Assembly (NCBI GenBank): GCA_902761345.1
Contig: CACWKD010000001.1
Coordinates: 1 to 55,977 of the forward strand
DNA from: an uncultured Ruminococcus sp.
GTDB taxonomy: Bacteria; Bacillota; Clostridia; Oscillospirales; Acutalibacteraceae
DNA length: 55,977 nt
Direction of reading: 5' to 3'
A program made the position numbers and the translations under genes. A model generated the notes under the pieces. It was not told where the DNA came from. It did no database searches and worked only from the letters and a program-made list of their open reading frames with translations. Positions 1 to 55,977 of this stretch are shown one piece after another (position 1 is the first letter of the stretch; every line of letters begins with the position of its first letter).

Positions 1-99
1 GTGTTGCCATTTTTTAGATCTTTTACTCATGCTCTGCTTGTATAGAATTATTATTTCTTGATGAGAATATTGTCGCATTGACTTTTGCAATCACCTATT

Positions 100-298
100 A
101 GTTCAAAGCTTATAGTCCAAAGTTCCGAGTATTAAGACCGGCTGCATAATTAACTCTCAACTATTTACTTTGGACTTTGAACTAACAACTCCAAACTCCA
201 CACTTTGAAAAACTCCATTCTCAACTATTCCACTTTCGACTTTGAGCTTTGAGCTTTAAACCAACAACTCCACTCTCCAAACTCCACACTTCCAAACG
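100..298 (-). repeat. Degenerate 7-base tandem repeat tract, downstream of ABC ATPase gene
   Basis: Between the gene end at 299 and about 100 the plus strand reads as drifting 7-mers of form ACTNNNA (ACTTTGG, ACTTTGA, ACTAACA, ACTCCAA, ACTCCAC, ACTTTGA and so on), with occasional phase slips. There is no open frame of note. On the sense strand of the preceding minus gene the unit reads TNNNAGT. Bases 1-99 show nothing I can name. Related tracts lie at 1021-1092, 17407-17520, 17585-17675 and 31845-31925. Confidence 0.7.
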
Positions 299-1003
299 CT
301 ACCACTCTATCTGTGACACATCAGTCGGGAACGGGTTTATTATATTGCTTATTACCTTACCGCTTTTCATTGTGATAACTCTGTCCGCCATAGGTGTAAT
401 TGCTTGATTATGAGTAATCAGTACAACTGTCATCTGCTCATCTTGGCAGGTATCCTGCAAAAGCTTTAATATCTGTTTGCCTGTATTGTAATCCAATGCG
501 CCTGTCGGCTCGTCACATAACAAAAGCTTTGGTTTTTTTGCAAGCGCTCTTGCAATAGATACTCTCTGCTGCTCACCGCCGGATAATTGTGAGGGAAAAT
601 TGTTTCTCCTGTCAAACAATCCCACACTGTCAAGCGCCTCGACTGCGTCCTTATGGTCTTTGCAAATCTGAGAGGCAAGCTCTACATTTTCCTTTGCTGT
701 AAGATTGGGTACAAGATTATAAAATTGAAAAACAAATCCTATATCGTACCTTCTGTAAGTGGCAAGGTCATGCTCGTCAAGGCGGCTTATATCCGTACCC
801 CCGACTATTATACTGCCCTCGTCACAGCTATCCATACCGCCCAAAATGTTTAGTACGGTCGTTTTGCCTGCACCGCTGCTGCCTACTATTACGGCAAACT
901 CGCCCTGCTCTATCTCAAATGAGATTCCGTCCACAGCAGTTATCATAACTTCTCCCATTTTGTAGCGTTTATATACGTTCTTAAAATCAACAAATGAACT
1001 CAC
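299..1003 (-). CDS. ABC transporter ATP-binding protein, LolD/MacB type, without visible permease
   Basis: A 234-residue cytoplasmic ATPase that would energise an FtsX/MacB-fold export or lipoprotein-type permease. It shows Walker A GSSGAGKTT near residue 42, the Q-loop region FQFYNLVPN, signature LSGGEQQRVS, Walker B LLLCDEPTGALD and the H-loop ITHNQ. The start is GTG at 1003, with AGGAGG spaced about 8 bases before it. Genes for this subfamily normally sit beside an FtsX/MacB permease, but none occurs on either side: repeats lie downstream and the phosphopantetheinyl transferase upstream. It may serve a permease elsewhere, or the permease lies beyond the left edge after a repeat-filled gap. 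Confidence 0.9.
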   Translation of the reverse strand: MSSFVDFKNVYKRYKMGEVMITAVDGISFEIEQGEFAVIVGSSGAGKTTVLNILGGMDSCDEGSIIVGGTDISRLDEHDLATYRRYDIGFVFQFYNLVPNLTAKENVELASQICKDHKDAVEALDSVGLFDRRNNFPSQLSGGEQQRVSIARALAKKPKLLLCDEPTGALDYNTGKQILKLLQDTCQDEQMTVVLITHNQAITPMADRVITMKSGKVISNIINPFPTDVSQIEW

Positions 1004-1020
1004 TGTTATACCTCCTGATA

Positions 1021-1092
1021 GTCACAAGTCCAAAATCACAAGTCCAAAGAATCACTCCAACTAACAACTAATAACTTTGAACTTACAACTAA
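1021..1092 (-). repeat. Degenerate 7-base tandem repeat tract, downstream of phosphopantetheinyl transferase gene
   Basis: The intergenic stretch carries ACTCCA, ACTAACA, ACTAATA, ACTTTGA, ACTTACA and ACTAATT on the plus strand, the same unit family and the same orientation relative to the upstream (minus) gene as at 100-298. It starts just after the ribosome binding site of the ABC ATPase gene. Confidence 0.65.
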
Positions 1093-1095
1093 TTC

Positions 1096-1650
1096 CTAAC
1101 TACATAAAAGATAGCACACCGCAAGCATATACTCTCCCATATTCTTCACATAATACATACCCTCACGGTTTGATATTCTGCCGTGTAACTCTCCGCTGAA
1201 ATTCTCCAAACGGAAATTTATCTTATCCATAGGAAATGACATTCCCTTGCCTATCGCTTTAATATAGCTTTCTTTAAGTGCCCACAAGGTTATGAAAGCC
1301 TTTTCTCTATTATCGCTCTCATTTACAAAACGCTTTTCTTCTTCATTGCACAGTTTTTCGATTAGTCCGTCTTTAACCGCTTTTACCTGCTGAATATCTA
1401 TTCCGACCTCATTTTCGGACAGAACTAACGCAACATACTCTCCGCTGTGGCTTATGTTAAAATGTATATCCGGTCTTTCTTCAAAGTACGGTTTCCCATA
1501 CTCGCCTGTTTTTATTGTAAGGATATCAAGGCTCACACCGTACTCCTGCTGTAAAGCTTTACGTAAAAGCTCTTTGCCGTTCTTTGTTTCGGCTTTCTTT
1601 TTTTCTCCTCGGATAAGTCCGGAATAATCGTATTTTTCTACATAAATCAT
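1096..1650 (-). CDS. 4'-phosphopantetheinyl transferase, Sfp type
   Basis: Transfers phosphopantetheine from CoA to a serine of acyl- or peptidyl-carrier proteins. At 184 residues it is near the lower end for the Sfp/AcpT group. Family landmarks are NISHSGEYVALVLS, the magnesium-binding GIDIQ, then FVNE and ALKESYIKAIGKG. ATG at 1650 is taken as the start; a TTG at 1656 in frame would overlap the rqcH stop by four bases. It follows rqcH directly and is probably cotranscribed. No polyketide or non-ribosomal peptide synthase gene is in the window, so its carrier substrate is unknown; it might serve fatty-acid synthesis or a distant cluster. Confidence 0.85.
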   Translation of the reverse strand: MIYVEKYDYSGLIRGEKKKAETKNGKELLRKALQQEYGVSLDILTIKTGEYGKPYFEERPDIHFNISHSGEYVALVLSENEVGIDIQQVKAVKDGLIEKLCNEEEKRFVNESDNREKAFITLWALKESYIKAIGKGMSFPMDKINFRLENFSGELHGRISNREGMYYVKNMGEYMLAVCYLLCS

Positions 1651-1652
1651 AA

Positions 1653-3392
1653 TCAAAACTCTATTGACGGCTTTACATACACCGTTCTGTTCTTTACAAA
1701 TATTACCATACCGGGCTTTGCTCCCTGCGGCTTGCTTACGTTTCTTATCTGAGTATAATCTACCGGCACCCCGGAGCTGTCCTTTGCCTTGCTGTGGAAA
1801 GCCGCTATCATAGCTGCCTGCATAATCGCTGTATCAGTAGGCTCTCTGCCCTCTGTTACAAGTATCGTGTGCGAACCGGGTATATCCTTCGTATGAAACC
1901 AAATATCATTATTGTTTGCTGTTTTAAGTGTAAGAGTATCGTTCTGCCTGTTATTTCTGCCGACAAGCACCCTGAATCCGTCTGTTGTCGTAAATTCTAT
2001 CGGCGGCAGCGGCTTTTGCTCCTTTGACTTACCCTTCGAGGCTTTTATATAACCCGTCTGCACAAGCTCCGCTCTGATTTCCGCAAGCTCCCTCTCACTC
2101 TCGGCACGGCTTAAAGCATCGAATACGTTATCTATATATATCAGCTCATTTTTTGCTATTTCTATCTGTTCTTTAAGAACCTGCTCGGCTGTTTTTGCCT
2201 TGCGGTAGTCCTTGTAATACTTTTGTGCATTTTGTGAACCGCTCTTTGATGGGTCAAGCTTAATTCTTACAACGGGCATATTTTCATCATAGAAATTTTC
2301 AAGATCTACAAACGGCGAGCCTTTTTCTATCCTGTACAAATTCGCCTGTATCAAATCGCCGTACACTCTGAGTTTCTCTCTGTCGGCACACTGTTCAAGC
2401 TCGGCAGACTGAGTATTTATCTTTCTTGAAAGGCGTTCTGCGGCATTTGTAAGAAGCTTTAGCAAATCCTGCCCCTTTACCTTCATTCTCTCGTCACGGT
2501 CACGTTCAAGATAAAAGCTGTCAAGCATATCCGAAAAGCTCTCGTGCCTTTTTACAGTCATCAAAGTACCGTACTGAGAAACAGCCATAAAACAAATATC
2601 CTTGTTTCTGCCCTTAGGCTCGCTTATCGAATACGGAACACCGCTGCCCTCTCTAACCTCTGAGGTAAGCTTTGTTATATAATATTCCAGACGTTTTTTA
2701 TACTGTGAGTCTATCTCGTCTGTGCAGACATCTTCGCCGCTTGTTATAAGATACTCTATCTCCCTGCAAACTATCGGTGACAGTCCCAACACGGTATTAA
2801 GTATAGCCTTATTAATTTTCTCGGGCTTCGGCTGTGATATTATCGCTTTTACTATTTCGCCCGGCTCGTGTGTAAGCATACTCAGTTTGCTTTGCGAGGG
2901 CGGCAGCTCATACTTCATCAGCGGCAAAACAAGCCTTTGCGTAGTCATTGTGGGATCAACACGCTTTAGTGCGTCTATTATTATACCGTCGCTGTCTATG
3001 AATATTACGTTGCTGTACTTACCCATTATTTCACAAGCAAGCGTAAGTCTGACATGATCGCCCAACTCGTTTGTTGCGTCAAAGTCTATGAATATTATCC
3101 TTTCAAGATCCGGCTGACGTACATCGGCTATCTTTGCTCCGCACAGTTTTTTTCTGAGCAGCATACAAAGCATAGGAGGTGAAGCAGGGTTTTCGGGGGC
3201 ATTCTCTGTAAAATTCACTCTCGGAGAATTTGCCCTTGCAGATATTAAAAGTTTTCTGTTGCCCGAAAGCGTTCTTAAAGCCAATATTAATTCATCTCTG
3301 TTAGGCTGATGTATCTGAGAAACTCTTGCCCCGACAAGCTCGCTTTTTAATTCTTTAGTTAAAAAACGTACAAAAGCTCCGTCAAGTGCCAT
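1653..3392 (-). CDS. rqcH: RqcH, ribosome quality control NFACT protein
   Basis: A 579-residue member of the Rqc2/NEMF/FbpA family, which binds obstructed 50S subunits and recruits tRNA-Ala to add C-terminal alanine tails. NFACT-N starts at MALDGAFVRFLTKEL, a helix-hairpin-helix and long coiled coil fill the middle (about 270-430), and NFACT-R is at the end (VLVGRNNRQND, DIWFHTKDIPGSH). The length is normal for Firmicutes. The tRNA-contacting Asp-Arg pair described in Bacillus appears here as Glu-Arg (DLERIIFIDF, near residue 95). The protein has often been annotated as fibronectin-binding; no signal peptide is present, which fits a ribosomal role. It heads a short operon with the phosphopantetheinyl transferase. 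Confidence 0.93.
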   Translation of the reverse strand: MALDGAFVRFLTKELKSELVGARVSQIHQPNRDELILALRTLSGNRKLLISARANSPRVNFTENAPENPASPPMLCMLLRKKLCGAKIADVRQPDLERIIFIDFDATNELGDHVRLTLACEIMGKYSNVIFIDSDGIIIDALKRVDPTMTTQRLVLPLMKYELPPSQSKLSMLTHEPGEIVKAIISQPKPEKINKAILNTVLGLSPIVCREIEYLITSGEDVCTDEIDSQYKKRLEYYITKLTSEVREGSGVPYSISEPKGRNKDICFMAVSQYGTLMTVKRHESFSDMLDSFYLERDRDERMKVKGQDLLKLLTNAAERLSRKINTQSAELEQCADREKLRVYGDLIQANLYRIEKGSPFVDLENFYDENMPVVRIKLDPSKSGSQNAQKYYKDYRKAKTAEQVLKEQIEIAKNELIYIDNVFDALSRAESERELAEIRAELVQTGYIKASKGKSKEQKPLPPIEFTTTDGFRVLVGRNNRQNDTLTLKTANNNDIWFHTKDIPGSHTILVTEGREPTDTAIMQAAMIAAFHSKAKDSSGVPVDYTQIRNVSKPQGAKPGMVIFVKNRTVYVKPSIEF

Positions 3393-3483
3393 TTTCTACC
3401 ACTCCTTAAACATAATCAAGCTTATTATACTACAAAATAATGAACAATTCCAGTGTAGTTGAGAATATACACATTTTTTATTA

Positions 3484-3512
3484 TTGACAGAAGTATTTTC
3501 CGAGATTATAAT
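3484..3512 (+). promoter_or_regulatory. Consensus sigma-A promoter for the 3544 gene
   Basis: TTGACA at 3484-3489, 17-base spacer, TATAAT at 3507-3512. The 12-base block holding the -10 (CGAGATTATAAT, 3501-3512) is repeated directly at 3513-3524, giving a second TATAAT downstream. Confidence 0.85.
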
Positions 3513-3543
3513 CGAGATTATAATATATATCGGAGGGAAATTT

Positions 3544-3936
3544 ATGAAGAAAAAACGTGTTATTATAATATCTTGTGTAATTGCATTCGTAATAATAGCC
3601 GTTATCGGGATACGACTGAACACAGGCATAAGCGATGATTATGCAGAAGTAAAGGCTACATTATCCCAGCGTACAGACTACACAAACCCGCAAAAGAACG
3701 ACAGTTCCGCATATCAAAGAGAGTATGTTTTCAAATACTATTATGACGGTATGGATTATTACAGCAAGGTCACGGTAGAAAACCCCGAAGATTTTCCGCT
3801 TAAAGTCGGCGATCAAACAACTATATTCGTAAATAAAACAAACCCAAAGAAAATCATTCTCCCTGATAAAAACGCTCCTTTTTCGTTCTTTGATTACGTT
3901 GTACGCTTTATCACAAGAGATAAAAAATACAGATAA
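3544..3936 (+). CDS. Small membrane-anchored protein, DUF3592-like
   Basis: A 130-residue protein with one N-terminal membrane helix (about residues 5-23, followed by RLNTG) and an outside domain of beta character (YVFKYYYDGMDYYSK, KVGDQTTIFVNKTNPKKI). The run of 'convert variable, then property of the field' resembles DUF3592-type small membrane proteins, but I cannot place it with certainty. ATG at 3544 is preceded by CGGAGG at good spacing, so an upstream in-frame start is not needed. It is monocistronic: a perfect promoter lies upstream and an intrinsic terminator follows the stop. Function unknown. Confidence 0.75.
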   Translation: MKKKRVIIISCVIAFVIIAVIGIRLNTGISDDYAEVKATLSQRTDYTNPQKNDSSAYQREYVFKYYYDGMDYYSKVTVENPEDFPLKVGDQTTIFVNKTNPKKIILPDKNAPFSFFDYVVRFITRDKKYR

Positions 3937-3942
3937 TGCAAA

Positions 3943-3980
3943 ACCGCTGTAACTTGTTTCAAAGTACAGCGGTATTTTTT
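3943..3980 (+). terminator. Bidirectional intrinsic terminator between convergent genes
   Basis: Nine-base stem ACCGCTGTA (3943-3951) with TACAGCGGT (3965-3973), followed by ATTTTTT on the plus strand. On the minus strand the stem is followed by TTTT, so it can also serve ymdB. Confidence 0.85.
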
Positions 3981-3985
3981 ATGTA

Positions 3986-4756
3986 TCACCTTACAGTAAA
4001 TCTTTCGGTCTTTACTGTAAGCCCTGTTTTATCTTGTATTTCAAACAACACACAGTCCATTTTACATTCCCCGTCCGCACTGTCAAACCTCACGGGCATT
4101 CTTGTTTTAAACTTTTCTATCGCTTTTTCCTTCTTAACACCGAGAACGGAATCCTCAACGCCCGTCATTCCAACGTCTGTGATATACCCCGTACCGTTCG
4201 GGAGTACCGTTTCATCTGCCGTGGGTATATGAGTATGCGTTCCGAAAACTGCAGAAACCTTACCGTCAAGATAAAATCCCATAGCACGTTTTTCGGAGGT
4301 AGCCTCTGCATGAAAATCAAGTATTCTTATTTTGCAGTCTTTTGTTTGTTCGAGTATCTCGTCTATCAGCTGAAACGGGTCGCCGAGCGGTTCGAGATAC
4401 ATTGTACCGAGAAGATTTATAACGCACACCTTATATCTTAACATATCTACAACCGTATATCCTCTGCCGGGTGTTCCTTTCGGATAATTGGCAGGGCGGA
4501 TAAGGCTCTCGCAGCTATCGTAATAATCATAGCTTTCATATCTTCCGAAAGCGTGATTGCCTGTTGTGATAACGTCTGCTCCGCTGTCAAATATACTCTG
4601 TGCCGTTTCGGGTGTAATTCCTTTGCCGTCAAATGAATTTTCTCCGTTTACAATAACAAAATCCACTCCGTACTCTCGCTTAAACTTAGGCAGAACACGT
4701 CTTAGATGTTTACAGCCGTTATCACCGCAAACGTCACCTATACATAATACTTTCAT
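3986..4756 (-). CDS. ymdB: YmdB-family metallophosphoesterase
   Basis: A 256-residue calcineurin-like phosphoesterase of the YmdB/TIGR00282 family, reported in Bacillus as a 2',3'-cyclic nucleotide phosphodiesterase affecting biofilm and RNA turnover. Metal-site motifs are all present: GDVCG (residue 7 on), NGEN (near 38), TGNHAFG (near 65), DFHAEATSEK (near 148) and GTHTHIPT (near 172). The length is standard. It follows the DUF1858 gene after a terminator hairpin and ends at the shared terminator. Unlike many Firmicutes, the neighbour is not rny. Confidence 0.92.
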   Translation of the reverse strand: MKVLCIGDVCGDNGCKHLRRVLPKFKREYGVDFVIVNGENSFDGKGITPETAQSIFDSGADVITTGNHAFGRYESYDYYDSCESLIRPANYPKGTPGRGYTVVDMLRYKVCVINLLGTMYLEPLGDPFQLIDEILEQTKDCKIRILDFHAEATSEKRAMGFYLDGKVSAVFGTHTHIPTADETVLPNGTGYITDVGMTGVEDSVLGVKKEKAIEKFKTRMPVRFDSADGECKMDCVLFEIQDKTGLTVKTERFTVR

Positions 4757-4777
4757 CTTTACTCTCCCTTAAAAAAA

Positions 4778-4809
4778 GCGGAACAAAACCTTATGAAAGC
4801 TTGTTCCGC
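4778..4809 (-). terminator. Intrinsic terminator downstream of DUF1858 gene
   Basis: Nine-base stem GCGGAACAA / TTGTTCCGC (4778-4786 with 4801-4809). On the minus strand it is followed by a run of seven T (4771-4777). It overlaps the leader of ymdB. Confidence 0.85.
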
Positions 4810-4818
4810 ATTTTTATA

Positions 4819-5025
4819 TTACTCAGCTTCGTTTGCAAGATACTCGTTTATCTCTGCAAGCACATCGTCTGCATTTAGACCGTGTACCATACAAGCCTCT
4901 TCGAGAGTTTCTCCGATTGATGACGGGCAACCTACACAGTGCATTCCGCAGCCCATAAGAACTACTGCAATTCCTCTGTTATACTCAAGCATTTCGCCCA
5001 TTGTTGTTTGTTTTGTTATTTCCAT
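4819..5025 (-). CDS. DUF1858 redox-disulfide domain protein
   Basis: A 68-residue single-domain protein of the DUF1858 family (hybrid-cluster-protein-associated disulfide domain). It contains the conserved Cys motif at residues 26-33 (CGMHCVGC), following the hydrophobic GIAVVLMG stretch. Homologues occur free or fused to hybrid cluster and redox proteins, so a thiol or metal redox role is inferred; the exact partner is unknown. It has its own terminator. The AT-rich upstream region (5040-5150) contains TATAAT-like sequences but no convincing -35. Confidence 0.88.
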   Translation of the reverse strand: MEITKQTTMGEMLEYNRGIAVVLMGCGMHCVGCPSSIGETLEEACMVHGLNADDVLAEINEYLANEAE

Positions 5026-5154
5026 TATATTTCTGTCCTTTCAAAATATTATTCAATATATTATTCAATTCAAACCAACACGATAGGTTTTATATTATTA
5101 TAACCCTATTCCACCAATAAATTGTGTACTATTCGTAAACAATTCGACATAAGT

Positions 5155-5637
5155 CTATTTATGATACTTTGTACCGCTGTTTATCGAAAACGCACGATAA
5201 ATCTGTTCGCACAACATTACCCTTGCAAGCTGGTGAGGAAACGTCATCTCCGACATCGACACCCTAAGGTCTGCTCGATTTTTAACTTCATCGGAAAGTC
5301 CCCAGCTGCCGCCTATCACAAAAGCCATACTGCTTATTCCCTTTACTCCGTTATCTGCAAATAGTTTTGCAAGCTGTTCGGAGGATTTTTGTTTACCCTC
5401 TATACACATTGCCGTTACAAATGTATCTGAGCTAATTTTCGAGAGTATTCTTTTTCCCTCGCTTGTGAGTATTTTTTCTATTTGTGTTTCGTTCGGATTA
5501 TCGTTAATTTTCTCCTCATCTACCTCAATTATCTCAAAACGACACATTGTCTGTAATCTTTTGGAATATTCCGACACAGCTTCACGCAGGTACTTCTCCT
5601 TTAGCTTTCCCACACAAATTATACTTATTCTCTGCAT
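5155..5637 (-). CDS. rlmH: RlmH, 23S rRNA pseudouridine-1915 N3-methyltransferase
   Basis: A SPOUT methyltransferase of 160 residues, the family norm, that methylates the pseudouridine at position 1915 of helix 69 in assembled 70S ribosomes. Diagnostic are the opening ISIICVGKLKEKY, the SAM-binding FVIGGSWGLSDEV and the knot-forming end PHQLARVMLCEQIYRAF..GTKYHK. ATG at 5637 with AGGTG just upstream is chosen over the TTG at 5649. The spacing to the preceding walJ stop is 8 bases, so the two are cotranscribed. Confidence 0.95.
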   Translation of the reverse strand: MQRISIICVGKLKEKYLREAVSEYSKRLQTMCRFEIIEVDEEKINDNPNETQIEKILTSEGKRILSKISSDTFVTAMCIEGKQKSSEQLAKLFADNGVKGISSMAFVIGGSWGLSDEVKNRADLRVSMSEMTFPHQLARVMLCEQIYRAFSINSGTKYHK

Positions 5638-5645
5638 ATCACACC

Positions 5646-6434
5646 TCAAAACAATACCGACTTGCCGTTTGTAACAACCGGCGCTACATCGAGAGTATAA
5701 TCAACATTTACATTCATTCCCTGCACCATAAGTTCGTTTAAAGCCTCTCTGTAAGCTATTTCGGGCATATTGTTCTCCTGACTTAAATGTGCAAGCACAA
5801 AACGTCTTGTTCCTTGTCTGACAAGCTTAGGCAAAAGTGCGGCACAAGCTTCGTTTGAGATATGCCCCTTATCCGATAATATACGTCTTTTCAAAGGATA
5901 AGGATACGGCCCTACCTGAAGCATTCTTACATCGTGGTTCGACTCTATCACAACAGTATCGCACCCTGTGAGCGCTTGTTCAACCTCATTTGAGATATAT
6001 CCCATATCGGTGGCAAGTGCAAATTTAGCCGTACCGAGGTCTATACGATACCCACACCCCTGCGCACAGTCATGTGAAATAGGAAACTTATCTATATGCA
6101 TATTACCAAGATCTACTCCGCCGCTGCCAATTATCCTGCAATCGGTTTTTTCATCTGCATAACCGTTCTTTTTCATCTCGTCATATGTACCTTTTGTGGA
6201 AAAAACAGGGATATGATATTTATTGGAAAACACTCTTACTCCGTTTACATGGTCGCTGTGTTCGTGTGTAACAAATATCGCACGGATAGTTTTAACGTCT
6301 ATATTGTTATCGATAAGAGCTTTTACAGTCTGTTTTGCACTCCTGCCGACATCTATAAGTATTCCCTCGCCTCCGCTCGACAAATAATAACTGTTTCCCT
6401 TGCTGCCGCTAAACAGCGGAATAAGCTTTGACAT
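5646..6434 (-). CDS. walJ: WalJ/YycJ metallo-beta-lactamase-fold hydrolase
   Basis: A 262-residue cytoplasmic MBL-fold protein, the YycJ/WalJ type usually placed in the walRK operon and linked to coordination of division with replication. It opens IPLFSGSKGNSYYL, carries the metal motif THEHSDHVNG (near residue 56) and ends with LAHLSQENN. Here it is outside any walRK operon and sits between murA and rlmH. ATG at 6434 is preferred to the TTG at 6473, because upstream codons lie in the hairpin-containing leader. Confidence 0.9.
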   Translation of the reverse strand: MSKLIPLFSGSKGNSYYLSSGGEGILIDVGRSAKQTVKALIDNNIDVKTIRAIFVTHEHSDHVNGVRVFSNKYHIPVFSTKGTYDEMKKNGYADEKTDCRIIGSGGVDLGNMHIDKFPISHDCAQGCGYRIDLGTAKFALATDMGYISNEVEQALTGCDTVVIESNHDVRMLQVGPYPYPLKRRILSDKGHISNEACAALLPKLVRQGTRRFVLAHLSQENNMPEIAYREALNELMVQGMNVNVDYTLDVAPVVTNGKSVLF

Positions 6435-6472
6435 TATCCTGATTTCCCCTCTGATTTTATAATTTTCGCCCA

Positions 6473-6517
6473 AACAGCCGTTTTCTAAAGCAGATCATGC
6501 CCTAAAAAACGGCTGTT
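6473..6517 (-). terminator. Long hairpin between murA and walJ
   Basis: A 12-base perfect stem AACAGCCGTTTT / AAAACGGCTGTT (6473-6484 with 6506-6517). Only TTT follows it on the minus strand, so it could be a leaky terminator of murA or a processing or attenuation element before walJ. Confidence 0.6.
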
Positions 6518-6527
6518 AAATATTATA

Positions 6528-7826
6528 TCAGTTCAAATTACTTTCGTCAACATTTGACAGTACGGTAACTCGGCGAATATCTGCACCTAAGTTTGTGAGT
6601 TTTTCTATTATTTTCTCATAGCCTCTTTCTATATACTTGACGTCCTCTATCTCTGTGATACCTGTTGCGGCAAGACCTGCTATGACCATAGCTGCACCTG
6701 CTCGAAGATCAAGTGCTCTCACCTTTGCTCCCTGTAAACGCTCTCTGCCGTGTATATATGCAACATTTCCGTTGTCTATGATATCTGCTTTCATTTTTCT
6801 AAGCTGCGGTATATACGAAAATCTGTTTTCCCAAACACATTCCATTACTCTGCTCTTACCTTCTGCTGTTGACAAAAGTGCAACAAACTGCGGCTGCATA
6901 TCTGTCGGAAATCCCGGATGAGGCATTGTTTTTAGCTGACAGGCTTTGAGTTCGCCCTCTCTTATAACTCTTACAGCTTCGTCCTCTTCCTCTACAATAG
7001 TACCTGTATCACGCAGCTTTGAGATGATAGAGTTTAAATGCTCGGGAGTTACATTTTTTATAAGAACATTTCCGCCCGTTGCTGCGACAGCCGCCATATA
7101 AGTTCCTGCCTCGATCTGATCGGGTATGATAGAGTATGTACAGCCGTGCAGTCTGTCCACTCCCTTTATTTTGATCTCATCTGTTCCTGCGCCCTTAATG
7201 TTGGCACCCATTGAATTAAGGAAGTTTGCAAGATCAACTATATGCGGTTCTTTAGCAGCTCCCTCTATAACTGTTATGCCGGGTGTTCTTACAGCTGCAA
7301 GCATTGCATTCATTGTTGCCCCTACCGAAACTATCTCAAAGTTTATAGTTGCACCTTTAAGTTGCTCGGACTCAAGCTTTATTTTGTCGAAAAGTATATC
7401 GCATTTTGCTCCGAGCGTTTCAAATGCTTTCAAATGCAGATCTATCGGTCTTTCGCAGAAACTGCAGCCGCCCGGATACGGCACTAACGCATTATGAAAT
7501 TTGCCAAGCAAAGCGCCCAAAAGATAGTATGACGCTCTCATATCGCTCACAAGGCCCTCGCAGGTTACTTTATAGCTGCTTATACCTCTGGGATCGATCT
7601 CTACAACAGAATCACTTTTCCTGTTTATTTTCGCACCCATATGCTCCAAAATTGCCAGAATAACTGCAACATCTCTTATCCTCGGCAAATTTTCTATCAC
7701 ACAAGGCTCGTCACACAACACAACAGCAGGAATTATCGCTACTGCCGCATTTTTTGCACCGCTTATAGATATTTCACCATACAGCTTTTTTCCTCCGTTA
7801 ATAATAAACTTATCCACACAAAACAC
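6528..7826 (-). CDS. murA: UDP-N-acetylglucosamine 1-carboxyvinyltransferase (MurA, first copy)
   Basis: First committed step of peptidoglycan synthesis: enolpyruvyl transfer from PEP to UDP-GlcNAc. About 430 residues. Visible are the GAKNAA motif near residue 24, the catalytic-loop Cys in PYPGGCSFCERPIDLHLK (fosfomycin target) and the late FPTDMQPQ. There is no ATG: GTG at 7826 or GTG at 7817 are the choices, and GGAG lies 10 bases before the second, which gives the family-like opening MDKFIING. The gene has its own consensus promoter. A paralogue lies at 27992-29254 inside the dcw cluster; Firmicutes often carry two MurA enzymes. Confidence 0.93.
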   Translation of the reverse strand: MFCVDKFIINGGKKLYGEISISGAKNAAVAIIPAVVLCDEPCVIENLPRIRDVAVILAILEHMGAKINRKSDSVVEIDPRGISSYKVTCEGLVSDMRASYYLLGALLGKFHNALVPYPGGCSFCERPIDLHLKAFETLGAKCDILFDKIKLESEQLKGATINFEIVSVGATMNAMLAAVRTPGITVIEGAAKEPHIVDLANFLNSMGANIKGAGTDEIKIKGVDRLHGCTYSIIPDQIEAGTYMAAVAATGGNVLIKNVTPEHLNSIISKLRDTGTIVEEEDEAVRVIREGELKACQLKTMPHPGFPTDMQPQFVALLSTAEGKSRVMECVWENRFSYIPQLRKMKADIIDNGNVAYIHGRERLQGAKVRALDLRAGAAMVIAGLAATGITEIEDVKYIERGYEKIIEKLTNLGADIRRVTVLSNVDESNLN

Positions 7827-8007
7827 ACTCCATTTTCATTTTTTTGCATTTTAACCGTACAAAAAAGACTGCCTAATACCCAATAACAGCAGTCACAAAA
7901 AAACGTAAACCTTCCGTATGTCCCGGTTAAATAAAAACACTGCACAAACAAATTACAGCATATATACCATATAAGATTTGCTTTTGCTTAAAAATCCCCT
8001 AAGTATG

Positions 8008-8036
8008 ATAATAATATAAAAGCACACAAATGTCAA
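8008..8036 (-). promoter_or_regulatory. Sigma-A promoter of murA
   Basis: Minus strand TTGACA (8031-8036), 17-base spacer, TATTAT (8008-8013). It leaves a leader of about 180 bases before the GTG start; I see no known riboswitch in that leader. Confidence 0.8.
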
Positions 8037-8079
8037 TATTATTTCAAGATATTACAAAAAAATATCAAAACAACCAATA

Positions 8080-8481
8080 TTATTCTATCGGAGGCTCGTG
8101 AAATTCAGCTATATCCATACCTGCATGGTATCTGTCAAGCTTCTTTTTATCATAATCCTCAAGGTCTTTTATGCCCGAAAGACGTTCTGCATGGTGACGC
8201 AGTTCATGAGCAAAGGTGTGTCTTAACTTTTCTCTGAACTCCTCTCGAGGGAGCCGTCCGTAAACCACCATAAACGAACCGTAATATATTACTATTCTGC
8301 TTCCGACAACGCCTGTCTGATATTCTCCCATAATATAAAGTCTTTGCGGCCATACGCTCTCAGGATGCAGTTTTGCTTCCTCCGAGAGAATTACTCCGCC
8401 TGAAAGTCCTTTAAACAGCAGCTCGGGAGTTTCGTCTATAATATCTTCAAGCATTCGAGATACTTCATCATAACTTCTCAT
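8080..8481 (-). CDS. Small zincin-like metallopeptidase (MMP/DUF1025 type)
   Basis: A 133-residue cytoplasmic protein with an HExxH core FAHELRHHAER near residue 92, of the minimal metallopeptidase family (zincin_1). Homologues have RHTFAHELRHH-like cores at this position and the same total length. Substrates are unknown for the family. It lies downstream of the rpoD terminator and is probably transcribed from its own start near 8490. Confidence 0.8.
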   Translation of the reverse strand: MRSYDEVSRMLEDIIDETPELLFKGLSGGVILSEEAKLHPESVWPQRLYIMGEYQTGVVGSRIVIYYGSFMVVYGRLPREEFREKLRHTFAHELRHHAERLSGIKDLEDYDKKKLDRYHAGMDIAEFHEPPIE

Positions 8482-8495
8482 AATACCATTCCTTT

Positions 8496-8530
8496 AAAAA
8501 AGGCGTGTCCTGATTTTACACGGACACGCC
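8496..8530 (-). terminator. Intrinsic terminator of the dnaG-rpoD-rpoD operon
   Basis: Perfect nine-base GC-rich stem GGCGTGTCC / GGACACGCC (8502-8510 with 8522-8530), then TTTTTT on the minus strand. Confidence 0.92.
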
Positions 8531-8545
8531 GAAAATTTTTATTTA

Positions 8546-9646
8546 TTATTCAAGAAAATCTTTGAGTTTTTTGCTGCGGCTCGGGTGTCTGAGTTTACGC
8601 AGTGCTTTTGCTTCTATTTGACGAATTCTTTCTCTCGTAACCCTAAACTCTCTGCCCACCTCTTCAAGGGTGCGTGAACGTCCGTCCTCAAGTCCAAATC
8701 TGAGCTTTAACACCTTAGACTCTCTCGGTGTAAGTGTACTGAGAACATCTTCAAGCTGTTCCTTTAGCAATGTATGGCTTGCTGCGTCCGCAGGTGCAGG
8801 AGCGTCGTCATCGGGGATAAAATCGCCCAAATGTGAATCCTCCTCCTCACCGATAGGCGTTTCAAGAGATACGGGTTCTTGTGCCACACGCATTATCTCT
8901 CTGACCTTATCAACAGGGTAATCCAGCACCTCCGCTATCTCCTCCGCTGATGGTTCATGACCGTTCGTGTGTAGAAGCTGGCTTGATACTTTCTTTACCT
9001 TATTGATAGTTTCCACCATATGAACAGGTATTCTTATAGTTCTTGCCTGGTCGGCAATTGCCCTTGTAATAGCTTGTCTTATCCACCATGTTGCATATGT
9101 TGAGAATTTAAATCCCTTTGTATAATCAAATTTCTCCACAGCTTTAATAAGTCCGATATTTCCCTCTTGTATCAGGTCAAGAAACTGCATACCACGTCCT
9201 AAATATCTCTTTGCTATACTTACAACAAGTCTAAGGTTTGCCTCACTAAGACGTTTTTTTGCCTCTATGTCGCCGACTTTAATTCTTTCGGCAAGTATTA
9301 CCTCTTCCTCGTTTGACAAAAGCGGTACTTTACCTATTTCTTTCAGATATACCTTTACAGGGTCGTCAATAGACGGTATTCCCTCTCCTACATCGGCGGC
9401 TGTTTCGCCCGTTGCTGCAAGCTCCCTCTCTATATTATCAAGGGCGGTATCCTCTATCACCTCAACCACCTTTACACCTGCAGCGTCAAGTGTTTCATAT
9501 ATCTTTTCGATCTGCTCGGGATCTACATCTGCTTCGCCGATAATATCAAGTATTTCTTTATCGGTTATCGTACCCTTATCCTTTGCTTTGTCTTCAATTT
9601 CTTTAAGGATATTTCTTTTGTCTGTGTTCTGCACTGCCATACACAT
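8546..9646 (-). CDS. rpoD: RNA polymerase primary sigma factor RpoD/SigA, copy 1 of tandem pair
   Basis: A 366-residue group 1 sigma factor for housekeeping promoters. Region 1.1 is at the N-terminus, region 1.2 at [11 protein letters not shown], regions 2.1-2.4 at [36 protein letters not shown], region 3 at [13 protein letters not shown], and region 4.2 at [32 protein letters not shown]. Two ATG codons (9646, 9640) lie close together behind AAAGGAAA. The gene is 124 bases after copy 2 and is followed by the operon terminator. The promoter-contacting helices of regions 2.4 and 4.2 are almost identical to copy 2, so both should read the same promoters. Confidence 0.95.
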
Positions 9647-9770
9647 TTCCTTTCTTTCTTTTCCCTTCAGCTCTCTTGCAATATACTGTTTCTTTCTCTA
9701 AACTTTATTCTATGTATCTATTATTAAATTGTCACAAAACAGACTTTATACTTGGCACTGCCTGCAAATA

Positions 9771-10862
9771 TTAGAGATAATCTTTTAAATATTTGCTGCG
9801 GCTCGGGTGTCTGAGCTTACGCAGACCCTTTGCCTCTATTTGACGAATTCTCTCTCTTGTTACCTTAAACTCTCTGCCAACCTCTTCAAGAGTGCGTGTA
9901 TGTCCGTCCTCAAGACCGTATCTCATCTTAATTACCTTTGCCTCTCTCGGAGTAAGAGTATTAAGCACCTCTTCAAGCTGCTCCTTTAGCAAAATAAGAC
10001 TTGCTGCGTCTGCAGGTGCAGGGGCGTCGTCATCGGGGATAAAATCGCCCAAATGTGAATCCTCCTCCTCACCGATCGGCGTTTCCAGTGATACAGGCTC
10101 CTGCGCTATACGCATTACTTCTTGGATTTTCTCAACAGGGCACTCCATAACTTCAGCTATCTCCTCAGCCGACGGCTCATGTCCGTTCTTATGCAAAAGC
10201 TGGCTTGATATTTTCCTTACTCTGTTCATAGTTTCCACCATATGAACAGGTACTCTTATTGTTCTTGCCTGGTCGGCAATCGCTCTTGTAATAGCTTGTC
10301 TTATCCACCATGTTGCGTATGTGGAGAATTTAAATCCCTTTGTATAATCAAATTTCTCCACAGCTTTAAGAAGTCCGAGGTTTCCCTCCTGAATAAGGTC
10401 AAGGAACTGCATTCCACGGCCTAAATATCTCTTTGCTATACTTACAACAAGTCTAAGGTTTGCTTCTGAAAGGCGGTTTTTTGCTTCTGTATCACCGTTT
10501 CGTATTTTTTCGGCAAGTACAATTTCCTCCTCGTTGGTCAAAAGAGGCACTTTACCGATTTGCTTTAAATATACCTTTACGGGGTCGTCAATTGCGGGTA
10601 CTCCCTCGCTTACATCAGCTGATGTTTCTCCTGTTGCCACAAGCTCGCTCTCTAAATTATCAAGAGCAGTATCTTCTATTACCTCAACTACCTTTATGCC
10701 CGAAGCTTCGAGTGATTCATAGATTTTTTCAAGCTGTTCGGGGGGAACATCTGCTTCGTCGATAATATCAAATATTTCTTTATCGGTTATTGAACCCTTG
10801 TTCTTTGCCTTTTCCTCAATTTCTTTAAGGATATTTCTTGTTTCTGTGTTTTGCATTAACAT
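9771..10862 (-). CDS. rpoD: RNA polymerase primary sigma factor RpoD/SigA, copy 2 of tandem pair
   Basis: A 363-residue group 1 sigma factor, the dnaG-proximal copy, with the same domain order as copy 1. It differs mainly in region 1.1, the end of region 3 and region 4.1 ([23 protein letters not shown] against [23 protein letters not shown]), and in the residue before LRKLRHPSR (Gly here, Ala in copy 1). ATG at 10862 (or 10856) behind AAAGGTGT is preferred to the GTG at 10907. DNA identity to copy 1 is patchy, with a 53-base identical block (10024-10076 against 8802-8854). Confidence 0.95.
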
Positions 10863-11010
10863 ACACCTTTCCTTTCTTTTGTTTTCCTTTTTATTAATTT
10901 TTTCCACTGCATTAATATATATGTGATTTTTTCGTTTATTCCTTCAATATTTCGACTTTTTTTGAAATTTTTTTATTTTTCAAAAATATCTTGTAGCGTC
11001 CCATATACAT

Positions 11011-12804
11011 TTACTGTGGTTTCTTCTTCATTTTTTGTTTTCTCACACTTTCTATATAAGCCTGAACATCTTCATTCGACTGTTCTGAAAGCTGAGCGGG
11101 CGATACTACATCGTACTCATTGAGTATAACATCAACATAGTCACGGCACACCTCGGGAGTATACAGCTCGGGCGAATACCCCGACAGCATAGACGCTATT
11201 CGCGAGTTCTCTTCAAGAGTAAATTCCCCTGCTATATCGCCATATCCCGACGGCTGACCGTCAAGCACTCTTTGAGTTATAGTTTCGTACAAACGTCTGT
11301 TCAATCCCTCTGATATTTTATGAGGTTTCAGTCTTTCGTATACGGTTCGTACCATATCGGGGTTATGGAAAAGATAAGTAATAAGGAACTCCTCGGCTTT
11401 TTGTGCACGAGTTAGTCTTCCGTTCTTTTGTGTTCTGTCATTGTCACTCTGCGTTACAAGCTGTTTTTTTATCTTATCAAACTCTTTTCCTTTTGCCCTG
11501 CGGTTATTGCCCGAAATAATCATTTCCACAAGTCTTTTAAACTCAGTCTTTGTAACGTCAAACTCTTCGCTTAATCTGCTCTCGTACAAATCACGTTCAA
11601 CAGGATTGTACAGTTCGGCAATTACTCTCGCACAAGCAGTCATATACTTTGCCTTGCCGTCTGTGGTAGTTATATCAAACCCTGCTCTGAGTTTTTGCAG
11701 GCGGTAATCAACGTCTGTACCCGTTCCCTCAATTAACATTTTGAAACGCACATAACCGTTCTCGCCGTGCTTTCTTATAAACTCATCCGGGTCTTTTCCC
11801 TCGGGTATAGTCAGCACCTTTATGTCAAGACCTTCGTGTCTTAGTATCTCTATTGCTCTGGACGTTGCTTTCTGTCCTGCTTCGTCTGCATCGTAGCACA
11901 AAATCACATTATTTGTATATCTCTTTATTATTCGTGCCTGTTCCGGAGTAAGCGCAGTTCCGAGGGTTGCTATTGCGTAATCAAACCCTGCCTGATGAAT
12001 AGCTATTACGTCCATATAGCCCTCGCACAATATAAGCTTATCGGACTTTGAGTTTTTCGCTTTGTTAAGCGCAAAAAGATTATAGCTTTTCTTAAAGGCA
12101 GGCGTATCGGAAGTATTGAGGTACTTTGGCTTTTCATCTGTCATTATTCTTCCGCCAAACGCCACAACATTTCCCCTTAGATCTATTATAGGGAACATTA
12201 CACGATTTCTAAACCTATCTATAAGACTTCCCTTTTTACTTTGCATAGAAAGATTAGCTTCCACAAGTTCGGACGGCTTAAACCCCTTATCATTTATAAG
12301 ATAATCCGTCAAAGCAGACCACGAATCGGGAGCAAATCCCAATCCAAACTTTGTTATAGTCTTATCGGAGAGGTTACGGGAGTGAAGATAATCAAGCCCT
12401 TTTTTACCCTCGGGTGAGTTAAGCTTTGCATAGAAAAATCTTGCAGCCTCACGGTTAGCCTCGTAAATCCTCATTCTGAGTTGTCGCATAGAACTGTCAT
12501 ATGTATCGTCGTTCGGCATATCCATACCCGCACGCTGCGCAAGAAACCTTACTGCGTCTATGTAATCAAGATTTTCTATACGTCTGATAAAATTGATAAC
12601 ATCTCCGCCCACCTGACAGCCAAAACAATAAAACGACTCCGAGTCTGGGTACACCGTAAACGAGGGTGTATCCTCATTATGAAACGGACAAAGCCCTACC
12701 TGAGTTCTGCCCCGTCTTTTTAGCGACACATATCCCGACACTACGGAAGTTATCTCGTTTCTGTTTCTTAGTTCATGCAAAAATTCTTCAGGTAAAGCCA
12801 ACAA
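11011..12804 (-). CDS. dnaG: DNA primase DnaG
   Basis: A 597-residue primase that makes RNA primers at the replication fork with DnaB. The CHC2 zinc finger uses C39, H42, C60 and C63; the RNA polymerase core with TOPRIM follows (ILCEGYMDVIAIHQAG, DADEAGQKA), then a C-terminal helicase-binding domain. The start is TTG at 12804, supported by AGGAGAAAGGGG eight bases upstream; no ATG lies close enough. With the two rpoD genes it forms the conserved macromolecular synthesis operon. The intergenic space to rpoD copy 2 (148 bases) is very AT-rich and shows no clear promoter. Confidence 0.96.
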   Translation of the reverse strand: MLALPEEFLHELRNRNEITSVVSGYVSLKRRGRTQVGLCPFHNEDTPSFTVYPDSESFYCFGCQVGGDVINFIRRIENLDYIDAVRFLAQRAGMDMPNDDTYDSSMRQLRMRIYEANREAARFFYAKLNSPEGKKGLDYLHSRNLSDKTITKFGLGFAPDSWSALTDYLINDKGFKPSELVEANLSMQSKKGSLIDRFRNRVMFPIIDLRGNVVAFGGRIMTDEKPKYLNTSDTPAFKKSYNLFALNKAKNSKSDKLILCEGYMDVIAIHQAGFDYAIATLGTALTPEQARIIKRYTNNVILCYDADEAGQKATSRAIEILRHEGLDIKVLTIPEGKDPDEFIRKHGENGYVRFKMLIEGTGTDVDYRLQKLRAGFDITTTDGKAKYMTACARVIAELYNPVERDLYESRLSEEFDVTKTEFKRLVEMIISGNNRRAKGKEFDKIKKQLVTQSDNDRTQKNGRLTRAQKAEEFLITYLFHNPDMVRTVYERLKPHKISEGLNRRLYETITQRVLDGQPSGYGDIAGEFTLEENSRIASMLSGYSPELYTPEVCRDYVDVILNEYDVVSPAQLSEQSNEDVQAYIESVRKQKMKKKPQ

Positions 12805-12912
12805 AAAAACCCCTTTCTCCTAATAATAAAAAATCATTGCAAATATATATACGTCATTTTTTAGATTATCCCTTTTTTTCGAAAAAATTTTTTTAAAATC
12901 GGTCGGATTTAC

Positions 12913-13533
12913 TCAGGCTTCGTAATACTTTGCTTCGTCAAACTCCGCCTGAACTTCTCCGCTTGTTGCGTCTGCAAGCTCCTTGTTTAATTTCGTATAT
13001 TTCTCCTCAGGAATATGGAACAGTATATCCACACCCTCTCCGAAATCCTGGTCATCTATAACTCCGCCAAGTTCGGGTATCAACGATGACACCTTACCGT
13101 ATCGGCTGTACGAGCAGCTTACAGTACATTCAAGACACAGCTGCATTTTTATCGGCACAGCGGCATTTACGGCAATAGATGCTCCGTGAGAATATGCCCT
13201 CACAAGTCCTCCCGCACCAAGCATTATTCCTCCGAAATACCTTGTCACAACCACAACAGCGTCAACTATTCCCGTTTTTTTCATAACCTCAAGCACAGGA
13301 ACCCCTGCTGTTCCCTGAGGTTCTCCGTCGTCTGAGTATCTCATTATCTGCCCGTCGGATAAAATATACGCATATACATTGTGAGTGGCGTCCCAGTGTT
13401 TTGAGCGTATCTCGTTTATAAAATCCACTGCCTCCTCCTGCGTTTTCACAGGTTTGCAGTAGCCTATAAAGCGTGACCTTTTCTCGACAAATTCATCATA
13501 CGCACTCTGCTTTACAGTCAGGTACTCGCTCAT
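12913..13533 (-). CDS. YigZ/IMPACT family protein
   Basis: A 206-residue protein of the UPF0029 (Impact N-terminal) plus DUF1949 architecture. The signature is VYAYILSDGQIMRYSDDGEPQGTAGVPVLEVM, then VVVTRYFGGIMLGAGGLVRAYSHGA. Eukaryotic IMPACT regulates Gcn2; the bacterial role is not settled, though ribosome binding has been proposed. ATG at 13533 is supported by AAGGAG; an in-frame codon at 13563 is not needed. Confidence 0.92.
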   Translation of the reverse strand: MSEYLTVKQSAYDEFVEKRSRFIGYCKPVKTQEEAVDFINEIRSKHWDATHNVYAYILSDGQIMRYSDDGEPQGTAGVPVLEVMKKTGIVDAVVVVTRYFGGIMLGAGGLVRAYSHGASIAVNAAVPIKMQLCLECTVSCSYSRYGKVSSLIPELGGVIDDQDFGEGVDILFHIPEEKYTKLNKELADATSGEVQAEFDEAKYYEA

Positions 13534-13561
13534 ACGTTTCTCCTTTTTTATAAGACAAAAC

Positions 13562-13591
13562 AACCGTCAGGAGAATTTCCCTCTGACGGTT
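13562..13591 (-). terminator. Hairpin downstream of rpmE
   Basis: Nine-base stem AACCGTCAG / CTGACGGTT (13562-13570 with 13583-13591). On the minus strand it is followed by GTTTTG, a modest U tract. Confidence 0.65.
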
Positions 13592-13624
13592 ATTGTAAAT
13601 ATCATGTTATTGATACGAGTATGA

Positions 13625-13831
13625 TTACTTCTTTGTCATACCGTAACGCTTATAGAACTTGTCTGCACGTCCGCCTGTATCTACGAGCTTCTGCTTTCCT
13701 GTAAAGAACGGATGACACTTAGAACAAATTTCTACACGGATATTCTTCTTTGTTGAGCCTGTTTCGATAACGTTACCGCAAGCACAAGTAATCGTTGTCT
13801 GCTCATAATTCGGATGAGTATTCTGCTTCAT
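13625..13831 (-). CDS. rpmE: 50S ribosomal protein bL31
   Basis: A 68-residue bL31 of the zinc-binding (C+) type, bridging the large subunit to the small-subunit head. Cys residues at 16, 18, 36 and 39 form the metal site ([17 protein letters not shown]). It is monocistronic, with its own promoter and hairpin. In many Firmicutes rpmE precedes prmC-prfA; here prfA is about 36 kb away. Confidence 0.97.
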
Positions 13832-13871
13832 TACTGTTCACCTCTTTCGATATTCCGTAAGTAACATTAGA

Positions 13872-13900
13872 ATTATAACACCTTTTTGAAAAAAAATCAA
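13872..13900 (-). promoter_or_regulatory. Sigma-A promoter of rpmE
   Basis: Minus strand TTGATT (13895-13900), 17-base spacer, TATAAT (13872-13877). Confidence 0.75.
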
Positions 13901-13939
13901 GTCTTTTTCTTCAATATCTCCACAATTTTCAAAATTTTG

Positions 13940-14728
13940 TTATCTGTACGAGCAATAATCGTAATATTCTTCAAGACACATACCAAATCTTCTCATCTTT
14001 GCGGCATTATCCGCCCCTACATAACGATACACGGTCAGGTTTTCGTCTATTCCTGTAATGTTTTCTTTATCCTCGGTATATCTGTTTATAAAGCCGTAAT
14101 CTATCCCGTTTTTATACAGCCACTGATAAGTCTTTGACTTTGAAAAAGCATAGCTGTCTGTATCGCTCACCTTTATAAGCAATCCTGTTCTGTACTCGTT
14201 CATCTGTGACGGCGGAAATATCGCTCTTGCACGGCTCTCGGCTTCTGCCATAGTTGCGCCGCTGCTTTCAAAATCAAGCTTCAAAGAATTAAACTCCCTG
14301 TCGCACGTTTCTGCGTCTGTATATCCCCTCACGATCTCTATTTCTATTCCGTCCTCATGCGCTTTATTTACCATTCTTTCCAAATCATATAGCATCAGGG
14401 AACTTACCTCGATACCGTCTTTATACTCTGTCGTATCGGCTGTGTAGCTGTCGGGCAGAGGATTTGTCGCATTTGTACAGCGGATAAGCTCCTCCGCCTC
14501 TTCTTCATTGTAAGAACGGTAAAGTACCGCCGACTGTGTATCGCTGTCGGAAGCTTCATTATTCTCTTCGAGAATGTTAAAAACAAGCATAGCAACACAA
14601 AATGCAACAAAGGCTATTATCAGTAGAACTACTATGACCCTCATTGCCATAAGACCGCCTGTTTTTTCTTCTCTGTCAAGTCCGTCATAAGAGCGGTTTA
14701 TTTTGCTTCGCTTAATATGTTTTGACAC
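13940..14728 (-). CDS. VanY-like membrane protein with missing zinc ligands
   Basis: A 262-residue membrane-anchored protein (helix about 29-52) with an outside domain of D,D-carboxypeptidase VanY shape (about 110-260): RGYTDAET, RAIFPPSQ, WLYKNGIDYGFINRYTEDKENITGI and YRYVGADNAAKM..LEEYY. In active enzymes the zinc ligands are the His and Asp of SEHQTGLAVD and the His of EPWHYRYVG. Here the first reads NEYRTGLLIK (177-186) and the second ENLTVYRYVG (229-238), so none of the three ligands remains, and the GYRS arginine is Thr. It is probably a pseudoenzyme, perhaps muropeptide-binding or scaffolding; that role is inference. GTG start behind AAAGGAAAG. A terminator precedes it. Confidence 0.75.
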   Translation of the reverse strand: MSKHIKRSKINRSYDGLDREEKTGGLMAMRVIVVLLIIAFVAFCVAMLVFNILEENNEASDSDTQSAVLYRSYNEEEAEELIRCTNATNPLPDSYTADTTEYKDGIEVSSLMLYDLERMVNKAHEDGIEIEIVRGYTDAETCDREFNSLKLDFESSGATMAEAESRARAIFPPSQMNEYRTGLLIKVSDTDSYAFSKSKTYQWLYKNGIDYGFINRYTEDKENITGIDENLTVYRYVGADNAAKMRRFGMCLEEYYDYCSYR

Positions 14729-14752
14729 TGTTTCTTTCCTTTCATAAAAAGT

Positions 14753-14787
14753 ATTCCCGAATACTTCTTCGCATTCGGGAATTTTTG
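14753..14787 (-). terminator. Bidirectional-looking terminator after the ireB pair
   Basis: Ten-base stem ATTCCCGAAT / ATTCGGGAAT (14753-14762 with 14773-14782). On the minus strand ACTTTTT follows; on the plus strand TTTTT follows directly. Confidence 0.85.
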
Positions 14788-14806
14788 TCAGATGCTGCCC
14801 AAAAAT

Positions 14807-15085
14807 TTACTTACAATATCTCGTCAGCCATACGCTTGCAAGGTCAAACGCACTGAACAGACCGTTTTTCTTAGCTGTTTTTACAGTACGCTTTCTTCTG
14901 CTCAGCGTCATATCCGATAACATCAGCGTAATGTCGACTTTATCGGCTACGTCTATATTTCCAACCTTTTTTTTAGACGTTATTGCTATTTCCGCTATAT
15001 GGCTGTCTGTTAAATTTCCGTATATTATCTTATCCCCCTGACGAACTACTCGTCTGTTTTTAAACATTAATACTTCCTGTGACAC
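14807..15085 (-). CDS. Conserved small protein downstream of ireB
   Basis: A 92-residue cytoplasmic protein of unknown function (86 residues if the ATG at 15067 behind AGGA is used instead of GTG at 15085). The middle reads FKNRRVVRQGDKIIYGNLTDSH and the end GLFSAFDLASVWLTRY. From memory this resembles small clostridial proteins with a 'VRxGNxIYYGxMxD' opening; no function is assigned to them that I know of. It is 14 bases after ireB, so they are cotranscribed, and a strong terminator follows. Slots after ireB usually hold ruvX and a DUF1292 gene, which are absent. Confidence 0.75.
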   Translation of the reverse strand: MSQEVLMFKNRRVVRQGDKIIYGNLTDSHIAEIAITSKKKVGNIDVADKVDITLMLSDMTLSRRKRTVKTAKKNGLFSAFDLASVWLTRYCK

Positions 15086-15099
15086 ACCTTTATCTCCTC

Positions 15100-15345
15100 T
15101 CAGTTTACATCAAGAAACGATTTAACCATAGTTTCGAGAAGATCATCTCTATCGATCTTCTTAATAATATTTCTTGCGTTCTTATGTGTTGTAATATATG
15201 TAGGATCCTTTGATACTATGTATCCTACTATTTGGTTTACGGGATTGTAGCCTTTCTCTTTGAGTGCGTCATAAACTGCGGTAAGAGATGCCTTAATGCT
15301 TTCCTCCCCATCAGAAAGCGAAAATACTCTTGTTTTATCTACCAT
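15100..15345 (-). CDS. ireB: IreB-family regulatory phosphoprotein (UPF0297)
   Basis: An 81-residue IreB homologue. In Enterococcus, IreB is phosphorylated on N-terminal threonines by the PASTA-domain kinase IreK and limits cephalosporin resistance, thereby acting on peptidoglycan precursor supply. The conserved stretch is YDALKEKGYNPVNQIVGYIVSKDPTYITTHKNAR split over residues 25-58, ending KIDRDDLLETMVKSFLD. A Thr near the start (VDKTRVF) is the equivalent candidate phosphosite. Clear promoter upstream. Confidence 0.95.
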   Translation of the reverse strand: MVDKTRVFSLSDGEESIKASLTAVYDALKEKGYNPVNQIVGYIVSKDPTYITTHKNARNIIKKIDRDDLLETMVKSFLDVN

Positions 15346-15386
15346 GATAAATAACCCTTCCTTTCATTTTCATTAGTCACATAACT

Positions 15387-15415
15387 ATTATAACGCATTT
15401 TTGATTTAATTACAA
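15387..15415 (-). promoter_or_regulatory. Sigma-A promoter of ireB
   Basis: Minus strand TTGTAA (15410-15415), 17-base spacer, TATAAT (15387-15392). Confidence 0.75.
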
Positions 15416-15512
15416 CCGCTATTTATAAAAATTTATTTAAAATTTAATGCCGTAAAAAAACATTCTGTAAATTTTTTATGAAACGTCAAGGGTTTTCGTT
15501 ACTGAAACTCTA

Positions 15513-15541
15513 TTGACGAATTACTGCAAATGCGTTAAAAT
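15513..15541 (+). promoter_or_regulatory. Sigma-A promoter for the 15561 gene
   Basis: TTGACG (15513-15518), 17-base spacer, TAAAAT (15536-15541). It is divergent from the ireB promoter about 100 bases away; the leader before the ATG is very short. Confidence 0.75.
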
Positions 15542-15560
15542 ATATTCGGAGATGATATTT

Positions 15561-15950
15561 ATGAAAAAATGTGAATACTGTGCTAAAGAACTTGAAAGCT
15601 ACCACCTGCAATACTGCAAAGATACAGACTGCGAAAAACTCGCACTTGAATTTTATGATCACAGACGTTCAAGAGAAAAAATTTTTGGTATTATCAACAT
15701 TGTTTGTATATGTTTGATTATGATAGGTTTGATTTTAGCTGTATTTAAGCCTGTACCGGGAAACATTATTGTAGCTGTAACGCTTATCATTCTTGGATTT
15801 ACTGTGCTTGCAATGCCCTTTGCACCAGAGAACTTCTATCAAAAGTACAGAATACAAAAAACCACTCGTATGGTTCGTATTTTCGGGCTTATACTTTTTG
15901 CGGCGGCTTTTGCATTTGGCGCTTTGGCTTTATATTACTTTACGCACTGA
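15561..15950 (+). CDS. Membrane protein with N-terminal zinc-ribbon-like Cys cluster
   Basis: A 129-residue protein of unknown function. It opens with MKKCEYCAKELESYHLQYC and a further DTDCEK, a short treble-clef or zinc-ribbon-like Cys set, then carries about three membrane helices (roughly 42-62, 67-84, 106-127). ATG at 15561 follows CGGAG at 10 bases. The Cys cluster is predicted to face the cytoplasm. It has its own promoter; no clear terminator lies between it and ypeB. I do not recognise a named family. Confidence 0.75.
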   Translation: MKKCEYCAKELESYHLQYCKDTDCEKLALEFYDHRRSREKIFGIINIVCICLIMIGLILAVFKPVPGNIIVAVTLIILGFTVLAMPFAPENFYQKYRIQKTTRMVRIFGLILFAAAFAFGALALYYFTH

Positions 15951-15985
15951 TTTTTTGTTTTAGCCATATTTTTTAAATAAAAACA

Positions 15986-16015
15986 GTATAAAATATCCTT
16001 ATCTCACCCATAATA
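15986..16015 (+). promoter_or_regulatory. Possible sigma-G promoter of ypeB
   Basis: GTATA (15986-15990), 18-base spacer, CATAATA (16009-16015). This fits the Bacillus sigma-G pattern (G-A/T-A-T-A, 18, CAT-N-N-TA), and sleB-ypeB is forespore-expressed in Bacillus. It could still be chance in AT-rich DNA. Confidence 0.45.
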
Positions 16016-16050
16016 CTCATAGAATAATTTTCCGAAAGGGGTACTTATCT

Positions 16051-17406
16051 ATGACAAGTTCATTTTCCAAAAGGGTGACGGTAAGGATAATTTCTTTTTC
16101 AGCGGCAGCCGCTTTACTTCTTGCAGGCGCAGGTATGGGCGGTTACAAGATGATGTCACGATACAGGGACAGCTCCGAATACCGCTATCAGCTTGCTCTC
16201 AACAACCTATCCGACTACGTTTCCAACATCAAAACATCTCTTGAAAAAAGTCTATACTCCAACACCCCCGCACAGCAGCAGCCTATTTTTGCAAAGCTTA
16301 TGACTATGAGCGAGGGTGCTAAAAACTCACTCAGCCAACTGCCTATCAGCGGCGAACAGGCTGTATCTATACAAAAATACTTGGCTCAGGTGGGAGATTA
16401 CTCTTTCTACGCATTATCAAAAATTGCTAAAAACAACAAGCTGTCACCTGACGAAACAGATAATCTGAAAACATTCTACGATTATGCTTGTGAGCTTGAT
16501 ACATCTATCGGCGATCTTGCTGCGGCATACGGTGACGGCTCTGTAAAATTAGGTTCAGCCGTATCTCTGAAAGGCAACATTTCCTCGATAGGAGAAAAAG
16601 CAGACGATCTTACCCTTGACGGCGGTTTTCGTGAGATGAGTGAGGGATTTACGGATTACCCGACTATGATCTATGACGGGCCTTTCTCAGACCACATCGA
16701 ACAGCAAAAGCCTAAACTTCTCAAAGACGAACAGCAGATCAGTATGGAACAAGCTTTAACCGTAGCTGCAAAATTTATAGGCTGTAACGAAAATGAGTTG
16801 AGCTTTACGGGAAAAACCGAGGGTAATTTGCCTACCTATAACTTTGCGGGCGATAACATCTATATAACCGTAACTCAAAAAGGCGGCTTTGTAGTGCTGT
16901 ATAATAACTATTCGGATATTGCAAAAACTACGCTTGCGTACGATGACGCACTTAAAGAGGCAAAAAAACTTCTTCTTAATATTACAAAAGAAAACTTTGC
17001 CGAAAGCTACTATTCCTTTGAAAACAACATTTGTACAATCAACTTTGCATACACGCAAAACGATACTATCTATTACAGCGATCTTATTAAAGTAGGCGTA
17101 AGTATGCAGACGGGCGAAATTGTAAGCTATTGTGCGTCCGGTTATATTATGAACCACACCAAACGTGAACTTTCCACACCTACTCTCTCCCCCGATGAAG
17201 CGCAAAATTCTTTAAGCGATAAGCTTAAAGTACAGTCGTGTAAGCTTGCACTTATCCCAACAGCAGGAAAAAACGAAGTCCTCACCTATGAATTTAACTG
17301 TACGGCAGGGGAAGAAACCGTTCTTGTTTATATTAACTGCGACACGGGTCTTGAAGAACAGCTTTATATTGTAATCACGGACGATAATGGGGTTTTGGTT
17401 GTGTAG
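16051..17406 (+). CDS. ypeB: YpeB-like germination protein
   Basis: A 451-residue homologue of YpeB, which in Bacillus spores stabilises and localises the cortex-lytic enzyme SleB. One N-terminal membrane helix (about 12-30) precedes a long helical N-domain; the family hallmark FTDYPTMIYDGPFSDHIEQQKP is near residue 203, followed by PepSY-type repeats (QALTVAAKFIG, YDDALKEAKKLL, SPDEAQNSL). ATG behind GAAAGGGG. The usual partner sleB is not adjacent, so it must be elsewhere or replaced. A candidate sigma-G promoter precedes the gene. Its presence argues that the organism forms spores. Confidence 0.9.
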   Translation: MTSSFSKRVTVRIISFSAAAALLLAGAGMGGYKMMSRYRDSSEYRYQLALNNLSDYVSNIKTSLEKSLYSNTPAQQQPIFAKLMTMSEGAKNSLSQLPISGEQAVSIQKYLAQVGDYSFYALSKIAKNNKLSPDETDNLKTFYDYACELDTSIGDLAAAYGDGSVKLGSAVSLKGNISSIGEKADDLTLDGGFREMSEGFTDYPTMIYDGPFSDHIEQQKPKLLKDEQQISMEQALTVAAKFIGCNENELSFTGKTEGNLPTYNFAGDNIYITVTQKGGFVVLYNNYSDIAKTTLAYDDALKEAKKLLLNITKENFAESYYSFENNICTINFAYTQNDTIYYSDLIKVGVSMQTGEIVSYCASGYIMNHTKRELSTPTLSPDEAQNSLSDKLKVQSCKLALIPTAGKNEVLTYEFNCTAGEETVLVYINCDTGLEEQLYIVITDDNGVLVV

Positions 17407-17520
17407 AGCTTTTTTTGAGTGTGGAGTTTGGAGAGTGGAGTGTGGAGTTTTTTGGAGTTAGGAGTTGGGAGTTAGTTTTAGTTCAAAGTTCATAGTTCAT
17501 AGTAGATAGTTCCAAAAAAT
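17407..17520 (+). repeat. Degenerate 7-base tandem repeat tract, downstream of ypeB
   Basis: Directly after the ypeB stop the plus strand reads GTGTGGA, GTTTGGA, GAGTGGA, GTGTGGA, then GTTAGGA, GTTGGGA, and GTTCAAA, GTTCATA, GTTCATA, GTAGATA, GTTCC. This is the complement of the ACTNNNA units seen after minus-strand genes, so the orientation relative to the gene is the same. Confidence 0.75.
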
Positions 17521-17531
17521 TCATCAGCTAT

Positions 17532-17565
17532 AAAAAAAGCCTCCGCTAATTGCAGAGGTTTTTTA
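17532..17565 (+). terminator. Bidirectional terminator between ypeB and 17678 gene
   Basis: A-rich flank, stem CCTC(C)GC / GC(A)GAGG with loop TAATT, then a T tract at 17559-17564. A-tract and T-tract symmetry lets it work in both directions. It sits between two oppositely oriented heptamer tracts. Confidence 0.75.
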
Positions 17566-17584
17566 TATTGTCTATTTGTAATAT

Positions 17585-17675
17585 ACTCCAAAGCTTAAAA
17601 TACATCTCTATACTATGAACTTTGGACTAATAACTTATAACTAAATTCTATCAACTATAATCTTTGAACTAACAG
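17585..17675 (-). repeat. Degenerate 7-base tandem repeat tract, downstream of the 17678 gene
   Basis: The plus strand reads ACTATGA, ACTTTGG, ACTAATA, ACTTATA, ACTAAAT, TCTATCA, ACTATAA, TCTTTGA, ACTAACA up to the stop of the minus-strand gene at 17678. Confidence 0.75.
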
Positions 17676-17677
17676 CC

Positions 17678-18184
17678 TTACGCCCCTATAAGTTCCTTGC
17701 AGTCTTCCTGAGCAAACTTATCTATATTAACTATTCCGTTATACTCGTAAACTATAACTCTGTCCTTGTGCATAAGTACAGACACATCGCCAAGACTTTC
17801 AAGCTGAGATACAAATCTGATCACAGTATAAGAAAAGTCCTCAAACTGCGTATCAAGTATCTTTATGCAGTACGGCACAAGATAACCGCTGAGGTCTGTT
17901 ATCTTCTCGACAGTAGGCTTATAGCTGTCTCCCATATAGTTCATATCGCCTCTTTTTTCGGAATACTCTGTTACATACCCGTACAGTATTTTTGCAAGTA
18001 CGTCCTGCTGATTTTCAACTATGTAATTATAAGCGTTTTCATGTTTCTTCTCAGCCTTATCGCCTTTTTCCTTTGAGCCGATAACTACATAAATCTTATC
18101 ATCACTTCCGAAAAATTCTTTCCATGATTCGAGTTCAATTGTACCTATCAAACTTCCATTGTCATACTCAAGATCCTTTATCAT
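17678..18184 (-). CDS. Hypothetical cytoplasmic protein
   Basis: A 168-residue soluble protein without signal or membrane segment. The N-terminal half has beta character with a conserved-looking IELESWKEFFGSDDKIYVVIG; a charged helix follows (KEKGDKAEKKHENAY), then LAKILYGYVTEYSEKRG. The tail LHKDRVIVYEYNGIVNIDKF reads like a small substrate- or ligand-binding immunity-type fold, but I cannot assign it to a family. It is 31 bases after the amylase gene and probably cotranscribed with it. Confidence 0.65.
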   Translation of the reverse strand: MIKDLEYDNGSLIGTIELESWKEFFGSDDKIYVVIGSKEKGDKAEKKHENAYNYIVENQQDVLAKILYGYVTEYSEKRGDMNYMGDSYKPTVEKITDLSGYLVPYCIKILDTQFEDFSYTVIRFVSQLESLGDVSVLMHKDRVIVYEYNGIVNIDKFAQEDCKELIGA

Positions 18185-18215
18185 ATCTTTTCTTCTCCTT
18201 AAAACTCAAACATTT

Positions 18216-19688
18216 TTACTCTATATTAAGACAAATGTCTTTATATGCCTCTTCTGTCACCCATACGGAAACAGATCCGCCGTCTACATAAAATTCAGCT
18301 TTTCCGTCCTCGTCAACCGTTACGGGGATATTAGTCAGATCCATAGCGTTGAAAAACAGCTTGCCTGCAAACTGCTGTCCCAATTCCATTACCTTTGAAC
18401 CGCACTCGGCGTTAGTCATAAGTACAGCCACACCTGAATTTTGGTGTTCTTCATCGCCTCTCCTTACAAATCCTACTACGGAGTCATCGTCAAAATAATC
18501 CTCCTGCTCGCCATATGCGTACTTCTTTCTTATGTACACAAGCTTTTTCAGCGACGGCACAGCAGGTATATTATCGTTGGGGATACCGTAATAATCTCCG
18601 TAAAATACACACGGCAAACCCTCGGCTCTAAGCAGTATTATTGCATACGCTATCGGTTTAAACCATGTAGGTATAAACGAATACAGCGACTGCCCCGGCT
18701 GTGTGTCGTGGTTATCTACAAAAGTAACTGCATTATTCGGTTTAAGATCAAGCAGGGTATTATCTATAAGCTCGCTCATATTATAATGACCGTTTGAAAA
18801 AGCACAGTCGTGAAAAGCAAAATGCAATGGTACGTCAAAAAGCGACATACTATCCTCTACCACATCAAGATAATGTGTAAGCTTGTCTATCTCGCTTGAC
18901 CAGTATTCCCCAACCGCAAAAAAATCCCAACCGTAATGTTGTCTGAGTTCCTTTAACCAATCTCTGTAAAACTCAAAACGAATATGCTTTACTGCGTCTA
19001 TTCTAAATCCGTTCGGGTGTACCGTATCGAGATACCATTTTCCCCAGTCTGTAACAGCCTTAACTGTTTCGGGGTTCTCCATATCGAGGTCTGTACCCAT
19101 AAGATAATCAAAATTTGCAAACTCATCGTCTGTTTCGCTGTTCCACGCCTTTCCGTCAAACAGAAAAATACCCGACTGCTGTGCTTCCTCGTCCCAGTCC
19201 GTACCATTAAAATGCGTATGATTCCATGTAAACTCGGAATATTTACCTTGTCTACCGGGGAAAGTGTATTTCGTCCATACGGTACGGGGGGCAGGCTCGC
19301 CTATATCTTCCTCACGGTTTTCGGGGTTATTCTCAACCGCAATAACCTCCTCTACCTCGTCTGCACCTGTCATATGATTGAGTACAATATCTACATACAC
19401 CTCAATTCCCTTTTCCTGCAATACATGTACTGCATTAAGGTACTGATCTCTTGTACCGTACTTTGTGGCAACAGACCCTCTCTGGTCAAACTCGCCTAAA
19501 TCGTATGTATCATACACATCATATCCTACGCTGTTCTTTCCTGTCGCACCCTTGTACGCAGGGGGCAGCCACAGCATATTGATACCATTATCTTTGAGCT
19601 TATCCGCCTGAGCTACACACCTGTCCCAAAACAGACCGTTTGCAGGAAGATACCACTCAAAGTACTGCATCATAGTCTTGTTATCCAT
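18216..19688 (-). CDS. amyA: Cytoplasmic alpha-amylase, GH13 subfamily 5
   Basis: A 490-residue endo-acting alpha-1,4-glucanase without signal peptide, so it should act on intracellular glycogen-like polymer or imported maltodextrin. The (beta/alpha)8 signature strands are present: DIVLNHMTG, the nucleophile Asp in GFRIDAVKH (near 235), the acid/base Glu in VGEYW (near 266) and FVDNHD (near 330). The opening MMQYFEWYLPANG and length match the GH13_5 group (E. coli AmyA, Bacillus liquefying amylases). ATG start; gene order flavodoxin, amyA, hypothetical. Confidence 0.95.
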   Translation of the reverse strand: MDNKTMMQYFEWYLPANGLFWDRCVAQADKLKDNGINMLWLPPAYKGATGKNSVGYDVYDTYDLGEFDQRGSVATKYGTRDQYLNAVHVLQEKGIEVYVDIVLNHMTGADEVEEVIAVENNPENREEDIGEPAPRTVWTKYTFPGRQGKYSEFTWNHTHFNGTDWDEEAQQSGIFLFDGKAWNSETDDEFANFDYLMGTDLDMENPETVKAVTDWGKWYLDTVHPNGFRIDAVKHIRFEFYRDWLKELRQHYGWDFFAVGEYWSSEIDKLTHYLDVVEDSMSLFDVPLHFAFHDCAFSNGHYNMSELIDNTLLDLKPNNAVTFVDNHDTQPGQSLYSFIPTWFKPIAYAIILLRAEGLPCVFYGDYYGIPNDNIPAVPSLKKLVYIRKKYAYGEQEDYFDDDSVVGFVRRGDEEHQNSGVAVLMTNAECGSKVMELGQQFAGKLFFNAMDLTNIPVTVDEDGKAEFYVDGGSVSVWVTEEAYKDICLNIE

Positions 19689-19743
19689 TGTTCCACTCTT
19701 TCTTTATCAATTCAAACTTTATTTCTATACCTTTTCCTATATG

Positions 19744-20229
19744 TTATTGAAGAGCCTTGCAAAATTCTTCGATCCTGCCGTCATTCTCTGAATTCGGCTT
19801 ATCCTTGGGATCAACAAGTATCAGTTGCGCTTTCAGAGTATCACGCTCCAAAATCTTTTTAAGCTTAATTATAGCCTTATCCCCGCCTGCACCGCTCTGG
19901 CACATAAACACTGCAATATCTTTATCCGAGAGTACAGCCTTGTTTTCCTCTATAAATGTTCGTATCGGCGGTGTGAATGTACTTGCCCATACAGGCGTGC
20001 CAAAAACTACCGTATCATACTTATCGGGTAAAAACTCATACGGTAAAAGCTCGGGTTTATCACCCATTACTGCACTTTTTCCGCCCCAGAAAAATTTGCG
20101 AAATCCCTTATCGGGGTAAGTGTTTTTGGGAGAAATTTCTATCAGGTCTGCGTTTACGGCTTCTGCAACTTTTTCTGCAATAAGCTTTGTATTCCCGCTC
20201 ATCGTATAATATACAACTGCTGTTTTCAT
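19744..20229 (-). CDS. Flavodoxin-family protein
   Basis: A 161-residue flavodoxin-like FMN protein. The phosphate-binding loop is YYTMSGNTKLIAEKVAE; the aromatic-loop regions are FGTPVWASTFTPPIRTFI and FMCQSGAGGDKAI. It resembles the short, single-domain clostridial flavodoxins used as electron carriers or NAD(P)H-dependent reductases. ATG at 20229 follows AGAAGGAG; 36 further upstream codons in frame are unlikely to be used. An extended -10 (TGTTATAAT, core 20293-20298) suggests its own promoter. Confidence 0.88.
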   Translation of the reverse strand: MKTAVVYYTMSGNTKLIAEKVAEAVNADLIEISPKNTYPDKGFRKFFWGGKSAVMGDKPELLPYEFLPDKYDTVVFGTPVWASTFTPPIRTFIEENKAVLSDKDIAVFMCQSGAGGDKAIIKLKKILERDTLKAQLILVDPKDKPNSENDGRIEEFCKALQ

Positions 20230-20292
20230 AGATTTTGTATCTCCTTCTATTCTCTCACAACAGATTACAATTTTATATCTTTTCCAAAGAAT

Positions 20293-20301
20293 ATTATAAC
20301 A
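20293..20301 (-). promoter_or_regulatory. Extended -10 promoter element upstream of flavodoxin
   Basis: The minus strand reads TGTTATAAT, a TGn-extended -10, with no good -35 at 17 bases. The rest of 20230-20503 holds only AT-rich sequence and the hairpin CCGCAG / CTGCGG at 20465-20486, possibly the weak terminator of the ABC operon. Confidence 0.5.
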
Positions 20302-20503
20302 GATTGTAACCTTAACGTATAGAGTAATTATACCCAAACTTTTATCATTGTTACCTTATCAAATATAGGTAATAAAAACGTATTTATGAGAAAATTGTGG
20401 GCATACGTTCTTAATCTATTCTGATCTTTGTTTTTATTTCTTTTCAGTCATTATAATAATATTACCGCAGAGCATACACCCTGCGGCTAAAATCACTTTT
20501 TAT

Positions 20504-21175
20504 CTATACGTTTCTTTTCTTTGATACAGTACAGGCAACTGCATAACACAAATATACGATCACTACGCACACGCACCATAATATTACATGAAAATCAACT
20601 CTCAGCAGTATATCAAAACGATTGTCAAAGTAAAGATGTTCCATTCTGTTTATATAATCTATTTTTGTAAAATCTGTTTCAATGCGGAAAAATCTCATAA
20701 AAATACTAAAAACCACAACACTAAGCATTATCAGAATAGTATTTACAAAACGGTTTCTTACGATCAGAGATGACATCAGCCACAATGAAGCAAACACCAT
20801 AATAATTGTCAAAACGCTCTGAGCAACCAAATTATTCATATTGAAAAGCGAGTAACCTCTTCCGTGATTTGACAAACAAACGATCGTTTGAAAAATTACT
20901 GTTGCACCTGCCTCAATAACTGTAATATACATAAATCTCAGCAATATCGGAGCATTTTGTTTAACAGGCATAGTGCTGTACATTTTGTCGGCTTTCTCCT
21001 GCATATCGGACATAGCTATCGCCGAGGGTATAAAGAACAGCATCAATGTGCAATTAATGAAAAGAAATTGATACGAATAAGCAGGTAAAGCACACACCAC
21101 TATGATCAACATAATACACATCACCGCTATCCAAACACCCGATTGTCTGATATCCTTAAAAAATACTGCCCTCAT
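20504..21175 (-). CDS. ABC-2 type transporter permease
   Basis: A 223-residue integral membrane protein with about six helices, typical of the ABC-2 (YhaP/BcrB-like) permeases encoded beside YtrA-type regulators. The opening MRAVFFKDIRQSGVWIAVMC and MYSTMPVKQNAPILLRFMYI (cytoplasmic coupling segment) are characteristic. It overlaps the ATPase stop by four bases, so translation is coupled. The substrate is unknown; relatives respond to cell-envelope stress or peptide antibiotics. Confidence 0.85.
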   Translation of the reverse strand: MRAVFFKDIRQSGVWIAVMCIMLIIVVCALPAYSYQFLFINCTLMLFFIPSAIAMSDMQEKADKMYSTMPVKQNAPILLRFMYITVIEAGATVIFQTIVCLSNHGRGYSLFNMNNLVAQSVLTIIMVFASLWLMSSLIVRNRFVNTILIMLSVVVFSIFMRFFRIETDFTKIDYINRMEHLYFDNRFDILLRVDFHVILWCVCVVIVYLCYAVACTVSKKRNV

Positions 21176-22017
21176 TTTTCTTCCCCCTTTATCATCTGTA
21201 CAAAAATATCCTCTATCGTTGTTGGTTCTGCGTTGTGATTATTTTTCACAGCGTCAGTCCTGACGATTGCCTGCACTCCATAGGGTGTGGCACGTCTGCC
21301 CAATATATCCCTGCGGTCATAAATTTTAAGTTCTTCCTCTGTACAGCTTATCTTTCGGTAGCTGTCAAGCAGAACGTCCTTTTCCTCACACATAATCAGC
21401 CTGCCCTTATGAAGTATCGCTATATAGTCGCACAGCTTTTCAAGGTCTGTTACTATATGAGAGGAGAACAGTACCGAATGGTTTTCGTCCCTTGTAAACT
21501 CAAATATAATCTCTGCAAACTCATCTCTTACAACGGGGTCAAGTCCGCTTGTAGCCTCGTCCAATATGAGCAGATCGGCATTGTGCGAGAGTGCTGCCGA
21601 TATAGCTATCTTCTTTTTCATACCGAACGAATAATCCTTAAATTTAGTATTCTCGGATATTTCAAATCTGTCCGCATACTCAAAAAACATATTGCTGTCC
21701 CACTTGTCAAAGCACTTATTCATCATGCCGTCGATTTCTTTTAACTTAAACGATAACGGATAATTTACTTCATCGGGAACTATGCCAATCTTTTGACGTA
21801 CTTCCCATATCTTATTGACGTCGGTTTCTCCGAGTAAGGAGAGTTCGCCCTCTGAGCGTATCGCACCGTACAATATTTTGAGCAGTGTGGTTTTTCCTGC
21901 TCCGTTCTCACCGACAAGTCCCATAACACAGCCTGTCGGCAACGACAGCGTTATATTATCAAGCGTAAAGTTTTTGTATCTCTTTGTGATGTTATTCATC
22001 GAAAATGCGTTATTCAT
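21172..22017 (-). CDS. ABC transporter ATP-binding protein of the YtrA-type operon
   Basis: A 281-residue ATPase with Walker A GENGAGKTT, a Q-loop near VPDEVNYP, a degenerate signature YSFGMKKKIAISAAL, Walker B LLILDEATSGLDP and the H-loop SSHIV. The C-terminal extension (about 220-281) is common in the YhaQ/BcrA group. ATG at 22017 behind GGAGGA is preferred over the upstream in-frame start at 22059, which would overlap the regulator gene. Confidence 0.92.
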   Translation of the reverse strand: MNNAFSMNNITKRYKNFTLDNITLSLPTGCVMGLVGENGAGKTTLLKILYGAIRSEGELSLLGETDVNKIWEVRQKIGIVPDEVNYPLSFKLKEIDGMMNKCFDKWDSNMFFEYADRFEISENTKFKDYSFGMKKKIAISAALSHNADLLILDEATSGLDPVVRDEFAEIIFEFTRDENHSVLFSSHIVTDLEKLCDYIAILHKGRLIMCEEKDVLLDSYRKISCTEEELKIYDRRDILGRRATPYGVQAIVRTDAVKNNHNAEPTTIEDIFVQMIKGEEK

Positions 22018-22039
22018 GTTTTCCTCCTGTTCTGACTTA

Positions 22040-22417
22040 TCAATTATTGTCCTCGTCAAGCAAGTCGATCATACTTTTAATTTCCTCAGCCGTCACACCC
22101 ACAGGCTTTCCAAGCCTTAAAGCCTCCGACAAGTGTTCTTCTATCTTAGTAAGGGTTGCCTCTCTGACAAGCTCAATATTAGTCCCCGAAACAAAACACC
22201 CCTTGCCGGGCGTTGTATAGATGAAACCGTCACGCTCTAATTCCTCGTACGCTCGATTTGTGGTAATTACACTTATTCTCAGATCTTTCGCCAGATTTCT
22301 TATAGACGGCAAAGCCATATCGGGCGCAAGTGCTCCGCTGATTATCTCGCCCTTTATTTGCTCGTATATCTGCTCATATATCGGAACACCTCGTCGGTTA
22401 TCTATTATTATCTGCAT
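22040..22417 (-). CDS. GntR-family regulator, YtrA subfamily
   Basis: A 125-residue transcriptional repressor: a winged helix at residues 8-75 (PIYEQIYEQIKGEI, LPSIRNLAKDLRISVITTNRAYEELERDGFIYTTPGKGCFV) and a short helical C-terminal dimerisation segment, the YtrA layout. In relatives it represses its own ABC operon until cell-wall-active peptides appear. The promoter and an inverted repeat just upstream fit autoregulation. ATG at 22417 behind GAGGTGA. Confidence 0.93.
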   Translation of the reverse strand: MQIIIDNRRGVPIYEQIYEQIKGEIISGALAPDMALPSIRNLAKDLRISVITTNRAYEELERDGFIYTTPGKGCFVSGTNIELVREATLTKIEEHLSEALRLGKPVGVTAEEIKSMIDLLDEDNN

Positions 22418-22437
22418 ATGATCACCTCATTCGTACT

Positions 22438-22479
22438 ACTGTATATTTACAGTATATACAGTATAGACGGATTTGTCAA
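22438..22479 (-). promoter_or_regulatory. Promoter and operator of the GntR-ABC operon
   Basis: Minus strand TTGACA (22474-22479), 17-base spacer, TATACT (22451-22456). The inverted repeat ACTGTA-TATT-TACAGT (22438-22453) overlaps the -10 and probable start point, and a further ACAGTATA unit lies at 22458-22465. It is a good candidate binding site for the adjacent YtrA-type repressor. Confidence 0.75.
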
Positions 22480-22494
22480 GAGTATTTTTAAATT

Positions 22495-22534
22495 TTTTCA
22501 AAAAAATAAAGCCGTAATCCGAAGATTACAGCTT
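22495..22534 (-). terminator. Intrinsic terminator with TTCG loop
   Basis: Minus strand stem AAGCTGTAATC / GATTACGGCTT (one mismatch) closed by a TTCG tetraloop (22509-22534), followed by TATTTTTTT. It ends transcription of the four-helix-bundle gene. Confidence 0.9.
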
Positions 22535-22558
22535 ATCCGTCAAGTCGTCAAATGAATA

Positions 22559-22954
22559 TTATTGTGAGTAATTTGAACTGTTATATCTGTTCCATTTACT
22601 ATCGGCAACAGTATTTGTTTTATTTGCATTGATAGACGCAATCAGCACGTTTTTAATATCCTGCAAAAGCGAAATAAGATATACATAGTCATACGGGAAC
22701 AAATTCATAGAACTTAATGTTTTAAGAAGATATACACACTCTACTGACGCCTTGAGTGCCTCCTGTAAATGCTCGTTAAAATCCGTTTTATCATCACCGT
22801 AAACAGACTTATTTATATGTGTACCCATTTCAGACGCTGCCTCAAGCAGTCTTTTGGATATAGTTTCGTCAAAGCCTGATTTTGAGTAAGCCTCGTTAAA
22901 CAGTGCTATCTGTGCCAAAAATTCAACTGACTTATTAAAAATGATATTACTCAT
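22559..22954 (-). CDS. Four-helix-bundle protein (S23/IVS-like)
   Basis: A 131-residue all-helical protein related to the four-helix-bundle family first found in rRNA intervening sequences. Matching features are the opening FNKSVEFLAQIALFNEAY, the middle LLEAASEMGTHINKSVYGDDKTDFNEHLQEALKASVEC split over about 40-77, and a final helix ending ANKTNTV. The conserved Arg-rich ssRNA-type motif of the family (RAa.SI..NIaEG) is only loosely kept, so it may be a diverged member. ATG at 22954 is chosen behind GAGGTGG. Function unknown. Confidence 0.7.
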   Translation of the reverse strand: MSNIIFNKSVEFLAQIALFNEAYSKSGFDETISKRLLEAASEMGTHINKSVYGDDKTDFNEHLQEALKASVECVYLLKTLSSMNLFPYDYVYLISLLQDIKNVLIASINANKTNTVADSKWNRYNSSNYSQ

Positions 22955-23137
22955 GCTTACCACCTCAGTTTATATTATATCAAAACCACGGAAAAAAAGC
23001 AATAAATAATTTTTAATTAAACTGTTTTTTTAGTGAAATTTTTCTTTAAAAATATGTACAAAAATTACAAATTGAGTATTATGTCCGAATTATACAAACA
23101 TAACACACCCTGCACACTGCTTTTAACTCTCCAAACC

Positions 23138-23164
23138 AAAAAGCTCCCACCGTGCAGTGAGAGC
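23138..23164 (-). terminator. Terminator of the symporter gene
   Basis: Minus strand stem GCTCTCAC / GTGGGAGC with one G-T pair (23143-23150 with 23157-23164), then TTTTT. Confidence 0.82.
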
Positions 23165-23183
23165 CTTTCTGTTTGTATATTAC

Positions 23184-24761
23184 TTATTTTTTCTTATTTT
23201 TCTTTGACTTGCCTAAAGAAGTCTTTACAGCTGCTGTCGGTTTATCCCAAACAACATCGTCCTCAACAAAGCCTTTTTTCTTCATATTGTTGATAACTAC
23301 CCTTGCGATAAATCCGCTGATAAATACAAGTCCCGATACTATCCAGCCTGCTATAACTTGTGACCACATCGGATAATCGCCGTAACTGCCGCCGTTCTTT
23401 GAGAACAGAACTATCATATTCCATACGAACAATATTATAAGCAACAATGGCGATACCACCTTTACAGATGAAGCAAACCACCAGTACGGCGCTTTAAACT
23501 TCTTAGTATTGCGGTTTATCTCATGGTGTACCTTTTTAAGGTCAAATGCCCAGCCAACAGCAATACACTCAAGCACGCCTATAATAATAAGGTTAATCTG
23601 ATTTGTCCAGTTATCTACAATATCAAGCCATGCAAGACCAGACTGTGAACAGTAAACAAGCGAGATAATTCCTGCTATTGAACATACTGCGATCGTAACC
23701 GTCTTAGGCTTTATATGGAACTTATCGGATACTGCTGCCGAGATACCCTCTACAATAGAGAATGCAGAGTCAATTGCTAAAGTAATCAGCATAAGATAGA
23801 ATATCGCTCCAAACACTGCGTTAAGCCATCCTATATTCGTAAGATGAACTATTGCCTGCGGATATACAATAAACGCTGTTGCAACACCGCTGTCTGTGAT
23901 CTTATCAAGCATTCCCGTACCGCCCATTGTAGAGAACATTACTATACCCGACAGAACGCTTACAGCCATATCGGAAAATGCAATAATAAGCGCGTCTGCT
24001 GCTATGTTAGCGTCATCACCAAGGTATGAACCGTACGCAAACATTATTGCCATCATTATAGACAGACTATAAAACACCTGTCCGATAGCGTCAACCCAGA
24101 GTGAGGGATCTGAGAATGCATTTACATCAGGTATAAAAAGCTTTGCAAGACCCTCTCCCGCACCGCTCATTGTACAACCCTTTATCGCCATGATAAGAAG
24201 AAGTACAACAGGAGCAAATACAGTAAACTTAACTACCTTACTTACGGAGCTTGCACCGTTTCTGATACAGTAGAAAATAAGTCCCCACGCAATCAAAAGA
24301 CAGGCAAGAACAGGACCCGGAATATCACTGCCCGAAATAGCTCTGGTTGTCTTTGTAAGATCAAAAAACAAAGATGAAGCTGCCTCGCCGTCCTGAGTCA
24401 TAAATGCAAATCTCCATGAATTCAGGAACATAAGAATTACCCACGCAAATACTACCGAATAATATGTAACGATAACAAATGCGTTTGAAGTTGCCGCCCA
24501 GCCTATCGGCTCAGCTTTTTTGTTAATACCTCGCATGGATTCTATCGCACCCTTGCGAAGCTTTCTGGAGATAGAGATCTCCATCATAAACAGCGGTACG
24601 CCCATTACAAGCATAGCCACAAGATAAACAAGCAGGAATGTTCCGCCGCCATGCTTTGCTGCAAGGCCGGGAAATCTCCATGCGTTGCCGAGTCCAACTG
24701 CCGAACCTACCGAAGCCAGAATGAAGGTCAGGCGTGAACCCCATGAACCACGTTTTTCCAT
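23184..24761 (-). CDS. Sodium-dependent transporter, neurotransmitter:sodium symporter (NSS/SNF) family
   Basis: A 525-residue LeuT-fold transporter of about 12 membrane helices; bacterial members import amino acids with sodium. The helix 1 motif is intact: SRLTFILASVGSAVGLGNAWRFPGLAAKHGGGTFL in two parts from residue 8, with the unwound GNAWRFP that binds sodium and substrate. Helix 6 substrate-site region is ALSIMMAIMFAYGS-like (FYSLSIMMA). The C-terminal tail ends with lysines. Monocistronic, with its own promoter and terminator. The substrate cannot be read from sequence alone. Confidence 0.93.
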   Translation of the reverse strand: MEKRGSWGSRLTFILASVGSAVGLGNAWRFPGLAAKHGGGTFLLVYLVAMLVMGVPLFMMEISISRKLRKGAIESMRGINKKAEPIGWAATSNAFVIVTYYSVVFAWVILMFLNSWRFAFMTQDGEAASSLFFDLTKTTRAISGSDIPGPVLACLLIAWGLIFYCIRNGASSVSKVVKFTVFAPVVLLLIMAIKGCTMSGAGEGLAKLFIPDVNAFSDPSLWVDAIGQVFYSLSIMMAIMFAYGSYLGDDANIAADALIIAFSDMAVSVLSGIVMFSTMGGTGMLDKITDSGVATAFIVYPQAIVHLTNIGWLNAVFGAIFYLMLITLAIDSAFSIVEGISAAVSDKFHIKPKTVTIAVCSIAGIISLVYCSQSGLAWLDIVDNWTNQINLIIIGVLECIAVGWAFDLKKVHHEINRNTKKFKAPYWWFASSVKVVSPLLLIILFVWNMIVLFSKNGGSYGDYPMWSQVIAGWIVSGLVFISGFIARVVINNMKKKGFVEDDVVWDKPTAAVKTSLGKSKKNKKK

Positions 24762-24811
24762 AATAAATTCCTCTCCTCATTTTATTTTTTCTGTTATGGA
24801 ATGTAAATTTT

Positions 24812-24840
24812 ATTATAACCCATATTACTTTATAATGCAA
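24812..24840 (-). promoter_or_regulatory. Sigma-A promoter of the symporter gene
   Basis: Minus strand TTGCAT (24835-24840), 17-base spacer, TATAAT (24812-24817). Confidence 0.75.
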
Positions 24841-24973
24841 CACTATTTTTTATTCTTTTCAAGGCAGCCATATGAAATAATTCTTAAATTTTGTACAAAT
24901 TATCCAATATTCCCCCCATTGGGTACGATCCATAATTTAAACAAGTCCTATTTTTATTAAATCGTACTTTATC

Positions 24974-25137
24974 GACAGGGGGAGAACCACTGTCAGCAGG
25001 TTCTCCCCCGTCAAGCTTCATTGTATTCACAACTTTGCCGTTCCCCCCTCTCCGCTGAGTGGAGCCTTTGGAAACCGCAGCCCTTTTGAAAAAGGGTTGA
25101 TCGAAAACTTAATTAGTCGTTTACTAAAATTGTTATG
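24974..25137. repeat. Structured intergenic element A
   Basis: Within the 437-base gene-free stretch 24762-25198. An 11-base perfect stem GGGGGAGAACC / GGTTCTCCCCC (24978-24988 with 24999-25009) is flanked by GAC/GTC. A smaller CTCC..GGAG hairpin is near 25050-25065, and CCCTTTT-GA-AAAAGGG lies at 25081-25096, followed by a tail TTGATCGAAAACTTA and TTACTAAAATTGTTA. The last two segments closely match 48567-48620, so this looks like a dispersed repeat family. No ORF. Confidence 0.55.
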
Positions 25138-25145
25138 TACAGTGC

Positions 25146-25177
25146 AAAAACAGCCCCGAAAAATCATCATCGGAGCT
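25146..25177 (-). terminator. Terminator of ftsZ
   Basis: Minus strand stem AGCTCCGA / TCGGGGCT with one wobble pair (25170-25177 with 25152-25159), followed by GTTTTTG. Confidence 0.8.
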
Positions 25178-25198
25178 GCTGTTTTTATGATAAACTAA

Positions 25199-26383
25199 TC
25201 AATCCTCACCGAAAATCTGCATTATCTCATAGAAAGTATCCTCTTCATCAAGCTTTTTTGATGACTCGGGCGGAGTCTGCTTCGGTCTGTTTGCGTTTAC
25301 ATTTGTATTTACCTCAACCGTTCTTCGCTGCGGCTCATTTGAGGAAAGGTCCTTTGAAAAAGACGGCTTAGGCTTAGCCACAGCATTATTAGGGCGGGCA
25401 ACAGGCTTTACAACATTGCCATGCTCATCGCCAAAACCCGTAGCGATAACAGTTACACGAAGCTCATCTTCAAGTGTTTCGTCAATAACAGCACCCCAGA
25501 TGATGTTTGCGTCCTCATCTGCCTGCTCTGTTATCATTGATGAAGCTATATCGATCTCGTCAAGACCAATATCGGGTGACGCTGTAATATTAACAACAAG
25601 ACCCTTTGCACCCTGAATAGTTGTTTCAAGAAGCGGTGAGCTGATAGCTTTCTGAGCTGCCTCTGCTGCCTTATCCTTACCTGTTGCAACTCCGACGCCC
25701 ATGTGTGCAAGACCCGCATTCTGCATTACTGCTGTTACATCTGCAAAGTCAAGGTTTACAAGTCCCGGAATAAGAATAAGATCCGAAATACTCTGCACAC
25801 CCTGTCTAAGAACATCGTCTGCTATCTCAAAAGCGTTTGTGAGAGTAATTTTCTCTGTACTTACATTTTTAAGTTTTTCGTTAGGTACAATTACAAGCGA
25901 ATCAACATACTGCTTTAATTCCTCAATACCTGCCTCTGCCTGCTGCATACGGCGTTTGCCCTCAAAACCAAACGGCTTAGTAACTATTGCTACTGTAAGT
26001 ATGCCCATAGCTCTTGCAATTTTTGCTACGATAGGAGCTGCACCCGTACCTGTACCGCCGCCCATTCCGGCAGTGATAAACACCATATCTGTATCCTTGA
26101 GAGCCTCTTCTATTTCTTCGGCACTCTCAATTGCTGCTTTCTCGCCTATTGCAGGCTGTGAACCTGCTCCCTTACCGTGTGTCAGCTTTGCACCAATATG
26201 AATTGTCTGATCTGCCTTTGATGACTGCAAAACATGATCATCTGTATTTATTGATATGAACTCTACGGACTTAACCTCACTGTTTACCATTCTGTTGACA
26301 GCGTTTCCGCCGCCTCCGCCAACACCTATTACCTTTATAACAGGAAGGTTGCCGTTATACTCTTCTTCCAACTGAAAAGCCAT
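25199..26383 (-). CDS. ftsZ: Cell division protein FtsZ
   Basis: A 394-residue tubulin-like GTPase that forms the Z-ring. The tubulin signature is GGGTGTG at 108-114; VGVGGGGGNAVNRM and INTDDHVL are near the start, and the T7 loop is NLDFADVTAVM. After residue 320 comes a proline/lysine-containing linker and the end DEEDTFYEIMQIFGED. The usual conserved tail peptide (acidic, then IPxFL, then basic residues) that binds FtsA, SepF or ZipA is not obvious: the end is acidic without the basic finish. ftsA is absent from the neighbourhood. It is separated from ftsQ by 280 bases, so it likely has its own promoter. Confidence 0.97.
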   Translation of the reverse strand: MAFQLEEEYNGNLPVIKVIGVGGGGGNAVNRMVNSEVKSVEFISINTDDHVLQSSKADQTIHIGAKLTHGKGAGSQPAIGEKAAIESAEEIEEALKDTDMVFITAGMGGGTGTGAAPIVAKIARAMGILTVAIVTKPFGFEGKRRMQQAEAGIEELKQYVDSLVIVPNEKLKNVSTEKITLTNAFEIADDVLRQGVQSISDLILIPGLVNLDFADVTAVMQNAGLAHMGVGVATGKDKAAEAAQKAISSPLLETTIQGAKGLVVNITASPDIGLDEIDIASSMITEQADEDANIIWGAVIDETLEDELRVTVIATGFGDEHGNVVKPVARPNNAVAKPKPSFSKDLSSNEPQRRTVEVNTNVNANRPKQTPPESSKKLDEEDTFYEIMQIFGED

Positions 26384-26572
26384 TTTTATATTCCTCCTAA
26401 CGTGTAATCACCGAAATTTACGATCCTTTATTTCGATCTGTCCGTATAATAAAACTATACTCTTTGCTACTATATAAATTTATCACATTTACACGGAAAT
26501 TTCAATAATAATTTATTAATTAAGAAATTTTCGACATATCGCTTAAAAAATTACACTGTTTTTATACAAAAA

Positions 26573-26586
26573 TTACAATATTGTAA
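26573..26586. promoter_or_regulatory. 14-base perfect palindrome between ftsQ and ftsZ
   Basis: TTACAATATTGTAA, a complete dyad, in the AT-rich 280-base spacer upstream of ftsZ. A weak TTGAAA-17-TAAATT promoter for ftsZ is possible at 26477-26505. A regulator site is inferred from symmetry only. Confidence 0.35.
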
Positions 26587-26663
26587 CAAAGATCGTTCTT
26601 TTCTTGAAGTTTAAAAAACATCTCGTTACTTTTTTTTTATAATTTATAAACTCTATTATACTA

Positions 26664-27974
26664 TTAATAGTAGTTTGTTCCATACTCTCCCGTAATATTC
26701 TCATCGGGTTCTTCTTCATCGTAATAATAATCCTCTTCATCATACGGTTCGGTTTCTTCGCTTGACGTACTGCTGTCTGCCGAGGAAGTCGCCTTTCTCA
26801 CACCTGTTGTCGGAGCTGTGTATTCCTCTTCGCTTGATGATTCGGTTGTCTGTGAAGAAGTAACCTTACTCTCTGTCGACACTGTATTTGAATATATCGG
26901 TGTAAAGTACGATGCTTTTCTGTCGCCGTTTGACAGCGATACATCAAGATCTCCCTTGTCGTTCGGGGCAAGCTGAGTATTAATTATTGCCATAGCAGTT
27001 CTCAGCTTATAGCCAACGTCCTCGGGCAATCCTATCAAAATAGTTATCCTGTTATCGTAATTAAGCTTTATACTTGCGGCATTTGAAATATCTATTCCAT
27101 AGATAAGCGGAACTTCATTTTCATTAATATTAGCTATTACCTCATCGAGTATCTGCTGAGTTGTGGCTTTCTCAAAGCTTATGTATTTACCCACCTCTGT
27201 ATCGGTAACCTTTAAGCCCTTTAAAAGAGGTATTGTGGAAAGCTGACTTTCGTTTATCTCCAAAACTCTGCCCTTTTCGCTGATTATCGCATATCCGCCG
27301 TTTACAGCTACCTCGTATGACGGTATTGCAGGTTCAACTCGTATTACCTGAGTGGCAGGAATTTTAAACGTAATTTCTGCGTCCTCTATATACGGGAGAT
27401 TATCGACAATATTCTTAACCGCTGCCTTTTTCCTCGCTGAGAAAATATTGCCGTGAAGCTTTAGACCGCTTTTTTCTATTATAACGCTGTCGCTGTACGG
27501 TGTGCCGTTTGCGTTCTCAACTACTATTTCATTAGTCTTAAACAAAACATTGAACGACAAAATTACCGCTACGCCTACTATCACAAAAAATGCAATATAG
27601 TTTTTTATGCGTGTTCTTTTCTTTCTCTGAGAGCCTGTAAGCTCCTTTGGCTTAGGTGTATCCTTGTAGTAACTTCGTTCTCTTCTCTCTGAACTTCTCG
27701 TTTTATTTCTTTGTTTTTCTGTACGTTCTTTTTCTCTTCTCGGAGAATCTACATACCCGTATCGTGAGCTGAAATAATCGTCGGGCTGAGATTTTGTTTG
27801 CGAGGGTTCACTAAAATTTGCAAACCTGTCAAAAGATGTGTATTCATTATTATTTTCGGAAACATCTCTGTATCTTCTGCGTTCTCTGTCCGCATTAGTT
27901 CTATTTGAAGATCTTGTACTGCGGCTTTTTTGTTTATTTCTGTTTTCCTTTTCTTTTCCTTTTTCTCTGCTCAC
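26664..27974 (-). CDS. divIB: Cell division protein FtsQ/DivIB
   Basis: A 436-residue bitopic divisome protein that joins FtsL and FtsB in activating septal wall synthesis. A very basic, disordered N-terminal segment of about 120 residues precedes one membrane helix (125-145), then POTRA (NEIVVENANGTPYSDSVIIEKSG) and FtsQ beta domain (LPYIEDAEITFKIPATQVIRVEPAIPSYEVAVNGGYAII, split over 192-231). The C-terminal 65 residues are Ser/Thr, then Glu/Asp/Tyr rich (EETEPYDEEDYYYDEEEPD). Both extensions are longer than in most homologues. It is last gene of the mraZ-led dcw run. Confidence 0.88.
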   Translation of the reverse strand: MSREKGKEKENRNKQKSRSTRSSNRTNADRERRRYRDVSENNNEYTSFDRFANFSEPSQTKSQPDDYFSSRYGYVDSPRREKERTEKQRNKTRSSERRERSYYKDTPKPKELTGSQRKKRTRIKNYIAFFVIVGVAVILSFNVLFKTNEIVVENANGTPYSDSVIIEKSGLKLHGNIFSARKKAAVKNIVDNLPYIEDAEITFKIPATQVIRVEPAIPSYEVAVNGGYAIISEKGRVLEINESQLSTIPLLKGLKVTDTEVGKYISFEKATTQQILDEVIANINENEVPLIYGIDISNAASIKLNYDNRITILIGLPEDVGYKLRTAMAIINTQLAPNDKGDLDVSLSNGDRKASYFTPIYSNTVSTESKVTSSQTTESSSEEEYTAPTTGVRKATSSADSSTSSEETEPYDEEDYYYDEEEPDENITGEYGTNYY

Positions 27975-27991
27975 GCCGTCACTTCCTTCCG

Positions 27992-29254
27992 TTACACACG
28001 CCTGACATCTCCTCCAAGGGTACTCAGCGTTACTTCAATATCCTCATATCCTCTGTCCAGATATTTTAGTCCGTCTACCGTCGTTTTTCCCTCTGCTCCA
28101 AGACCTGCCGTGATCAGTGCAGCCGCACCTCTCAGATCCATTGCCGCAACCTCGGCACCGTGCATACACTCAACGCCCTGCGATACAGCAACTCTGCCCT
28201 CTACTTTAATATTTGCGCCCATTTGCAAAAGTCCGCTGACATGGAGATACCTGTTTTCAAAAATATTCTCCACAAAAAGCGTTGTTCCACGGCTTTTGGC
28301 TATCATCGCCATTATCGGCGCCTGTGCGTCTGTCGGAAAACCCGGATACGGCATAGTACGCACTATTTTAGGCGCTGTAAGCCTGTGAGGACTATCCATT
28401 ATAATACTGCTGCCCTGTATATCCACATCACAGCCGCACTCCTCAAAAATAGAAAGCACTGCTCGCAGATGTGAGGGAATAGTTCGATTAAGCTTTATTC
28501 TGCCGCCGGTAGACGCACAACAGGAAAGCAGCGTTGCCGCAACTATTCTGTCGGGGATTATCGAATGTCTTGTACCGTGGAGTTTCTCAACACCCTCGAT
28601 AATTATTGTTCCCTCGCCCGCACCTGAGATTTTAGCTCCGCTGCTGTTGAGATAATCAGCAAGATCACATATTTCGGGTTCTCGTGCAGCGTTTGTAATT
28701 ACTGTCGTACCCTCTGCAAGGCTTGCGCAGATCATTATGTTTTCCGTTGCGCCCACACTCGGAAACGACAAAGAAATATTTGCCCCATGCAGTCCGTTCG
28801 GAGCTGTACACTTAAACACTCCGTGATCGTCCTTTATCTCTGCGCCAAGCTCAGACAATGCTTTCAGATGAAGATCTATCGGGCGAGGACCTATCTCACA
28901 GCCTCCCGGAAAACACATTCCGGCGTTACCTGTTCGTGCAAGCAATGCTCCGAGAAAAATTATAGATGACCTCATCTCACGCATAAGCGAATTAGGTATG
29001 TTTGTTCTGCATAGATTTCGGCTGTCACAAACAAGCGTACCGTCCGAGAAGCTGACGCTGCACCCTAAGTACCTCAGTATATTTACAGAGCCGCTTACAT
29101 CTGACAAATCGGGGCAGTTATGTAAAATGCTTTCCTCTCCGCTGAGGAGTGTCGCCGCAAGAATAGGTAAAGCAGAGTTTTTAGAGCCTTGGACGGCTGT
29201 TTCTCCCCGAAGTCTTTTCATACCGTCTATAATAAGACGTGACAAATACAACAC
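27992..29254 (-). CDS. murA: UDP-N-acetylglucosamine 1-carboxyvinyltransferase (MurA, second copy)
   Basis: A MurA paralogue of about 420 residues inside the dcw cluster. It has the opening LIIDGMKRLRGETAVQGSKNSALPILAA, the catalytic-loop Cys in CFPGGCEIGPRPIDLHLKALSELG and the late PYPGFPTDAQAP. Compared with the 6528 copy, its loop is the more canonical (GGCEIGPRPID against GGCSFCERPID). The start is non-ATG: GTG 29254, or TTG 29245, which has better spacing from AGAGG. The gene is 17 bases upstream of divIB and clearly cotranscribed. Confidence 0.93.
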   Translation of the reverse strand: MLYLSRLIIDGMKRLRGETAVQGSKNSALPILAATLLSGEESILHNCPDLSDVSGSVNILRYLGCSVSFSDGTLVCDSRNLCRTNIPNSLMREMRSSIIFLGALLARTGNAGMCFPGGCEIGPRPIDLHLKALSELGAEIKDDHGVFKCTAPNGLHGANISLSFPSVGATENIMICASLAEGTTVITNAAREPEICDLADYLNSSGAKISGAGEGTIIIEGVEKLHGTRHSIIPDRIVAATLLSCCASTGGRIKLNRTIPSHLRAVLSIFEECGCDVDIQGSSIIMDSPHRLTAPKIVRTMPYPGFPTDAQAPIMAMIAKSRGTTLFVENIFENRYLHVSGLLQMGANIKVEGRVAVSQGVECMHGAEVAAMDLRGAAALITAGLGAEGKTTVDGLKYLDRGYEDIEVTLSTLGGDVRRV

Positions 29255-29421
29255 CCTCTTTTATTGTTTTATTGCATACAATTTAGTTTTGAGAGTAAGC
29301 AGTTTTATATTTCAGCGGTTTCTATACTTCCCACCAACCAAAACACAGTAAACTCTAAGCTCTGAAAAGCCAAAAATTATATACACTAAATCTTATGCTG
29401 TATTTGTCGGTTCTGACACTA

Positions 29422-30549
29422 TTATTTTTTATATTTCTCGTAAGTTTCGTTAATTATTTTATAAATTCTTTCATTGGCGTCTAAGATTGCCATTTTCTTT
29501 GCATTAGCGGAATACTCGGCAAGCCTTTTCTTATCGCTTACTATCTTATCTACTTTCTCTGTCAGCAGTTCGCCCGAAAGCTCGCTTTCCTCTATTATCT
29601 CGCCTGCCTTTTGATTAACAAGCGCCATAGCGTTATGGTACTGATGATTTTCGGCAACATTCGGTGACGGAATAAACACCGCAGGTTTACCCTGAGCCTG
29701 TATCTCGCTTATTGTTATTGCGCCTGCACGGCATACTACAACATCAGCCGCCGCAAGACAAGTAGGCATATTGTCTATATATTCCCTTATGTCAAGATTT
29801 TTGCACTGTGTAATATCAGTACCCTTCTCCTTAACAAGATCGGGAAACCAATGTCCGTACTGTCCGTATGCGTGTATATGCTGATACTTGCCGTCCTTGC
29901 CGCTTCTTGCTATTATATCCGCACAAGCCTCGTTTACTTTCTGCGCTCCAAGGCTGCCTCCGAACGACAACACAACGGGTCTTTCGTCAAGCCCAAGTTT
30001 CTTTCTTGACTCCTCTCTGTCGGCAGTTATTATCTCTGTTCTTACAGGGTTGCCCGTAACGACAAAATTACAGCCCTCTTTCATATGCTTCTGTGCGTCT
30101 GCTATTGCAAGCATAACAACCTCTGCTTTTTTGGATAGCATTTTATTTGCAACACCCGGAAAAGCATTCTGCTCGTGAATAAGTATCGGAATACCAAGCT
30201 CAGTTGCCGCACGAAGTACGGGGCCGCTTACATACCCGCCCGTGCCTACGCATAGATCGGGTTTAAATTCCTTTATTATCTTCTTGCTTGCCGATATTGC
30301 GGTTACAGCTCTTGAAAGCGTCTGAATATTCGCCTTAATAGCGGCAGGCTTCATACTTCTCTTAAATCCGCTTACCCTTATCGACTTAAACTCAAAGCCT
30401 GCCTTTGGCACAAGCTTTTCCTCCATACCGCCCTTGTTTCCTACATAAAGTATTTCTGTATCGGGCTGTTTGCTCTTCAGATAGCCTGCAATCGCCAAAG
30501 CAGGGTTTATATGTCCTGCTGTTCCGCCTCCTGCAAATATAACTCTCAT
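29422..30549 (-). CDS. murG: MurG, lipid II synthase
   Basis: A 375-residue GT28 glycosyltransferase on the inner membrane face, adding GlcNAc to lipid I. The N-terminal GGGTAGHINPALAIAGYL, HEQNAFPGVANKML, the hinge region SFGGSLGAQKVNE and VVCRAGAITISEIQAQGKPAVFIPSP match the family; length typical. ATG at 30549 follows AGAGGGA. The 167 bases after its stop, before murA2, contain no recognisable site. Confidence 0.97.
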   Translation of the reverse strand: MRVIFAGGGTAGHINPALAIAGYLKSKQPDTEILYVGNKGGMEEKLVPKAGFEFKSIRVSGFKRSMKPAAIKANIQTLSRAVTAISASKKIIKEFKPDLCVGTGGYVSGPVLRAATELGIPILIHEQNAFPGVANKMLSKKAEVVMLAIADAQKHMKEGCNFVVTGNPVRTEIITADREESRKKLGLDERPVVLSFGGSLGAQKVNEACADIIARSGKDGKYQHIHAYGQYGHWFPDLVKEKGTDITQCKNLDIREYIDNMPTCLAAADVVVCRAGAITISEIQAQGKPAVFIPSPNVAENHQYHNAMALVNQKAGEIIEESELSGELLTEKVDKIVSDKKRLAEYSANAKKMAILDANERIYKIINETYEKYKK

Positions 30550-30575
30550 TTTTTTATCCCTCTTTCGCTTGTGTT

Positions 30576-31820
30576 TTACTCCTTTGCTATATTGGCGGAG
30601 CGTGAAATGTTAAGCACTATACCCATTTGGGCAAGCAGTACGATCATCGACGATCCTCCATAGCTGAAAAATGGCAAACTGATACCTGTATTAGGAAGCC
30701 AGTCTGTTATTACAAGTACATTAAGTACCACTTGAAGTCCGATTTGTGCCATTAGTCCAACGCCTAACAGCCTGCCAAACATATCCTTAGCCTGCTTACA
30801 TATCGTTACTCCTCTGTAAACAAGCAGACCAAATATCGCAAGCACTACAAACGCTCCGATAAGTCCAAGCTCCTCGCAGACAATTGCAAATACAAAGTCG
30901 TTCTGAGGTTCGGGAAGATACAGGTACTTTTGTCTTGACTGACCAAGCCCCAAGCCCCACAATCCGCCTGAGCCTATCGCATACAGTGAATTTCTCGTCT
31001 GCCACGTTGTCTGCCACATTTCGTTGGTAGTGTATTCGAGCGCCTGACCCCAGCCGTCCATTCGGCTCATAGCATATGTAAGCTTTCCCGTTACAGCCAG
31101 CAGCAGCACAAGTACGCCTACAATGCCTCCTGCCATAAAGAAGTATTTAATCGGCATTCCGCCGATATACAGCATAACCGCAACAATAAGGATACATATA
31201 ACTATACCGGAATAGTGCGGTTCAAGATAAAGCAGCAGTCCCGTTACACCGAGTACCACGAACGCAGGCGCAACACCGTATTTCAGAGTTTTCATCTCTT
31301 TATAGTACAAAGAACACCAATGCGCAAAAAACAATATGAGGGCAAACTTACATATCTCAGACGCCTGAATACTGAATATTCCTAAATTCAGCCAGCGTTT
31401 CGGGGCATTGTCCTCTGTCGGTATCATAAGTACTAATATCATAAGAAGCCACGCAGCGCCCATTACAGGTGCAGCCGCCTTATGAAGATAATGATAATCA
31501 AAAAACGATACTCCAAACATTATCGCTAAACCCGCCAGGGCAAACAATACCTGTTTTTTTATAAAGTAATAGCTGTCGCCGTATCTGTGGTAGGCATACG
31601 GATAGCTTGCGGAGAACATCATTATCAGACCGATTATAAGTATTAATACCAAAAGTCCCAGAAACGGCAGATCCAACCCTTCGCCTATCGAAAACAGCTT
31701 GAACTTCTTTTTGATACGGGGACGTCTGTTCATAGGGAACGGCTTTTTTTGTACTTCTGTTTTTTTCTTTTTTTCTTCGGAAAAGTTATCCATATAACTG
31801 TCCAAATAGCTTTGCAGCAA
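30576..31820 (-). CDS. ftsW: SEDS peptidoglycan polymerase FtsW/SpoVE
   Basis: A 414-residue, ten-helix SEDS glycosyltransferase that polymerises lipid II at the septum together with its cognate class B PBP. A basic, Lys-rich cytoplasmic N-terminus of about 45 residues precedes helix 1. Family motifs: FSASYPYAYHRYGDSYYF, APKRWLNLGIFSIQASEICKFA, then PEPQNDFVFAIVCEELGLIG and SLPFFSYGGSSM. Start TTG at 31820, eight bases after GGGGGAG. By context it could be called ftsW or spoVE. Confidence 0.93.
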   Translation of the reverse strand: MLQSYLDSYMDNFSEEKKKKTEVQKKPFPMNRRPRIKKKFKLFSIGEGLDLPFLGLLVLILIIGLIMMFSASYPYAYHRYGDSYYFIKKQVLFALAGLAIMFGVSFFDYHYLHKAAAPVMGAAWLLMILVLMIPTEDNAPKRWLNLGIFSIQASEICKFALILFFAHWCSLYYKEMKTLKYGVAPAFVVLGVTGLLLYLEPHYSGIVICILIVAVMLYIGGMPIKYFFMAGGIVGVLVLLLAVTGKLTYAMSRMDGWGQALEYTTNEMWQTTWQTRNSLYAIGSGGLWGLGLGQSRQKYLYLPEPQNDFVFAIVCEELGLIGAFVVLAIFGLLVYRGVTICKQAKDMFGRLLGVGLMAQIGLQVVLNVLVITDWLPNTGISLPFFSYGGSSMIVLLAQMGIVLNISRSANIAKE

Positions 31821-31844
31821 TAAAATCTCCCCCTTTTATTTAGT

Positions 31845-31925
31845 TAGGAATTTGGAGTTGAGAGTAAATTCTTTACTATAAACTTTAAACAATAAGCTAC
31901 CAACTATGAACTACTCCGATCAATC
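31845..31925 (-). repeat. Degenerate 7-base tandem repeat tract between mraY and ftsW
   Basis: The plus strand has AATTTGGAGTTGAGAGTA and then ACTATAA, ACTTTAA, ACAATAA, GCTACCA, ACTATGA, ACTACTC up to the mraY stop. The short first part is inverted relative to the rest, so a hairpin is possible. This is the only tract located inside a long operon. Confidence 0.6.
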
Positions 31926-31929
31926 AATC

Positions 31930-32946
31930 TCACTTTACAACTCCAAACAGGAACAAAAGCAGCGACACTATACCCATAAGGAATGTTACCGCACTGAACA
32001 CAAGAACTATCTTTACCTCGTTCCAGCCGCTCATCTCAAAATGGTGATGAATAGGCGTCATTTTGAAAATCCTCTTGCCGTGAGTAGCTTTAAAGTATGT
32101 AACCTGTAAAATTACAGAGAACATCTCACACAGATAAACTATTCCCACAGGAAGTATGAGTATCGGCAAATCAAGAGAAAACGCCATAGCGCATACTGCG
32201 CCGCCCAAAAACAGCGAGCCTGTATCTCCCATAAAAACTTTTGCAGGATTAAAATTCCAGATAAGAAATCCCAGACAGCCGCCTGCTATTGCCGCACAGA
32301 ATATATTCATCTCCTGATTACCGCTTACACCTGCCATTACCATAAAGAATGACGCTGCAAACATCGTTACACTGCCATTTAGTCCGTCTATTCCGTCTGT
32401 AAGGTTTACGGCATTTACCATTCCTACAATAACTATTGCAGCTATCGGATAGTAGAAGAATCCGAGATCGATACTTCCTACAAAAGGTATAATCGTTCTC
32501 GTATCATCGCCGAAAATTTTCATTGCTGCAAGATATATTATTGCTACCGTAAACTGAAGAACGAGTTTCTGCTTTGCGGTAAGACCTAAGTTTCTCTTTT
32601 TCTTTATAGAGATAAAATCATCTACAAATCCTATCGCACCATACAGCAGCGACATTACAAAACCGCCTATAAGCTGCGCCATTTTAAGCCTATTCACAAT
32701 TATCTCATCTGACGCCATTCTAAGGCATATCGTTGTTATCGTTATAGCGGCAAGCGTACCGCAAATAAACATTATTCCGCCCATTGTGGGAGTATTCTGT
32801 TTATTCTTATGCCACGACGGGCCTATCTCCTTAATTGTCTGACCGCACTTAACCTTTACAAGGAAAGGTATAAGCTTACTGCCTATCAGTGATGAAACTA
32901 TAAACGAAATCAGCGCCGCTTCAAACGACCATATTCCTGTTGCCAT
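31930..32946 (-). CDS. mraY: MraY, phospho-MurNAc-pentapeptide translocase
   Basis: A 338-residue ten-helix enzyme that forms lipid I from UDP-MurNAc-pentapeptide and undecaprenyl phosphate. Catalytic motifs are visible: GFVDDFISIKKKRN, NAVNLTDGIDGLNG, FMGDTGSLFLGG and MTPIHHHFEMSG. ATG at 32946 follows AGAGGGGA. The length is family-typical. Confidence 0.97.
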   Translation of the reverse strand: MATGIWSFEAALISFIVSSLIGSKLIPFLVKVKCGQTIKEIGPSWHKNKQNTPTMGGIMFICGTLAAITITTICLRMASDEIIVNRLKMAQLIGGFVMSLLYGAIGFVDDFISIKKKRNLGLTAKQKLVLQFTVAIIYLAAMKIFGDDTRTIIPFVGSIDLGFFYYPIAAIVIVGMVNAVNLTDGIDGLNGSVTMFAASFFMVMAGVSGNQEMNIFCAAIAGGCLGFLIWNFNPAKVFMGDTGSLFLGGAVCAMAFSLDLPILILPVGIVYLCEMFSVILQVTYFKATHGKRIFKMTPIHHHFEMSGWNEVKIVLVFSAVTFLMGIVSLLLFLFGVVK

Positions 32947-33007
32947 AATATCCCCTCTTTTTCTTTTCTGTACGGCAAATACCGTTCTTTTTATATTCTT
33001 GCAGTTA

Positions 33008-35245
33008 TTACATTACAGTATCGTCCACATCATTGTTTCCGAAGTAAACCGTAACCACCGTACCCGGCGCTACCTGCTCATTCGGATCTATACTCTGAGC
33101 ATACGAATATACTGTATCAAGTTCTACCGAACCCGAAAAACTTACATTTATATTATAATCGTAAGCTATCTCGTTTACCTGTGCCACCGTCAAACCTGTA
33201 AGATCGGGAACTGTTTCTGTTTCCTTAGTACTGTTCTCCGTTGTATAAAGAACCACCTTACCGCCTCTCGGTATCGCTGCGCCCGACTGCGGCACTTGTG
33301 CAACTACTTTATTGCCCTCACCGCAGATATACGCTTCAAATCCGTCTGCTTCAACTGCCGCAATAGCCTCGTTCAAATTCATTGAAAGGTATGTTCCTGC
33401 GGCTGTATCAACATATTTTAACTCTTCCTCGTTGTACTGAGCCTCTATTCCCAGATAGGGGCATATCTCCGACATTATTCCTGCAAAAACCGGCGCGGCT
33501 ACCTGAGAACCGTAGTACGCTTCTCCTGTCGGAGTATCGAAATATACAAGCAACGCTATCTGAGGATCATTTGCCGGAGCATATCCGCAGTAGGACGCTA
33601 TGTAATCCTTTTTATTCTTACGGCTGTTTCCTATCTTCTCGGAAGTACCCGTCTTTCCTGCAATTCTGTACCCTGCAACATAACCGTTTTTAGCAGTACC
33701 CTCTGTTGCATTCTTCTCGAGTATCTCTGACATTTTCATCGCCGTATCCTCGGATATAACTTGACGCTTTACAACAGGCTCGGCTGTTTCTACAACATTG
33801 CCGTTTGCGTCAAGTATCTGCTTTACAAGGTAGGGCTTTACGGCATATCCACCGTTTGCGACAGCCGATACTGCCGTTACCATTTCTATCGGAGTTACCG
33901 AGATACCCTGACCGAAAGATCCTATCGCGAGATCGACAGGTCCCCAAGGTTCTTCGAAGAATATTCCCGTACCCTCGCCGGGCAGGTCTATACCTGTTCT
34001 CGAATTAAAACCAAACGACTGGAAATATTCCCAGTATTTATCCATACCGAGTGCCTTACCCATCATCATAAAAGCGGGGTTGCAGGAGTTGCAAAGTGCC
34101 TCTCCGAAAGTCTGCGAGCCGTGACCTGCCGTATTATGACAGCCGATAGGTTCAACGCCCTCGTACGGTACATACGAACCCGAACAGTAGAACGTACTGT
34201 TAAGATTTGCCGCATTCTCCTCTAAAACAGCCGACGCTGTTATTATCTTATAAACAGAACCGGGATAATAGCTGTCGCTTATAGCCTTGTTTCGCCATTG
34301 TTTGGCAAGCAGTTCATTCAGGCGTTCTTCTTTTGCGGTACCTGTAAGCTTATCTACTTCTTTTTGGGCATCCTCGCTTGCAAGAGTATATGGATCATTC
34401 GGGTCAAAGCTGTTTTCGACAGCCATTCCCAGAACCTCTCCGTTTTTAACGTCCATACATATAGCCACAGCACCCTCTGCAACCTTATAATCTGCAATAC
34501 CCTGTTTTAAGTATTTTTCCATAAAGTGCTGGACTGTTTCATCTATCGTAAGCACAAGCGAATTACCGTCCTGTGCGTCTTCTTTCTGCTGATATTCAAA
34601 CGGCATAGTTGTACCCCAGCCGTTATTCTCCGTAACTATTCTTCCGGCAACACCCGTAAGGTAGGAATCATACTGGTACTCTATTCCCGCAAGTCCCTGT
34701 CCGTCTGCTCCTGTAAAACCTATTACCGAAGCAGCAAAATCATTATAGGGATAGTACCTCTTGAAATCCTCCTCAAGGACTATTACATTTGACAGGCGTT
34801 CATATTTATCGCTTACCTTGTCGATAAAATCAAGCACCTTGTCACGCTCGTCACTTTCAACCTTTCTTTTAACCGTCTGATAATAGGATTCGGATTTGGA
34901 CGCAAGCTCAAATATATCGCTCTCGTCTATTCCGAGTATCTCTGCAAGTCCCTGTGACACAAAATGACGCTGATTGTCATTCTCAAAATATGCAGGTGCA
35001 AGAATAACTTTCCAAACACTCGCACTGCTCGCCAAGACGTTGCCGTTTCTGTCGTAGATCGTACCTCTTTTTGCCGAAACAAGCGTATCGCTCAACTGCT
35101 GATCTACTGCCCTTTCAGATAACTCCTCCCCCATTATCATATGCAGGTAGAACAATCTGCAGGCAACAGCACCGAAACCGAACACCAGTATCAATATAAG
35201 CAATACTGTTGCACGTTTCTTTATACCCGATAAAATACTATCCAT
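33008..35245 (-). CDS. Class B penicillin-binding protein with two PASTA domains (SpoVD/PBP2 type)
   Basis: A 745-residue septal transpeptidase. One N-terminal membrane helix (about 8-28), a pedestal domain starting with SAKRGTIYDRNGNVLASS, and the transpeptidase with SVYK (in PGSVYKIITA), SCN and KTG (AGKTGTSEK) active-site motifs. Two PASTA repeats close the protein (GTYLSMNLNEAIAAVEADGF.., VPDLTGLTVAQVNEIAYDY..). PASTA-bearing PBPs in this position are either vegetative PBP2x/2B or sporulation SpoVD; only one is present here. ATG at 35245 behind AAGGAG; upstream codons in frame are not needed. Confidence 0.93.
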   Translation of the reverse strand: MDSILSGIKKRATVLLILILVFGFGAVACRLFYLHMIMGEELSERAVDQQLSDTLVSAKRGTIYDRNGNVLASSASVWKVILAPAYFENDNQRHFVSQGLAEILGIDESDIFELASKSESYYQTVKRKVESDERDKVLDFIDKVSDKYERLSNVIVLEEDFKRYYPYNDFAASVIGFTGADGQGLAGIEYQYDSYLTGVAGRIVTENNGWGTTMPFEYQQKEDAQDGNSLVLTIDETVQHFMEKYLKQGIADYKVAEGAVAICMDVKNGEVLGMAVENSFDPNDPYTLASEDAQKEVDKLTGTAKEERLNELLAKQWRNKAISDSYYPGSVYKIITASAVLEENAANLNSTFYCSGSYVPYEGVEPIGCHNTAGHGSQTFGEALCNSCNPAFMMMGKALGMDKYWEYFQSFGFNSRTGIDLPGEGTGIFFEEPWGPVDLAIGSFGQGISVTPIEMVTAVSAVANGGYAVKPYLVKQILDANGNVVETAEPVVKRQVISEDTAMKMSEILEKNATEGTAKNGYVAGYRIAGKTGTSEKIGNSRKNKKDYIASYCGYAPANDPQIALLVYFDTPTGEAYYGSQVAAPVFAGIMSEICPYLGIEAQYNEEELKYVDTAAGTYLSMNLNEAIAAVEADGFEAYICGEGNKVVAQVPQSGAAIPRGGKVVLYTTENSTKETETVPDLTGLTVAQVNEIAYDYNINVSFSGSVELDTVYSYAQSIDPNEQVAPGTVVTVYFGNNDVDDTVM

Positions 35246-35396
35246 TCGGCTGCTCCTTCCGTACTGAAATATAGGGTGGAGCAGTACAGCCCCACCCCTC
35301 TTATCTGAGCATATTATCAATTATTACGCTGATATTCTTCTGCTCCTGTTTAATATATATACCGCACTTTCCCGAATTATGTATCACTAAACATAA

Positions 35397-35903
35397 TTAC
35401 TTGTCGCTCCACGAACTTTTTATCGCATCACCGATCATCTCGAATATATTTTTCTTCCTGACATTCGCAACAACGGCTTTATCTCCCTCGGAAAGGCTGA
35501 TAAACTCTTTTTGGAAACTCTGTGTTTTCTCCATTCCGAGGACATTCTTTGCATATTCCTCTACAACAGACGGCCCTAATTTGTTCTCTACTTTCATTTC
35601 CATCTGAGTGTAGTAGCTCTGCATTTGAGTAAGCTCCACCTGTGCGTCGCTTATCTGCTGATTAAGTTCCGTAAGCTGTGCTTGTCCGTGAATAATCGAT
35701 GTCAGGGCAACTATTACAAGCGTACTGACAGCCAAACCCACTATCGCTGTCAGCGGATCAATTCTCGGCTTGCGGCGGCGTTGACGTTCGGTACGAATGT
35801 CATAAACTTTATTCTTTTGTGAATCCGACTCCGGCACTACGACTTCTTCTTCCTCCTCAAACAAAGAAAAATCGTATGCGGTATTCCTTTCGCTCAAAGC
35901 CAT
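35397..35903 (-). CDS. ftsL: FtsL-like divisome protein
   Basis: A 168-residue bitopic protein: acidic N-terminal segment (LFEEEEEVVVPESD), a basic stop-transfer (RTERQRRRKPR), one membrane helix (about 50-70) and a coiled coil (ELNQQISDAQVELTQMQSYYTQME) followed by VVEEYAKNVLGMEK, the typical FtsL 'A-x-x-x-L-G-M' end. Position between rsmH and the PBP gene confirms the assignment. ATG at 35903 behind GAGGTG. Longer at both ends than E. coli FtsL. Confidence 0.88.
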   Translation of the reverse strand: MALSERNTAYDFSLFEEEEEVVVPESDSQKNKVYDIRTERQRRRKPRIDPLTAIVGLAVSTLVIVALTSIIHGQAQLTELNQQISDAQVELTQMQSYYTQMEMKVENKLGPSVVEEYAKNVLGMEKTQSFQKEFISLSEGDKAVVANVRKKNIFEMIGDAIKSSWSDK

Positions 35904-36094
35904 CACAACACCTCATAATCTGACCGTGAATTTTGTACAACCATGTTCGGAAACACTTATCCGATACTATACTTATATTATACTACAAATTCGTAACTTT
36001 TCCAAACATTTTTTTGCCACAACATCATCGAAATGTTTACAGCATTTTTATACAATATGACGAAACTGTTACAAATATATGTATAACCCCAAAA

Positions 36095-37024
36095 TCAAAA
36101 CAGTTTTTTACATACTCTAAGTCGCGCGCTCCTTGCACGGTTGTTATCCTCAAGCTCAGCTTCTCCCGGCTCGATCGGTCTTTTAGTTACAAGTTCGGCT
36201 CTTGGTTTCTTTCCGCATACACATACAGGAAAATCCTTCGGGCAAGTACAGCCCGTACACCACTGAGCCATTGTTTTCTTTACTATTCTATCCTCAAGGG
36301 AGTGAAAAGTGATAACCGCAAGTCTGCCGTCCTTATTAAGAACATCGAACGAATTCTCCAAACCCTCCCTAAGTCTGTCGAGTTCGCCGTTGACGGCAAT
36401 CCTCAGTGCCTGAAATGTTTTTCTTGCAGGGTGTCCGCCCTTTCTTGCTTTTGCAGGATATGAATCACTCACTATCTGAGCAAGTTCCAATGTAGTTTCA
36501 ACGGGCTTTACGCTCCTGAAATTCATAATATTGCGTACAATATTACTTGCAAACTTCTCCTCACCGTACGCTCTTAATATATGAATAAGTTCAGACGGCT
36601 CGCAGTTGTTCACAATGTCGTACGCACTTGTACCCTCTCTGCTCATTCGCATATCAAGAGGTGCGTCATAGTGATACGAGAAACCTCTTTCGGGCTTATC
36701 AAGCTGCCACGAGGAAACTCCTATATCAAGCAAAACTCCGTCAACACGGTCTATTCCGAGTGACATCAGCACACCCTTTATATTGCTGAAATTTGAACGC
36801 ACTATCGTTACGTTTTTAAACTCGGCAAGTCTTTTACCTGCTGCTTCAATAGCGTCGGGATCCTGATCTATTGCGATCAGCCTGCCTGTTTCGGAAAGTC
36901 TTTTTGCAATTTCATAAGAATGACCTCCGCCTCCCGCCGTACCGTCAACATAGATACCGTCGGGATCAACAGCAAGCGAGTTGATCGTTTCCTCAAGCAG
37001 AACCGACTTATGTACAAATTCCAT
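36095..37024 (-). CDS. rsmH: RsmH, 16S rRNA C1402 N4-methyltransferase
   Basis: A 309-residue SAM methyltransferase (MraW) modifying the ribosomal P-site. Shows [19 protein letters not shown], the [11 protein letters not shown] acid loop, [24 protein letters not shown], and the C-terminal [11 protein letters not shown] that closes most members ([14 protein letters not shown] here). Three clustered Cys residues ([19 protein letters not shown]) near 255 are a frequent clostridial insertion. ATG at 37024 behind AGGAG. Confidence 0.97.
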
Positions 37025-37037
37025 AGTCACTCTCCTA

Positions 37038-37472
37038 TCAGATAAGTCCCGAAGACATTGCCGCCATTATACTATCCTGCGTCTGCATATCGTTAAACTC
37101 CTCCAGCTTTTGTGTTGACCATATTTCGGCTCTCTTGCCAACTCCCAAAAACATCGTATCTTTTTCAAGAGAGGCATATTCCCTGAGATTTTTCGGAATA
37201 AGTATTCTTCCCATACTATCCGTTTCAACCAACGCTGAATTTGCAATAAAATGACGCTGTACTGCGGCTGCCTGTGAAATCGGCTTGTTGCAAAGTTCTT
37301 CTAAAAACATTTCCCATTCTTTTTCGGGATAGACAAAAATACAGCCGTCTATTCCCTTTGTAAGATAAAAGCTGTCGCCAAGCTGTTCTCTCAGCTTAGC
37401 AGGCACTGTAAGACGGCCTTTTGCGTCAATATTATGTTGATATGAACCCATAAGGTAATTAGTCATAAGCAT
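37038..37472 (-). CDS. mraZ: MraZ transcriptional regulator
   Basis: An AbrB-fold DNA-binding protein that represses the dcw operon. Two tandem SpoVT/AbrB repeats: residues about 12-50 ([19 protein letters not shown]) and 85-125 ([19 protein letters not shown]). ATG 37472, 37466 and 37451 are possible; the last gives the family-like opening [13 protein letters not shown], but no strong Shine-Dalgarno precedes any. Four direct repeats matching MraZ boxes lie just upstream, so autoregulation is expected. Confidence 0.95.
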
Positions 37473-37508
37473 TTACCGAACGTGCCCGGAGCAACTCTCT
37501 TTAGTTCG

Positions 37509-37543
37509 CCCACTATCTGACACAATTAGCCACCCTTTCCCAC
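37509..37543 (-). promoter_or_regulatory. Four MraZ boxes with 10-base period
   Basis: The minus strand reads GTGGG, GTGGC, GTGTC, GTGGG (37543-37539, 37533-37529, 37523-37519, 37513-37509), each separated by exactly five bases. MraZ of E. coli binds TGGG-type direct repeats separated by five bases next to the mraZ promoter. The boxes begin about 11 bases after the -10 element, hence overlap the transcription start and leader. Confidence 0.85.
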
Positions 37544-37554
37544 TTTTATATTAC

Positions 37555-37583
37555 ATTATACCCTCATTACAGAAAAAAATCAA
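37555..37583 (-). promoter_or_regulatory. Promoter of the dcw operon (Pmra)
   Basis: Minus strand TTGATT (37578-37583), 17-base spacer, TATAAT (37555-37560), followed directly by the MraZ boxes. Confidence 0.8.
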
Positions 37584-37691
37584 CCTTTTTTCAGTATTTC
37601 CCGACTTTTTTTGCAAAACCTGATTACCGGTTTCTCTGCTTTAACAATTATATACTTTTTCAAGGGAAAATTTTGTAATATTTGAGGAAGC

Positions 37692-37726
37692 TCAAAAAAA
37701 TAAAAAAACCGCAGACAACTCTGCGG
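37692..37726 (-). terminator. Strong terminator ending the small-RNA unit
   Basis: Minus strand stem CCGCAGA-GTTG-TCTGCGG (37709-37726), followed by TTTTTTTATTTTTTT. Confidence 0.92.
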
Positions 37727-37837
37727 CAACATTCTTATAACACACATCACACAGAATTTTTCAACTCTGTGCTTTGTGTGTACATACATTACATAGAACA
37801 CCGTAATACAAAGAATTGCAATTACAGCTAACTATGT
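37702..37837 (-). ncRNA. Candidate small structured RNA of about 136 bases
   Basis: A complete transcription unit without a usable reading frame. The promoter at 37844-37872 predicts a start near 37837, and transcription should stop at the terminator T tract near 37702. Inside, ACACAC (37776-37781) pairs with GTGTGT (37740-37745), CACAGA (37766-37771) pairs with TCTGTG (37750-37755), and CAATTCTT (37811-37818) pairs with AAGAA..TTG (37727-37736), giving an extended hairpin before the terminator stem. It lies between the scaffoldin gene terminator and the mraZ promoter. It does not match 6S RNA, SRP RNA, tmRNA or RNase P in size or layout. The family is unknown. Confidence 0.55.
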
Positions 37838-37843
37838 GATGTA

Positions 37844-37872
37844 ATTATATCATATAGTTCTTTTAAAATCAA
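37844..37872 (-). promoter_or_regulatory. Promoter of the candidate small RNA
   Basis: Minus strand TTGATT (37867-37872), 17-base spacer, TATAAT (37844-37849). Confidence 0.75.
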
Positions 37873-37971
37873 TATGTTTTTCATAAAAATAGTATTTATT
37901 TAGATAATATTTTCCCTTTTCGAGATTATAGAATTAATATACTGCATAATTATTATAAATATTCAATAATT

Positions 37972-37998
37972 AGCCCCCTCCGAATAACGAAGGGGGCT
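37972..37998 (-). terminator. Hairpin after the cohesin/dockerin gene
   Basis: Perfect stem AGCCCCCT / AGGGGGCT (37972-37979 with 37991-37998), extended by TTA/TAA. On the minus strand it is followed by AATTATTG rather than a pure T tract. Confidence 0.7.
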
Positions 37999-38019
37999 AA
38001 TATTAACAGGATAATCCTA

Positions 38020-40911
38020 TCATTCTTTATACATTCTCTTCTGACCTACCGATGAATTCGAGTTGAGGTGGATTGAGTATCTGAGAATATGCATACAATC
38101 CTTTGTAGACACCTTAGTATCCTCGTCAACGTCTGCAAGGAACATCTGCTTTGCGTCAAGCTTAACAAGCTTAATTGCTGCTCTCTGTGCAAGCATTGAA
38201 TCCTTAGCGGTTATCTTTCCGTCGCCGTTTACATCACCGAGGAGAACTTCTTCTCCTTCATCTGAGCTTGTATCTGTTTCTGTGTCATCTGATGATGTAT
38301 CTGTTGTTGTATCGTCTGACGATGTATCTGTTTCTGTGTCATCTGATGAAGTATCTGTTGTTGTATCTTCTGATGATGTATCAGTTGTTGTGTCGTCTGA
38401 CGATGTATCTGTTGTTGTATCCTTTGCCTGTACCTCTGCAACACCTCTTGTTGTATTTGCAGGATTAAAATTATTGTAATTAACATCGTAAAATTCGTCT
38501 ACTACATAAGACAAAACATCTTCAGCACTTGTAATATCTCTGAGTGCTGTAAACGATACGATAAATACATCAGATTCGTTTGATACATTAGTGCCTGTTG
38601 CGTCAAACATTACGCTCCACTTAATTTTATCAGCCTCGTCTGTATTAAGGTCTGCATGACCCATACCGCCTATCTGCTCGTTAAATTTAAGTGCAAGGTT
38701 ATCAAATTTTACAGTTTCCTGAATACCGAGTGCGTTTGCTGCATTCTTAGCCTTAAAGTAAACAACAACCGTATCTCCTGCTTTTGCGTCAACATCTATC
38801 TTAAACTCTTTTTCAACAGGTGTTGCCTTTGTTGTTTCTGCAACAGCGGAAGTTGTGCTTACTGCGTCAAACTCGTTTTCATTTACATCGTAGAACTCAG
38901 TTACCTTATAGGACATTATCTTTTCATCTGCACTGATATTCTTCTTAGCTTTGAATTCAAGTACGCAGACATCTGATTCATTAGTAAGGTTTACACCCTT
39001 TGCATCAAACATTGTTGACCATACAAGTCTGTTTGTATAGTTAGTGCTTACATCAATATGACCCATAGCTCCAACCTGTCCGACATACTCAAGAGCGTTT
39101 GTGTCGTAATCTACTACTTCTTCCAGACCAAGAGCATTCGTTGCATTCTTAGCCTTGAACTTAACAGTTACGGTATCGCCTGCCTCGGCAGTTACAGGAA
39201 TATTCACATCAGGGTTCTGCTTGTCTGTATCTGTTGGCTTATCTGTATCTGTCGGCTTGTCAGTTGTTGTGTCTGTTGTTGTGTCTGTTGTTGTGTCTGT
39301 TGTTGTATCAGTGGTTGTATCTGATGTTGTATCAGTTGTAGCAGCAGTAACCTTTGCAGTACCGTCTATGCAATCACGAGGAAGGGAAGCGAAATCGTAA
39401 TCATAGCAATCTCTTACTTTATTTGTACCAACAGCACCGTCTGCATCTGCAATAGCCTTAAAAGTAAACTTAACTACTTCCTTGCTGCTTGAGTAATCCT
39501 CACCGCCGTTACCGTCGCCGCACTGTAAGTTCCACTGTATCTCGCCGTTTGCAGCTCCGCCGTCATTGATCAACGCTCCGTTTGCAATAGCTTGTGCGGA
39601 AACAAACTGATATTTTGAAGTATCAAAAGTAAATGTATTTGTGATACCGAAGAGATCCTTGTGACCGCCTACCGAAAGGGTTACATCAACAGTATCACCC
39701 GATTTAGCATTTGCAGTTACAGTAAACTCACCCGTACCTACATTAACTTCTGTATCTGTTGAAGTATCGGTAGTAATATCTGTTGTTGTATCAGTATTCG
39801 TATCTTCTACCGTGCTTGTATCGGTTGTTGTAGATGTATCTGTCGGTTTATCTGTATCTGTCGGTCTGGGAATAATAGTTCCGTTACCAACTCTTGCAAG
39901 GGGTACTGTAATATTATCCTTATCGTCCTTTTCACCTGTCGATGACGGGTCTTTTGAATATTCAAGCGTAGCAGAGTCAAGCATTGTAGGATCCATAGGG
40001 ATACAGCCTATTCCGCTTTCGCCGTATGTTGACATATGCATAACACCTATACCGTTTGTTTCGATAACTGACTTTGAAATACCAAGCGCATCATAAGGGA
40101 TAGTCATAGTATAGAATGTATCAAGAGTACTTGTGTGTCCTGTTGAGAGATCTGTCCAAGCGGAAGCGTCACTCATAACGTCATCAGGCTTATATCCTGT
40201 GTAGCCGTTGCCGTTTATACCTGTAAGAGAGCTGATGCCTGCAAACAGTCCGTCTTCATATTCGTATGTAATTCCGTACTCTCTGAAATTCTTACAATAT
40301 CCCGTTTCATAAGAAAAAACTCCTGATGACGTTGTAAGGAAGAGAGCGGGCGTACCGTTGGTAGGCTTTGAAGAGAAACACATAATAGCGTCTACATTCG
40401 TAGTATAGCTTATATCAATTCCCCATACTCTGTCGGTAGCGGCAGTATCCATTCCTCCGTCCGAATAATGACCTGTGCCGAGATCAAATGCCAGCATTTG
40501 AGGAATATCCGCATTATAGGGTTTTGCCTCATTTGTACCTGCGCCGCCCTGGTCGGAAGCCGTAACATCTCTTACATCAACATACTGCCAGCCTATGTAG
40601 AGATTAGAATCATCCCATGCAGCATAGAGAGCATACTCATCGTATACAGGATATTCATGAGGACCTTTAAATACGTTTGCATCGTCATTTGCCACACCCT
40701 GAGCAATCAATTCATTACTTGTCCAGTCAGACGCAGACTTTATTGTTTTATTTGTTCCTACTCCGGTGGGATTCGTTGCGTATTTACTGCTTAACGTTGC
40801 GGCAGAAGCTTTGTCTGTATCTACCTGTGCCGCCGAAGCGCTCAGTGCATTTCCGGCAAGCATCGCAAGCGCCATTGCGGCACTCAAAAGTCTAAGGGAT
40901 CTTTTAGCCAT
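38020..40911 (-). CDS. Secreted multi-cohesin protein with C-terminal dockerin (scaffoldin-like)
   Basis: A 963-residue exported protein. Signal peptide 1-28 (LAMLAGNALSASA). Residues about 45-330 look like a CBM9/DOMON-type beta-sandwich (YALYAAWDDSNLYIGWQYVDV). A Thr/Asp/Pro linker (348-390) leads to a first cohesin-like module (393-523), a second linker of TTDT repeats, and two mutually similar cohesin-like modules (568-690 and 701-825; AGDTVTVKFKAKNATNALGL against AGDTVVVYFKAKNAANALGI). A 9-residue-repeat linker (828-886) precedes a type I-like dockerin with two calcium loops, DVNGDGKITAKD (893-904) and DVDEDTKVSTKD (927-938). Such adaptors carry enzymes and dock onto a larger cellulosome. 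ATG at 40911 follows GGAGG. Cohesin assignment rests on pattern, not on a search. Confidence 0.85.
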   Translation of the reverse strand: MAKRSLRLLSAAMALAMLAGNALSASAAQVDTDKASAATLSSKYATNPTGVGTNKTIKSASDWTSNELIAQGVANDDANVFKGPHEYPVYDEYALYAAWDDSNLYIGWQYVDVRDVTASDQGGAGTNEAKPYNADIPQMLAFDLGTGHYSDGGMDTAATDRVWGIDISYTTNVDAIMCFSSKPTNGTPALFLTTSSGVFSYETGYCKNFREYGITYEYEDGLFAGISSLTGINGNGYTGYKPDDVMSDASAWTDLSTGHTSTLDTFYTMTIPYDALGISKSVIETNGIGVMHMSTYGESGIGCIPMDPTMLDSATLEYSKDPSSTGEKDDKDNITVPLARVGNGTIIPRPTDTDKPTDTSTTTDTSTVEDTNTDTTTDITTDTSTDTEVNVGTGEFTVTANAKSGDTVDVTLSVGGHKDLFGITNTFTFDTSKYQFVSAQAIANGALINDGGAANGEIQWNLQCGDGNGGEDYSSSKEVVKFTFKAIADADGAVGTNKVRDCYDYDFASLPRDCIDGTAKVTAATTDTTSDTTTDTTTDTTTDTTTDTTTDKPTDTDKPTDTDKQNPDVNIPVTAEAGDTVTVKFKAKNATNALGLEEVVDYDTNALEYVGQVGAMGHIDVSTNYTNRLVWSTMFDAKGVNLTNESDVCVLEFKAKKNISADEKIMSYKVTEFYDVNENEFDAVSTTSAVAETTKATPVEKEFKIDVDAKAGDTVVVYFKAKNAANALGIQETVKFDNLALKFNEQIGGMGHADLNTDEADKIKWSVMFDATGTNVSNESDVFIVSFTALRDITSAEDVLSYVVDEFYDVNYNNFNPANTTRGVAEVQAKDTTTDTSSDDTTTDTSSEDTTTDTSSDDTETDTSSDDTTTDTSSDDTETDTSSDEGEEVLLGDVNGDGKITAKDSMLAQRAAIKLVKLDAKQMFLADVDEDTKVSTKDCMHILRYSIHLNSNSSVGQKRMYKE
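38259..38424 (-). repeat. 27-base tandem repeats encoding Ser/Asp/Thr linker
   Basis: Units of about 27 bases encode TSSDDT(T/E)TD repeated about six times before the dockerin. Similar but shorter TTDT (12-base) repeats lie at 39250-39335, and a third Thr-rich linker at 39750-39870. Such tracts vary in copy number by slippage and also create long spurious antisense frames. Confidence 0.85.
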
Positions 40912-40975
40912 ATAAATTACCTCCGTTTTGTAAAATAGTTTCGGGTTATTCCATTCCCAATTTAATACATAATAT

Positions 40976-41004
40976 AGTATAAACCTTTTGTAAACGATTA
41001 ACAA
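40976..41004 (-). promoter_or_regulatory. Promoter of the cohesin/dockerin gene
   Basis: Minus strand TTGTTA (40999-41004), 17-base spacer, TATACT (40976-40981); the leader is about 60 bases. Confidence 0.7.
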
Positions 41005-41134
41005 GTCTTTTTCGGTCATTCAAAAATCTTTGTAGGACTTATCAAATTAAAGCTATTTTTTTTGTACAGATTTTTGACCGATTTCAGAAACTTTATATTT
41101 GTTTTTAACATAGTTTTCACATTGGTAAAATTCA

Positions 41135-41170
41135 AGCCGAAACGTATAATTTTTCTCATACATTTCGGCT
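41135..41170 (-). terminator. Hairpin downstream of folD
   Basis: Stem AGCCGAAA / TTTCGGCT (41135-41142 with 41163-41170), extended inside by CGTAT/ATACA-type pairing. The trailing T tract on the minus strand is interrupted (TTGAATTTT). Confidence 0.55.
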
Positions 41171-41195
41171 CTGATCACATTAAAAACTATATAGA

Positions 41196-42077
41196 TTACT
41201 GTTTCTTTGCGGCTTTCTTTGCCGAGGACTTCTCCTTCAAAATAGTAGCCTTGAGTGTATTCTCCATAAGCATAGCTATTGTCATAGGACCTACGCCGCC
41301 CGGTACCGGTGTAATAAATCCTGCCTTAGGCTCTACCTCGTCAAACTTAACGTCGCCGCAAAGCTTGCCGTCCTCATTATGGTTTATACCTACATCGATA
41401 ACTACCGCACCCTCTTTTACCATATCGGCAGTTACGAAATTCGGCTTGCCTACCGCTGACACAAGTACGTCTGCCTTACTGCAAACCTCTGCAAGGTTCT
41501 GTGTCTTGCTGTGGCATATTGTAACGGTAGCGTTCTGCTGGAGCAGAAGAAGCGCTGTCGGCTTGCCTACTATATTGCTTCTGCCGATAACAACGCAGTT
41601 CTTACCGCTTAACTCAACTCCTGTTGACTTGATAAGCTCCATAACGCCTGCCGGTGTACATGGAAGAAAAACGCTTTCGCCTATCATAACCTTACCCACG
41701 TTAAACGGGCTGAATGCGTCAACGTCCTTTTTTGGGGAAATGGCACTGATTACAGCCTTTTCACTGATATGCTTTGGCAAAGGAAGCTGAACAAGGATAC
41801 CGTCAATATCAATACGCTTGTTTAAAGTATCAATTATTTCAAGCAGTTCTCTCTGTGTAGTTTTCTCGGGTTTTCTGATAACTTCGGAATAAAAACCTAC
41901 CTCGTCACAGGCTTTCTTCTTATTGCTGACATAGATTTTAGACGCAGGATCGTTTCCTACAATAATTACCGCAAGACCCGGAGTAATTCCGAGTTCATCT
42001 CCAAGCCTTTGTGCCTCTTTTGCAACTCTTGCCTTAACTTCGGCAGCAACCTGCTTTCCGTCAATTATAGTAGCCAT
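41196..42077 (-). CDS. folD: FolD bifunctional methylene-THF dehydrogenase/cyclohydrolase
   Basis: A 293-residue enzyme interconverting 5,10-methylene-, methenyl- and 10-formyl-tetrahydrofolate. Catalytic Lys region YVSNKKKACDEVG; QLPLPKH; PCTPAGVMELI; the NADP loop VVIGRSNIVGKPTA; and the end PVPGGVGPMTIAML. After the usual end comes a lysine/alanine tail (ILKEKSSAKKAAKKQ) not normally seen. ATG at 42077 behind AAGGAGA. Monocistronic. Confidence 0.97.
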   Translation of the reverse strand: MATIIDGKQVAAEVKARVAKEAQRLGDELGITPGLAVIIVGNDPASKIYVSNKKKACDEVGFYSEVIRKPEKTTQRELLEIIDTLNKRIDIDGILVQLPLPKHISEKAVISAISPKKDVDAFSPFNVGKVMIGESVFLPCTPAGVMELIKSTGVELSGKNCVVIGRSNIVGKPTALLLLQQNATVTICHSKTQNLAEVCSKADVLVSAVGKPNFVTADMVKEGAVVIDVGINHNEDGKLCGDVKFDEVEPKAGFITPVPGGVGPMTIAMLMENTLKATILKEKSSAKKAAKKQ

Positions 42078-42291
42078 ATCTTTATATCTCCTTTTTTCAC
42101 ATAAAATCATTTCAAAAATATATTCGCCATGAAGTCTGTATCAATAAACTTGTATCTCGGCATTAACTGTCTTTACTATTTTACAACGAAACGCAATTTT
42201 TTTCAATACATTTCCATAAATTTATGAGAAAGTTAGTCATTTTATTTCTTACAGAAGCGCCCTTTGATGTACATATTATGATTATAACAGC

Positions 42292-42320
42292 AAAAACTCC
42301 CCCGTATATCTTTGGGAGAG
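42292..42320 (-). terminator. Terminator of the tsaC-to-lgt operon
   Basis: Minus strand stem CTCTCCC / GGGGGAG (42314-42320 with 42297-42303, one wobble), then TTTTT. Confidence 0.88.
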
Positions 42321-42337
42321 CTGCTTTTTATATTACG

Positions 42338-43147
42338 TTACTCTTTTGACTTTGATTTGTTTAATCGTATAAGCATTAGCGTTGTAAGCACTATGCCTGT
42401 AATCACAAGCAGCATTGACAAAAGCTGTGAAACTCTTATAGACGTATTAGGCACAAACAGGCTATCTGTTCTCAAACCCTCAACTATCGTTCTTTCAATG
42501 CCGTACCATATGAGATACAGATAAAAAATCTGTCCGTCAAACTTTCTGAATTTTCGGCTAATTATATGAAGTACCAGTACGCCCAAAAGACACCACACCG
42601 ACTCATACAAAAAGCAAGGGTGAACGCCTACTCCGCCTGTCGCACTCGATACCATTCTCCAAGGTAAATCTGTCGGAGTTCCGAACGCTTCCTGGTTCAT
42701 AAAATTACCCCATCTGCCGATACCCTGTCCGATGAGAAATCCCCTTACAGCTATGTCAAGTACGGGCAGAAGCTTCATTTTCTGTATCTTTGCAACAGTT
42801 AGTCCGCCTGCAACAGCTCCTATAAGTCCTCCGTATATCGCAAGACCACCGCTGTGTATATTTAAGATACGCAAAGGGTCGCCCTTAAAGCTGTCCCAAC
42901 TGAAAATAACATAATACGCTCTTGCGCCTATTATCGCGGTTATCAGCCCGACTATAACACAGTTCAAAAGCTTATCTTGATCCACATCGTGATACTTGCA
43001 CTGCCGCATACAGTACGCTACCGCAAGTATAAATCCTATTCCTATAATTATTCCGTACCAGTAAACCGAAAACGAGCCTATCGAAAACGCAACAGATGAA
43101 ATCTCAAACTCCAACCCTAATCCCGGAAACTCTACATTATACGTCAT
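42338..43147 (-). CDS. lgt: Lgt, prolipoprotein diacylglyceryl transferase
   Basis: A 269-residue seven-helix membrane enzyme that lipidates the lipobox Cys of preprolipoproteins. Signature GQGIGRWGNFMNQEAFG near residue 142, the HSGGLAIYGGLIGA region near 97, and YGIERTIVEGLRTDSL near 214. ATG at 43147, five bases after the ymfH stop. It would process lipoproteins such as the one at 55393-55878. Confidence 0.97.
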   Translation of the reverse strand: MTYNVEFPGLGLEFEISSVAFSIGSFSVYWYGIIIGIGFILAVAYCMRQCKYHDVDQDKLLNCVIVGLITAIIGARAYYVIFSWDSFKGDPLRILNIHSGGLAIYGGLIGAVAGGLTVAKIQKMKLLPVLDIAVRGFLIGQGIGRWGNFMNQEAFGTPTDLPWRMVSSATGGVGVHPCFLYESVWCLLGVLVLHIISRKFRKFDGQIFYLYLIWYGIERTIVEGLRTDSLFVPNTSIRVSQLLSMLLVITGIVLTTLMLIRLNKSKSKE

Positions 43148-43152
43148 AGTCT

Positions 43153-44430
43153 TTATCCCTCTTCACCGCATACTACGGAAAGGGTACAATTATCGGGGTC
43201 AAGGAGTTCGTCAAGTCTTTTTGCAATATCTTGAGGTTCAGCCTTTGCAACTGCGTCAACAAGGCTGAAAAGCTCTCTGTTATTAAAGTGCATATCAACC
43301 ATTATGTTTGCAATTGACTCTGTGCTGTTAAATCCGCTTACCGTTTCGCCGTATACAGCACGTTTGGCAAGCTCAAACTCGTCTTTGTCTATACCGTTTT
43401 TCTTAAACTCTCTTATAAAGTCCTTAATTACCTCTGCTGTCTTTTTCGGGTTTCTCGACTCACCGCTGAACATTATTGTGGAATAGTGCGGACCTTCCAT
43501 ATGCTCATAACCAAAGCTGTCGTTTATAAGTCCCTCGTCAAGCAGTTTGTTGTACATTTTACTTGACGGCGAAGCAAGCATATAGAGAAGTATATCCATA
43601 TATGCAAGCTGCTGCGTCGTTGCAGGCTTTTCCCCGACGTTTTCTTTAAACCCGAGTGTAAACATCGGTATCGATACCGGAAACTTCTGTTCAACATAGC
43701 TTTCCGCAACCTCATACGGCTCATCGTCAAAATAGCTTGTTACCGTCTGTTCCTTAGCTGGCTTTAACATTTTGTCAGCAACAGATAGTACCTGCTCAAC
43801 CGTTGTGTTTCCTGCTATACAGAGTACCATATTGTGAAGATTATAAAAACTGTTGTAGCATTCGTAGAGTTTTTCTGCCGTAATATCAGCAATCGACTCT
43901 ACCGTACCTGCTATATCTATTCTTACAGGGTGATTGTGGTACATTCCGACAAGCGTATTAAACATAACTCTCCAAGAGGGACTGTCGTCATACATCTTTA
44001 TTTCCTGTCCGATTATTCCCTGCTCTTTTGCAACTGTTTGCGCAGTAAAATAAGGCGACTGCACAAAATCAAGCAATATCTCCAAGGACTGTTCAAACTT
44101 CTCGGTACAAGAAAAAAGGTAACAGGTTTTCTCAAATGAAGTATAAGCGTTTGCGTTTGCGCCTGTCTGAGCGTATCGCGCAAAAGCGTCGCCGTCCTCA
44201 CTCTCGAAAAGCTTGTGTTCAAGATAATGCGCTATTCCATCGGGTACGGTTATCTCATCGCCTCCGTTTACGGAAAATTTTGTATTGACCGAACCGTAAT
44301 TTGTTCCGAAAATCGCATAAGTCGACTGATAGCCCTCTTTCGGGTAAACATAAATAGTAAGTCCCGAGGGGTGGTCTATCACATAATATTTATCCTTTAT
44401 AAGTTCGCTTTCTACTGTTCTGATGTTCAT
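43153..44430 (-). CDS. ymfH: M16-family peptidase YmfH
   Basis: A 425-residue inverzincin-type metalloprotease: HYLEH (HxxEH zinc motif, near residue 68) and the downstream Glu region, with AYTSFEKTCYLFSC. In Bacillus the YmfF/YmfH pair is linked to 5-aminopentanol modification of elongation factor P. The start ATG overlaps the ymfF stop by one base (TAATG arrangement), consistent with a tight pair forming a heterodimer of active and inactive subunits. Confidence 0.9.
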   Translation of the reverse strand: MNIRTVESELIKDKYYVIDHPSGLTIYVYPKEGYQSTYAIFGTNYGSVNTKFSVNGGDEITVPDGIAHYLEHKLFESEDGDAFARYAQTGANANAYTSFEKTCYLFSCTEKFEQSLEILLDFVQSPYFTAQTVAKEQGIIGQEIKMYDDSPSWRVMFNTLVGMYHNHPVRIDIAGTVESIADITAEKLYECYNSFYNLHNMVLCIAGNTTVEQVLSVADKMLKPAKEQTVTSYFDDEPYEVAESYVEQKFPVSIPMFTLGFKENVGEKPATTQQLAYMDILLYMLASPSSKMYNKLLDEGLINDSFGYEHMEGPHYSTIMFSGESRNPKKTAEVIKDFIREFKKNGIDKDEFELAKRAVYGETVSGFNSTESIANIMVDMHFNNRELFSLVDAVAKAEPQDIAKRLDELLDPDNCTLSVVCGEEG

Positions 44431-45731
44431 TATTCGCCCTCCTTGCTTTCGTTTCCCGTAAGGACATATACTGTATCAAGCGTAAGCTTGTTTGCGCACG
44501 CTATAAGCTCCTCTTTTGTTACCGACATAATAAGCTCTACCGCTTCTTTCGGCGTACGGGAATGTTCTCTTAAAAGCTGTCCGACATACCAGCCCTGCGT
44601 ACCTGCCGAGGAATCGACAGAGGTCAGATAAGAATTTGATACGCTCAGCTTTGCGGACACTATCTCATCATCGGTGATATTGCCTTTTTTCATTTCTTCA
44701 ACTTCCGCAAGGATAGCTTTTCTCGCCTTTTCTATATTTTCGCCTTGAACTCCACTCTCTATTATCAGTAATCCCTTATCGGAATTGTATCTTGAAACAC
44801 AGTAATAGCACAGGCTGAGCTTTTCACGCACATTGTTGAAAAGCTTTGCATGAGCCGTACCGCCGAGGACAGCACACATAAGCTTTTCCGCATATATTTC
44901 CTCTTCGGTATTTTTACCCTCTGCGCAGTCCGCTCTGAAACCTAAAATAAGCTTTGACTGAACTACATCAAGCGTATCGGTTTTTTCCTTTACTGTTTCT
45001 GCTCTTGCGATTATCTGTGTATCTGCTGTGATCGGAGTTCTCTCCATACCTGCAAATTTCTTCTCAAATATTCTCTGCACATCATCGGAGGGAGAACTGC
45101 ACAGACATATTATTTCTATCTTTGAATTTTTAATAAGCTCAAGATAAGCGTTGTATGCTTTTTGGGAAGTAAGTTCCTGTGCCTGTTTCTTTGTACCCAG
45201 TCGGTTAATACTGTATTTTTCGTTCTCGCACATAACTTCAAGCATACGCTTCATTGAATACGCTCTCTTGTCATTAAACTGTGCGTCTATCGAATCAAGG
45301 AGCTGACGCTGTTCCTGCTTAAAGCTGTCTTCATCAAACGCACCGTTCTCTGCGTTAGGTTCAAACACAACCTTGCACAGCAGATCTGCCATCTGAGTAT
45401 AAATCGGTTCGCCGTTCGGACTGTATCTGTCGTCAAGTCCCGCAACAGATACTACAAGCATCTGAGTTTCGCCAAGTTTGCTTGACGAACAGGATAGCGA
45501 CACACCGTAAAGCATATCGAGCTTGCGGTTGAGCTGTAAAGATGTAGGATACTCCTTACAGGAACGTGTAAGGATATTCGGAACAATTGCATTTGCCGAT
45601 ACCATATCCCTGTTAAGCTCTGTCTGCATTACAAAAGCTATCCTGCTTGTTTTAAATCTTTCATCGTTGATCGTGTTGAAGTACACACCGTCTGCAATCT
45701 GTACTCTTTTTAACTTTTCCAGAATAAACAC
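44430..45731 (-). CDS. ymfF: M16-family protein YmfF, zinc motif absent
   Basis: A 433-residue M16 homologue without an HxxEH motif, the non-catalytic partner typical of two-subunit M16 proteases. Recognisable blocks: SLQLNRKLDMLYGVSL, LILGFRADC and a late GWYVGQLL. The start codon is unusual: GTG at 45731 directly abuts the A/G-rich AAAAAGAG, leaving almost no space for a normal Shine-Dalgarno. Confidence 0.88.
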   Translation of the reverse strand: MFILEKLKRVQIADGVYFNTINDERFKTSRIAFVMQTELNRDMVSANAIVPNILTRSCKEYPTSLQLNRKLDMLYGVSLSCSSSKLGETQMLVVSVAGLDDRYSPNGEPIYTQMADLLCKVVFEPNAENGAFDEDSFKQEQRQLLDSIDAQFNDKRAYSMKRMLEVMCENEKYSINRLGTKKQAQELTSQKAYNAYLELIKNSKIEIICLCSSPSDDVQRIFEKKFAGMERTPITADTQIIARAETVKEKTDTLDVVQSKLILGFRADCAEGKNTEEEIYAEKLMCAVLGGTAHAKLFNNVREKLSLCYYCVSRYNSDKGLLIIESGVQGENIEKARKAILAEVEEMKKGNITDDEIVSAKLSVSNSYLTSVDSSAGTQGWYVGQLLREHSRTPKEAVELIMSVTKEELIACANKLTLDTVYVLTGNESKEGE

Positions 45732-45749
45732 CTCTTTTTATTAATAGTC

Positions 45750-46580
45750 TTATTCATAATAATAATCATCATATACATAGCCGTCGTCTGCATTATCGTT
45801 ATAAGCGTAATCGTCCTCATAACCTGCATTGTCGGCATAGTCATCATTATAAAATTCTTCTGTTTCCGTATCTGTATAAAACTCCTCTATTACGGTATCG
45901 GTCTGCTCCTCCCATTCTACCTTACTGTAAGTATAGACATAATCGGGGAAGTAAAGTTCTCTGTACTTTTCCATAGCCGTCTGTACTCGTGTGAGGTAGT
46001 TGGCTGTTTCTTCAAAAGGTATATTATCGGGGTCAACATTATCATAGGAGATTATACCCTGTTCGAGCCAATCGTCTATATTGCCGTTACCTGCGTTGTA
46101 CGAGCATATCGCAAGTGCGTAATTTCCGTCATACATATCAAGCAAGTACCTTAGCAGATACACTCCGTACTCTATATTCAGCTTAGGGTTATACAGTTCT
46201 TTACTGTCCATTATCTTATCGGGCTGAAACTGCGTACGGTAATTTTGCAGCCAAGTGAACGTATCGGGCATAAGCTGCATTAAACCTATCGCCCCTACTC
46301 CCGATAATGCGTCTGGGTCAAAATCACTCTCCGTTTTTATAACTCCGTAAACAAGGCATTTATCTACATCAAACTCCTTGCAGTATTTTTCAACGTAGTT
46401 CTGGTATTTAAGAGGATAAATACTCTTGTTTAGTTTTTCCGCTGCGTCACGGTGCATTACCGAAGATATTATCAATATTATTATCGACAAAACAACTGCA
46501 AGCGAAACAAGCGACACAGTTATTATTATCTTCTTTTTTGACCCGTCATTTTTTTTGCTTTTCTTATTTGTTTTTGCCAT
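45750..46580 (-). CDS. Membrane-anchored lytic transglycosylase (SLT domain)
   Basis: A 276-residue protein with a Lys-rich cytoplasmic start, one membrane helix (about 19-42) and an SLT fold: YGVIKTESDFDPDALSGVGAIGLMQLMPDTF (catalytic Glu in KTESDFDP near residue 84), LRYLLDMYDGNYALAICSYNAGNG. It cleaves glycan strands to 1,6-anhydro products. The last 45 residues are extremely Asp/Glu/Tyr-rich and end YVYDDYYYE, a tail not belonging to the SLT fold and similar in kind to that of the FtsQ protein here. ATG at 46580 behind GGGAGG, four bases after coaE. Confidence 0.9.
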   Translation of the reverse strand: MAKTNKKSKKNDGSKKKIIITVSLVSLAVVLSIIILIISSVMHRDAAEKLNKSIYPLKYQNYVEKYCKEFDVDKCLVYGVIKTESDFDPDALSGVGAIGLMQLMPDTFTWLQNYRTQFQPDKIMDSKELYNPKLNIEYGVYLLRYLLDMYDGNYALAICSYNAGNGNIDDWLEQGIISYDNVDPDNIPFEETANYLTRVQTAMEKYRELYFPDYVYTYSKVEWEEQTDTVIEEFYTDTETEEFYNDDYADNAGYEDDYAYNDNADDGYVYDDYYYE

Positions 46581-46584
46581 CTGT

Positions 46585-47193
46585 TCACCTCCCAACAGTT
46601 ATCCCGTCTATAATTGAAAAAACATCTGCCCGCACCAAATCAAGCGGTTTTGAGCCGTCTATTACATAGTCGGATTTTTTTATGTAGTAATCGTCACCAT
46701 GCTGAGCGTGTATCCTTTCCTCTATACTTTTCAAGTCGATTTTGTCACGCTGTGCAATTCGATTAATGCGTGTTTCTTTCGGCGCAATAACGCTAACAAT
46801 CAAATCGCACATCAAATCGGAATTGCTTTCAAAAAGTACGGGTGCGTCAAATACTATTTTTGTTTTGCCGCTGTCTATATACCCTCTGCACATTTTAAGT
46901 GACCGCAAAAAAATATGAGGGTGGGTTATTTCGTTTAGCATTGCAGTATTTTCTTTTGACGAAAACGCTCGCTTTGCAAGCAGCTTCCTGTCGAGGTTTC
47001 CCTGTTCGTCAACTATATCGCTGCCGAACACAAAGGATAACTGTTTTAAACACACACTGCCTTTTGACACAACGCTGCGTGCAATTTCGTCTGCATTTAT
47101 GACTTCGAAACCCTGTTCACGAAAAAAATCCGACACTGTGCTTTTTCCCGAACCCGTAGGGCCTGTTAATCCTATTATAGTAAATTTACGCAA
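46585..47193 (-). CDS. coaE: CoaE, dephospho-CoA kinase
   Basis: A 202-residue kinase for the last CoA step. P-loop GLTGPTGSGKSTVSDFF, NADEIARSVV, and the substrate/lid region THPHIFLRSL, VFDAPVLFES. TTG start at 47193 behind GAGGTGA; it overlaps the tsaC stop by eight bases, so translation is coupled. Confidence 0.95.
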   Translation of the reverse strand: MRKFTIIGLTGPTGSGKSTVSDFFREQGFEVINADEIARSVVSKGSVCLKQLSFVFGSDIVDEQGNLDRKLLAKRAFSSKENTAMLNEITHPHIFLRSLKMCRGYIDSGKTKIVFDAPVLFESNSDLMCDLIVSVIAPKETRINRIAQRDKIDLKSIEERIHAQHGDDYYIKKSDYVIDGSKPLDLVRADVFSIIDGITVGR

Positions 47194-48211
47194 GCTCTAT
47201 CACCTCAAATCCTGCCGAGCGTATAAGCCTGTTGTAAACCGCCAACGCCATACCTTCCGTATCTGGACACCTGCCGTACACCGTCTGTATGTCTGTTTCG
47301 TCTATCTCTCTGAGCGCGTCAAAAAGTCTGTTCGCCTGTGACGAGTAGTCGTTTTTTGCACCGAATACAAAAGTCCGTACATTTAAGAATTTCTCGTCCT
47401 CATCATAGCATAAAGCACCTACTGTGTTATCAGCCTTGGAGTTTACAAAATCTCTGTACTTTTCATCTTCTGCTTTTACAAGTATAAGATTTGCCCGTGG
47501 CGCATAATGCTTATACTTCATACCGGGACTTTCTGCTTTCTCACCGTCTTTAAGCTTATGCAAAACTGCGTCGCTGATCTGAATTTTACCCAAAACACTC
47601 TCAAGCTGCAAAGGTGTAATTCCGCCGGGTCTTAAAAGCGTAGGTACATCGGTACACAGAGTTACAACCGTTGACTCCACTCCCACTTCACAAATACCGC
47701 CGTCCAGAATATACGGTATTTTCCCTTGCATATCATGATAAACATGACCTGCTGTTGTGGGACTTGGCGAACCCGAGGTATTTGCAGACGGTGCGGCAAG
47801 CGGACGGTCTGCGGCTGTTATGACCGCTTTTGTAACGGGGTGTGAGGGAAAGCGAATTGCCACAGTATCAAGTCCTGCGCTCACTTCATCCGGTATAGCG
47901 CTGCCCTTTGGCATTATTATCGTAAGCGGCCCCGGCCAGAATTTTTCTGCAAGAGCATATACGGCTTTTGGTATCTCTCTTACAAGCGAAAACCTCTCTA
48001 TCTGAAAAAAATCCGATATATGAACTATAAGCGGATTATCCATAGGTCTGCCCTTCGCTTTAAAAATCTCGCTTACCGCTTTTCCGTTAAGAGCGTCTGC
48101 GGCAAGTCCGTAGACTGTTTCAGTAGGTATCCCTGCAAGCATACCCTCTCTTAAAGCCTTACCCACAGTTTGTATGTTTTCTTTTGTCGGCAGCAATAGC
48201 CTTGTATCCAT
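47186..48211 (-). CDS. tsaC: L-threonylcarbamoyladenylate synthase, Sua5 type
   Basis: A 341-residue enzyme making threonylcarbamoyl-AMP for the t6A modification of ANN-decoding tRNAs. YrdC domain 1-205: GMLAGIPTETVYGLAADA, AKGRPMDNPLIVHI, KFWPGPLTIIM, APSANTSGSPSPTTA, RPGGITPLQLE. The extra C-terminal Sua5 domain (SPGMKYKHYAPRA..) makes it the long form. ATG at 48211 lacks a strong Shine-Dalgarno. First gene of the six-gene operon. Confidence 0.95.
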   Translation of the reverse strand: MDTRLLLPTKENIQTVGKALREGMLAGIPTETVYGLAADALNGKAVSEIFKAKGRPMDNPLIVHISDFFQIERFSLVREIPKAVYALAEKFWPGPLTIIMPKGSAIPDEVSAGLDTVAIRFPSHPVTKAVITAADRPLAAPSANTSGSPSPTTAGHVYHDMQGKIPYILDGGICEVGVESTVVTLCTDVPTLLRPGGITPLQLESVLGKIQISDAVLHKLKDGEKAESPGMKYKHYAPRANLILVKAEDEKYRDFVNSKADNTVGALCYDEDEKFLNVRTFVFGAKNDYSSQANRLFDALREIDETDIQTVYGRCPDTEGMALAVYNRLIRSAGFEVIELA

Positions 48212-48416
48212 AATTTTACACTATCTTTCTTTTTATTATATATCTCTTTTAAGTCGTATTTTAGTAAATTCGGTAAAGTTATTATTAACAAATTACTATC
48301 TACAACTTAGGGATTAATCCAAGGATTTAAAATTCCGATGTTAATTCCCTTTTGCTTCCCAATTTGATTTTGCTAAATTGGAGCTAAAGGAAATATTTGG
48401 TACACAACAGTACTTA

Positions 48417-48620
48417 GGGGCATTTTCCGCCAAAATGCCCCTCTTTCCCAAATAGTCCACCGGACTGTTTGGGAAATTCACCCCTAAAAGGGCTGGGGCG
48501 TGCCTTCGGCGAGCAGGGACGCTGTCCCTGCACCCTGCAAGCGCCCGTAGGAAGTGCCCTTGGGGTACCTTTTGTAAAAGGCTTGAGCGAAAACTTATTT
48601 ATGTTTTCTTAAATTGTTAA
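48417..48620. repeat. Structured GC-rich intergenic element B
   Basis: In the gene-free stretch 48212-48642. Successive hairpins: GGGGCATTTT / AAAATGCCCC (48417-48426 with 48432-48441); a 15-base stem with one wobble, 48444-48458 with 48462-48476, loop of three; GCAGGGAC / GTCCCTGC (48513-48520 with 48524-48531); and CCTTTT-GT-AAAAGG near 48568, followed by a tail matching element A at 25081-25137. It is much richer in GC than the surrounding AT-rich DNA. It may be a dispersed repeat or a structured RNA. I see nothing in 48212-48410 beyond weak promoter-like sequence for tsaC. Confidence 0.65.
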
Positions 48621-48642
48621 TAGTGATTAACAAATATGAAAT

Positions 48643-49467
48643 TTACTTATTTTCAATCAAAGGAATGATCTTGTTTTTATCCTCCTGTGAAATTTTGTGA
48701 ATATCAGCTTCTTCCATAAAAACATCATAAGGAGTTTCACCGCCTGCGTTCGTATCGGTAATATCCGCACCGCTTTCTGTGAGCAGCTTTATCATCTGTA
48801 CATCTTCATCGCTTATGCTTCCGTCATAACATATACTTTCGACTGCATAAAACAGTACGCTGAAATCATTGCTGTCATACTCCACTTTAGCGTTGTTGTC
48901 TATCATAAACTTTACGCATTCGTATTCCGTATGTTTTAAGTCCTCCAAACCCGATCTTCTGAAATATGTATCAAAGTAACACTCCAACGAATATTTATAC
49001 TCATTATCAAAAAAATTATATCCGCTGTCAAACGCACCTCCGTGGTCTATAATACACTGCGCTGTTTCAATATCATTTTTTATAATAGCACAATGAAGTC
49101 CGTCAAAATCATTGCCGTTTGATACAGCATATATAAGCTTGGAGTTCTTATCCAGTATCTTCCCGACTTTTTTCGTATCTCCGTCGTACAACGCATTGAA
49201 ATAGCTGTCTCTTTGATTTGACCACACGTGATCTTTTCCGTAAGGAGTATCTATTTCCACTCTGACAGGCAGTACAAAGATCAGCACATTTGTTACAAGA
49301 ATACAGCACAGAACTGCGGATGCAATAAGAAATCCCTTGCCCGACTTTTTCCCTCGTTTTTTCTGTATCATTCCGATAATAAAAAATAATATCATCAAAA
49401 AGCCCATTATTCCCATGACTATAAGCCAGATCATAACGAATATAAGAAACATTCCGACAAATCCCAT
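48643..49467 (-). CDS. Membrane protein with ankyrin-type repeats
   Basis: A 274-residue protein with two N-terminal hydrophobic helices (about 3-34 and 46-68) and an outward- or cytoplasm-facing repeat domain. Ankyrin-like units: DFDGLHCAIIKNDIETAQCIIDHGG, TEYECVKFMIDNNAKV, DEDVQMIKLLTESGADITDTNAGGETPYDVF. Function unknown; ankyrin modules mediate protein contacts. ATG behind GGGAGGG. It starts 20 bases after prfA, so it may share its transcript. The structured element B lies immediately downstream. Confidence 0.82.
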   Translation of the reverse strand: MGFVGMFLIFVMIWLIVMGIMGFLMILFFIIGMIQKKRGKKSGKGFLIASAVLCCILVTNVLIFVLPVRVEIDTPYGKDHVWSNQRDSYFNALYDGDTKKVGKILDKNSKLIYAVSNGNDFDGLHCAIIKNDIETAQCIIDHGGAFDSGYNFFDNEYKYSLECYFDTYFRRSGLEDLKHTEYECVKFMIDNNAKVEYDSNDFSVLFYAVESICYDGSISDEDVQMIKLLTESGADITDTNAGGETPYDVFMEEADIHKISQEDKNKIIPLIENK

Positions 49468-49487
49468 ATATACCCTCCCTAAAAATA

Positions 49488-50558
49488 TTATTCCATACTT
49501 TCTTTCAGCTTTTCCGCTCTGTCCGCTGCGATAAGAGCGTCTATTATTTCATCAAGCGAGCCGTTTAATATCTCCTCGATTTTATACAATGTAAGTCCGA
49601 TCCTGTGGTCTGTAACTCTGCCCTGAGGATAGTTATACGTTCTTATTCTCTCGTTTCTTTCGCCTGTTCCGACTTGCGACTTTCTTTCGGCAGATATAGC
49701 AGACTGCTGCGCCTCTCTTTTCTCGTTTAAAAGACGAGATTTCAGCACCTTTAAAGCCTTATCCCTGTTTTTAAACTGACTTCTCTCCTCCTGACACTCA
49801 ACAACCGTACCTGTCGGAATATGCGTTATTCTGACGGCAGATGATGTTTTGTTTATATGCTGACCGCCTGCGCCGCTCGAACGGAATGTATCAAATTTAA
49901 GGTCTGAGGGGTCTATCTCGTATTCAACGTCCTCAGCCTCGGGAAGTACCGCAACGGTAACGGTAGATGTATGTATCCTGCCCTGACTTTCCGTTTCGGG
50001 TACTCTTTGCACTCTGTGTACTCCGCTCTCAAACTTCATCTTTGAGTAAGCTCCGTTTCCGCTTATCATAAACGAGATTTCTTTATAACCTCCAAGCTCT
50101 GTTTCGTTTGCATATATAAGCTCGGTTTTAAAGCCGTGTTTCTCGGCGTACATACCATACATTCTGAAAAGCACCGAACAGAAAAGCGCCGCTTCCTCTC
50201 CGCCTGCTCCCGCGCGGATCTCCATTATAACATTTTTTTCATCGTTTGGGTCTTTAGGGAGAAGTAAAATTTTAAGCTCCTCTGAGTATTTCTTTACCTT
50301 TTCCCTGCACTCTGCTATTTCCTCATCAAACATTTCTTTGAGTTCGTCGTCCGCGCCTTCTGCAAGCATTTGCTTTGCGTCCTCCTCGGACTGTAACGCC
50401 GCCTTATACTCTTTGTACTTTTGCGCTATCGGCTCTATCTCCTTTATCTCTTTCATTATGGAATTATACTGCTCAACATCAGCCGCAACCAAAGGGTCAT
50501 AAAGTTTACCCTGAAGCTCGTCATATCTCTTTTCAAATATCTCTATCTTATCAAACAT
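49488..50558 (-). CDS. prfA: Peptide chain release factor RF1
   Basis: A 356-residue class I release factor reading UAA and UAG. The PxT tripeptide (VPETESQG, near 187) marks it as RF1, and the catalytic GGQ lies in [19 protein letters not shown] (near 230). ATG at 50558, three bases after the DUF951 stop. The usual neighbour prmC, encoding the GGQ methyltransferase, is not here. Confidence 0.97.
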
Positions 50559-50561
50559 AGG

Positions 50562-50765
50562 TTAAACTTCCTCTTGTTCTTTTCTTATAATTTTCTTTAT
50601 GTTTTTCTCTATTTTTGTTCTGGGAACCATAACTTCTCTTCCGCACTTCGTACACTCTATCCTGAAATCTATCCCCACACGGTGAACATTAAAGTGTTTA
50701 TTGCCGCAGGGGTGAGGTTTTTTCATCTCTATAACATCTCCGACACGAACGTCCACTTTAAACAC
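50562..50765 (-). CDS. DUF951 family protein
   Basis: A 67-residue small basic protein with a zinc-ribbon-like pattern (HPCGNKHF, then ECTKCGREV). DUF951 proteins occur widely in Firmicutes next to translation or chromosome genes and have no settled function; the SH3-like RVGDVIEMKKPHPCG opening suggests nucleic acid binding. It heads the operon with prfA and has its own promoter. Confidence 0.92.
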   Translation of the reverse strand: MFKVDVRVGDVIEMKKPHPCGNKHFNVHRVGIDFRIECTKCGREVMVPRTKIEKNIKKIIRKEQEEV

Positions 50766-50794
50766 TCCCCTTTTTAAATTTATTATATCATCTT

Positions 50795-50824
50795 ATTGTA
50801 GCATACTATCAGTTATTTTGTAAA
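50795..50824 (-). promoter_or_regulatory. Promoter of DUF951-prfA operon
   Basis: Minus strand TTTACA (50819-50824), 18-base spacer, TACAAT (50795-50800). A second TATAAT-like element lies just downstream. Confidence 0.6.
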
Positions 50825-50875
50825 CCATATTTTATAGGATAAACAAAATTTTAAAAATTAATAAACCTTTCTCTA

Positions 50876-50904
50876 TTGACGAAAAAGTTGATATGTAATA
50901 TACT
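50876..50904 (+). promoter_or_regulatory. Sigma-A promoter of degV
   Basis: TTGACG (50876-50881), 17-base spacer, TATACT (50899-50904). Confidence 0.8.
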
Positions 50905-50971
50905 TTATTTATCGGCATTTGGAAACTTTTTATAACTTTCCAAACAACAATCACAAGGAGGGTATTTTATT

Positions 50972-51844
50972 ATGAGTTCATTCGCTATCGTTACAGATAC
51001 AGGCTGTGATATGCCTGCGGCTTTGGCAAAAAAGCTTAATATAACAGCAGTACCGCTAAAGGTTATCATAGCAGGAAAGTCTATTGACTCTACTCTTAGT
51101 CCGCTTGATATAGGAAACCAAAGTTTTTATGATCTGCTTAGAAATAATGTTGACGTTAAAACAGCCTCTCCGTCAATAGACGACTACGAGAGATACTTCA
51201 AAAAGGAACTTGACAGAGGAAAAGACATATTGTATATCGGGTTTTCGACAGGACTGAGCGGAGCATATAATGTTGCAAGAATTGCCGCAGAGGAGCTTCG
51301 TGACGAATATCCCGAAAGACAGCTGCTTATTCTTGACAGCAAATGTGCTTCTATGGGACAATCTCTTCTACTGCACTATGTTGTACAGAAACAGCGTGAG
51401 GGTGCAACACTCAGAGAAACATACGAGTTTGCAAAATCGCTAAGACATCATGTGTGCCACTGGTTTACACTTGATGATTTACACCACCTCAAAAAGGGCG
51501 GACGAATTTCCGCTGCGAAAGCTGTTGTAGGCACTGTTATGAACATTAAACCCGTACTAAAGGTAAATCCCAAAGGAAAGCTTGAAATAGCGTACAAAGC
51601 GAGGGGCAAAAAACTTGCAATCGCTAAGCTTGTAGAGCAATTCGGCGATTATTACTATCCCGATGGAAACGATATTATTTTTATCAACCACGCAGACTGT
51701 CCCGAGGACGCAGACCTGCTTGCAAGGTCTATCACTAAAAATTACGGTATCACTAACTTTGTTATATCGGAGATAGGCCCTGTTCTTGGTGCTCATTCGG
51801 GTCCCGGTGCTCTTGCACTTTATTATATCGGAAAAGAAAAATAA
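50972..51844 (+). CDS. DegV-family fatty-acid-binding protein
   Basis: A 290-residue FakB/DegV protein that holds a fatty acid for phosphorylation by FakA. Typical motifs: FAIVTDTGCDMP, FSTGLSGAYNVARIAAEEL, DSKCASMGQ, FTLDDLHHLKKGGRIS and the end HSGPGALALYYIG. ATG behind AAGGAGGG. The fakA kinase gene is not in the window. Confidence 0.95.
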   Translation: MSSFAIVTDTGCDMPAALAKKLNITAVPLKVIIAGKSIDSTLSPLDIGNQSFYDLLRNNVDVKTASPSIDDYERYFKKELDRGKDILYIGFSTGLSGAYNVARIAAEELRDEYPERQLLILDSKCASMGQSLLLHYVVQKQREGATLRETYEFAKSLRHHVCHWFTLDDLHHLKKGGRISAAKAVVGTVMNIKPVLKVNPKGKLEIAYKARGKKLAIAKLVEQFGDYYYPDGNDIIFINHADCPEDADLLARSITKNYGITNFVISEIGPVLGAHSGPGALALYYIGKEK

Positions 51845-51857
51845 CTGCTTATTATCA

Positions 51858-51891
51858 ACACCATAATGGATTAAGCCGTTATGGTGTTTTT
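51858..51891 (+). terminator. Terminator of degV
   Basis: Stem CACCATAA / TTATGGTG (51859-51866 with 51879-51886), followed by TTTTT. Confidence 0.85.
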
Positions 51892-51911
51892 GAAACGAAA
51901 GGAAAATACAT

Positions 51912-52457
51912 ATGGAACTTACAGAAAAAACTCTATCTTCAAAAACCATTTATGACGGAAAAATCGTCAAGCTTACATTCGATGAAGTTATGCTCCCCGA
52001 CGGTACTCAATCTAAACGTGAGGTAGTTAATCACCCGGGCGGAGTTACTGTTGTTGCCATTACAGACGAAAACGAAGTTTTGTTTGTAAGACAATTCCGC
52101 TATCCCTACAAAGAAATCGTTCTCGAACTGCCCGCAGGCAAGCTTGAAAAAGGATCATCTCCGCTTGAAAACGGAAAGCGTGAACTTTTGGAGGAAACAG
52201 GTGCAATAGGATATAATTACATCTCCCTTGGCGTACAATATTCTTCTCCGGGTTTCTGCAACGAAACTATTCATATGTATATGTGCAAAATTGAGAAATT
52301 TGAAACTCAACAGCTTGATGAGGGCGAGTTTCTCAGAGTAGAAAAGATACCGCTTGCCCGTGCTGTTGAGATGATACTCAACAATCAGATATTCGACGGA
52401 AAAACTCAGACGGCTGTTCTAAAAGCTGCTATGCTGCTTAAATCAGGGGCAGTATAA
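51912..52457 (+). CDS. NUDIX hydrolase, ADP-ribose pyrophosphatase type
   Basis: A 181-residue NUDIX enzyme. It has the ADPRase layout: VVNHPGGVTVVAITDENEVLFVRQFRYPYKEIVLELPAGKLEKG in parts, with Nudix box GSSPLENGKRELLEETGAIG (near residue 92) and SSPGFCNETIHMYM after it. Expected to cleave ADP-ribose to AMP and ribose phosphate. ATG behind AAAGGAAA. It is transcribed between the degV terminator and the metG promoter. Confidence 0.93.
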   Translation: MELTEKTLSSKTIYDGKIVKLTFDEVMLPDGTQSKREVVNHPGGVTVVAITDENEVLFVRQFRYPYKEIVLELPAGKLEKGSSPLENGKRELLEETGAIGYNYISLGVQYSSPGFCNETIHMYMCKIEKFETQQLDEGEFLRVEKIPLARAVEMILNNQIFDGKTQTAVLKAAMLLKSGAV

Positions 52458-52477
52458 TGGGATTTCCAAAAAATCTA

Positions 52478-52505
52478 TTGAAATATCTGTATAAAATGGT
52501 ATAAT
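52478..52505 (+). promoter_or_regulatory. Sigma-A promoter of metG
   Basis: TTGAAA (52478-52483), 16-base spacer, TATAAT (52500-52505). The 35-base leader is far too short for a T-box, so metG is not controlled by one here. Confidence 0.75.
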
Positions 52506-52540
52506 ATATATTACAGAAAACTATCAGGAGGCATAATTTT

Positions 52541-54499
52541 ATGTGTAAAGGAAAATTCTATATTACCACACCGATATATTATCCCTCGGGTAATCCGCAT
52601 ATCGGTCATTGTTATACAACAGTTGCCTGCGACTCTATCGCAAGATACAAGCGTATGCAGGGATACGACGTAATGTTCCTTACGGGTACGGACGAACACG
52701 GTCTGAAAATTGAGCAAAAGGCTGCCGAAAAAGGAATTACTCCAAAGGAATACGTTGACGAAATTGTCGCAATATTTAAAAACCTCTGGAAATATATGAA
52801 TGTAGATTACGACAGATACATCAGAACCACAGACGATTACCATGTCGAGGCTGTTCAAAAAATTTTTACGGCTCTTTACGACAAGGGTTACATTTACAAA
52901 GGCGAATACAAAGGCAAATACTGTACGCCGTGTGAGAGTTTCTGGACTAACAGTCAGCTTGTTGACGGCAAGTGTCCCGAATGCGGCAGAGATGTTATCG
53001 ATGCAAAAGAAGAGGCTTACTTCTTCAAAATGTCACCATTTGCCGACAGAATTGAAAAGCTGCTCACCGAAACAGACTATCTCCGCCCGAAAACTCGTGC
53101 CGTGGAGCTTGTAAACAACTTCATTAAGCCTGGTCTTGAAGATCTCTGCGTTTCAAGGACTTCTTTCAAATGGGGTATTCCCGTACCGTTTGACGAAAAT
53201 CACGTTGTATATGTTTGGGTTGACGCTCTTTCTAACTATATCACCGCTCTCGGCTACGATAACAACACATACAGCGATTACGATAAATACTGGCCTGCCG
53301 ATGTTCACATGGTAGCTAAGGATATTATGAGATTTCACGCTATCATCTGGCCTGCTATCCTTATGGCTCTTGATCTGCCTCTGCCAAAGCACCTCGCCGT
53401 ACACGGCTGGATTACATTCAACGGTGAGAAGATGAGTAAGTCCTTAGGTAACGTGGTAGATCCGTTTGTACTCGGTGAGAGATACTCCCCCGATGCTATC
53501 CGCTACCATATTCTAAGAGAAATGGCATTAGGTTCGGATAGTTCATTCTCAAATGAAATTATGATCAACAGAATAAACTCCGATCTTGCAAACGGATTAG
53601 GCAATCTTGTTTCCCGTACTACGGCTATGGTTGAAAAATACTTCGGCGGCACTCTCCCCGAGGAAAGATGTCCGGGAGAATTTGACGATGATCTTATCGC
53701 TGTGGCTACGGCGCTTCGTGACAAAACAGACGAATACATCGACAACACACAAATCAACAACGCACTTGCAGAGATATTCAATGTCGTATCAAGAGCAAAC
53801 AAGTACATTGACGAAACGACACCGTGGGTACTCGGAAAAGATCCCGAAAACAACGCCCGTCTTGCAACCGTACTTTACAATCTGATTGACACAATAAGAA
53901 TAATCTCTACTCTCCTTTCGGCTTTTATGCCTACGACTATGCCAAAGGTATGGGAGCAGATAGGTGCGGACAGTGATACTGTAACTTATGATAACGCAAA
54001 TAAGTTCGGTGTTCTTCCCGTAAATGTAACTGTTAAAAAGGGCGAGGCTATCTTCCCGAGAATAGATGTTCAGAAAGAGATCGACGAACTCAACGCTATC
54101 ATCAAGAAGAACGCCGAAAAGACAAAAGCACAGCTTGAAAATCAGGCAAAAGCAGAAAACAAGCCTGAAAATGTCGCCTTAATCGGTATTGAGGATTTTG
54201 CAAAGATTGAACTCAGAACAGCTAAAGTAAAAGCCTGCGAACCTGTAAAGAAGTCCAAAAAGCTGTTAAAGCTTACGCTTGACGACGGACAGGGAGAGCG
54301 TACAGTGGCTTCGGGTATAGCACAGTTCTATACGCCCGATGACCTTATAGGACATACTGTAATTATTGTATCTAACTTAAAGCCTGCAAAGCTTTGCGGA
54401 GTGGAAAGTCAAGGTATGATACTTGCGGCAGACTGTCCCAACGGTGATGTAAAGGTGATTTTTGCAGACGATATTCCTGTCGGAAGTAAAATAAGATAA
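52541..54499 (+). CDS. metG: Methionyl-tRNA synthetase
   Basis: A 652-residue class I synthetase. HIGH motif at 20-23 (NPHIGHC), the zinc knuckle YCTPCESFW..GKCPECGRD (near 127-150), KMSKS in NGEKMSKSLGN (near 300), an anticodon-binding helical domain, and a C-terminal EMAPII-like tRNA-binding and dimerisation domain (FAKIELRTAKVKACEPVKKSKKLLKL.. ,ILAADCPNGDVKV) at about 545-652. ATG behind CAGGAGG. Own promoter and terminator. Confidence 0.98.
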   Translation: MCKGKFYITTPIYYPSGNPHIGHCYTTVACDSIARYKRMQGYDVMFLTGTDEHGLKIEQKAAEKGITPKEYVDEIVAIFKNLWKYMNVDYDRYIRTTDDYHVEAVQKIFTALYDKGYIYKGEYKGKYCTPCESFWTNSQLVDGKCPECGRDVIDAKEEAYFFKMSPFADRIEKLLTETDYLRPKTRAVELVNNFIKPGLEDLCVSRTSFKWGIPVPFDENHVVYVWVDALSNYITALGYDNNTYSDYDKYWPADVHMVAKDIMRFHAIIWPAILMALDLPLPKHLAVHGWITFNGEKMSKSLGNVVDPFVLGERYSPDAIRYHILREMALGSDSSFSNEIMINRINSDLANGLGNLVSRTTAMVEKYFGGTLPEERCPGEFDDDLIAVATALRDKTDEYIDNTQINNALAEIFNVVSRANKYIDETTPWVLGKDPENNARLATVLYNLIDTIRIISTLLSAFMPTTMPKVWEQIGADSDTVTYDNANKFGVLPVNVTVKKGEAIFPRIDVQKEIDELNAIIKKNAEKTKAQLENQAKAENKPENVALIGIEDFAKIELRTAKVKACEPVKKSKKLLKLTLDDGQGERTVASGIAQFYTPDDLIGHTVIIVSNLKPAKLCGVESQGMILAADCPNGDVKVIFADDIPVGSKIR

Positions 54500-54510
54500 T
54501 TAGTAAGAAA

Positions 54511-54544
54511 AGAGGAGCAAGTTTTTTCGCTTGTTCCTCTTTTT
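54511..54544 (+). terminator. Terminator of metG
   Basis: Eleven-base stem AGAGGAGCAAG / CTTGTTCCTCT with one wobble (54511-54521 with 54530-54540), followed by TTTT. It may also act for the convergent spoIIQ-like gene. Confidence 0.9.
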
Positions 54545-54555
54545 AAAGGCAATTC

Positions 54556-55299
54556 TCAATTTCTATCGCTGTTTTTCATAAACTTGTGAGGGTCTACCCA
54601 CTTGCCGTTCTCTTTTACACCAATATGAATATGCGCCCTGTCTGCCGTTTCACAAGGTATTGCATAAACCGTACCCACAAACGTACCTGCCTCTATTACC
54701 TCACCTTTCTGCACAAGCGCAGTTTTTGCAAGTCCGCAGTAGTACGTTTCAACCGTATCGGAATGCTTTACAACAACCGTATTGCCGTACATCTCATCAT
54801 AGTAAATATCCGTTACAACACCGCCGCACATTGCACGAACCTTGTCATCTATATTGGCAGAGTAATCAAGTCCCGGGTGGGCACGATAGTCGTTTAATGT
54901 TTCGTTATACACAGGGTCTTCGCTGTACTGCCCTATTATCTCTGCGTGATTGATCGGCTCAAAAGTAAACACAACATTATCATCGCTTAAACTCTCGGTA
55001 TCCTTTTTTACACCGCTTACAGTTGCGTTTACCTGTGTATCGTCTATAATAAACGATACATCGTTGTCTGTGTCGCTTTGTTCGGAAACATTCGGTTCAA
55101 TGCTTATCTGAGGGTTTAAGTATGAATTCACATTCTTTACAGTAGTCCACACAGACGCGCCTATCGCCACAAGACATATTGCAAGGGCAGTTAAAAACCC
55201 CTTGGTAAATGTCTTTCCCGAATTTTTATCTATCTGTTCCTCTTCCTCCTCGTACTCCTCATCAGAACTAAAATATTCGTCAAAAAAATTTTTATCCAT
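54556..55299 (-). CDS. SpoIIQ-like membrane-anchored LytM (M23) protein
   Basis: A 247-residue bitopic protein: acidic cytoplasmic start (residues 5-22), a membrane helix (about 33-50) and a LytM domain (136-243). Zinc ligands are kept: H141 and D145 in HPGLD and H225 in AHIHIG; the catalytic-loop His of YxHL is replaced (YYCGL, 186-190). This architecture, length and partial active site resemble SpoIIQ, the forespore partner of SpoIIIAH; the identification is inferred. ATG at 55299 behind GGAGGTG. A GTATA-17-GATAATA arrangement upstream (55318-55346) is loosely like a forespore promoter. Confidence 0.75.
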   Translation of the reverse strand: MDKNFFDEYFSSDEEYEEEEEQIDKNSGKTFTKGFLTALAICLVAIGASVWTTVKNVNSYLNPQISIEPNVSEQSDTDNDVSFIIDDTQVNATVSGVKKDTESLSDDNVVFTFEPINHAEIIGQYSEDPVYNETLNDYRAHPGLDYSANIDDKVRAMCGGVVTDIYYDEMYGNTVVVKHSDTVETYYCGLAKTALVQKGEVIEAGTFVGTVYAIPCETADRAHIHIGVKENGKWVDPHKFMKNSDRN

Positions 55300-55353
55300 G
55301 CTAAGCACCTCCGCTAATATTATCGGCATTATCTTCCGATTTATACGAAAGCA

Positions 55354-55381
55354 CAAAAAAATACCGCAAGTCTTTTTGCGG
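55354..55381 (-). terminator. Terminator of the lipoprotein gene
   Basis: Minus strand stem CCGCAA / TTGCGG (55376-55381 with 55364-55369), extended by one pair, followed by ATTTTTTT. Confidence 0.82.
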
Positions 55382-55392
55382 CATTTCGTTAG

Positions 55393-55878
55393 CTATTGCT
55401 TATTATAATAATCTATTCCTCTTGAGGGTTTAAAGTACGTCCTTATGTATCCGTCTGTCGATACTATAACAAACTCGTTTGTATTTTCCAGATAGTACAC
55501 ATCATCTCCGTCCTCCGCTTCAAGCTTGTGGAGGGCTTTTTTGTCATTTATTACACGGTTGGCGCCTTCTACATATTCTTGTGCATCTGCATATCCGAAA
55601 TCTTCATTATGCTTTTCAAAATGTTCGTTTAACAGCTTGTCGTTTCTAAATGTATAATAGACGGTTTCTTCTTCCGATACTTCCTCTTCAAGTTGCGTAT
55701 CTTTATCTGTAACAATATTTTCTTCCGTATCGGCAGTTTCCTCATACAGAGAACCGTATGTAATATCACTCTCAGTTGTATCAAGATCATATGTAAACGA
55801 ACACCCCGAAAAAATTACTGCCGACATAATTAAAAGCATTATAAAAGAAATCGGTTTTGAATATAATTTTCTGACCAT
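55393..55878 (-). CDS. Lipoprotein with probable BECR-type nuclease-like domain
   Basis: A 161-residue protein with a lipoprotein signal (VIFSGC, lipid Cys 26), an acidic spacer (about 30-74) and a compact domain 76-161: LLNEHFEKHNEDFGYADAQEYVEGAN (split), NDKKALHKLEAEDGDDVYY, FVIVSTDGYIRTYFKPSRGIDYYN. From memory this pattern matches BECR-fold (barnase/EndoU/colicin E5-D/RelE) domains common in Firmicutes phage and conjugative-element proteins; the HFEKH, Lys, and TDGYIRTYF elements would be the active-site set. No immunity gene is visible before the window ends. ATG at 55878 lies only about 12 bases from an insertion-sequence end, which supplies its GGGGGGAG ribosome binding site. Confidence 0.6.
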   Translation of the reverse strand: MVRKLYSKPISFIMLLIMSAVIFSGCSFTYDLDTTESDITYGSLYEETADTEENIVTDKDTQLEEEVSEEETVYYTFRNDKLLNEHFEKHNEDFGYADAQEYVEGANRVINDKKALHKLEAEDGDDVYYLENTNEFVIVSTDGYIRTYFKPSRGIDYYNKQ

Positions 55879-55882
55879 AGTG

Positions 55883-55977
55883 ACATACTCCCCCCACCTA
55901 TAGAGGTGGGGGCTTCTCGCTCAAGTATGGTAACCCATACAGTATCAACGAGCTATCCCCGTGTGTCCCACGGTTCT
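55883..55977 (-). mobile_element. Right end of an IS200/IS605-type element, running off the window
   Basis: Subterminal hairpin CCCCCACCT-ATAG-AGGTGGGGG (55891-55912) followed by GCTTCTCGCTCAAG, typical of the 3' end of IS605-family elements carrying tnpB on the minus strand. The GTCAC just inside 55880-55884 on the minus strand is a plausible right cleavage end. In such elements this segment also encodes the 3' scaffold of the omega RNA. Confidence 0.7.
55945..55977 (-). CDS. tnpB: Last residues of TnpB (partial)
   Basis: The minus strand from the window edge reads RTVGHTGIAR then TGA (55945-55947). This kind of VGHTGI ending, followed by a GAAGCCCCCACCT hairpin, is what I recall from IS605-family TnpB genes. 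Only 10 residues are visible; the rest is outside the window. Confidence 0.5.
   Translation of the reverse strand, partial: RTVGHTGIAR

Follow-up and report, generated by a model that had tools for sequence, protein, structure and literature searches.

The tracts of the window

Five intergenic tracts built from drifting 7-base units lie in the window, by which we mean the whole 55,977-nucleotide stretch of an uncultured Ruminococcus sp. that was analysed (GCA_902761345.1, contig CACWKD010000001.1). The original prediction held that the unit always runs in the same sense relative to the preceding gene, and proposed either a transcribed 3'-UTR element or a repeat spread by strand-dependent slippage.

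The periodicity itself was borne out. In the five tracts the self-match at lag 7 was 0.49-0.60, compared with 0.18-0.36 at lags 1-6 and 8, and a scan of the whole window (70-base window, match of at least 0.5) returned five regions, identical to the five tracts. In contigs C1-C5 (235,977 bases) a cyclic 7-state HMM called 41 segments, against none in the reversed copy and none in a second-order Markov shuffle; the model was trained on the same sequence as was counted, and the controls comprise one reversal and one shuffle. Over 636,049 bases (25 contigs, about 30% of the 2,086,853-base assembly) 128 segments were called, segments of at least 14 bases and intergenic gaps of at least 20 bases being counted. 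Lag-7 runs occurred at 13.4 per 100 kb, compared with 0.6, 2.5 and 0.5 at lags 5, 6 and 8, and runs at lags 14 and 12 at 7.5 and 4.6 per 100 kb, all over the same 636 kb. The figure of 13.4 takes in both a first contig batch (C2-C5 and C14) and a second batch chosen for pattern matches, while the C1-C5 figures are free of the second batch. With genes taken from our own codon-score caller (548 genes) rather than from a published annotation, 4 of the 128 tracts had more than half of their length within a called gene. The period-7 tracts are real.

Sense and inverted symmetry

Each of the five tracts, as originally delimited, does end within 5 bases of a called gene's stop end. The claim of one sense did not hold, even within the window, where the tract at 100-298 contains 4 AGT and 16 ACT words and that at 31845-31925 contains 2 AGT and 5 ACT. 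Equal numbers of tracts in both orientations had been named beforehand as the outcome that would speak against the idea, and when the strands were tabulated genome-wide the senses were near-equal, with 32 sense and 30 antisense segments in tandem intergenic regions (binomial p 0.90). The governing rule is instead one of symmetry, an AGTTNNN arm followed by an NNNAACT arm. Among 53 neighbour pairs within 120 bases, 43 ran plus then minus, 6 minus then plus, 2 plus-plus and 2 minus-minus, so that 43 of the 49 opposite-sense pairs have the AGTTNNN arm first; the 43 include one pair (17413/17589) whose arms differ in age. Both arms in this order were found in 41 of 65 tract-holding intergenic regions, and one arm only in 22. 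Such anatomy predicts a local sense bias, and accounts for the one observed: where the nearer gene end was a stop, 62 of 86 segments were sense, and where it was a start, 25 of 34 were antisense. A repeat's strand bias relative to the nearest gene can therefore stem from symmetry and location alone, which calls for caution in reading it.

Seen in this way, the first tract of the window is an element downstream of the minus-strand gene 299-1003, with a short AGTTNNN arm on the plus strand (96-141, HMM score 17) and a long minus-strand HMM arm (142-295) that leaves 3 bases before the gene end at 299 and carries the outer units AGTGTGG AGTTTGG AGAGTGG, then inner units. As a second AGTGTGG AGTTTGG block lies inside it, the long arm is probably nested or duplicated. 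Next comes a single minus-strand arm of about five units (1056-1092, HMM), with 3 bases between it and the gene end at 1096; the adjoining 1021-1055 is a degenerate extension of it with a few AGT or ACT words. Between the gene at 16051-17406 (putatively ypeB, a name taken from the original prediction) and a terminator lies a long plus-strand HMM arm (17413-17512) that reads from outer to inner units: AGTGTGG AGTTTGG AGAGTGG AGTGTGG, AGTTTTTTGG, AGTTAGG AGTTGGG, then AGTTCAA AGTTCAT. The terminator-like hairpin with its T-run (17532-17564, recognised by eye, no strand assigned) has a counterpart in G015, the closest relative compared, and is a host feature outside the element. Beyond it lies a minus-strand HMM arm (17589-17676) that is orthologous in G015, at 77% over a 185-base alignment including the arm. 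The two arms had been read as a mirror-image pair flanking a shared terminator; this could not be upheld as one unit, since G015 has the 17589-17676 arm and no array between the upstream gene and the terminator. As the 17589 arm alone has an ortholog there, it is the older, and the two arms differ in age. The last tract is a small two-armed element with a short plus-strand arm (31839-31865) and a minus-strand arm (31866-31914), both called by the HMM; at this site one relative (RUG122) lacks the tract and another (RUG080) carries a different one.

A MITE subset and presence in relatives

Arms resembling the tracts also lie within a MITE that ends in TATAGTARACGNCAT. The host has 26 matches to the end motif and 10 complete copies of 143-443 bases, which are non-coding and too short for a usual transposase gene; 7 of the 10 hold a called tract, and the arrays of these copies range from none called to about 30 units. 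Terminal inverted repeats at fixed ends are thus a property of this subset. The TATAGTARACGNCAT ends were sought at all five window tracts and none carries them, so what ties the window tracts to the MITE is the shared arm modules and the word order. In the complete copies a T precedes TATAG in 8 of 10 and an A follows CTATA in 8 of 10, flanks that, as read in the filled copies, would be compatible with a TA-type target. The end motif was present in 15 of 22 genomes of the genus. G007 has one complete copy with AGCTCAA-type arms inside it, and several others, recognised at one end, in which AGTGTGG-type units lie just within that end; complete copies from G001 and G005 held no AGCTCAA- or AGTGTGG-type array.

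Comparison with relatives revealed presence/absence polymorphism for the heptamer tracts in general, rather than for the subset with terminal inverted repeats alone. Of 16 syntenic intergenic regions that hold tracts in the host (7 on contig C50, 4 each on C5 and C3, and 1 on C1), only 2 had an HMM tract in G015. The cleanest difference was 265 bases in the host against 3 in G015 (C50:34183-34447), and no target-site duplication was evident by eye at this filled/empty site. Some G015 sites carry short AGTT-like words that may be relics, so that part of the difference may have arisen because G015 lost tracts, not because the host gained them. Outer-arm matches of 79-100% over roughly 30-70 bases were found in other genomes of the genus, and related arrays are carried by G003, G006, G007 and G013.

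We consider it likely that the tracts are whole or partial arms of short, non-autonomous, dispersed inverted-repeat elements of the MITE/foldback type which multiplied in this Ruminococcus-like lineage. Copies would have been inserted by a transposase, their arms would then lengthen and shorten through slippage in 7-base steps, and selection would spare those copies that lie at gene 3' ends, where they would be best tolerated.

Order of the units and change in length

The unit profile of the HMM is A.96, G.93, T.83 and T.79 followed by three loose positions, and 946 of 1289 units were exactly 7 bases in the model, the total also counting partial end units. Typically the units follow an order, from outside in, of TGG, AGG, RTT and CAA types. 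Counted over the 15 words that were classed by the analyst, AGG preceded CAA in 63 unit pairs against 0, AGG preceded RTT 32:1, TGG preceded CAA 151:8, TGG preceded AGG 133:7, TGG preceded RTT 70:9, and RTT preceded CAA 138:39. Per arm the corresponding counts were 22:0, 13:1, 24:1, 24:0, 16:2 and 36:11. This outer-to-inner order recurs at unrelated loci.

As judged from comparison of copies, the elements seem to lengthen seven bases at a time. Between exact anchors, the arms of three MITE copy types measured 4, 32 and 101 bases and 14, 49 and 126 bases, which is near 7-base steps; when the anchors were relaxed to take in five copies, the anchor distances had no one residue modulo 7 in common (residues 6, 4, 5, 4 and 1). 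Indel lengths between element copies peaked locally at 7 bases (67 indels, compared with 28 of 6 bases and 19 of 8) in 645 non-independent aligned pairs with alignments of at least 60 bases and 70% identity, and indels of 1-5 bases (470, 214, 148, 73 and 39) were commoner than those of 7. Of the proposed slippage-spread repeat, the spread of the repeats and the 7-base length change (the indel peak and the 14/49/126 arms) were supported in part, and the strand directionality was lost with the balanced senses.

Such steps raise the alternative that each tract grew like a microsatellite at its own locus with no mobile element involved, which we regard as unlikely. Single-copy expansions fit it (AGTTCTA four times at C5:27189, and a 35-base higher-order repeat of five by seven at C25), as do the 7-base steps of the indels and anchored arms. 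Cyanobacterial STRRs are heptamer arrays that are over-represented in non-coding DNA and vary in unit number, and the tracts resemble them in their head-to-tail 7-base units, as seen in the 946 of 1289 units and the lag-7 excess. Near-identical units arisen in place were not what we found, as three of seven positions are loose and a typical word order holds across loci. A heptamer excess is also known from other bacteria, and heptamer slippage has been tied to a DNA-polymerase-footprint idea quoted in PMC4692102. Against growth in place, unrelated loci share one ordered set of different words, the arms are paired inverted, and the outer arms have their 79-100% matches in other genomes of the genus.

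A more speculative idea, to which we give little credence, is that a host or element function recognises AGTT at every seventh position, so that copying or trimming of the arms proceeds heptamer by heptamer and the remaining three bases are free to drift. If so, heptamer arrays would be seeded along chromosomes with the MITE as their carrier, which might supply the missing link to the heptamer repeats of unrelated bacteria.

Gene context and RNA folding

Of the intergenic regions, 21 of 53 between convergent genes, 38 of 287 between tandem genes and 6 of 58 between divergent genes held a tract, a convergent enrichment with a Fisher p of 8e-6. Of 80 gene 3' ends facing a tract, 28 lay within 10 bases of it, compared with 19% expected by random placement, and at 15 the called array reached or covered the stop codon. 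The location bias is real, and fits tolerance or target preference equally well as function. Since 7 cannot be divided by 3, every one of the six frames meets a stop in arrays of AGTTGTT/AGTTATT, AGTTAGG or AGTTCAT, so that many insertions into a gene end would just provide a new stop; arrays of AGTTCAA and AGCTCAA give stops on one strand only, and AGTGTGG arrays on neither.

Together with predicted hairpin potential, the convergent enrichment and the proximity to 3' ends speak for a 3'-UTR element that is transcribed and under selection for a part in RNA stability, termination or protein binding. In 33 elements with adjoining arms of more than 25 bases and total lengths up to 300 bases, the predicted folding energy relative to shuffles gave a mean z of -3.8 (range -9.9 to +1.1, 2 of 33 positive), suggesting that many elements could fold as RNA. 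The directionality from which this explanation was drawn has lost its force, as the senses between tandem genes are balanced at 32:30 and the local bias follows from inverted-repeat anatomy; moreover tracts are about equally frequent in divergent and tandem regions (p 0.67), and 14 of the 16 matching G015 regions lack an HMM tract. A selected 3'-UTR element is therefore improbable, and dispersed inverted-repeat elements tolerated at gene 3' ends are preferred.

That a copying activity adds 7-base units to DNA ends, telomere-like, before they are joined head to head is very improbable: the G-richer strand points toward the centre (43:6), arm lengths vary widely and no duplication is evident at the cleanest site, as this would have it, but ordered different words and shared centres indicate copied elements.

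Comparison with known repeats

The closest known kinds are minisatellite-carrying MITEs and the heptamer repeats of other bacteria. BrickBuilt of Porphyromonas gingivalis is likewise an array inside a small inverted-repeat element, intergenic and multicopy (PMC4596501). Its unit is 23 bases and it belongs to another phylum, whereas the unit here is 7 bases, the arms are two and inverted with loose heptamers in a typical word order, and many tracts lack the MITE ends. TAACTGA heptamer repeats have been described from Beggiatoaceae, Cyanobacteria and Bacteroidetes (PMC4679880). They too are intergenic heptamer arrays and have the AACT word in common with ours; between two close Cyanothece strains their indels are mostly 7-base increments, and in Microcystis they are mixed with other heptamers. 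Their transfer is suspected. In the most-studied Beggiatoaceae genome, by contrast, heptamers of related sequence seldom form direct repeats and the majority of sets lie directly upstream of start codons (PMC4679880), while in the tracts studied here only AGTT/AACT is kept, the arms form inverted pairs and 3' ends are favoured. Starts are not favoured here: a tract came within 10 bases at 2 of 50 gene 5' ends, compared with the 28 of 80 3' ends. The GGGNATC heptamers of Xanthomonas and Nostoc are over-represented in non-coding DNA, vary in unit number and are arranged inverted in one example; the passages on them in PMC4692102 make no mention of an ordered word programme or of a carrier bounded by terminal inverted repeats.

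Earlier work noted an excess of heptamers between bacterial genes and left its origin unsettled (PMC4692102, PMC4679880). Arrays of none to about 30 units inside one end-defined element, with similar ordered arms across the genome, make that origin testable, as fixed anchors give a measure of growth and empty sites one of spread.

Search for a mover and for carriers

No transposase was found beside the MITE ends among 10 proteins drawn from 7 of the 20 loci retrieved; eight of these proteins matched other families and two had no match. Nine of the 20 loci were short contig-end pieces with no ORF of at least 90 codons, and four more (L299, L301, L302 and L305) have such ORFs beyond those scanned. 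Many MITE ends are close to the end of a contig, and longer copies would be lost there. The REPINs moved by RAYT, a Y1 transposase, are also small, palindromic, extragenic mobile DNA (PMC3116915, PMC3733652), and the tracts are short, palindromic, extragenic and of high copy in a host with two Y1_Tnp matches, one of them with internal stops, yet REP/REPIN-type elements are the least credible reading and RAYT was rejected as a general mover, as no consistent Y1 association was seen: matches to Y1_Tnp were found in 4 of the 22 genomes of the genus (3 above cut-off) and in none of the array-bearing G003, G006, G007 and G013, and the called tract nearest to the open Y1 gene of the host (C2:31458) lies some 3.7 kb away. 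An Rfam family was likewise rejected, the window together with L068, L093 and L101 (113,939 bases) giving two gathering-score matches outside the tracts, to a tRNA and to an rRNA end. Among plasmid and phage records, positions 17405-17465 of the window had no match at E 0.01, a weak test with the BLAST low-complexity filter on. The outer module was present in two viral contigs, and six more, with a simpler word, look by eye like plain repeats that lack the ordered module.

The heptamer tracts and their arms

The five tracts of 7-base units (100-298, 1021-1092, 17407-17520, 17585-17675 and 31845-31925) have the sequence described in the original prediction. They had a self-match of 0.49-0.60 at lag 7, and at the threshold applied lag 7 picked out exactly these regions of the window and none besides. 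AGTT is conserved in the units while the remaining three bases drift. In the host assembly (2,086,853 bases, 99 contigs) the pattern (AGTTNNN)2AGTT occurred 161 times forward and 138 times in reverse, and its backward control, which is not independent because TTGA words are also present in the arrays, 46 times. A cyclic 7-state model covering both senses, trained after 580 kb of host stretches had been added to the window, called 128 segments in 636,049 host bases. On contigs C1-C5 (235,977 bases) it called 41 segments, or 1.03% of bases, vs 0 in one Markov shuffle, so that the proposed period-7 signal was borne out against shuffled sequence; reversed sequence also gave 0.

The tracts are most likely a dispersed MITE (miniature inverted-repeat element) or foldback family, with inverted arms growing by heptamers. 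The arms are arranged symmetrically: among neighboring segments at most 120 bases apart, 43 pairs were + (AGTTNNN) then - (NNNAACT), 6 were - then +, 2 were ++ and 2 were --, and four of the six - then + pairs, 71-109 bases apart, were read as two adjacent elements. The 65 intergenic regions holding tracts comprised 41 with a + then - pair, 22 with a single arm, one ++ and one -+. From outside to inside the units typically pass from AGTGTGG/AGTTTGG/AGAGTGG through AGTTAGG types and AGTTRTT to AGTTCAA types; slippage may have caused the growth of the arms. Folding z-scores of 33 two-armed elements averaged -3.8 (range -9.9 to +1.1), with -4.4 for 96-295 and -1.5 for 31839-31914 in the window. 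A hairpin module, GGAAAGCCTNCGGCTTT, was found 21 times in the host sample, close variants counted, often with a TGAATAN heptamer array before it and an AGTT arm after it, and larger direct repeats can arise from adjacent copies (C3:12674/12851, C5:17486/17682, C14:4763/5019).

Nested inside several heptamer elements is another short repeat, bounded by sequences resembling TTCAGACYGTGCAAAAA ... TTTTTGCACRGTCTG (C50:37130-37632 in locus L101, C3:12632-13255, and loci L263 and L269), some copies of which hold an inner palindrome, CTCCCTCAGTCAGCTACGCTGACAGC. A further candidate for a small inverted-repeat element, bounded by CTACAACTTAAG ... CTTAAGTTGTGGACA, was seen at C50:24939-25227 (L101) and at locus L198 of G015, the closest relative compared.

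Position relative to genes

It had been suggested that the tracts always follow a stop codon and always run in one sense relative to the preceding gene. In tandem intergenic regions 32 segments pointed the same way as the upstream gene and 30 the opposite way, which does away with a single sense. A tract-facing gene 3' end lay within 10 bases of the tract in 28 of 80 cases, vs 19% under random placement (p 0.0008), and in 15 of these 28 the called array touched or overlapped it; for gene 5' ends the figure was 2 of 50 vs 10% expected (p 0.23). Therefore, adjacency to the stop codon is a real tendency and not a rule, and the sense of a tract is a by-product of element symmetry. Tracts were present in 21 of the 53 convergent regions, 38 of the 287 tandem ones and 6 of the 58 divergent ones (convergent vs all others, p 8e-6), with no difference between divergent and tandem regions (p 0.67). 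Selection for gene 3' ends might be involved.

A subset bounded by end repeats

A subset of the two-armed tracts sits within elements with TATAGTARACGNCAT ends. The host has 26 such end motifs and, by strict ends, 10 complete copies of 143-443 bases, seven of which contain a called tract, the 143-, 158- and 196-base copies having none. Copies with the exact centre TTAGAYAAATRTTACT have left arms of 4, 32 or 101 bases and right arms of 14, 49 or 126, making three copy types, the 4/14 type coming from five loci. Division by 7 leaves nothing for these right arms, and 4, 4 and 3 for the left ones. When the anchors were relaxed, the five copies measured shared no residue modulo 7. The window's five tracts are without TATAGTARACGNCAT ends and are probably kin to this subset, and the elements would have spread by transposition. 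No transposase adjoining the ends was recognised among 10 proteins scanned. Many ends lie close to contig ends, and assembly would probably have dropped any intact longer element there. Elsewhere in the host, a Y1 transposase match with two in-frame stop codons was seen at C74:4054-4410, and a second copy, at C2:31458-31826, has no in-frame stops.

Of 22 genomes of the genus, 15 have the TATAGTARACGNCAT ends, and G015 lacks a match to them. Of 20 pieces with ends read from G007, G005, G013 and G001, five were complete: a G007 copy of 189 bases has AGCTCAA-type arms inside, a second G007 copy and the G013 copy have shorter heptamer runs, and the G005 and G001 copies have no heptamer array inside. 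Several one-ended G007 pieces carry AGTGTGG-type units just within the end, and two are without such an array. Heptamer repeats (PMC4679880, PMC4692102) and a tandem array carried within a MITE (PMC4596501) are already known. In literature searches that covered a minority of subscription papers, the present element was not recognised among the matches listed for heptamer repeats, STRRs, small mobile repeats and MITEs, and no paper was found on Ruminococcus MITEs.

Polymorphism and distribution among relatives

The tracts are polymorphic between relatives. G015 has no array between its counterpart of the gene ending at 17406 and the terminator. Beyond the terminator, G015 does carry an ortholog of the 17589-17676 arm, next to a small + arm. 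The site of 31839-31914 is about 28 bases without a tract in locus L069 and holds a different tract plus other sequence in L070. Among 15 comparable tract-holding regions from C50:20001-37962, C5:1-20000 and C3:1-20000, G015 had a called tract at one (C5:17462), or at 2 of 16 with the C1 region added. The cleanest difference was 265 bases in the host vs 3 in G015 (C50:34183-34447). At most other sites G015 has a different spacer instead of a bare site, and several of its alleles hold short AGTT-like words; part of the difference may therefore come from loss or decay in G015. Also in G015, a long 14-base (2x7) array, CATTCTATACTCAY, passes into ATTCACT/ATTCATT heptamers at C129:8000-8400 (L199).

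By a 770-residue window protein, the closest named relatives are uncultured Clostridiales/Ruminococcus MAGs, with RUG122 at 94%. In samples of other genomes the host-trained model called 2 segments in 60 kb of G021, 1 in 55 kb of G015 (a separate 17 kb of G015 gave none), 1 in 60 kb of G027 (same order, different family), 1 in 20 kb of G006, and none in G003 (60 kb), G008 (40 kb), G010 (40 kb) and G019 (60 kb). Lag-7 runs counted free of any word reached 13.4 per 100 kb in the host, including a second batch of stretches chosen from contigs with pattern hits, and in small samples of the others 5.0 in G003 and in G008, 1.8 in G015, 1.7 in G021 and 0 in G010, G027, G019 and G006. Since both counts are higher in the host than in its relatives, the host looks unusual even within its genus. 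A four-unit pattern matched 6 of 40 genomes, the host included, and in some relatives the last three bases differ (AGTTGAG, AGTTAGT, AGTTTTC).

The outer module GTGTGGAGTKTGGAGAGTGGAG was found in 2 of 391 genomes sampled from the class (the host and G291) and in two viral contigs, each by eye at a gene junction. When the module was relaxed slightly, it matched one of 199 genomes sampled from the phylum, that of the host. The outer arm matched further genus genomes at 79-100% over about 30-70 bases among the matches listed, 20 sites in six genomes being read as excerpts. In the viral contigs, which differ widely in G+C (L204, 0.65; L205, 0.34), AGTGTGGAGTTTGGAGAGTGGAG lies near an apparent gene junction at about 477 and about 2843-2864, respectively. 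AGTGTGG arrays are present in G291 (L201, L202), a member of another family of the class, where one array apparently lies a few bases past a stop codon and is followed by a possible hairpin.
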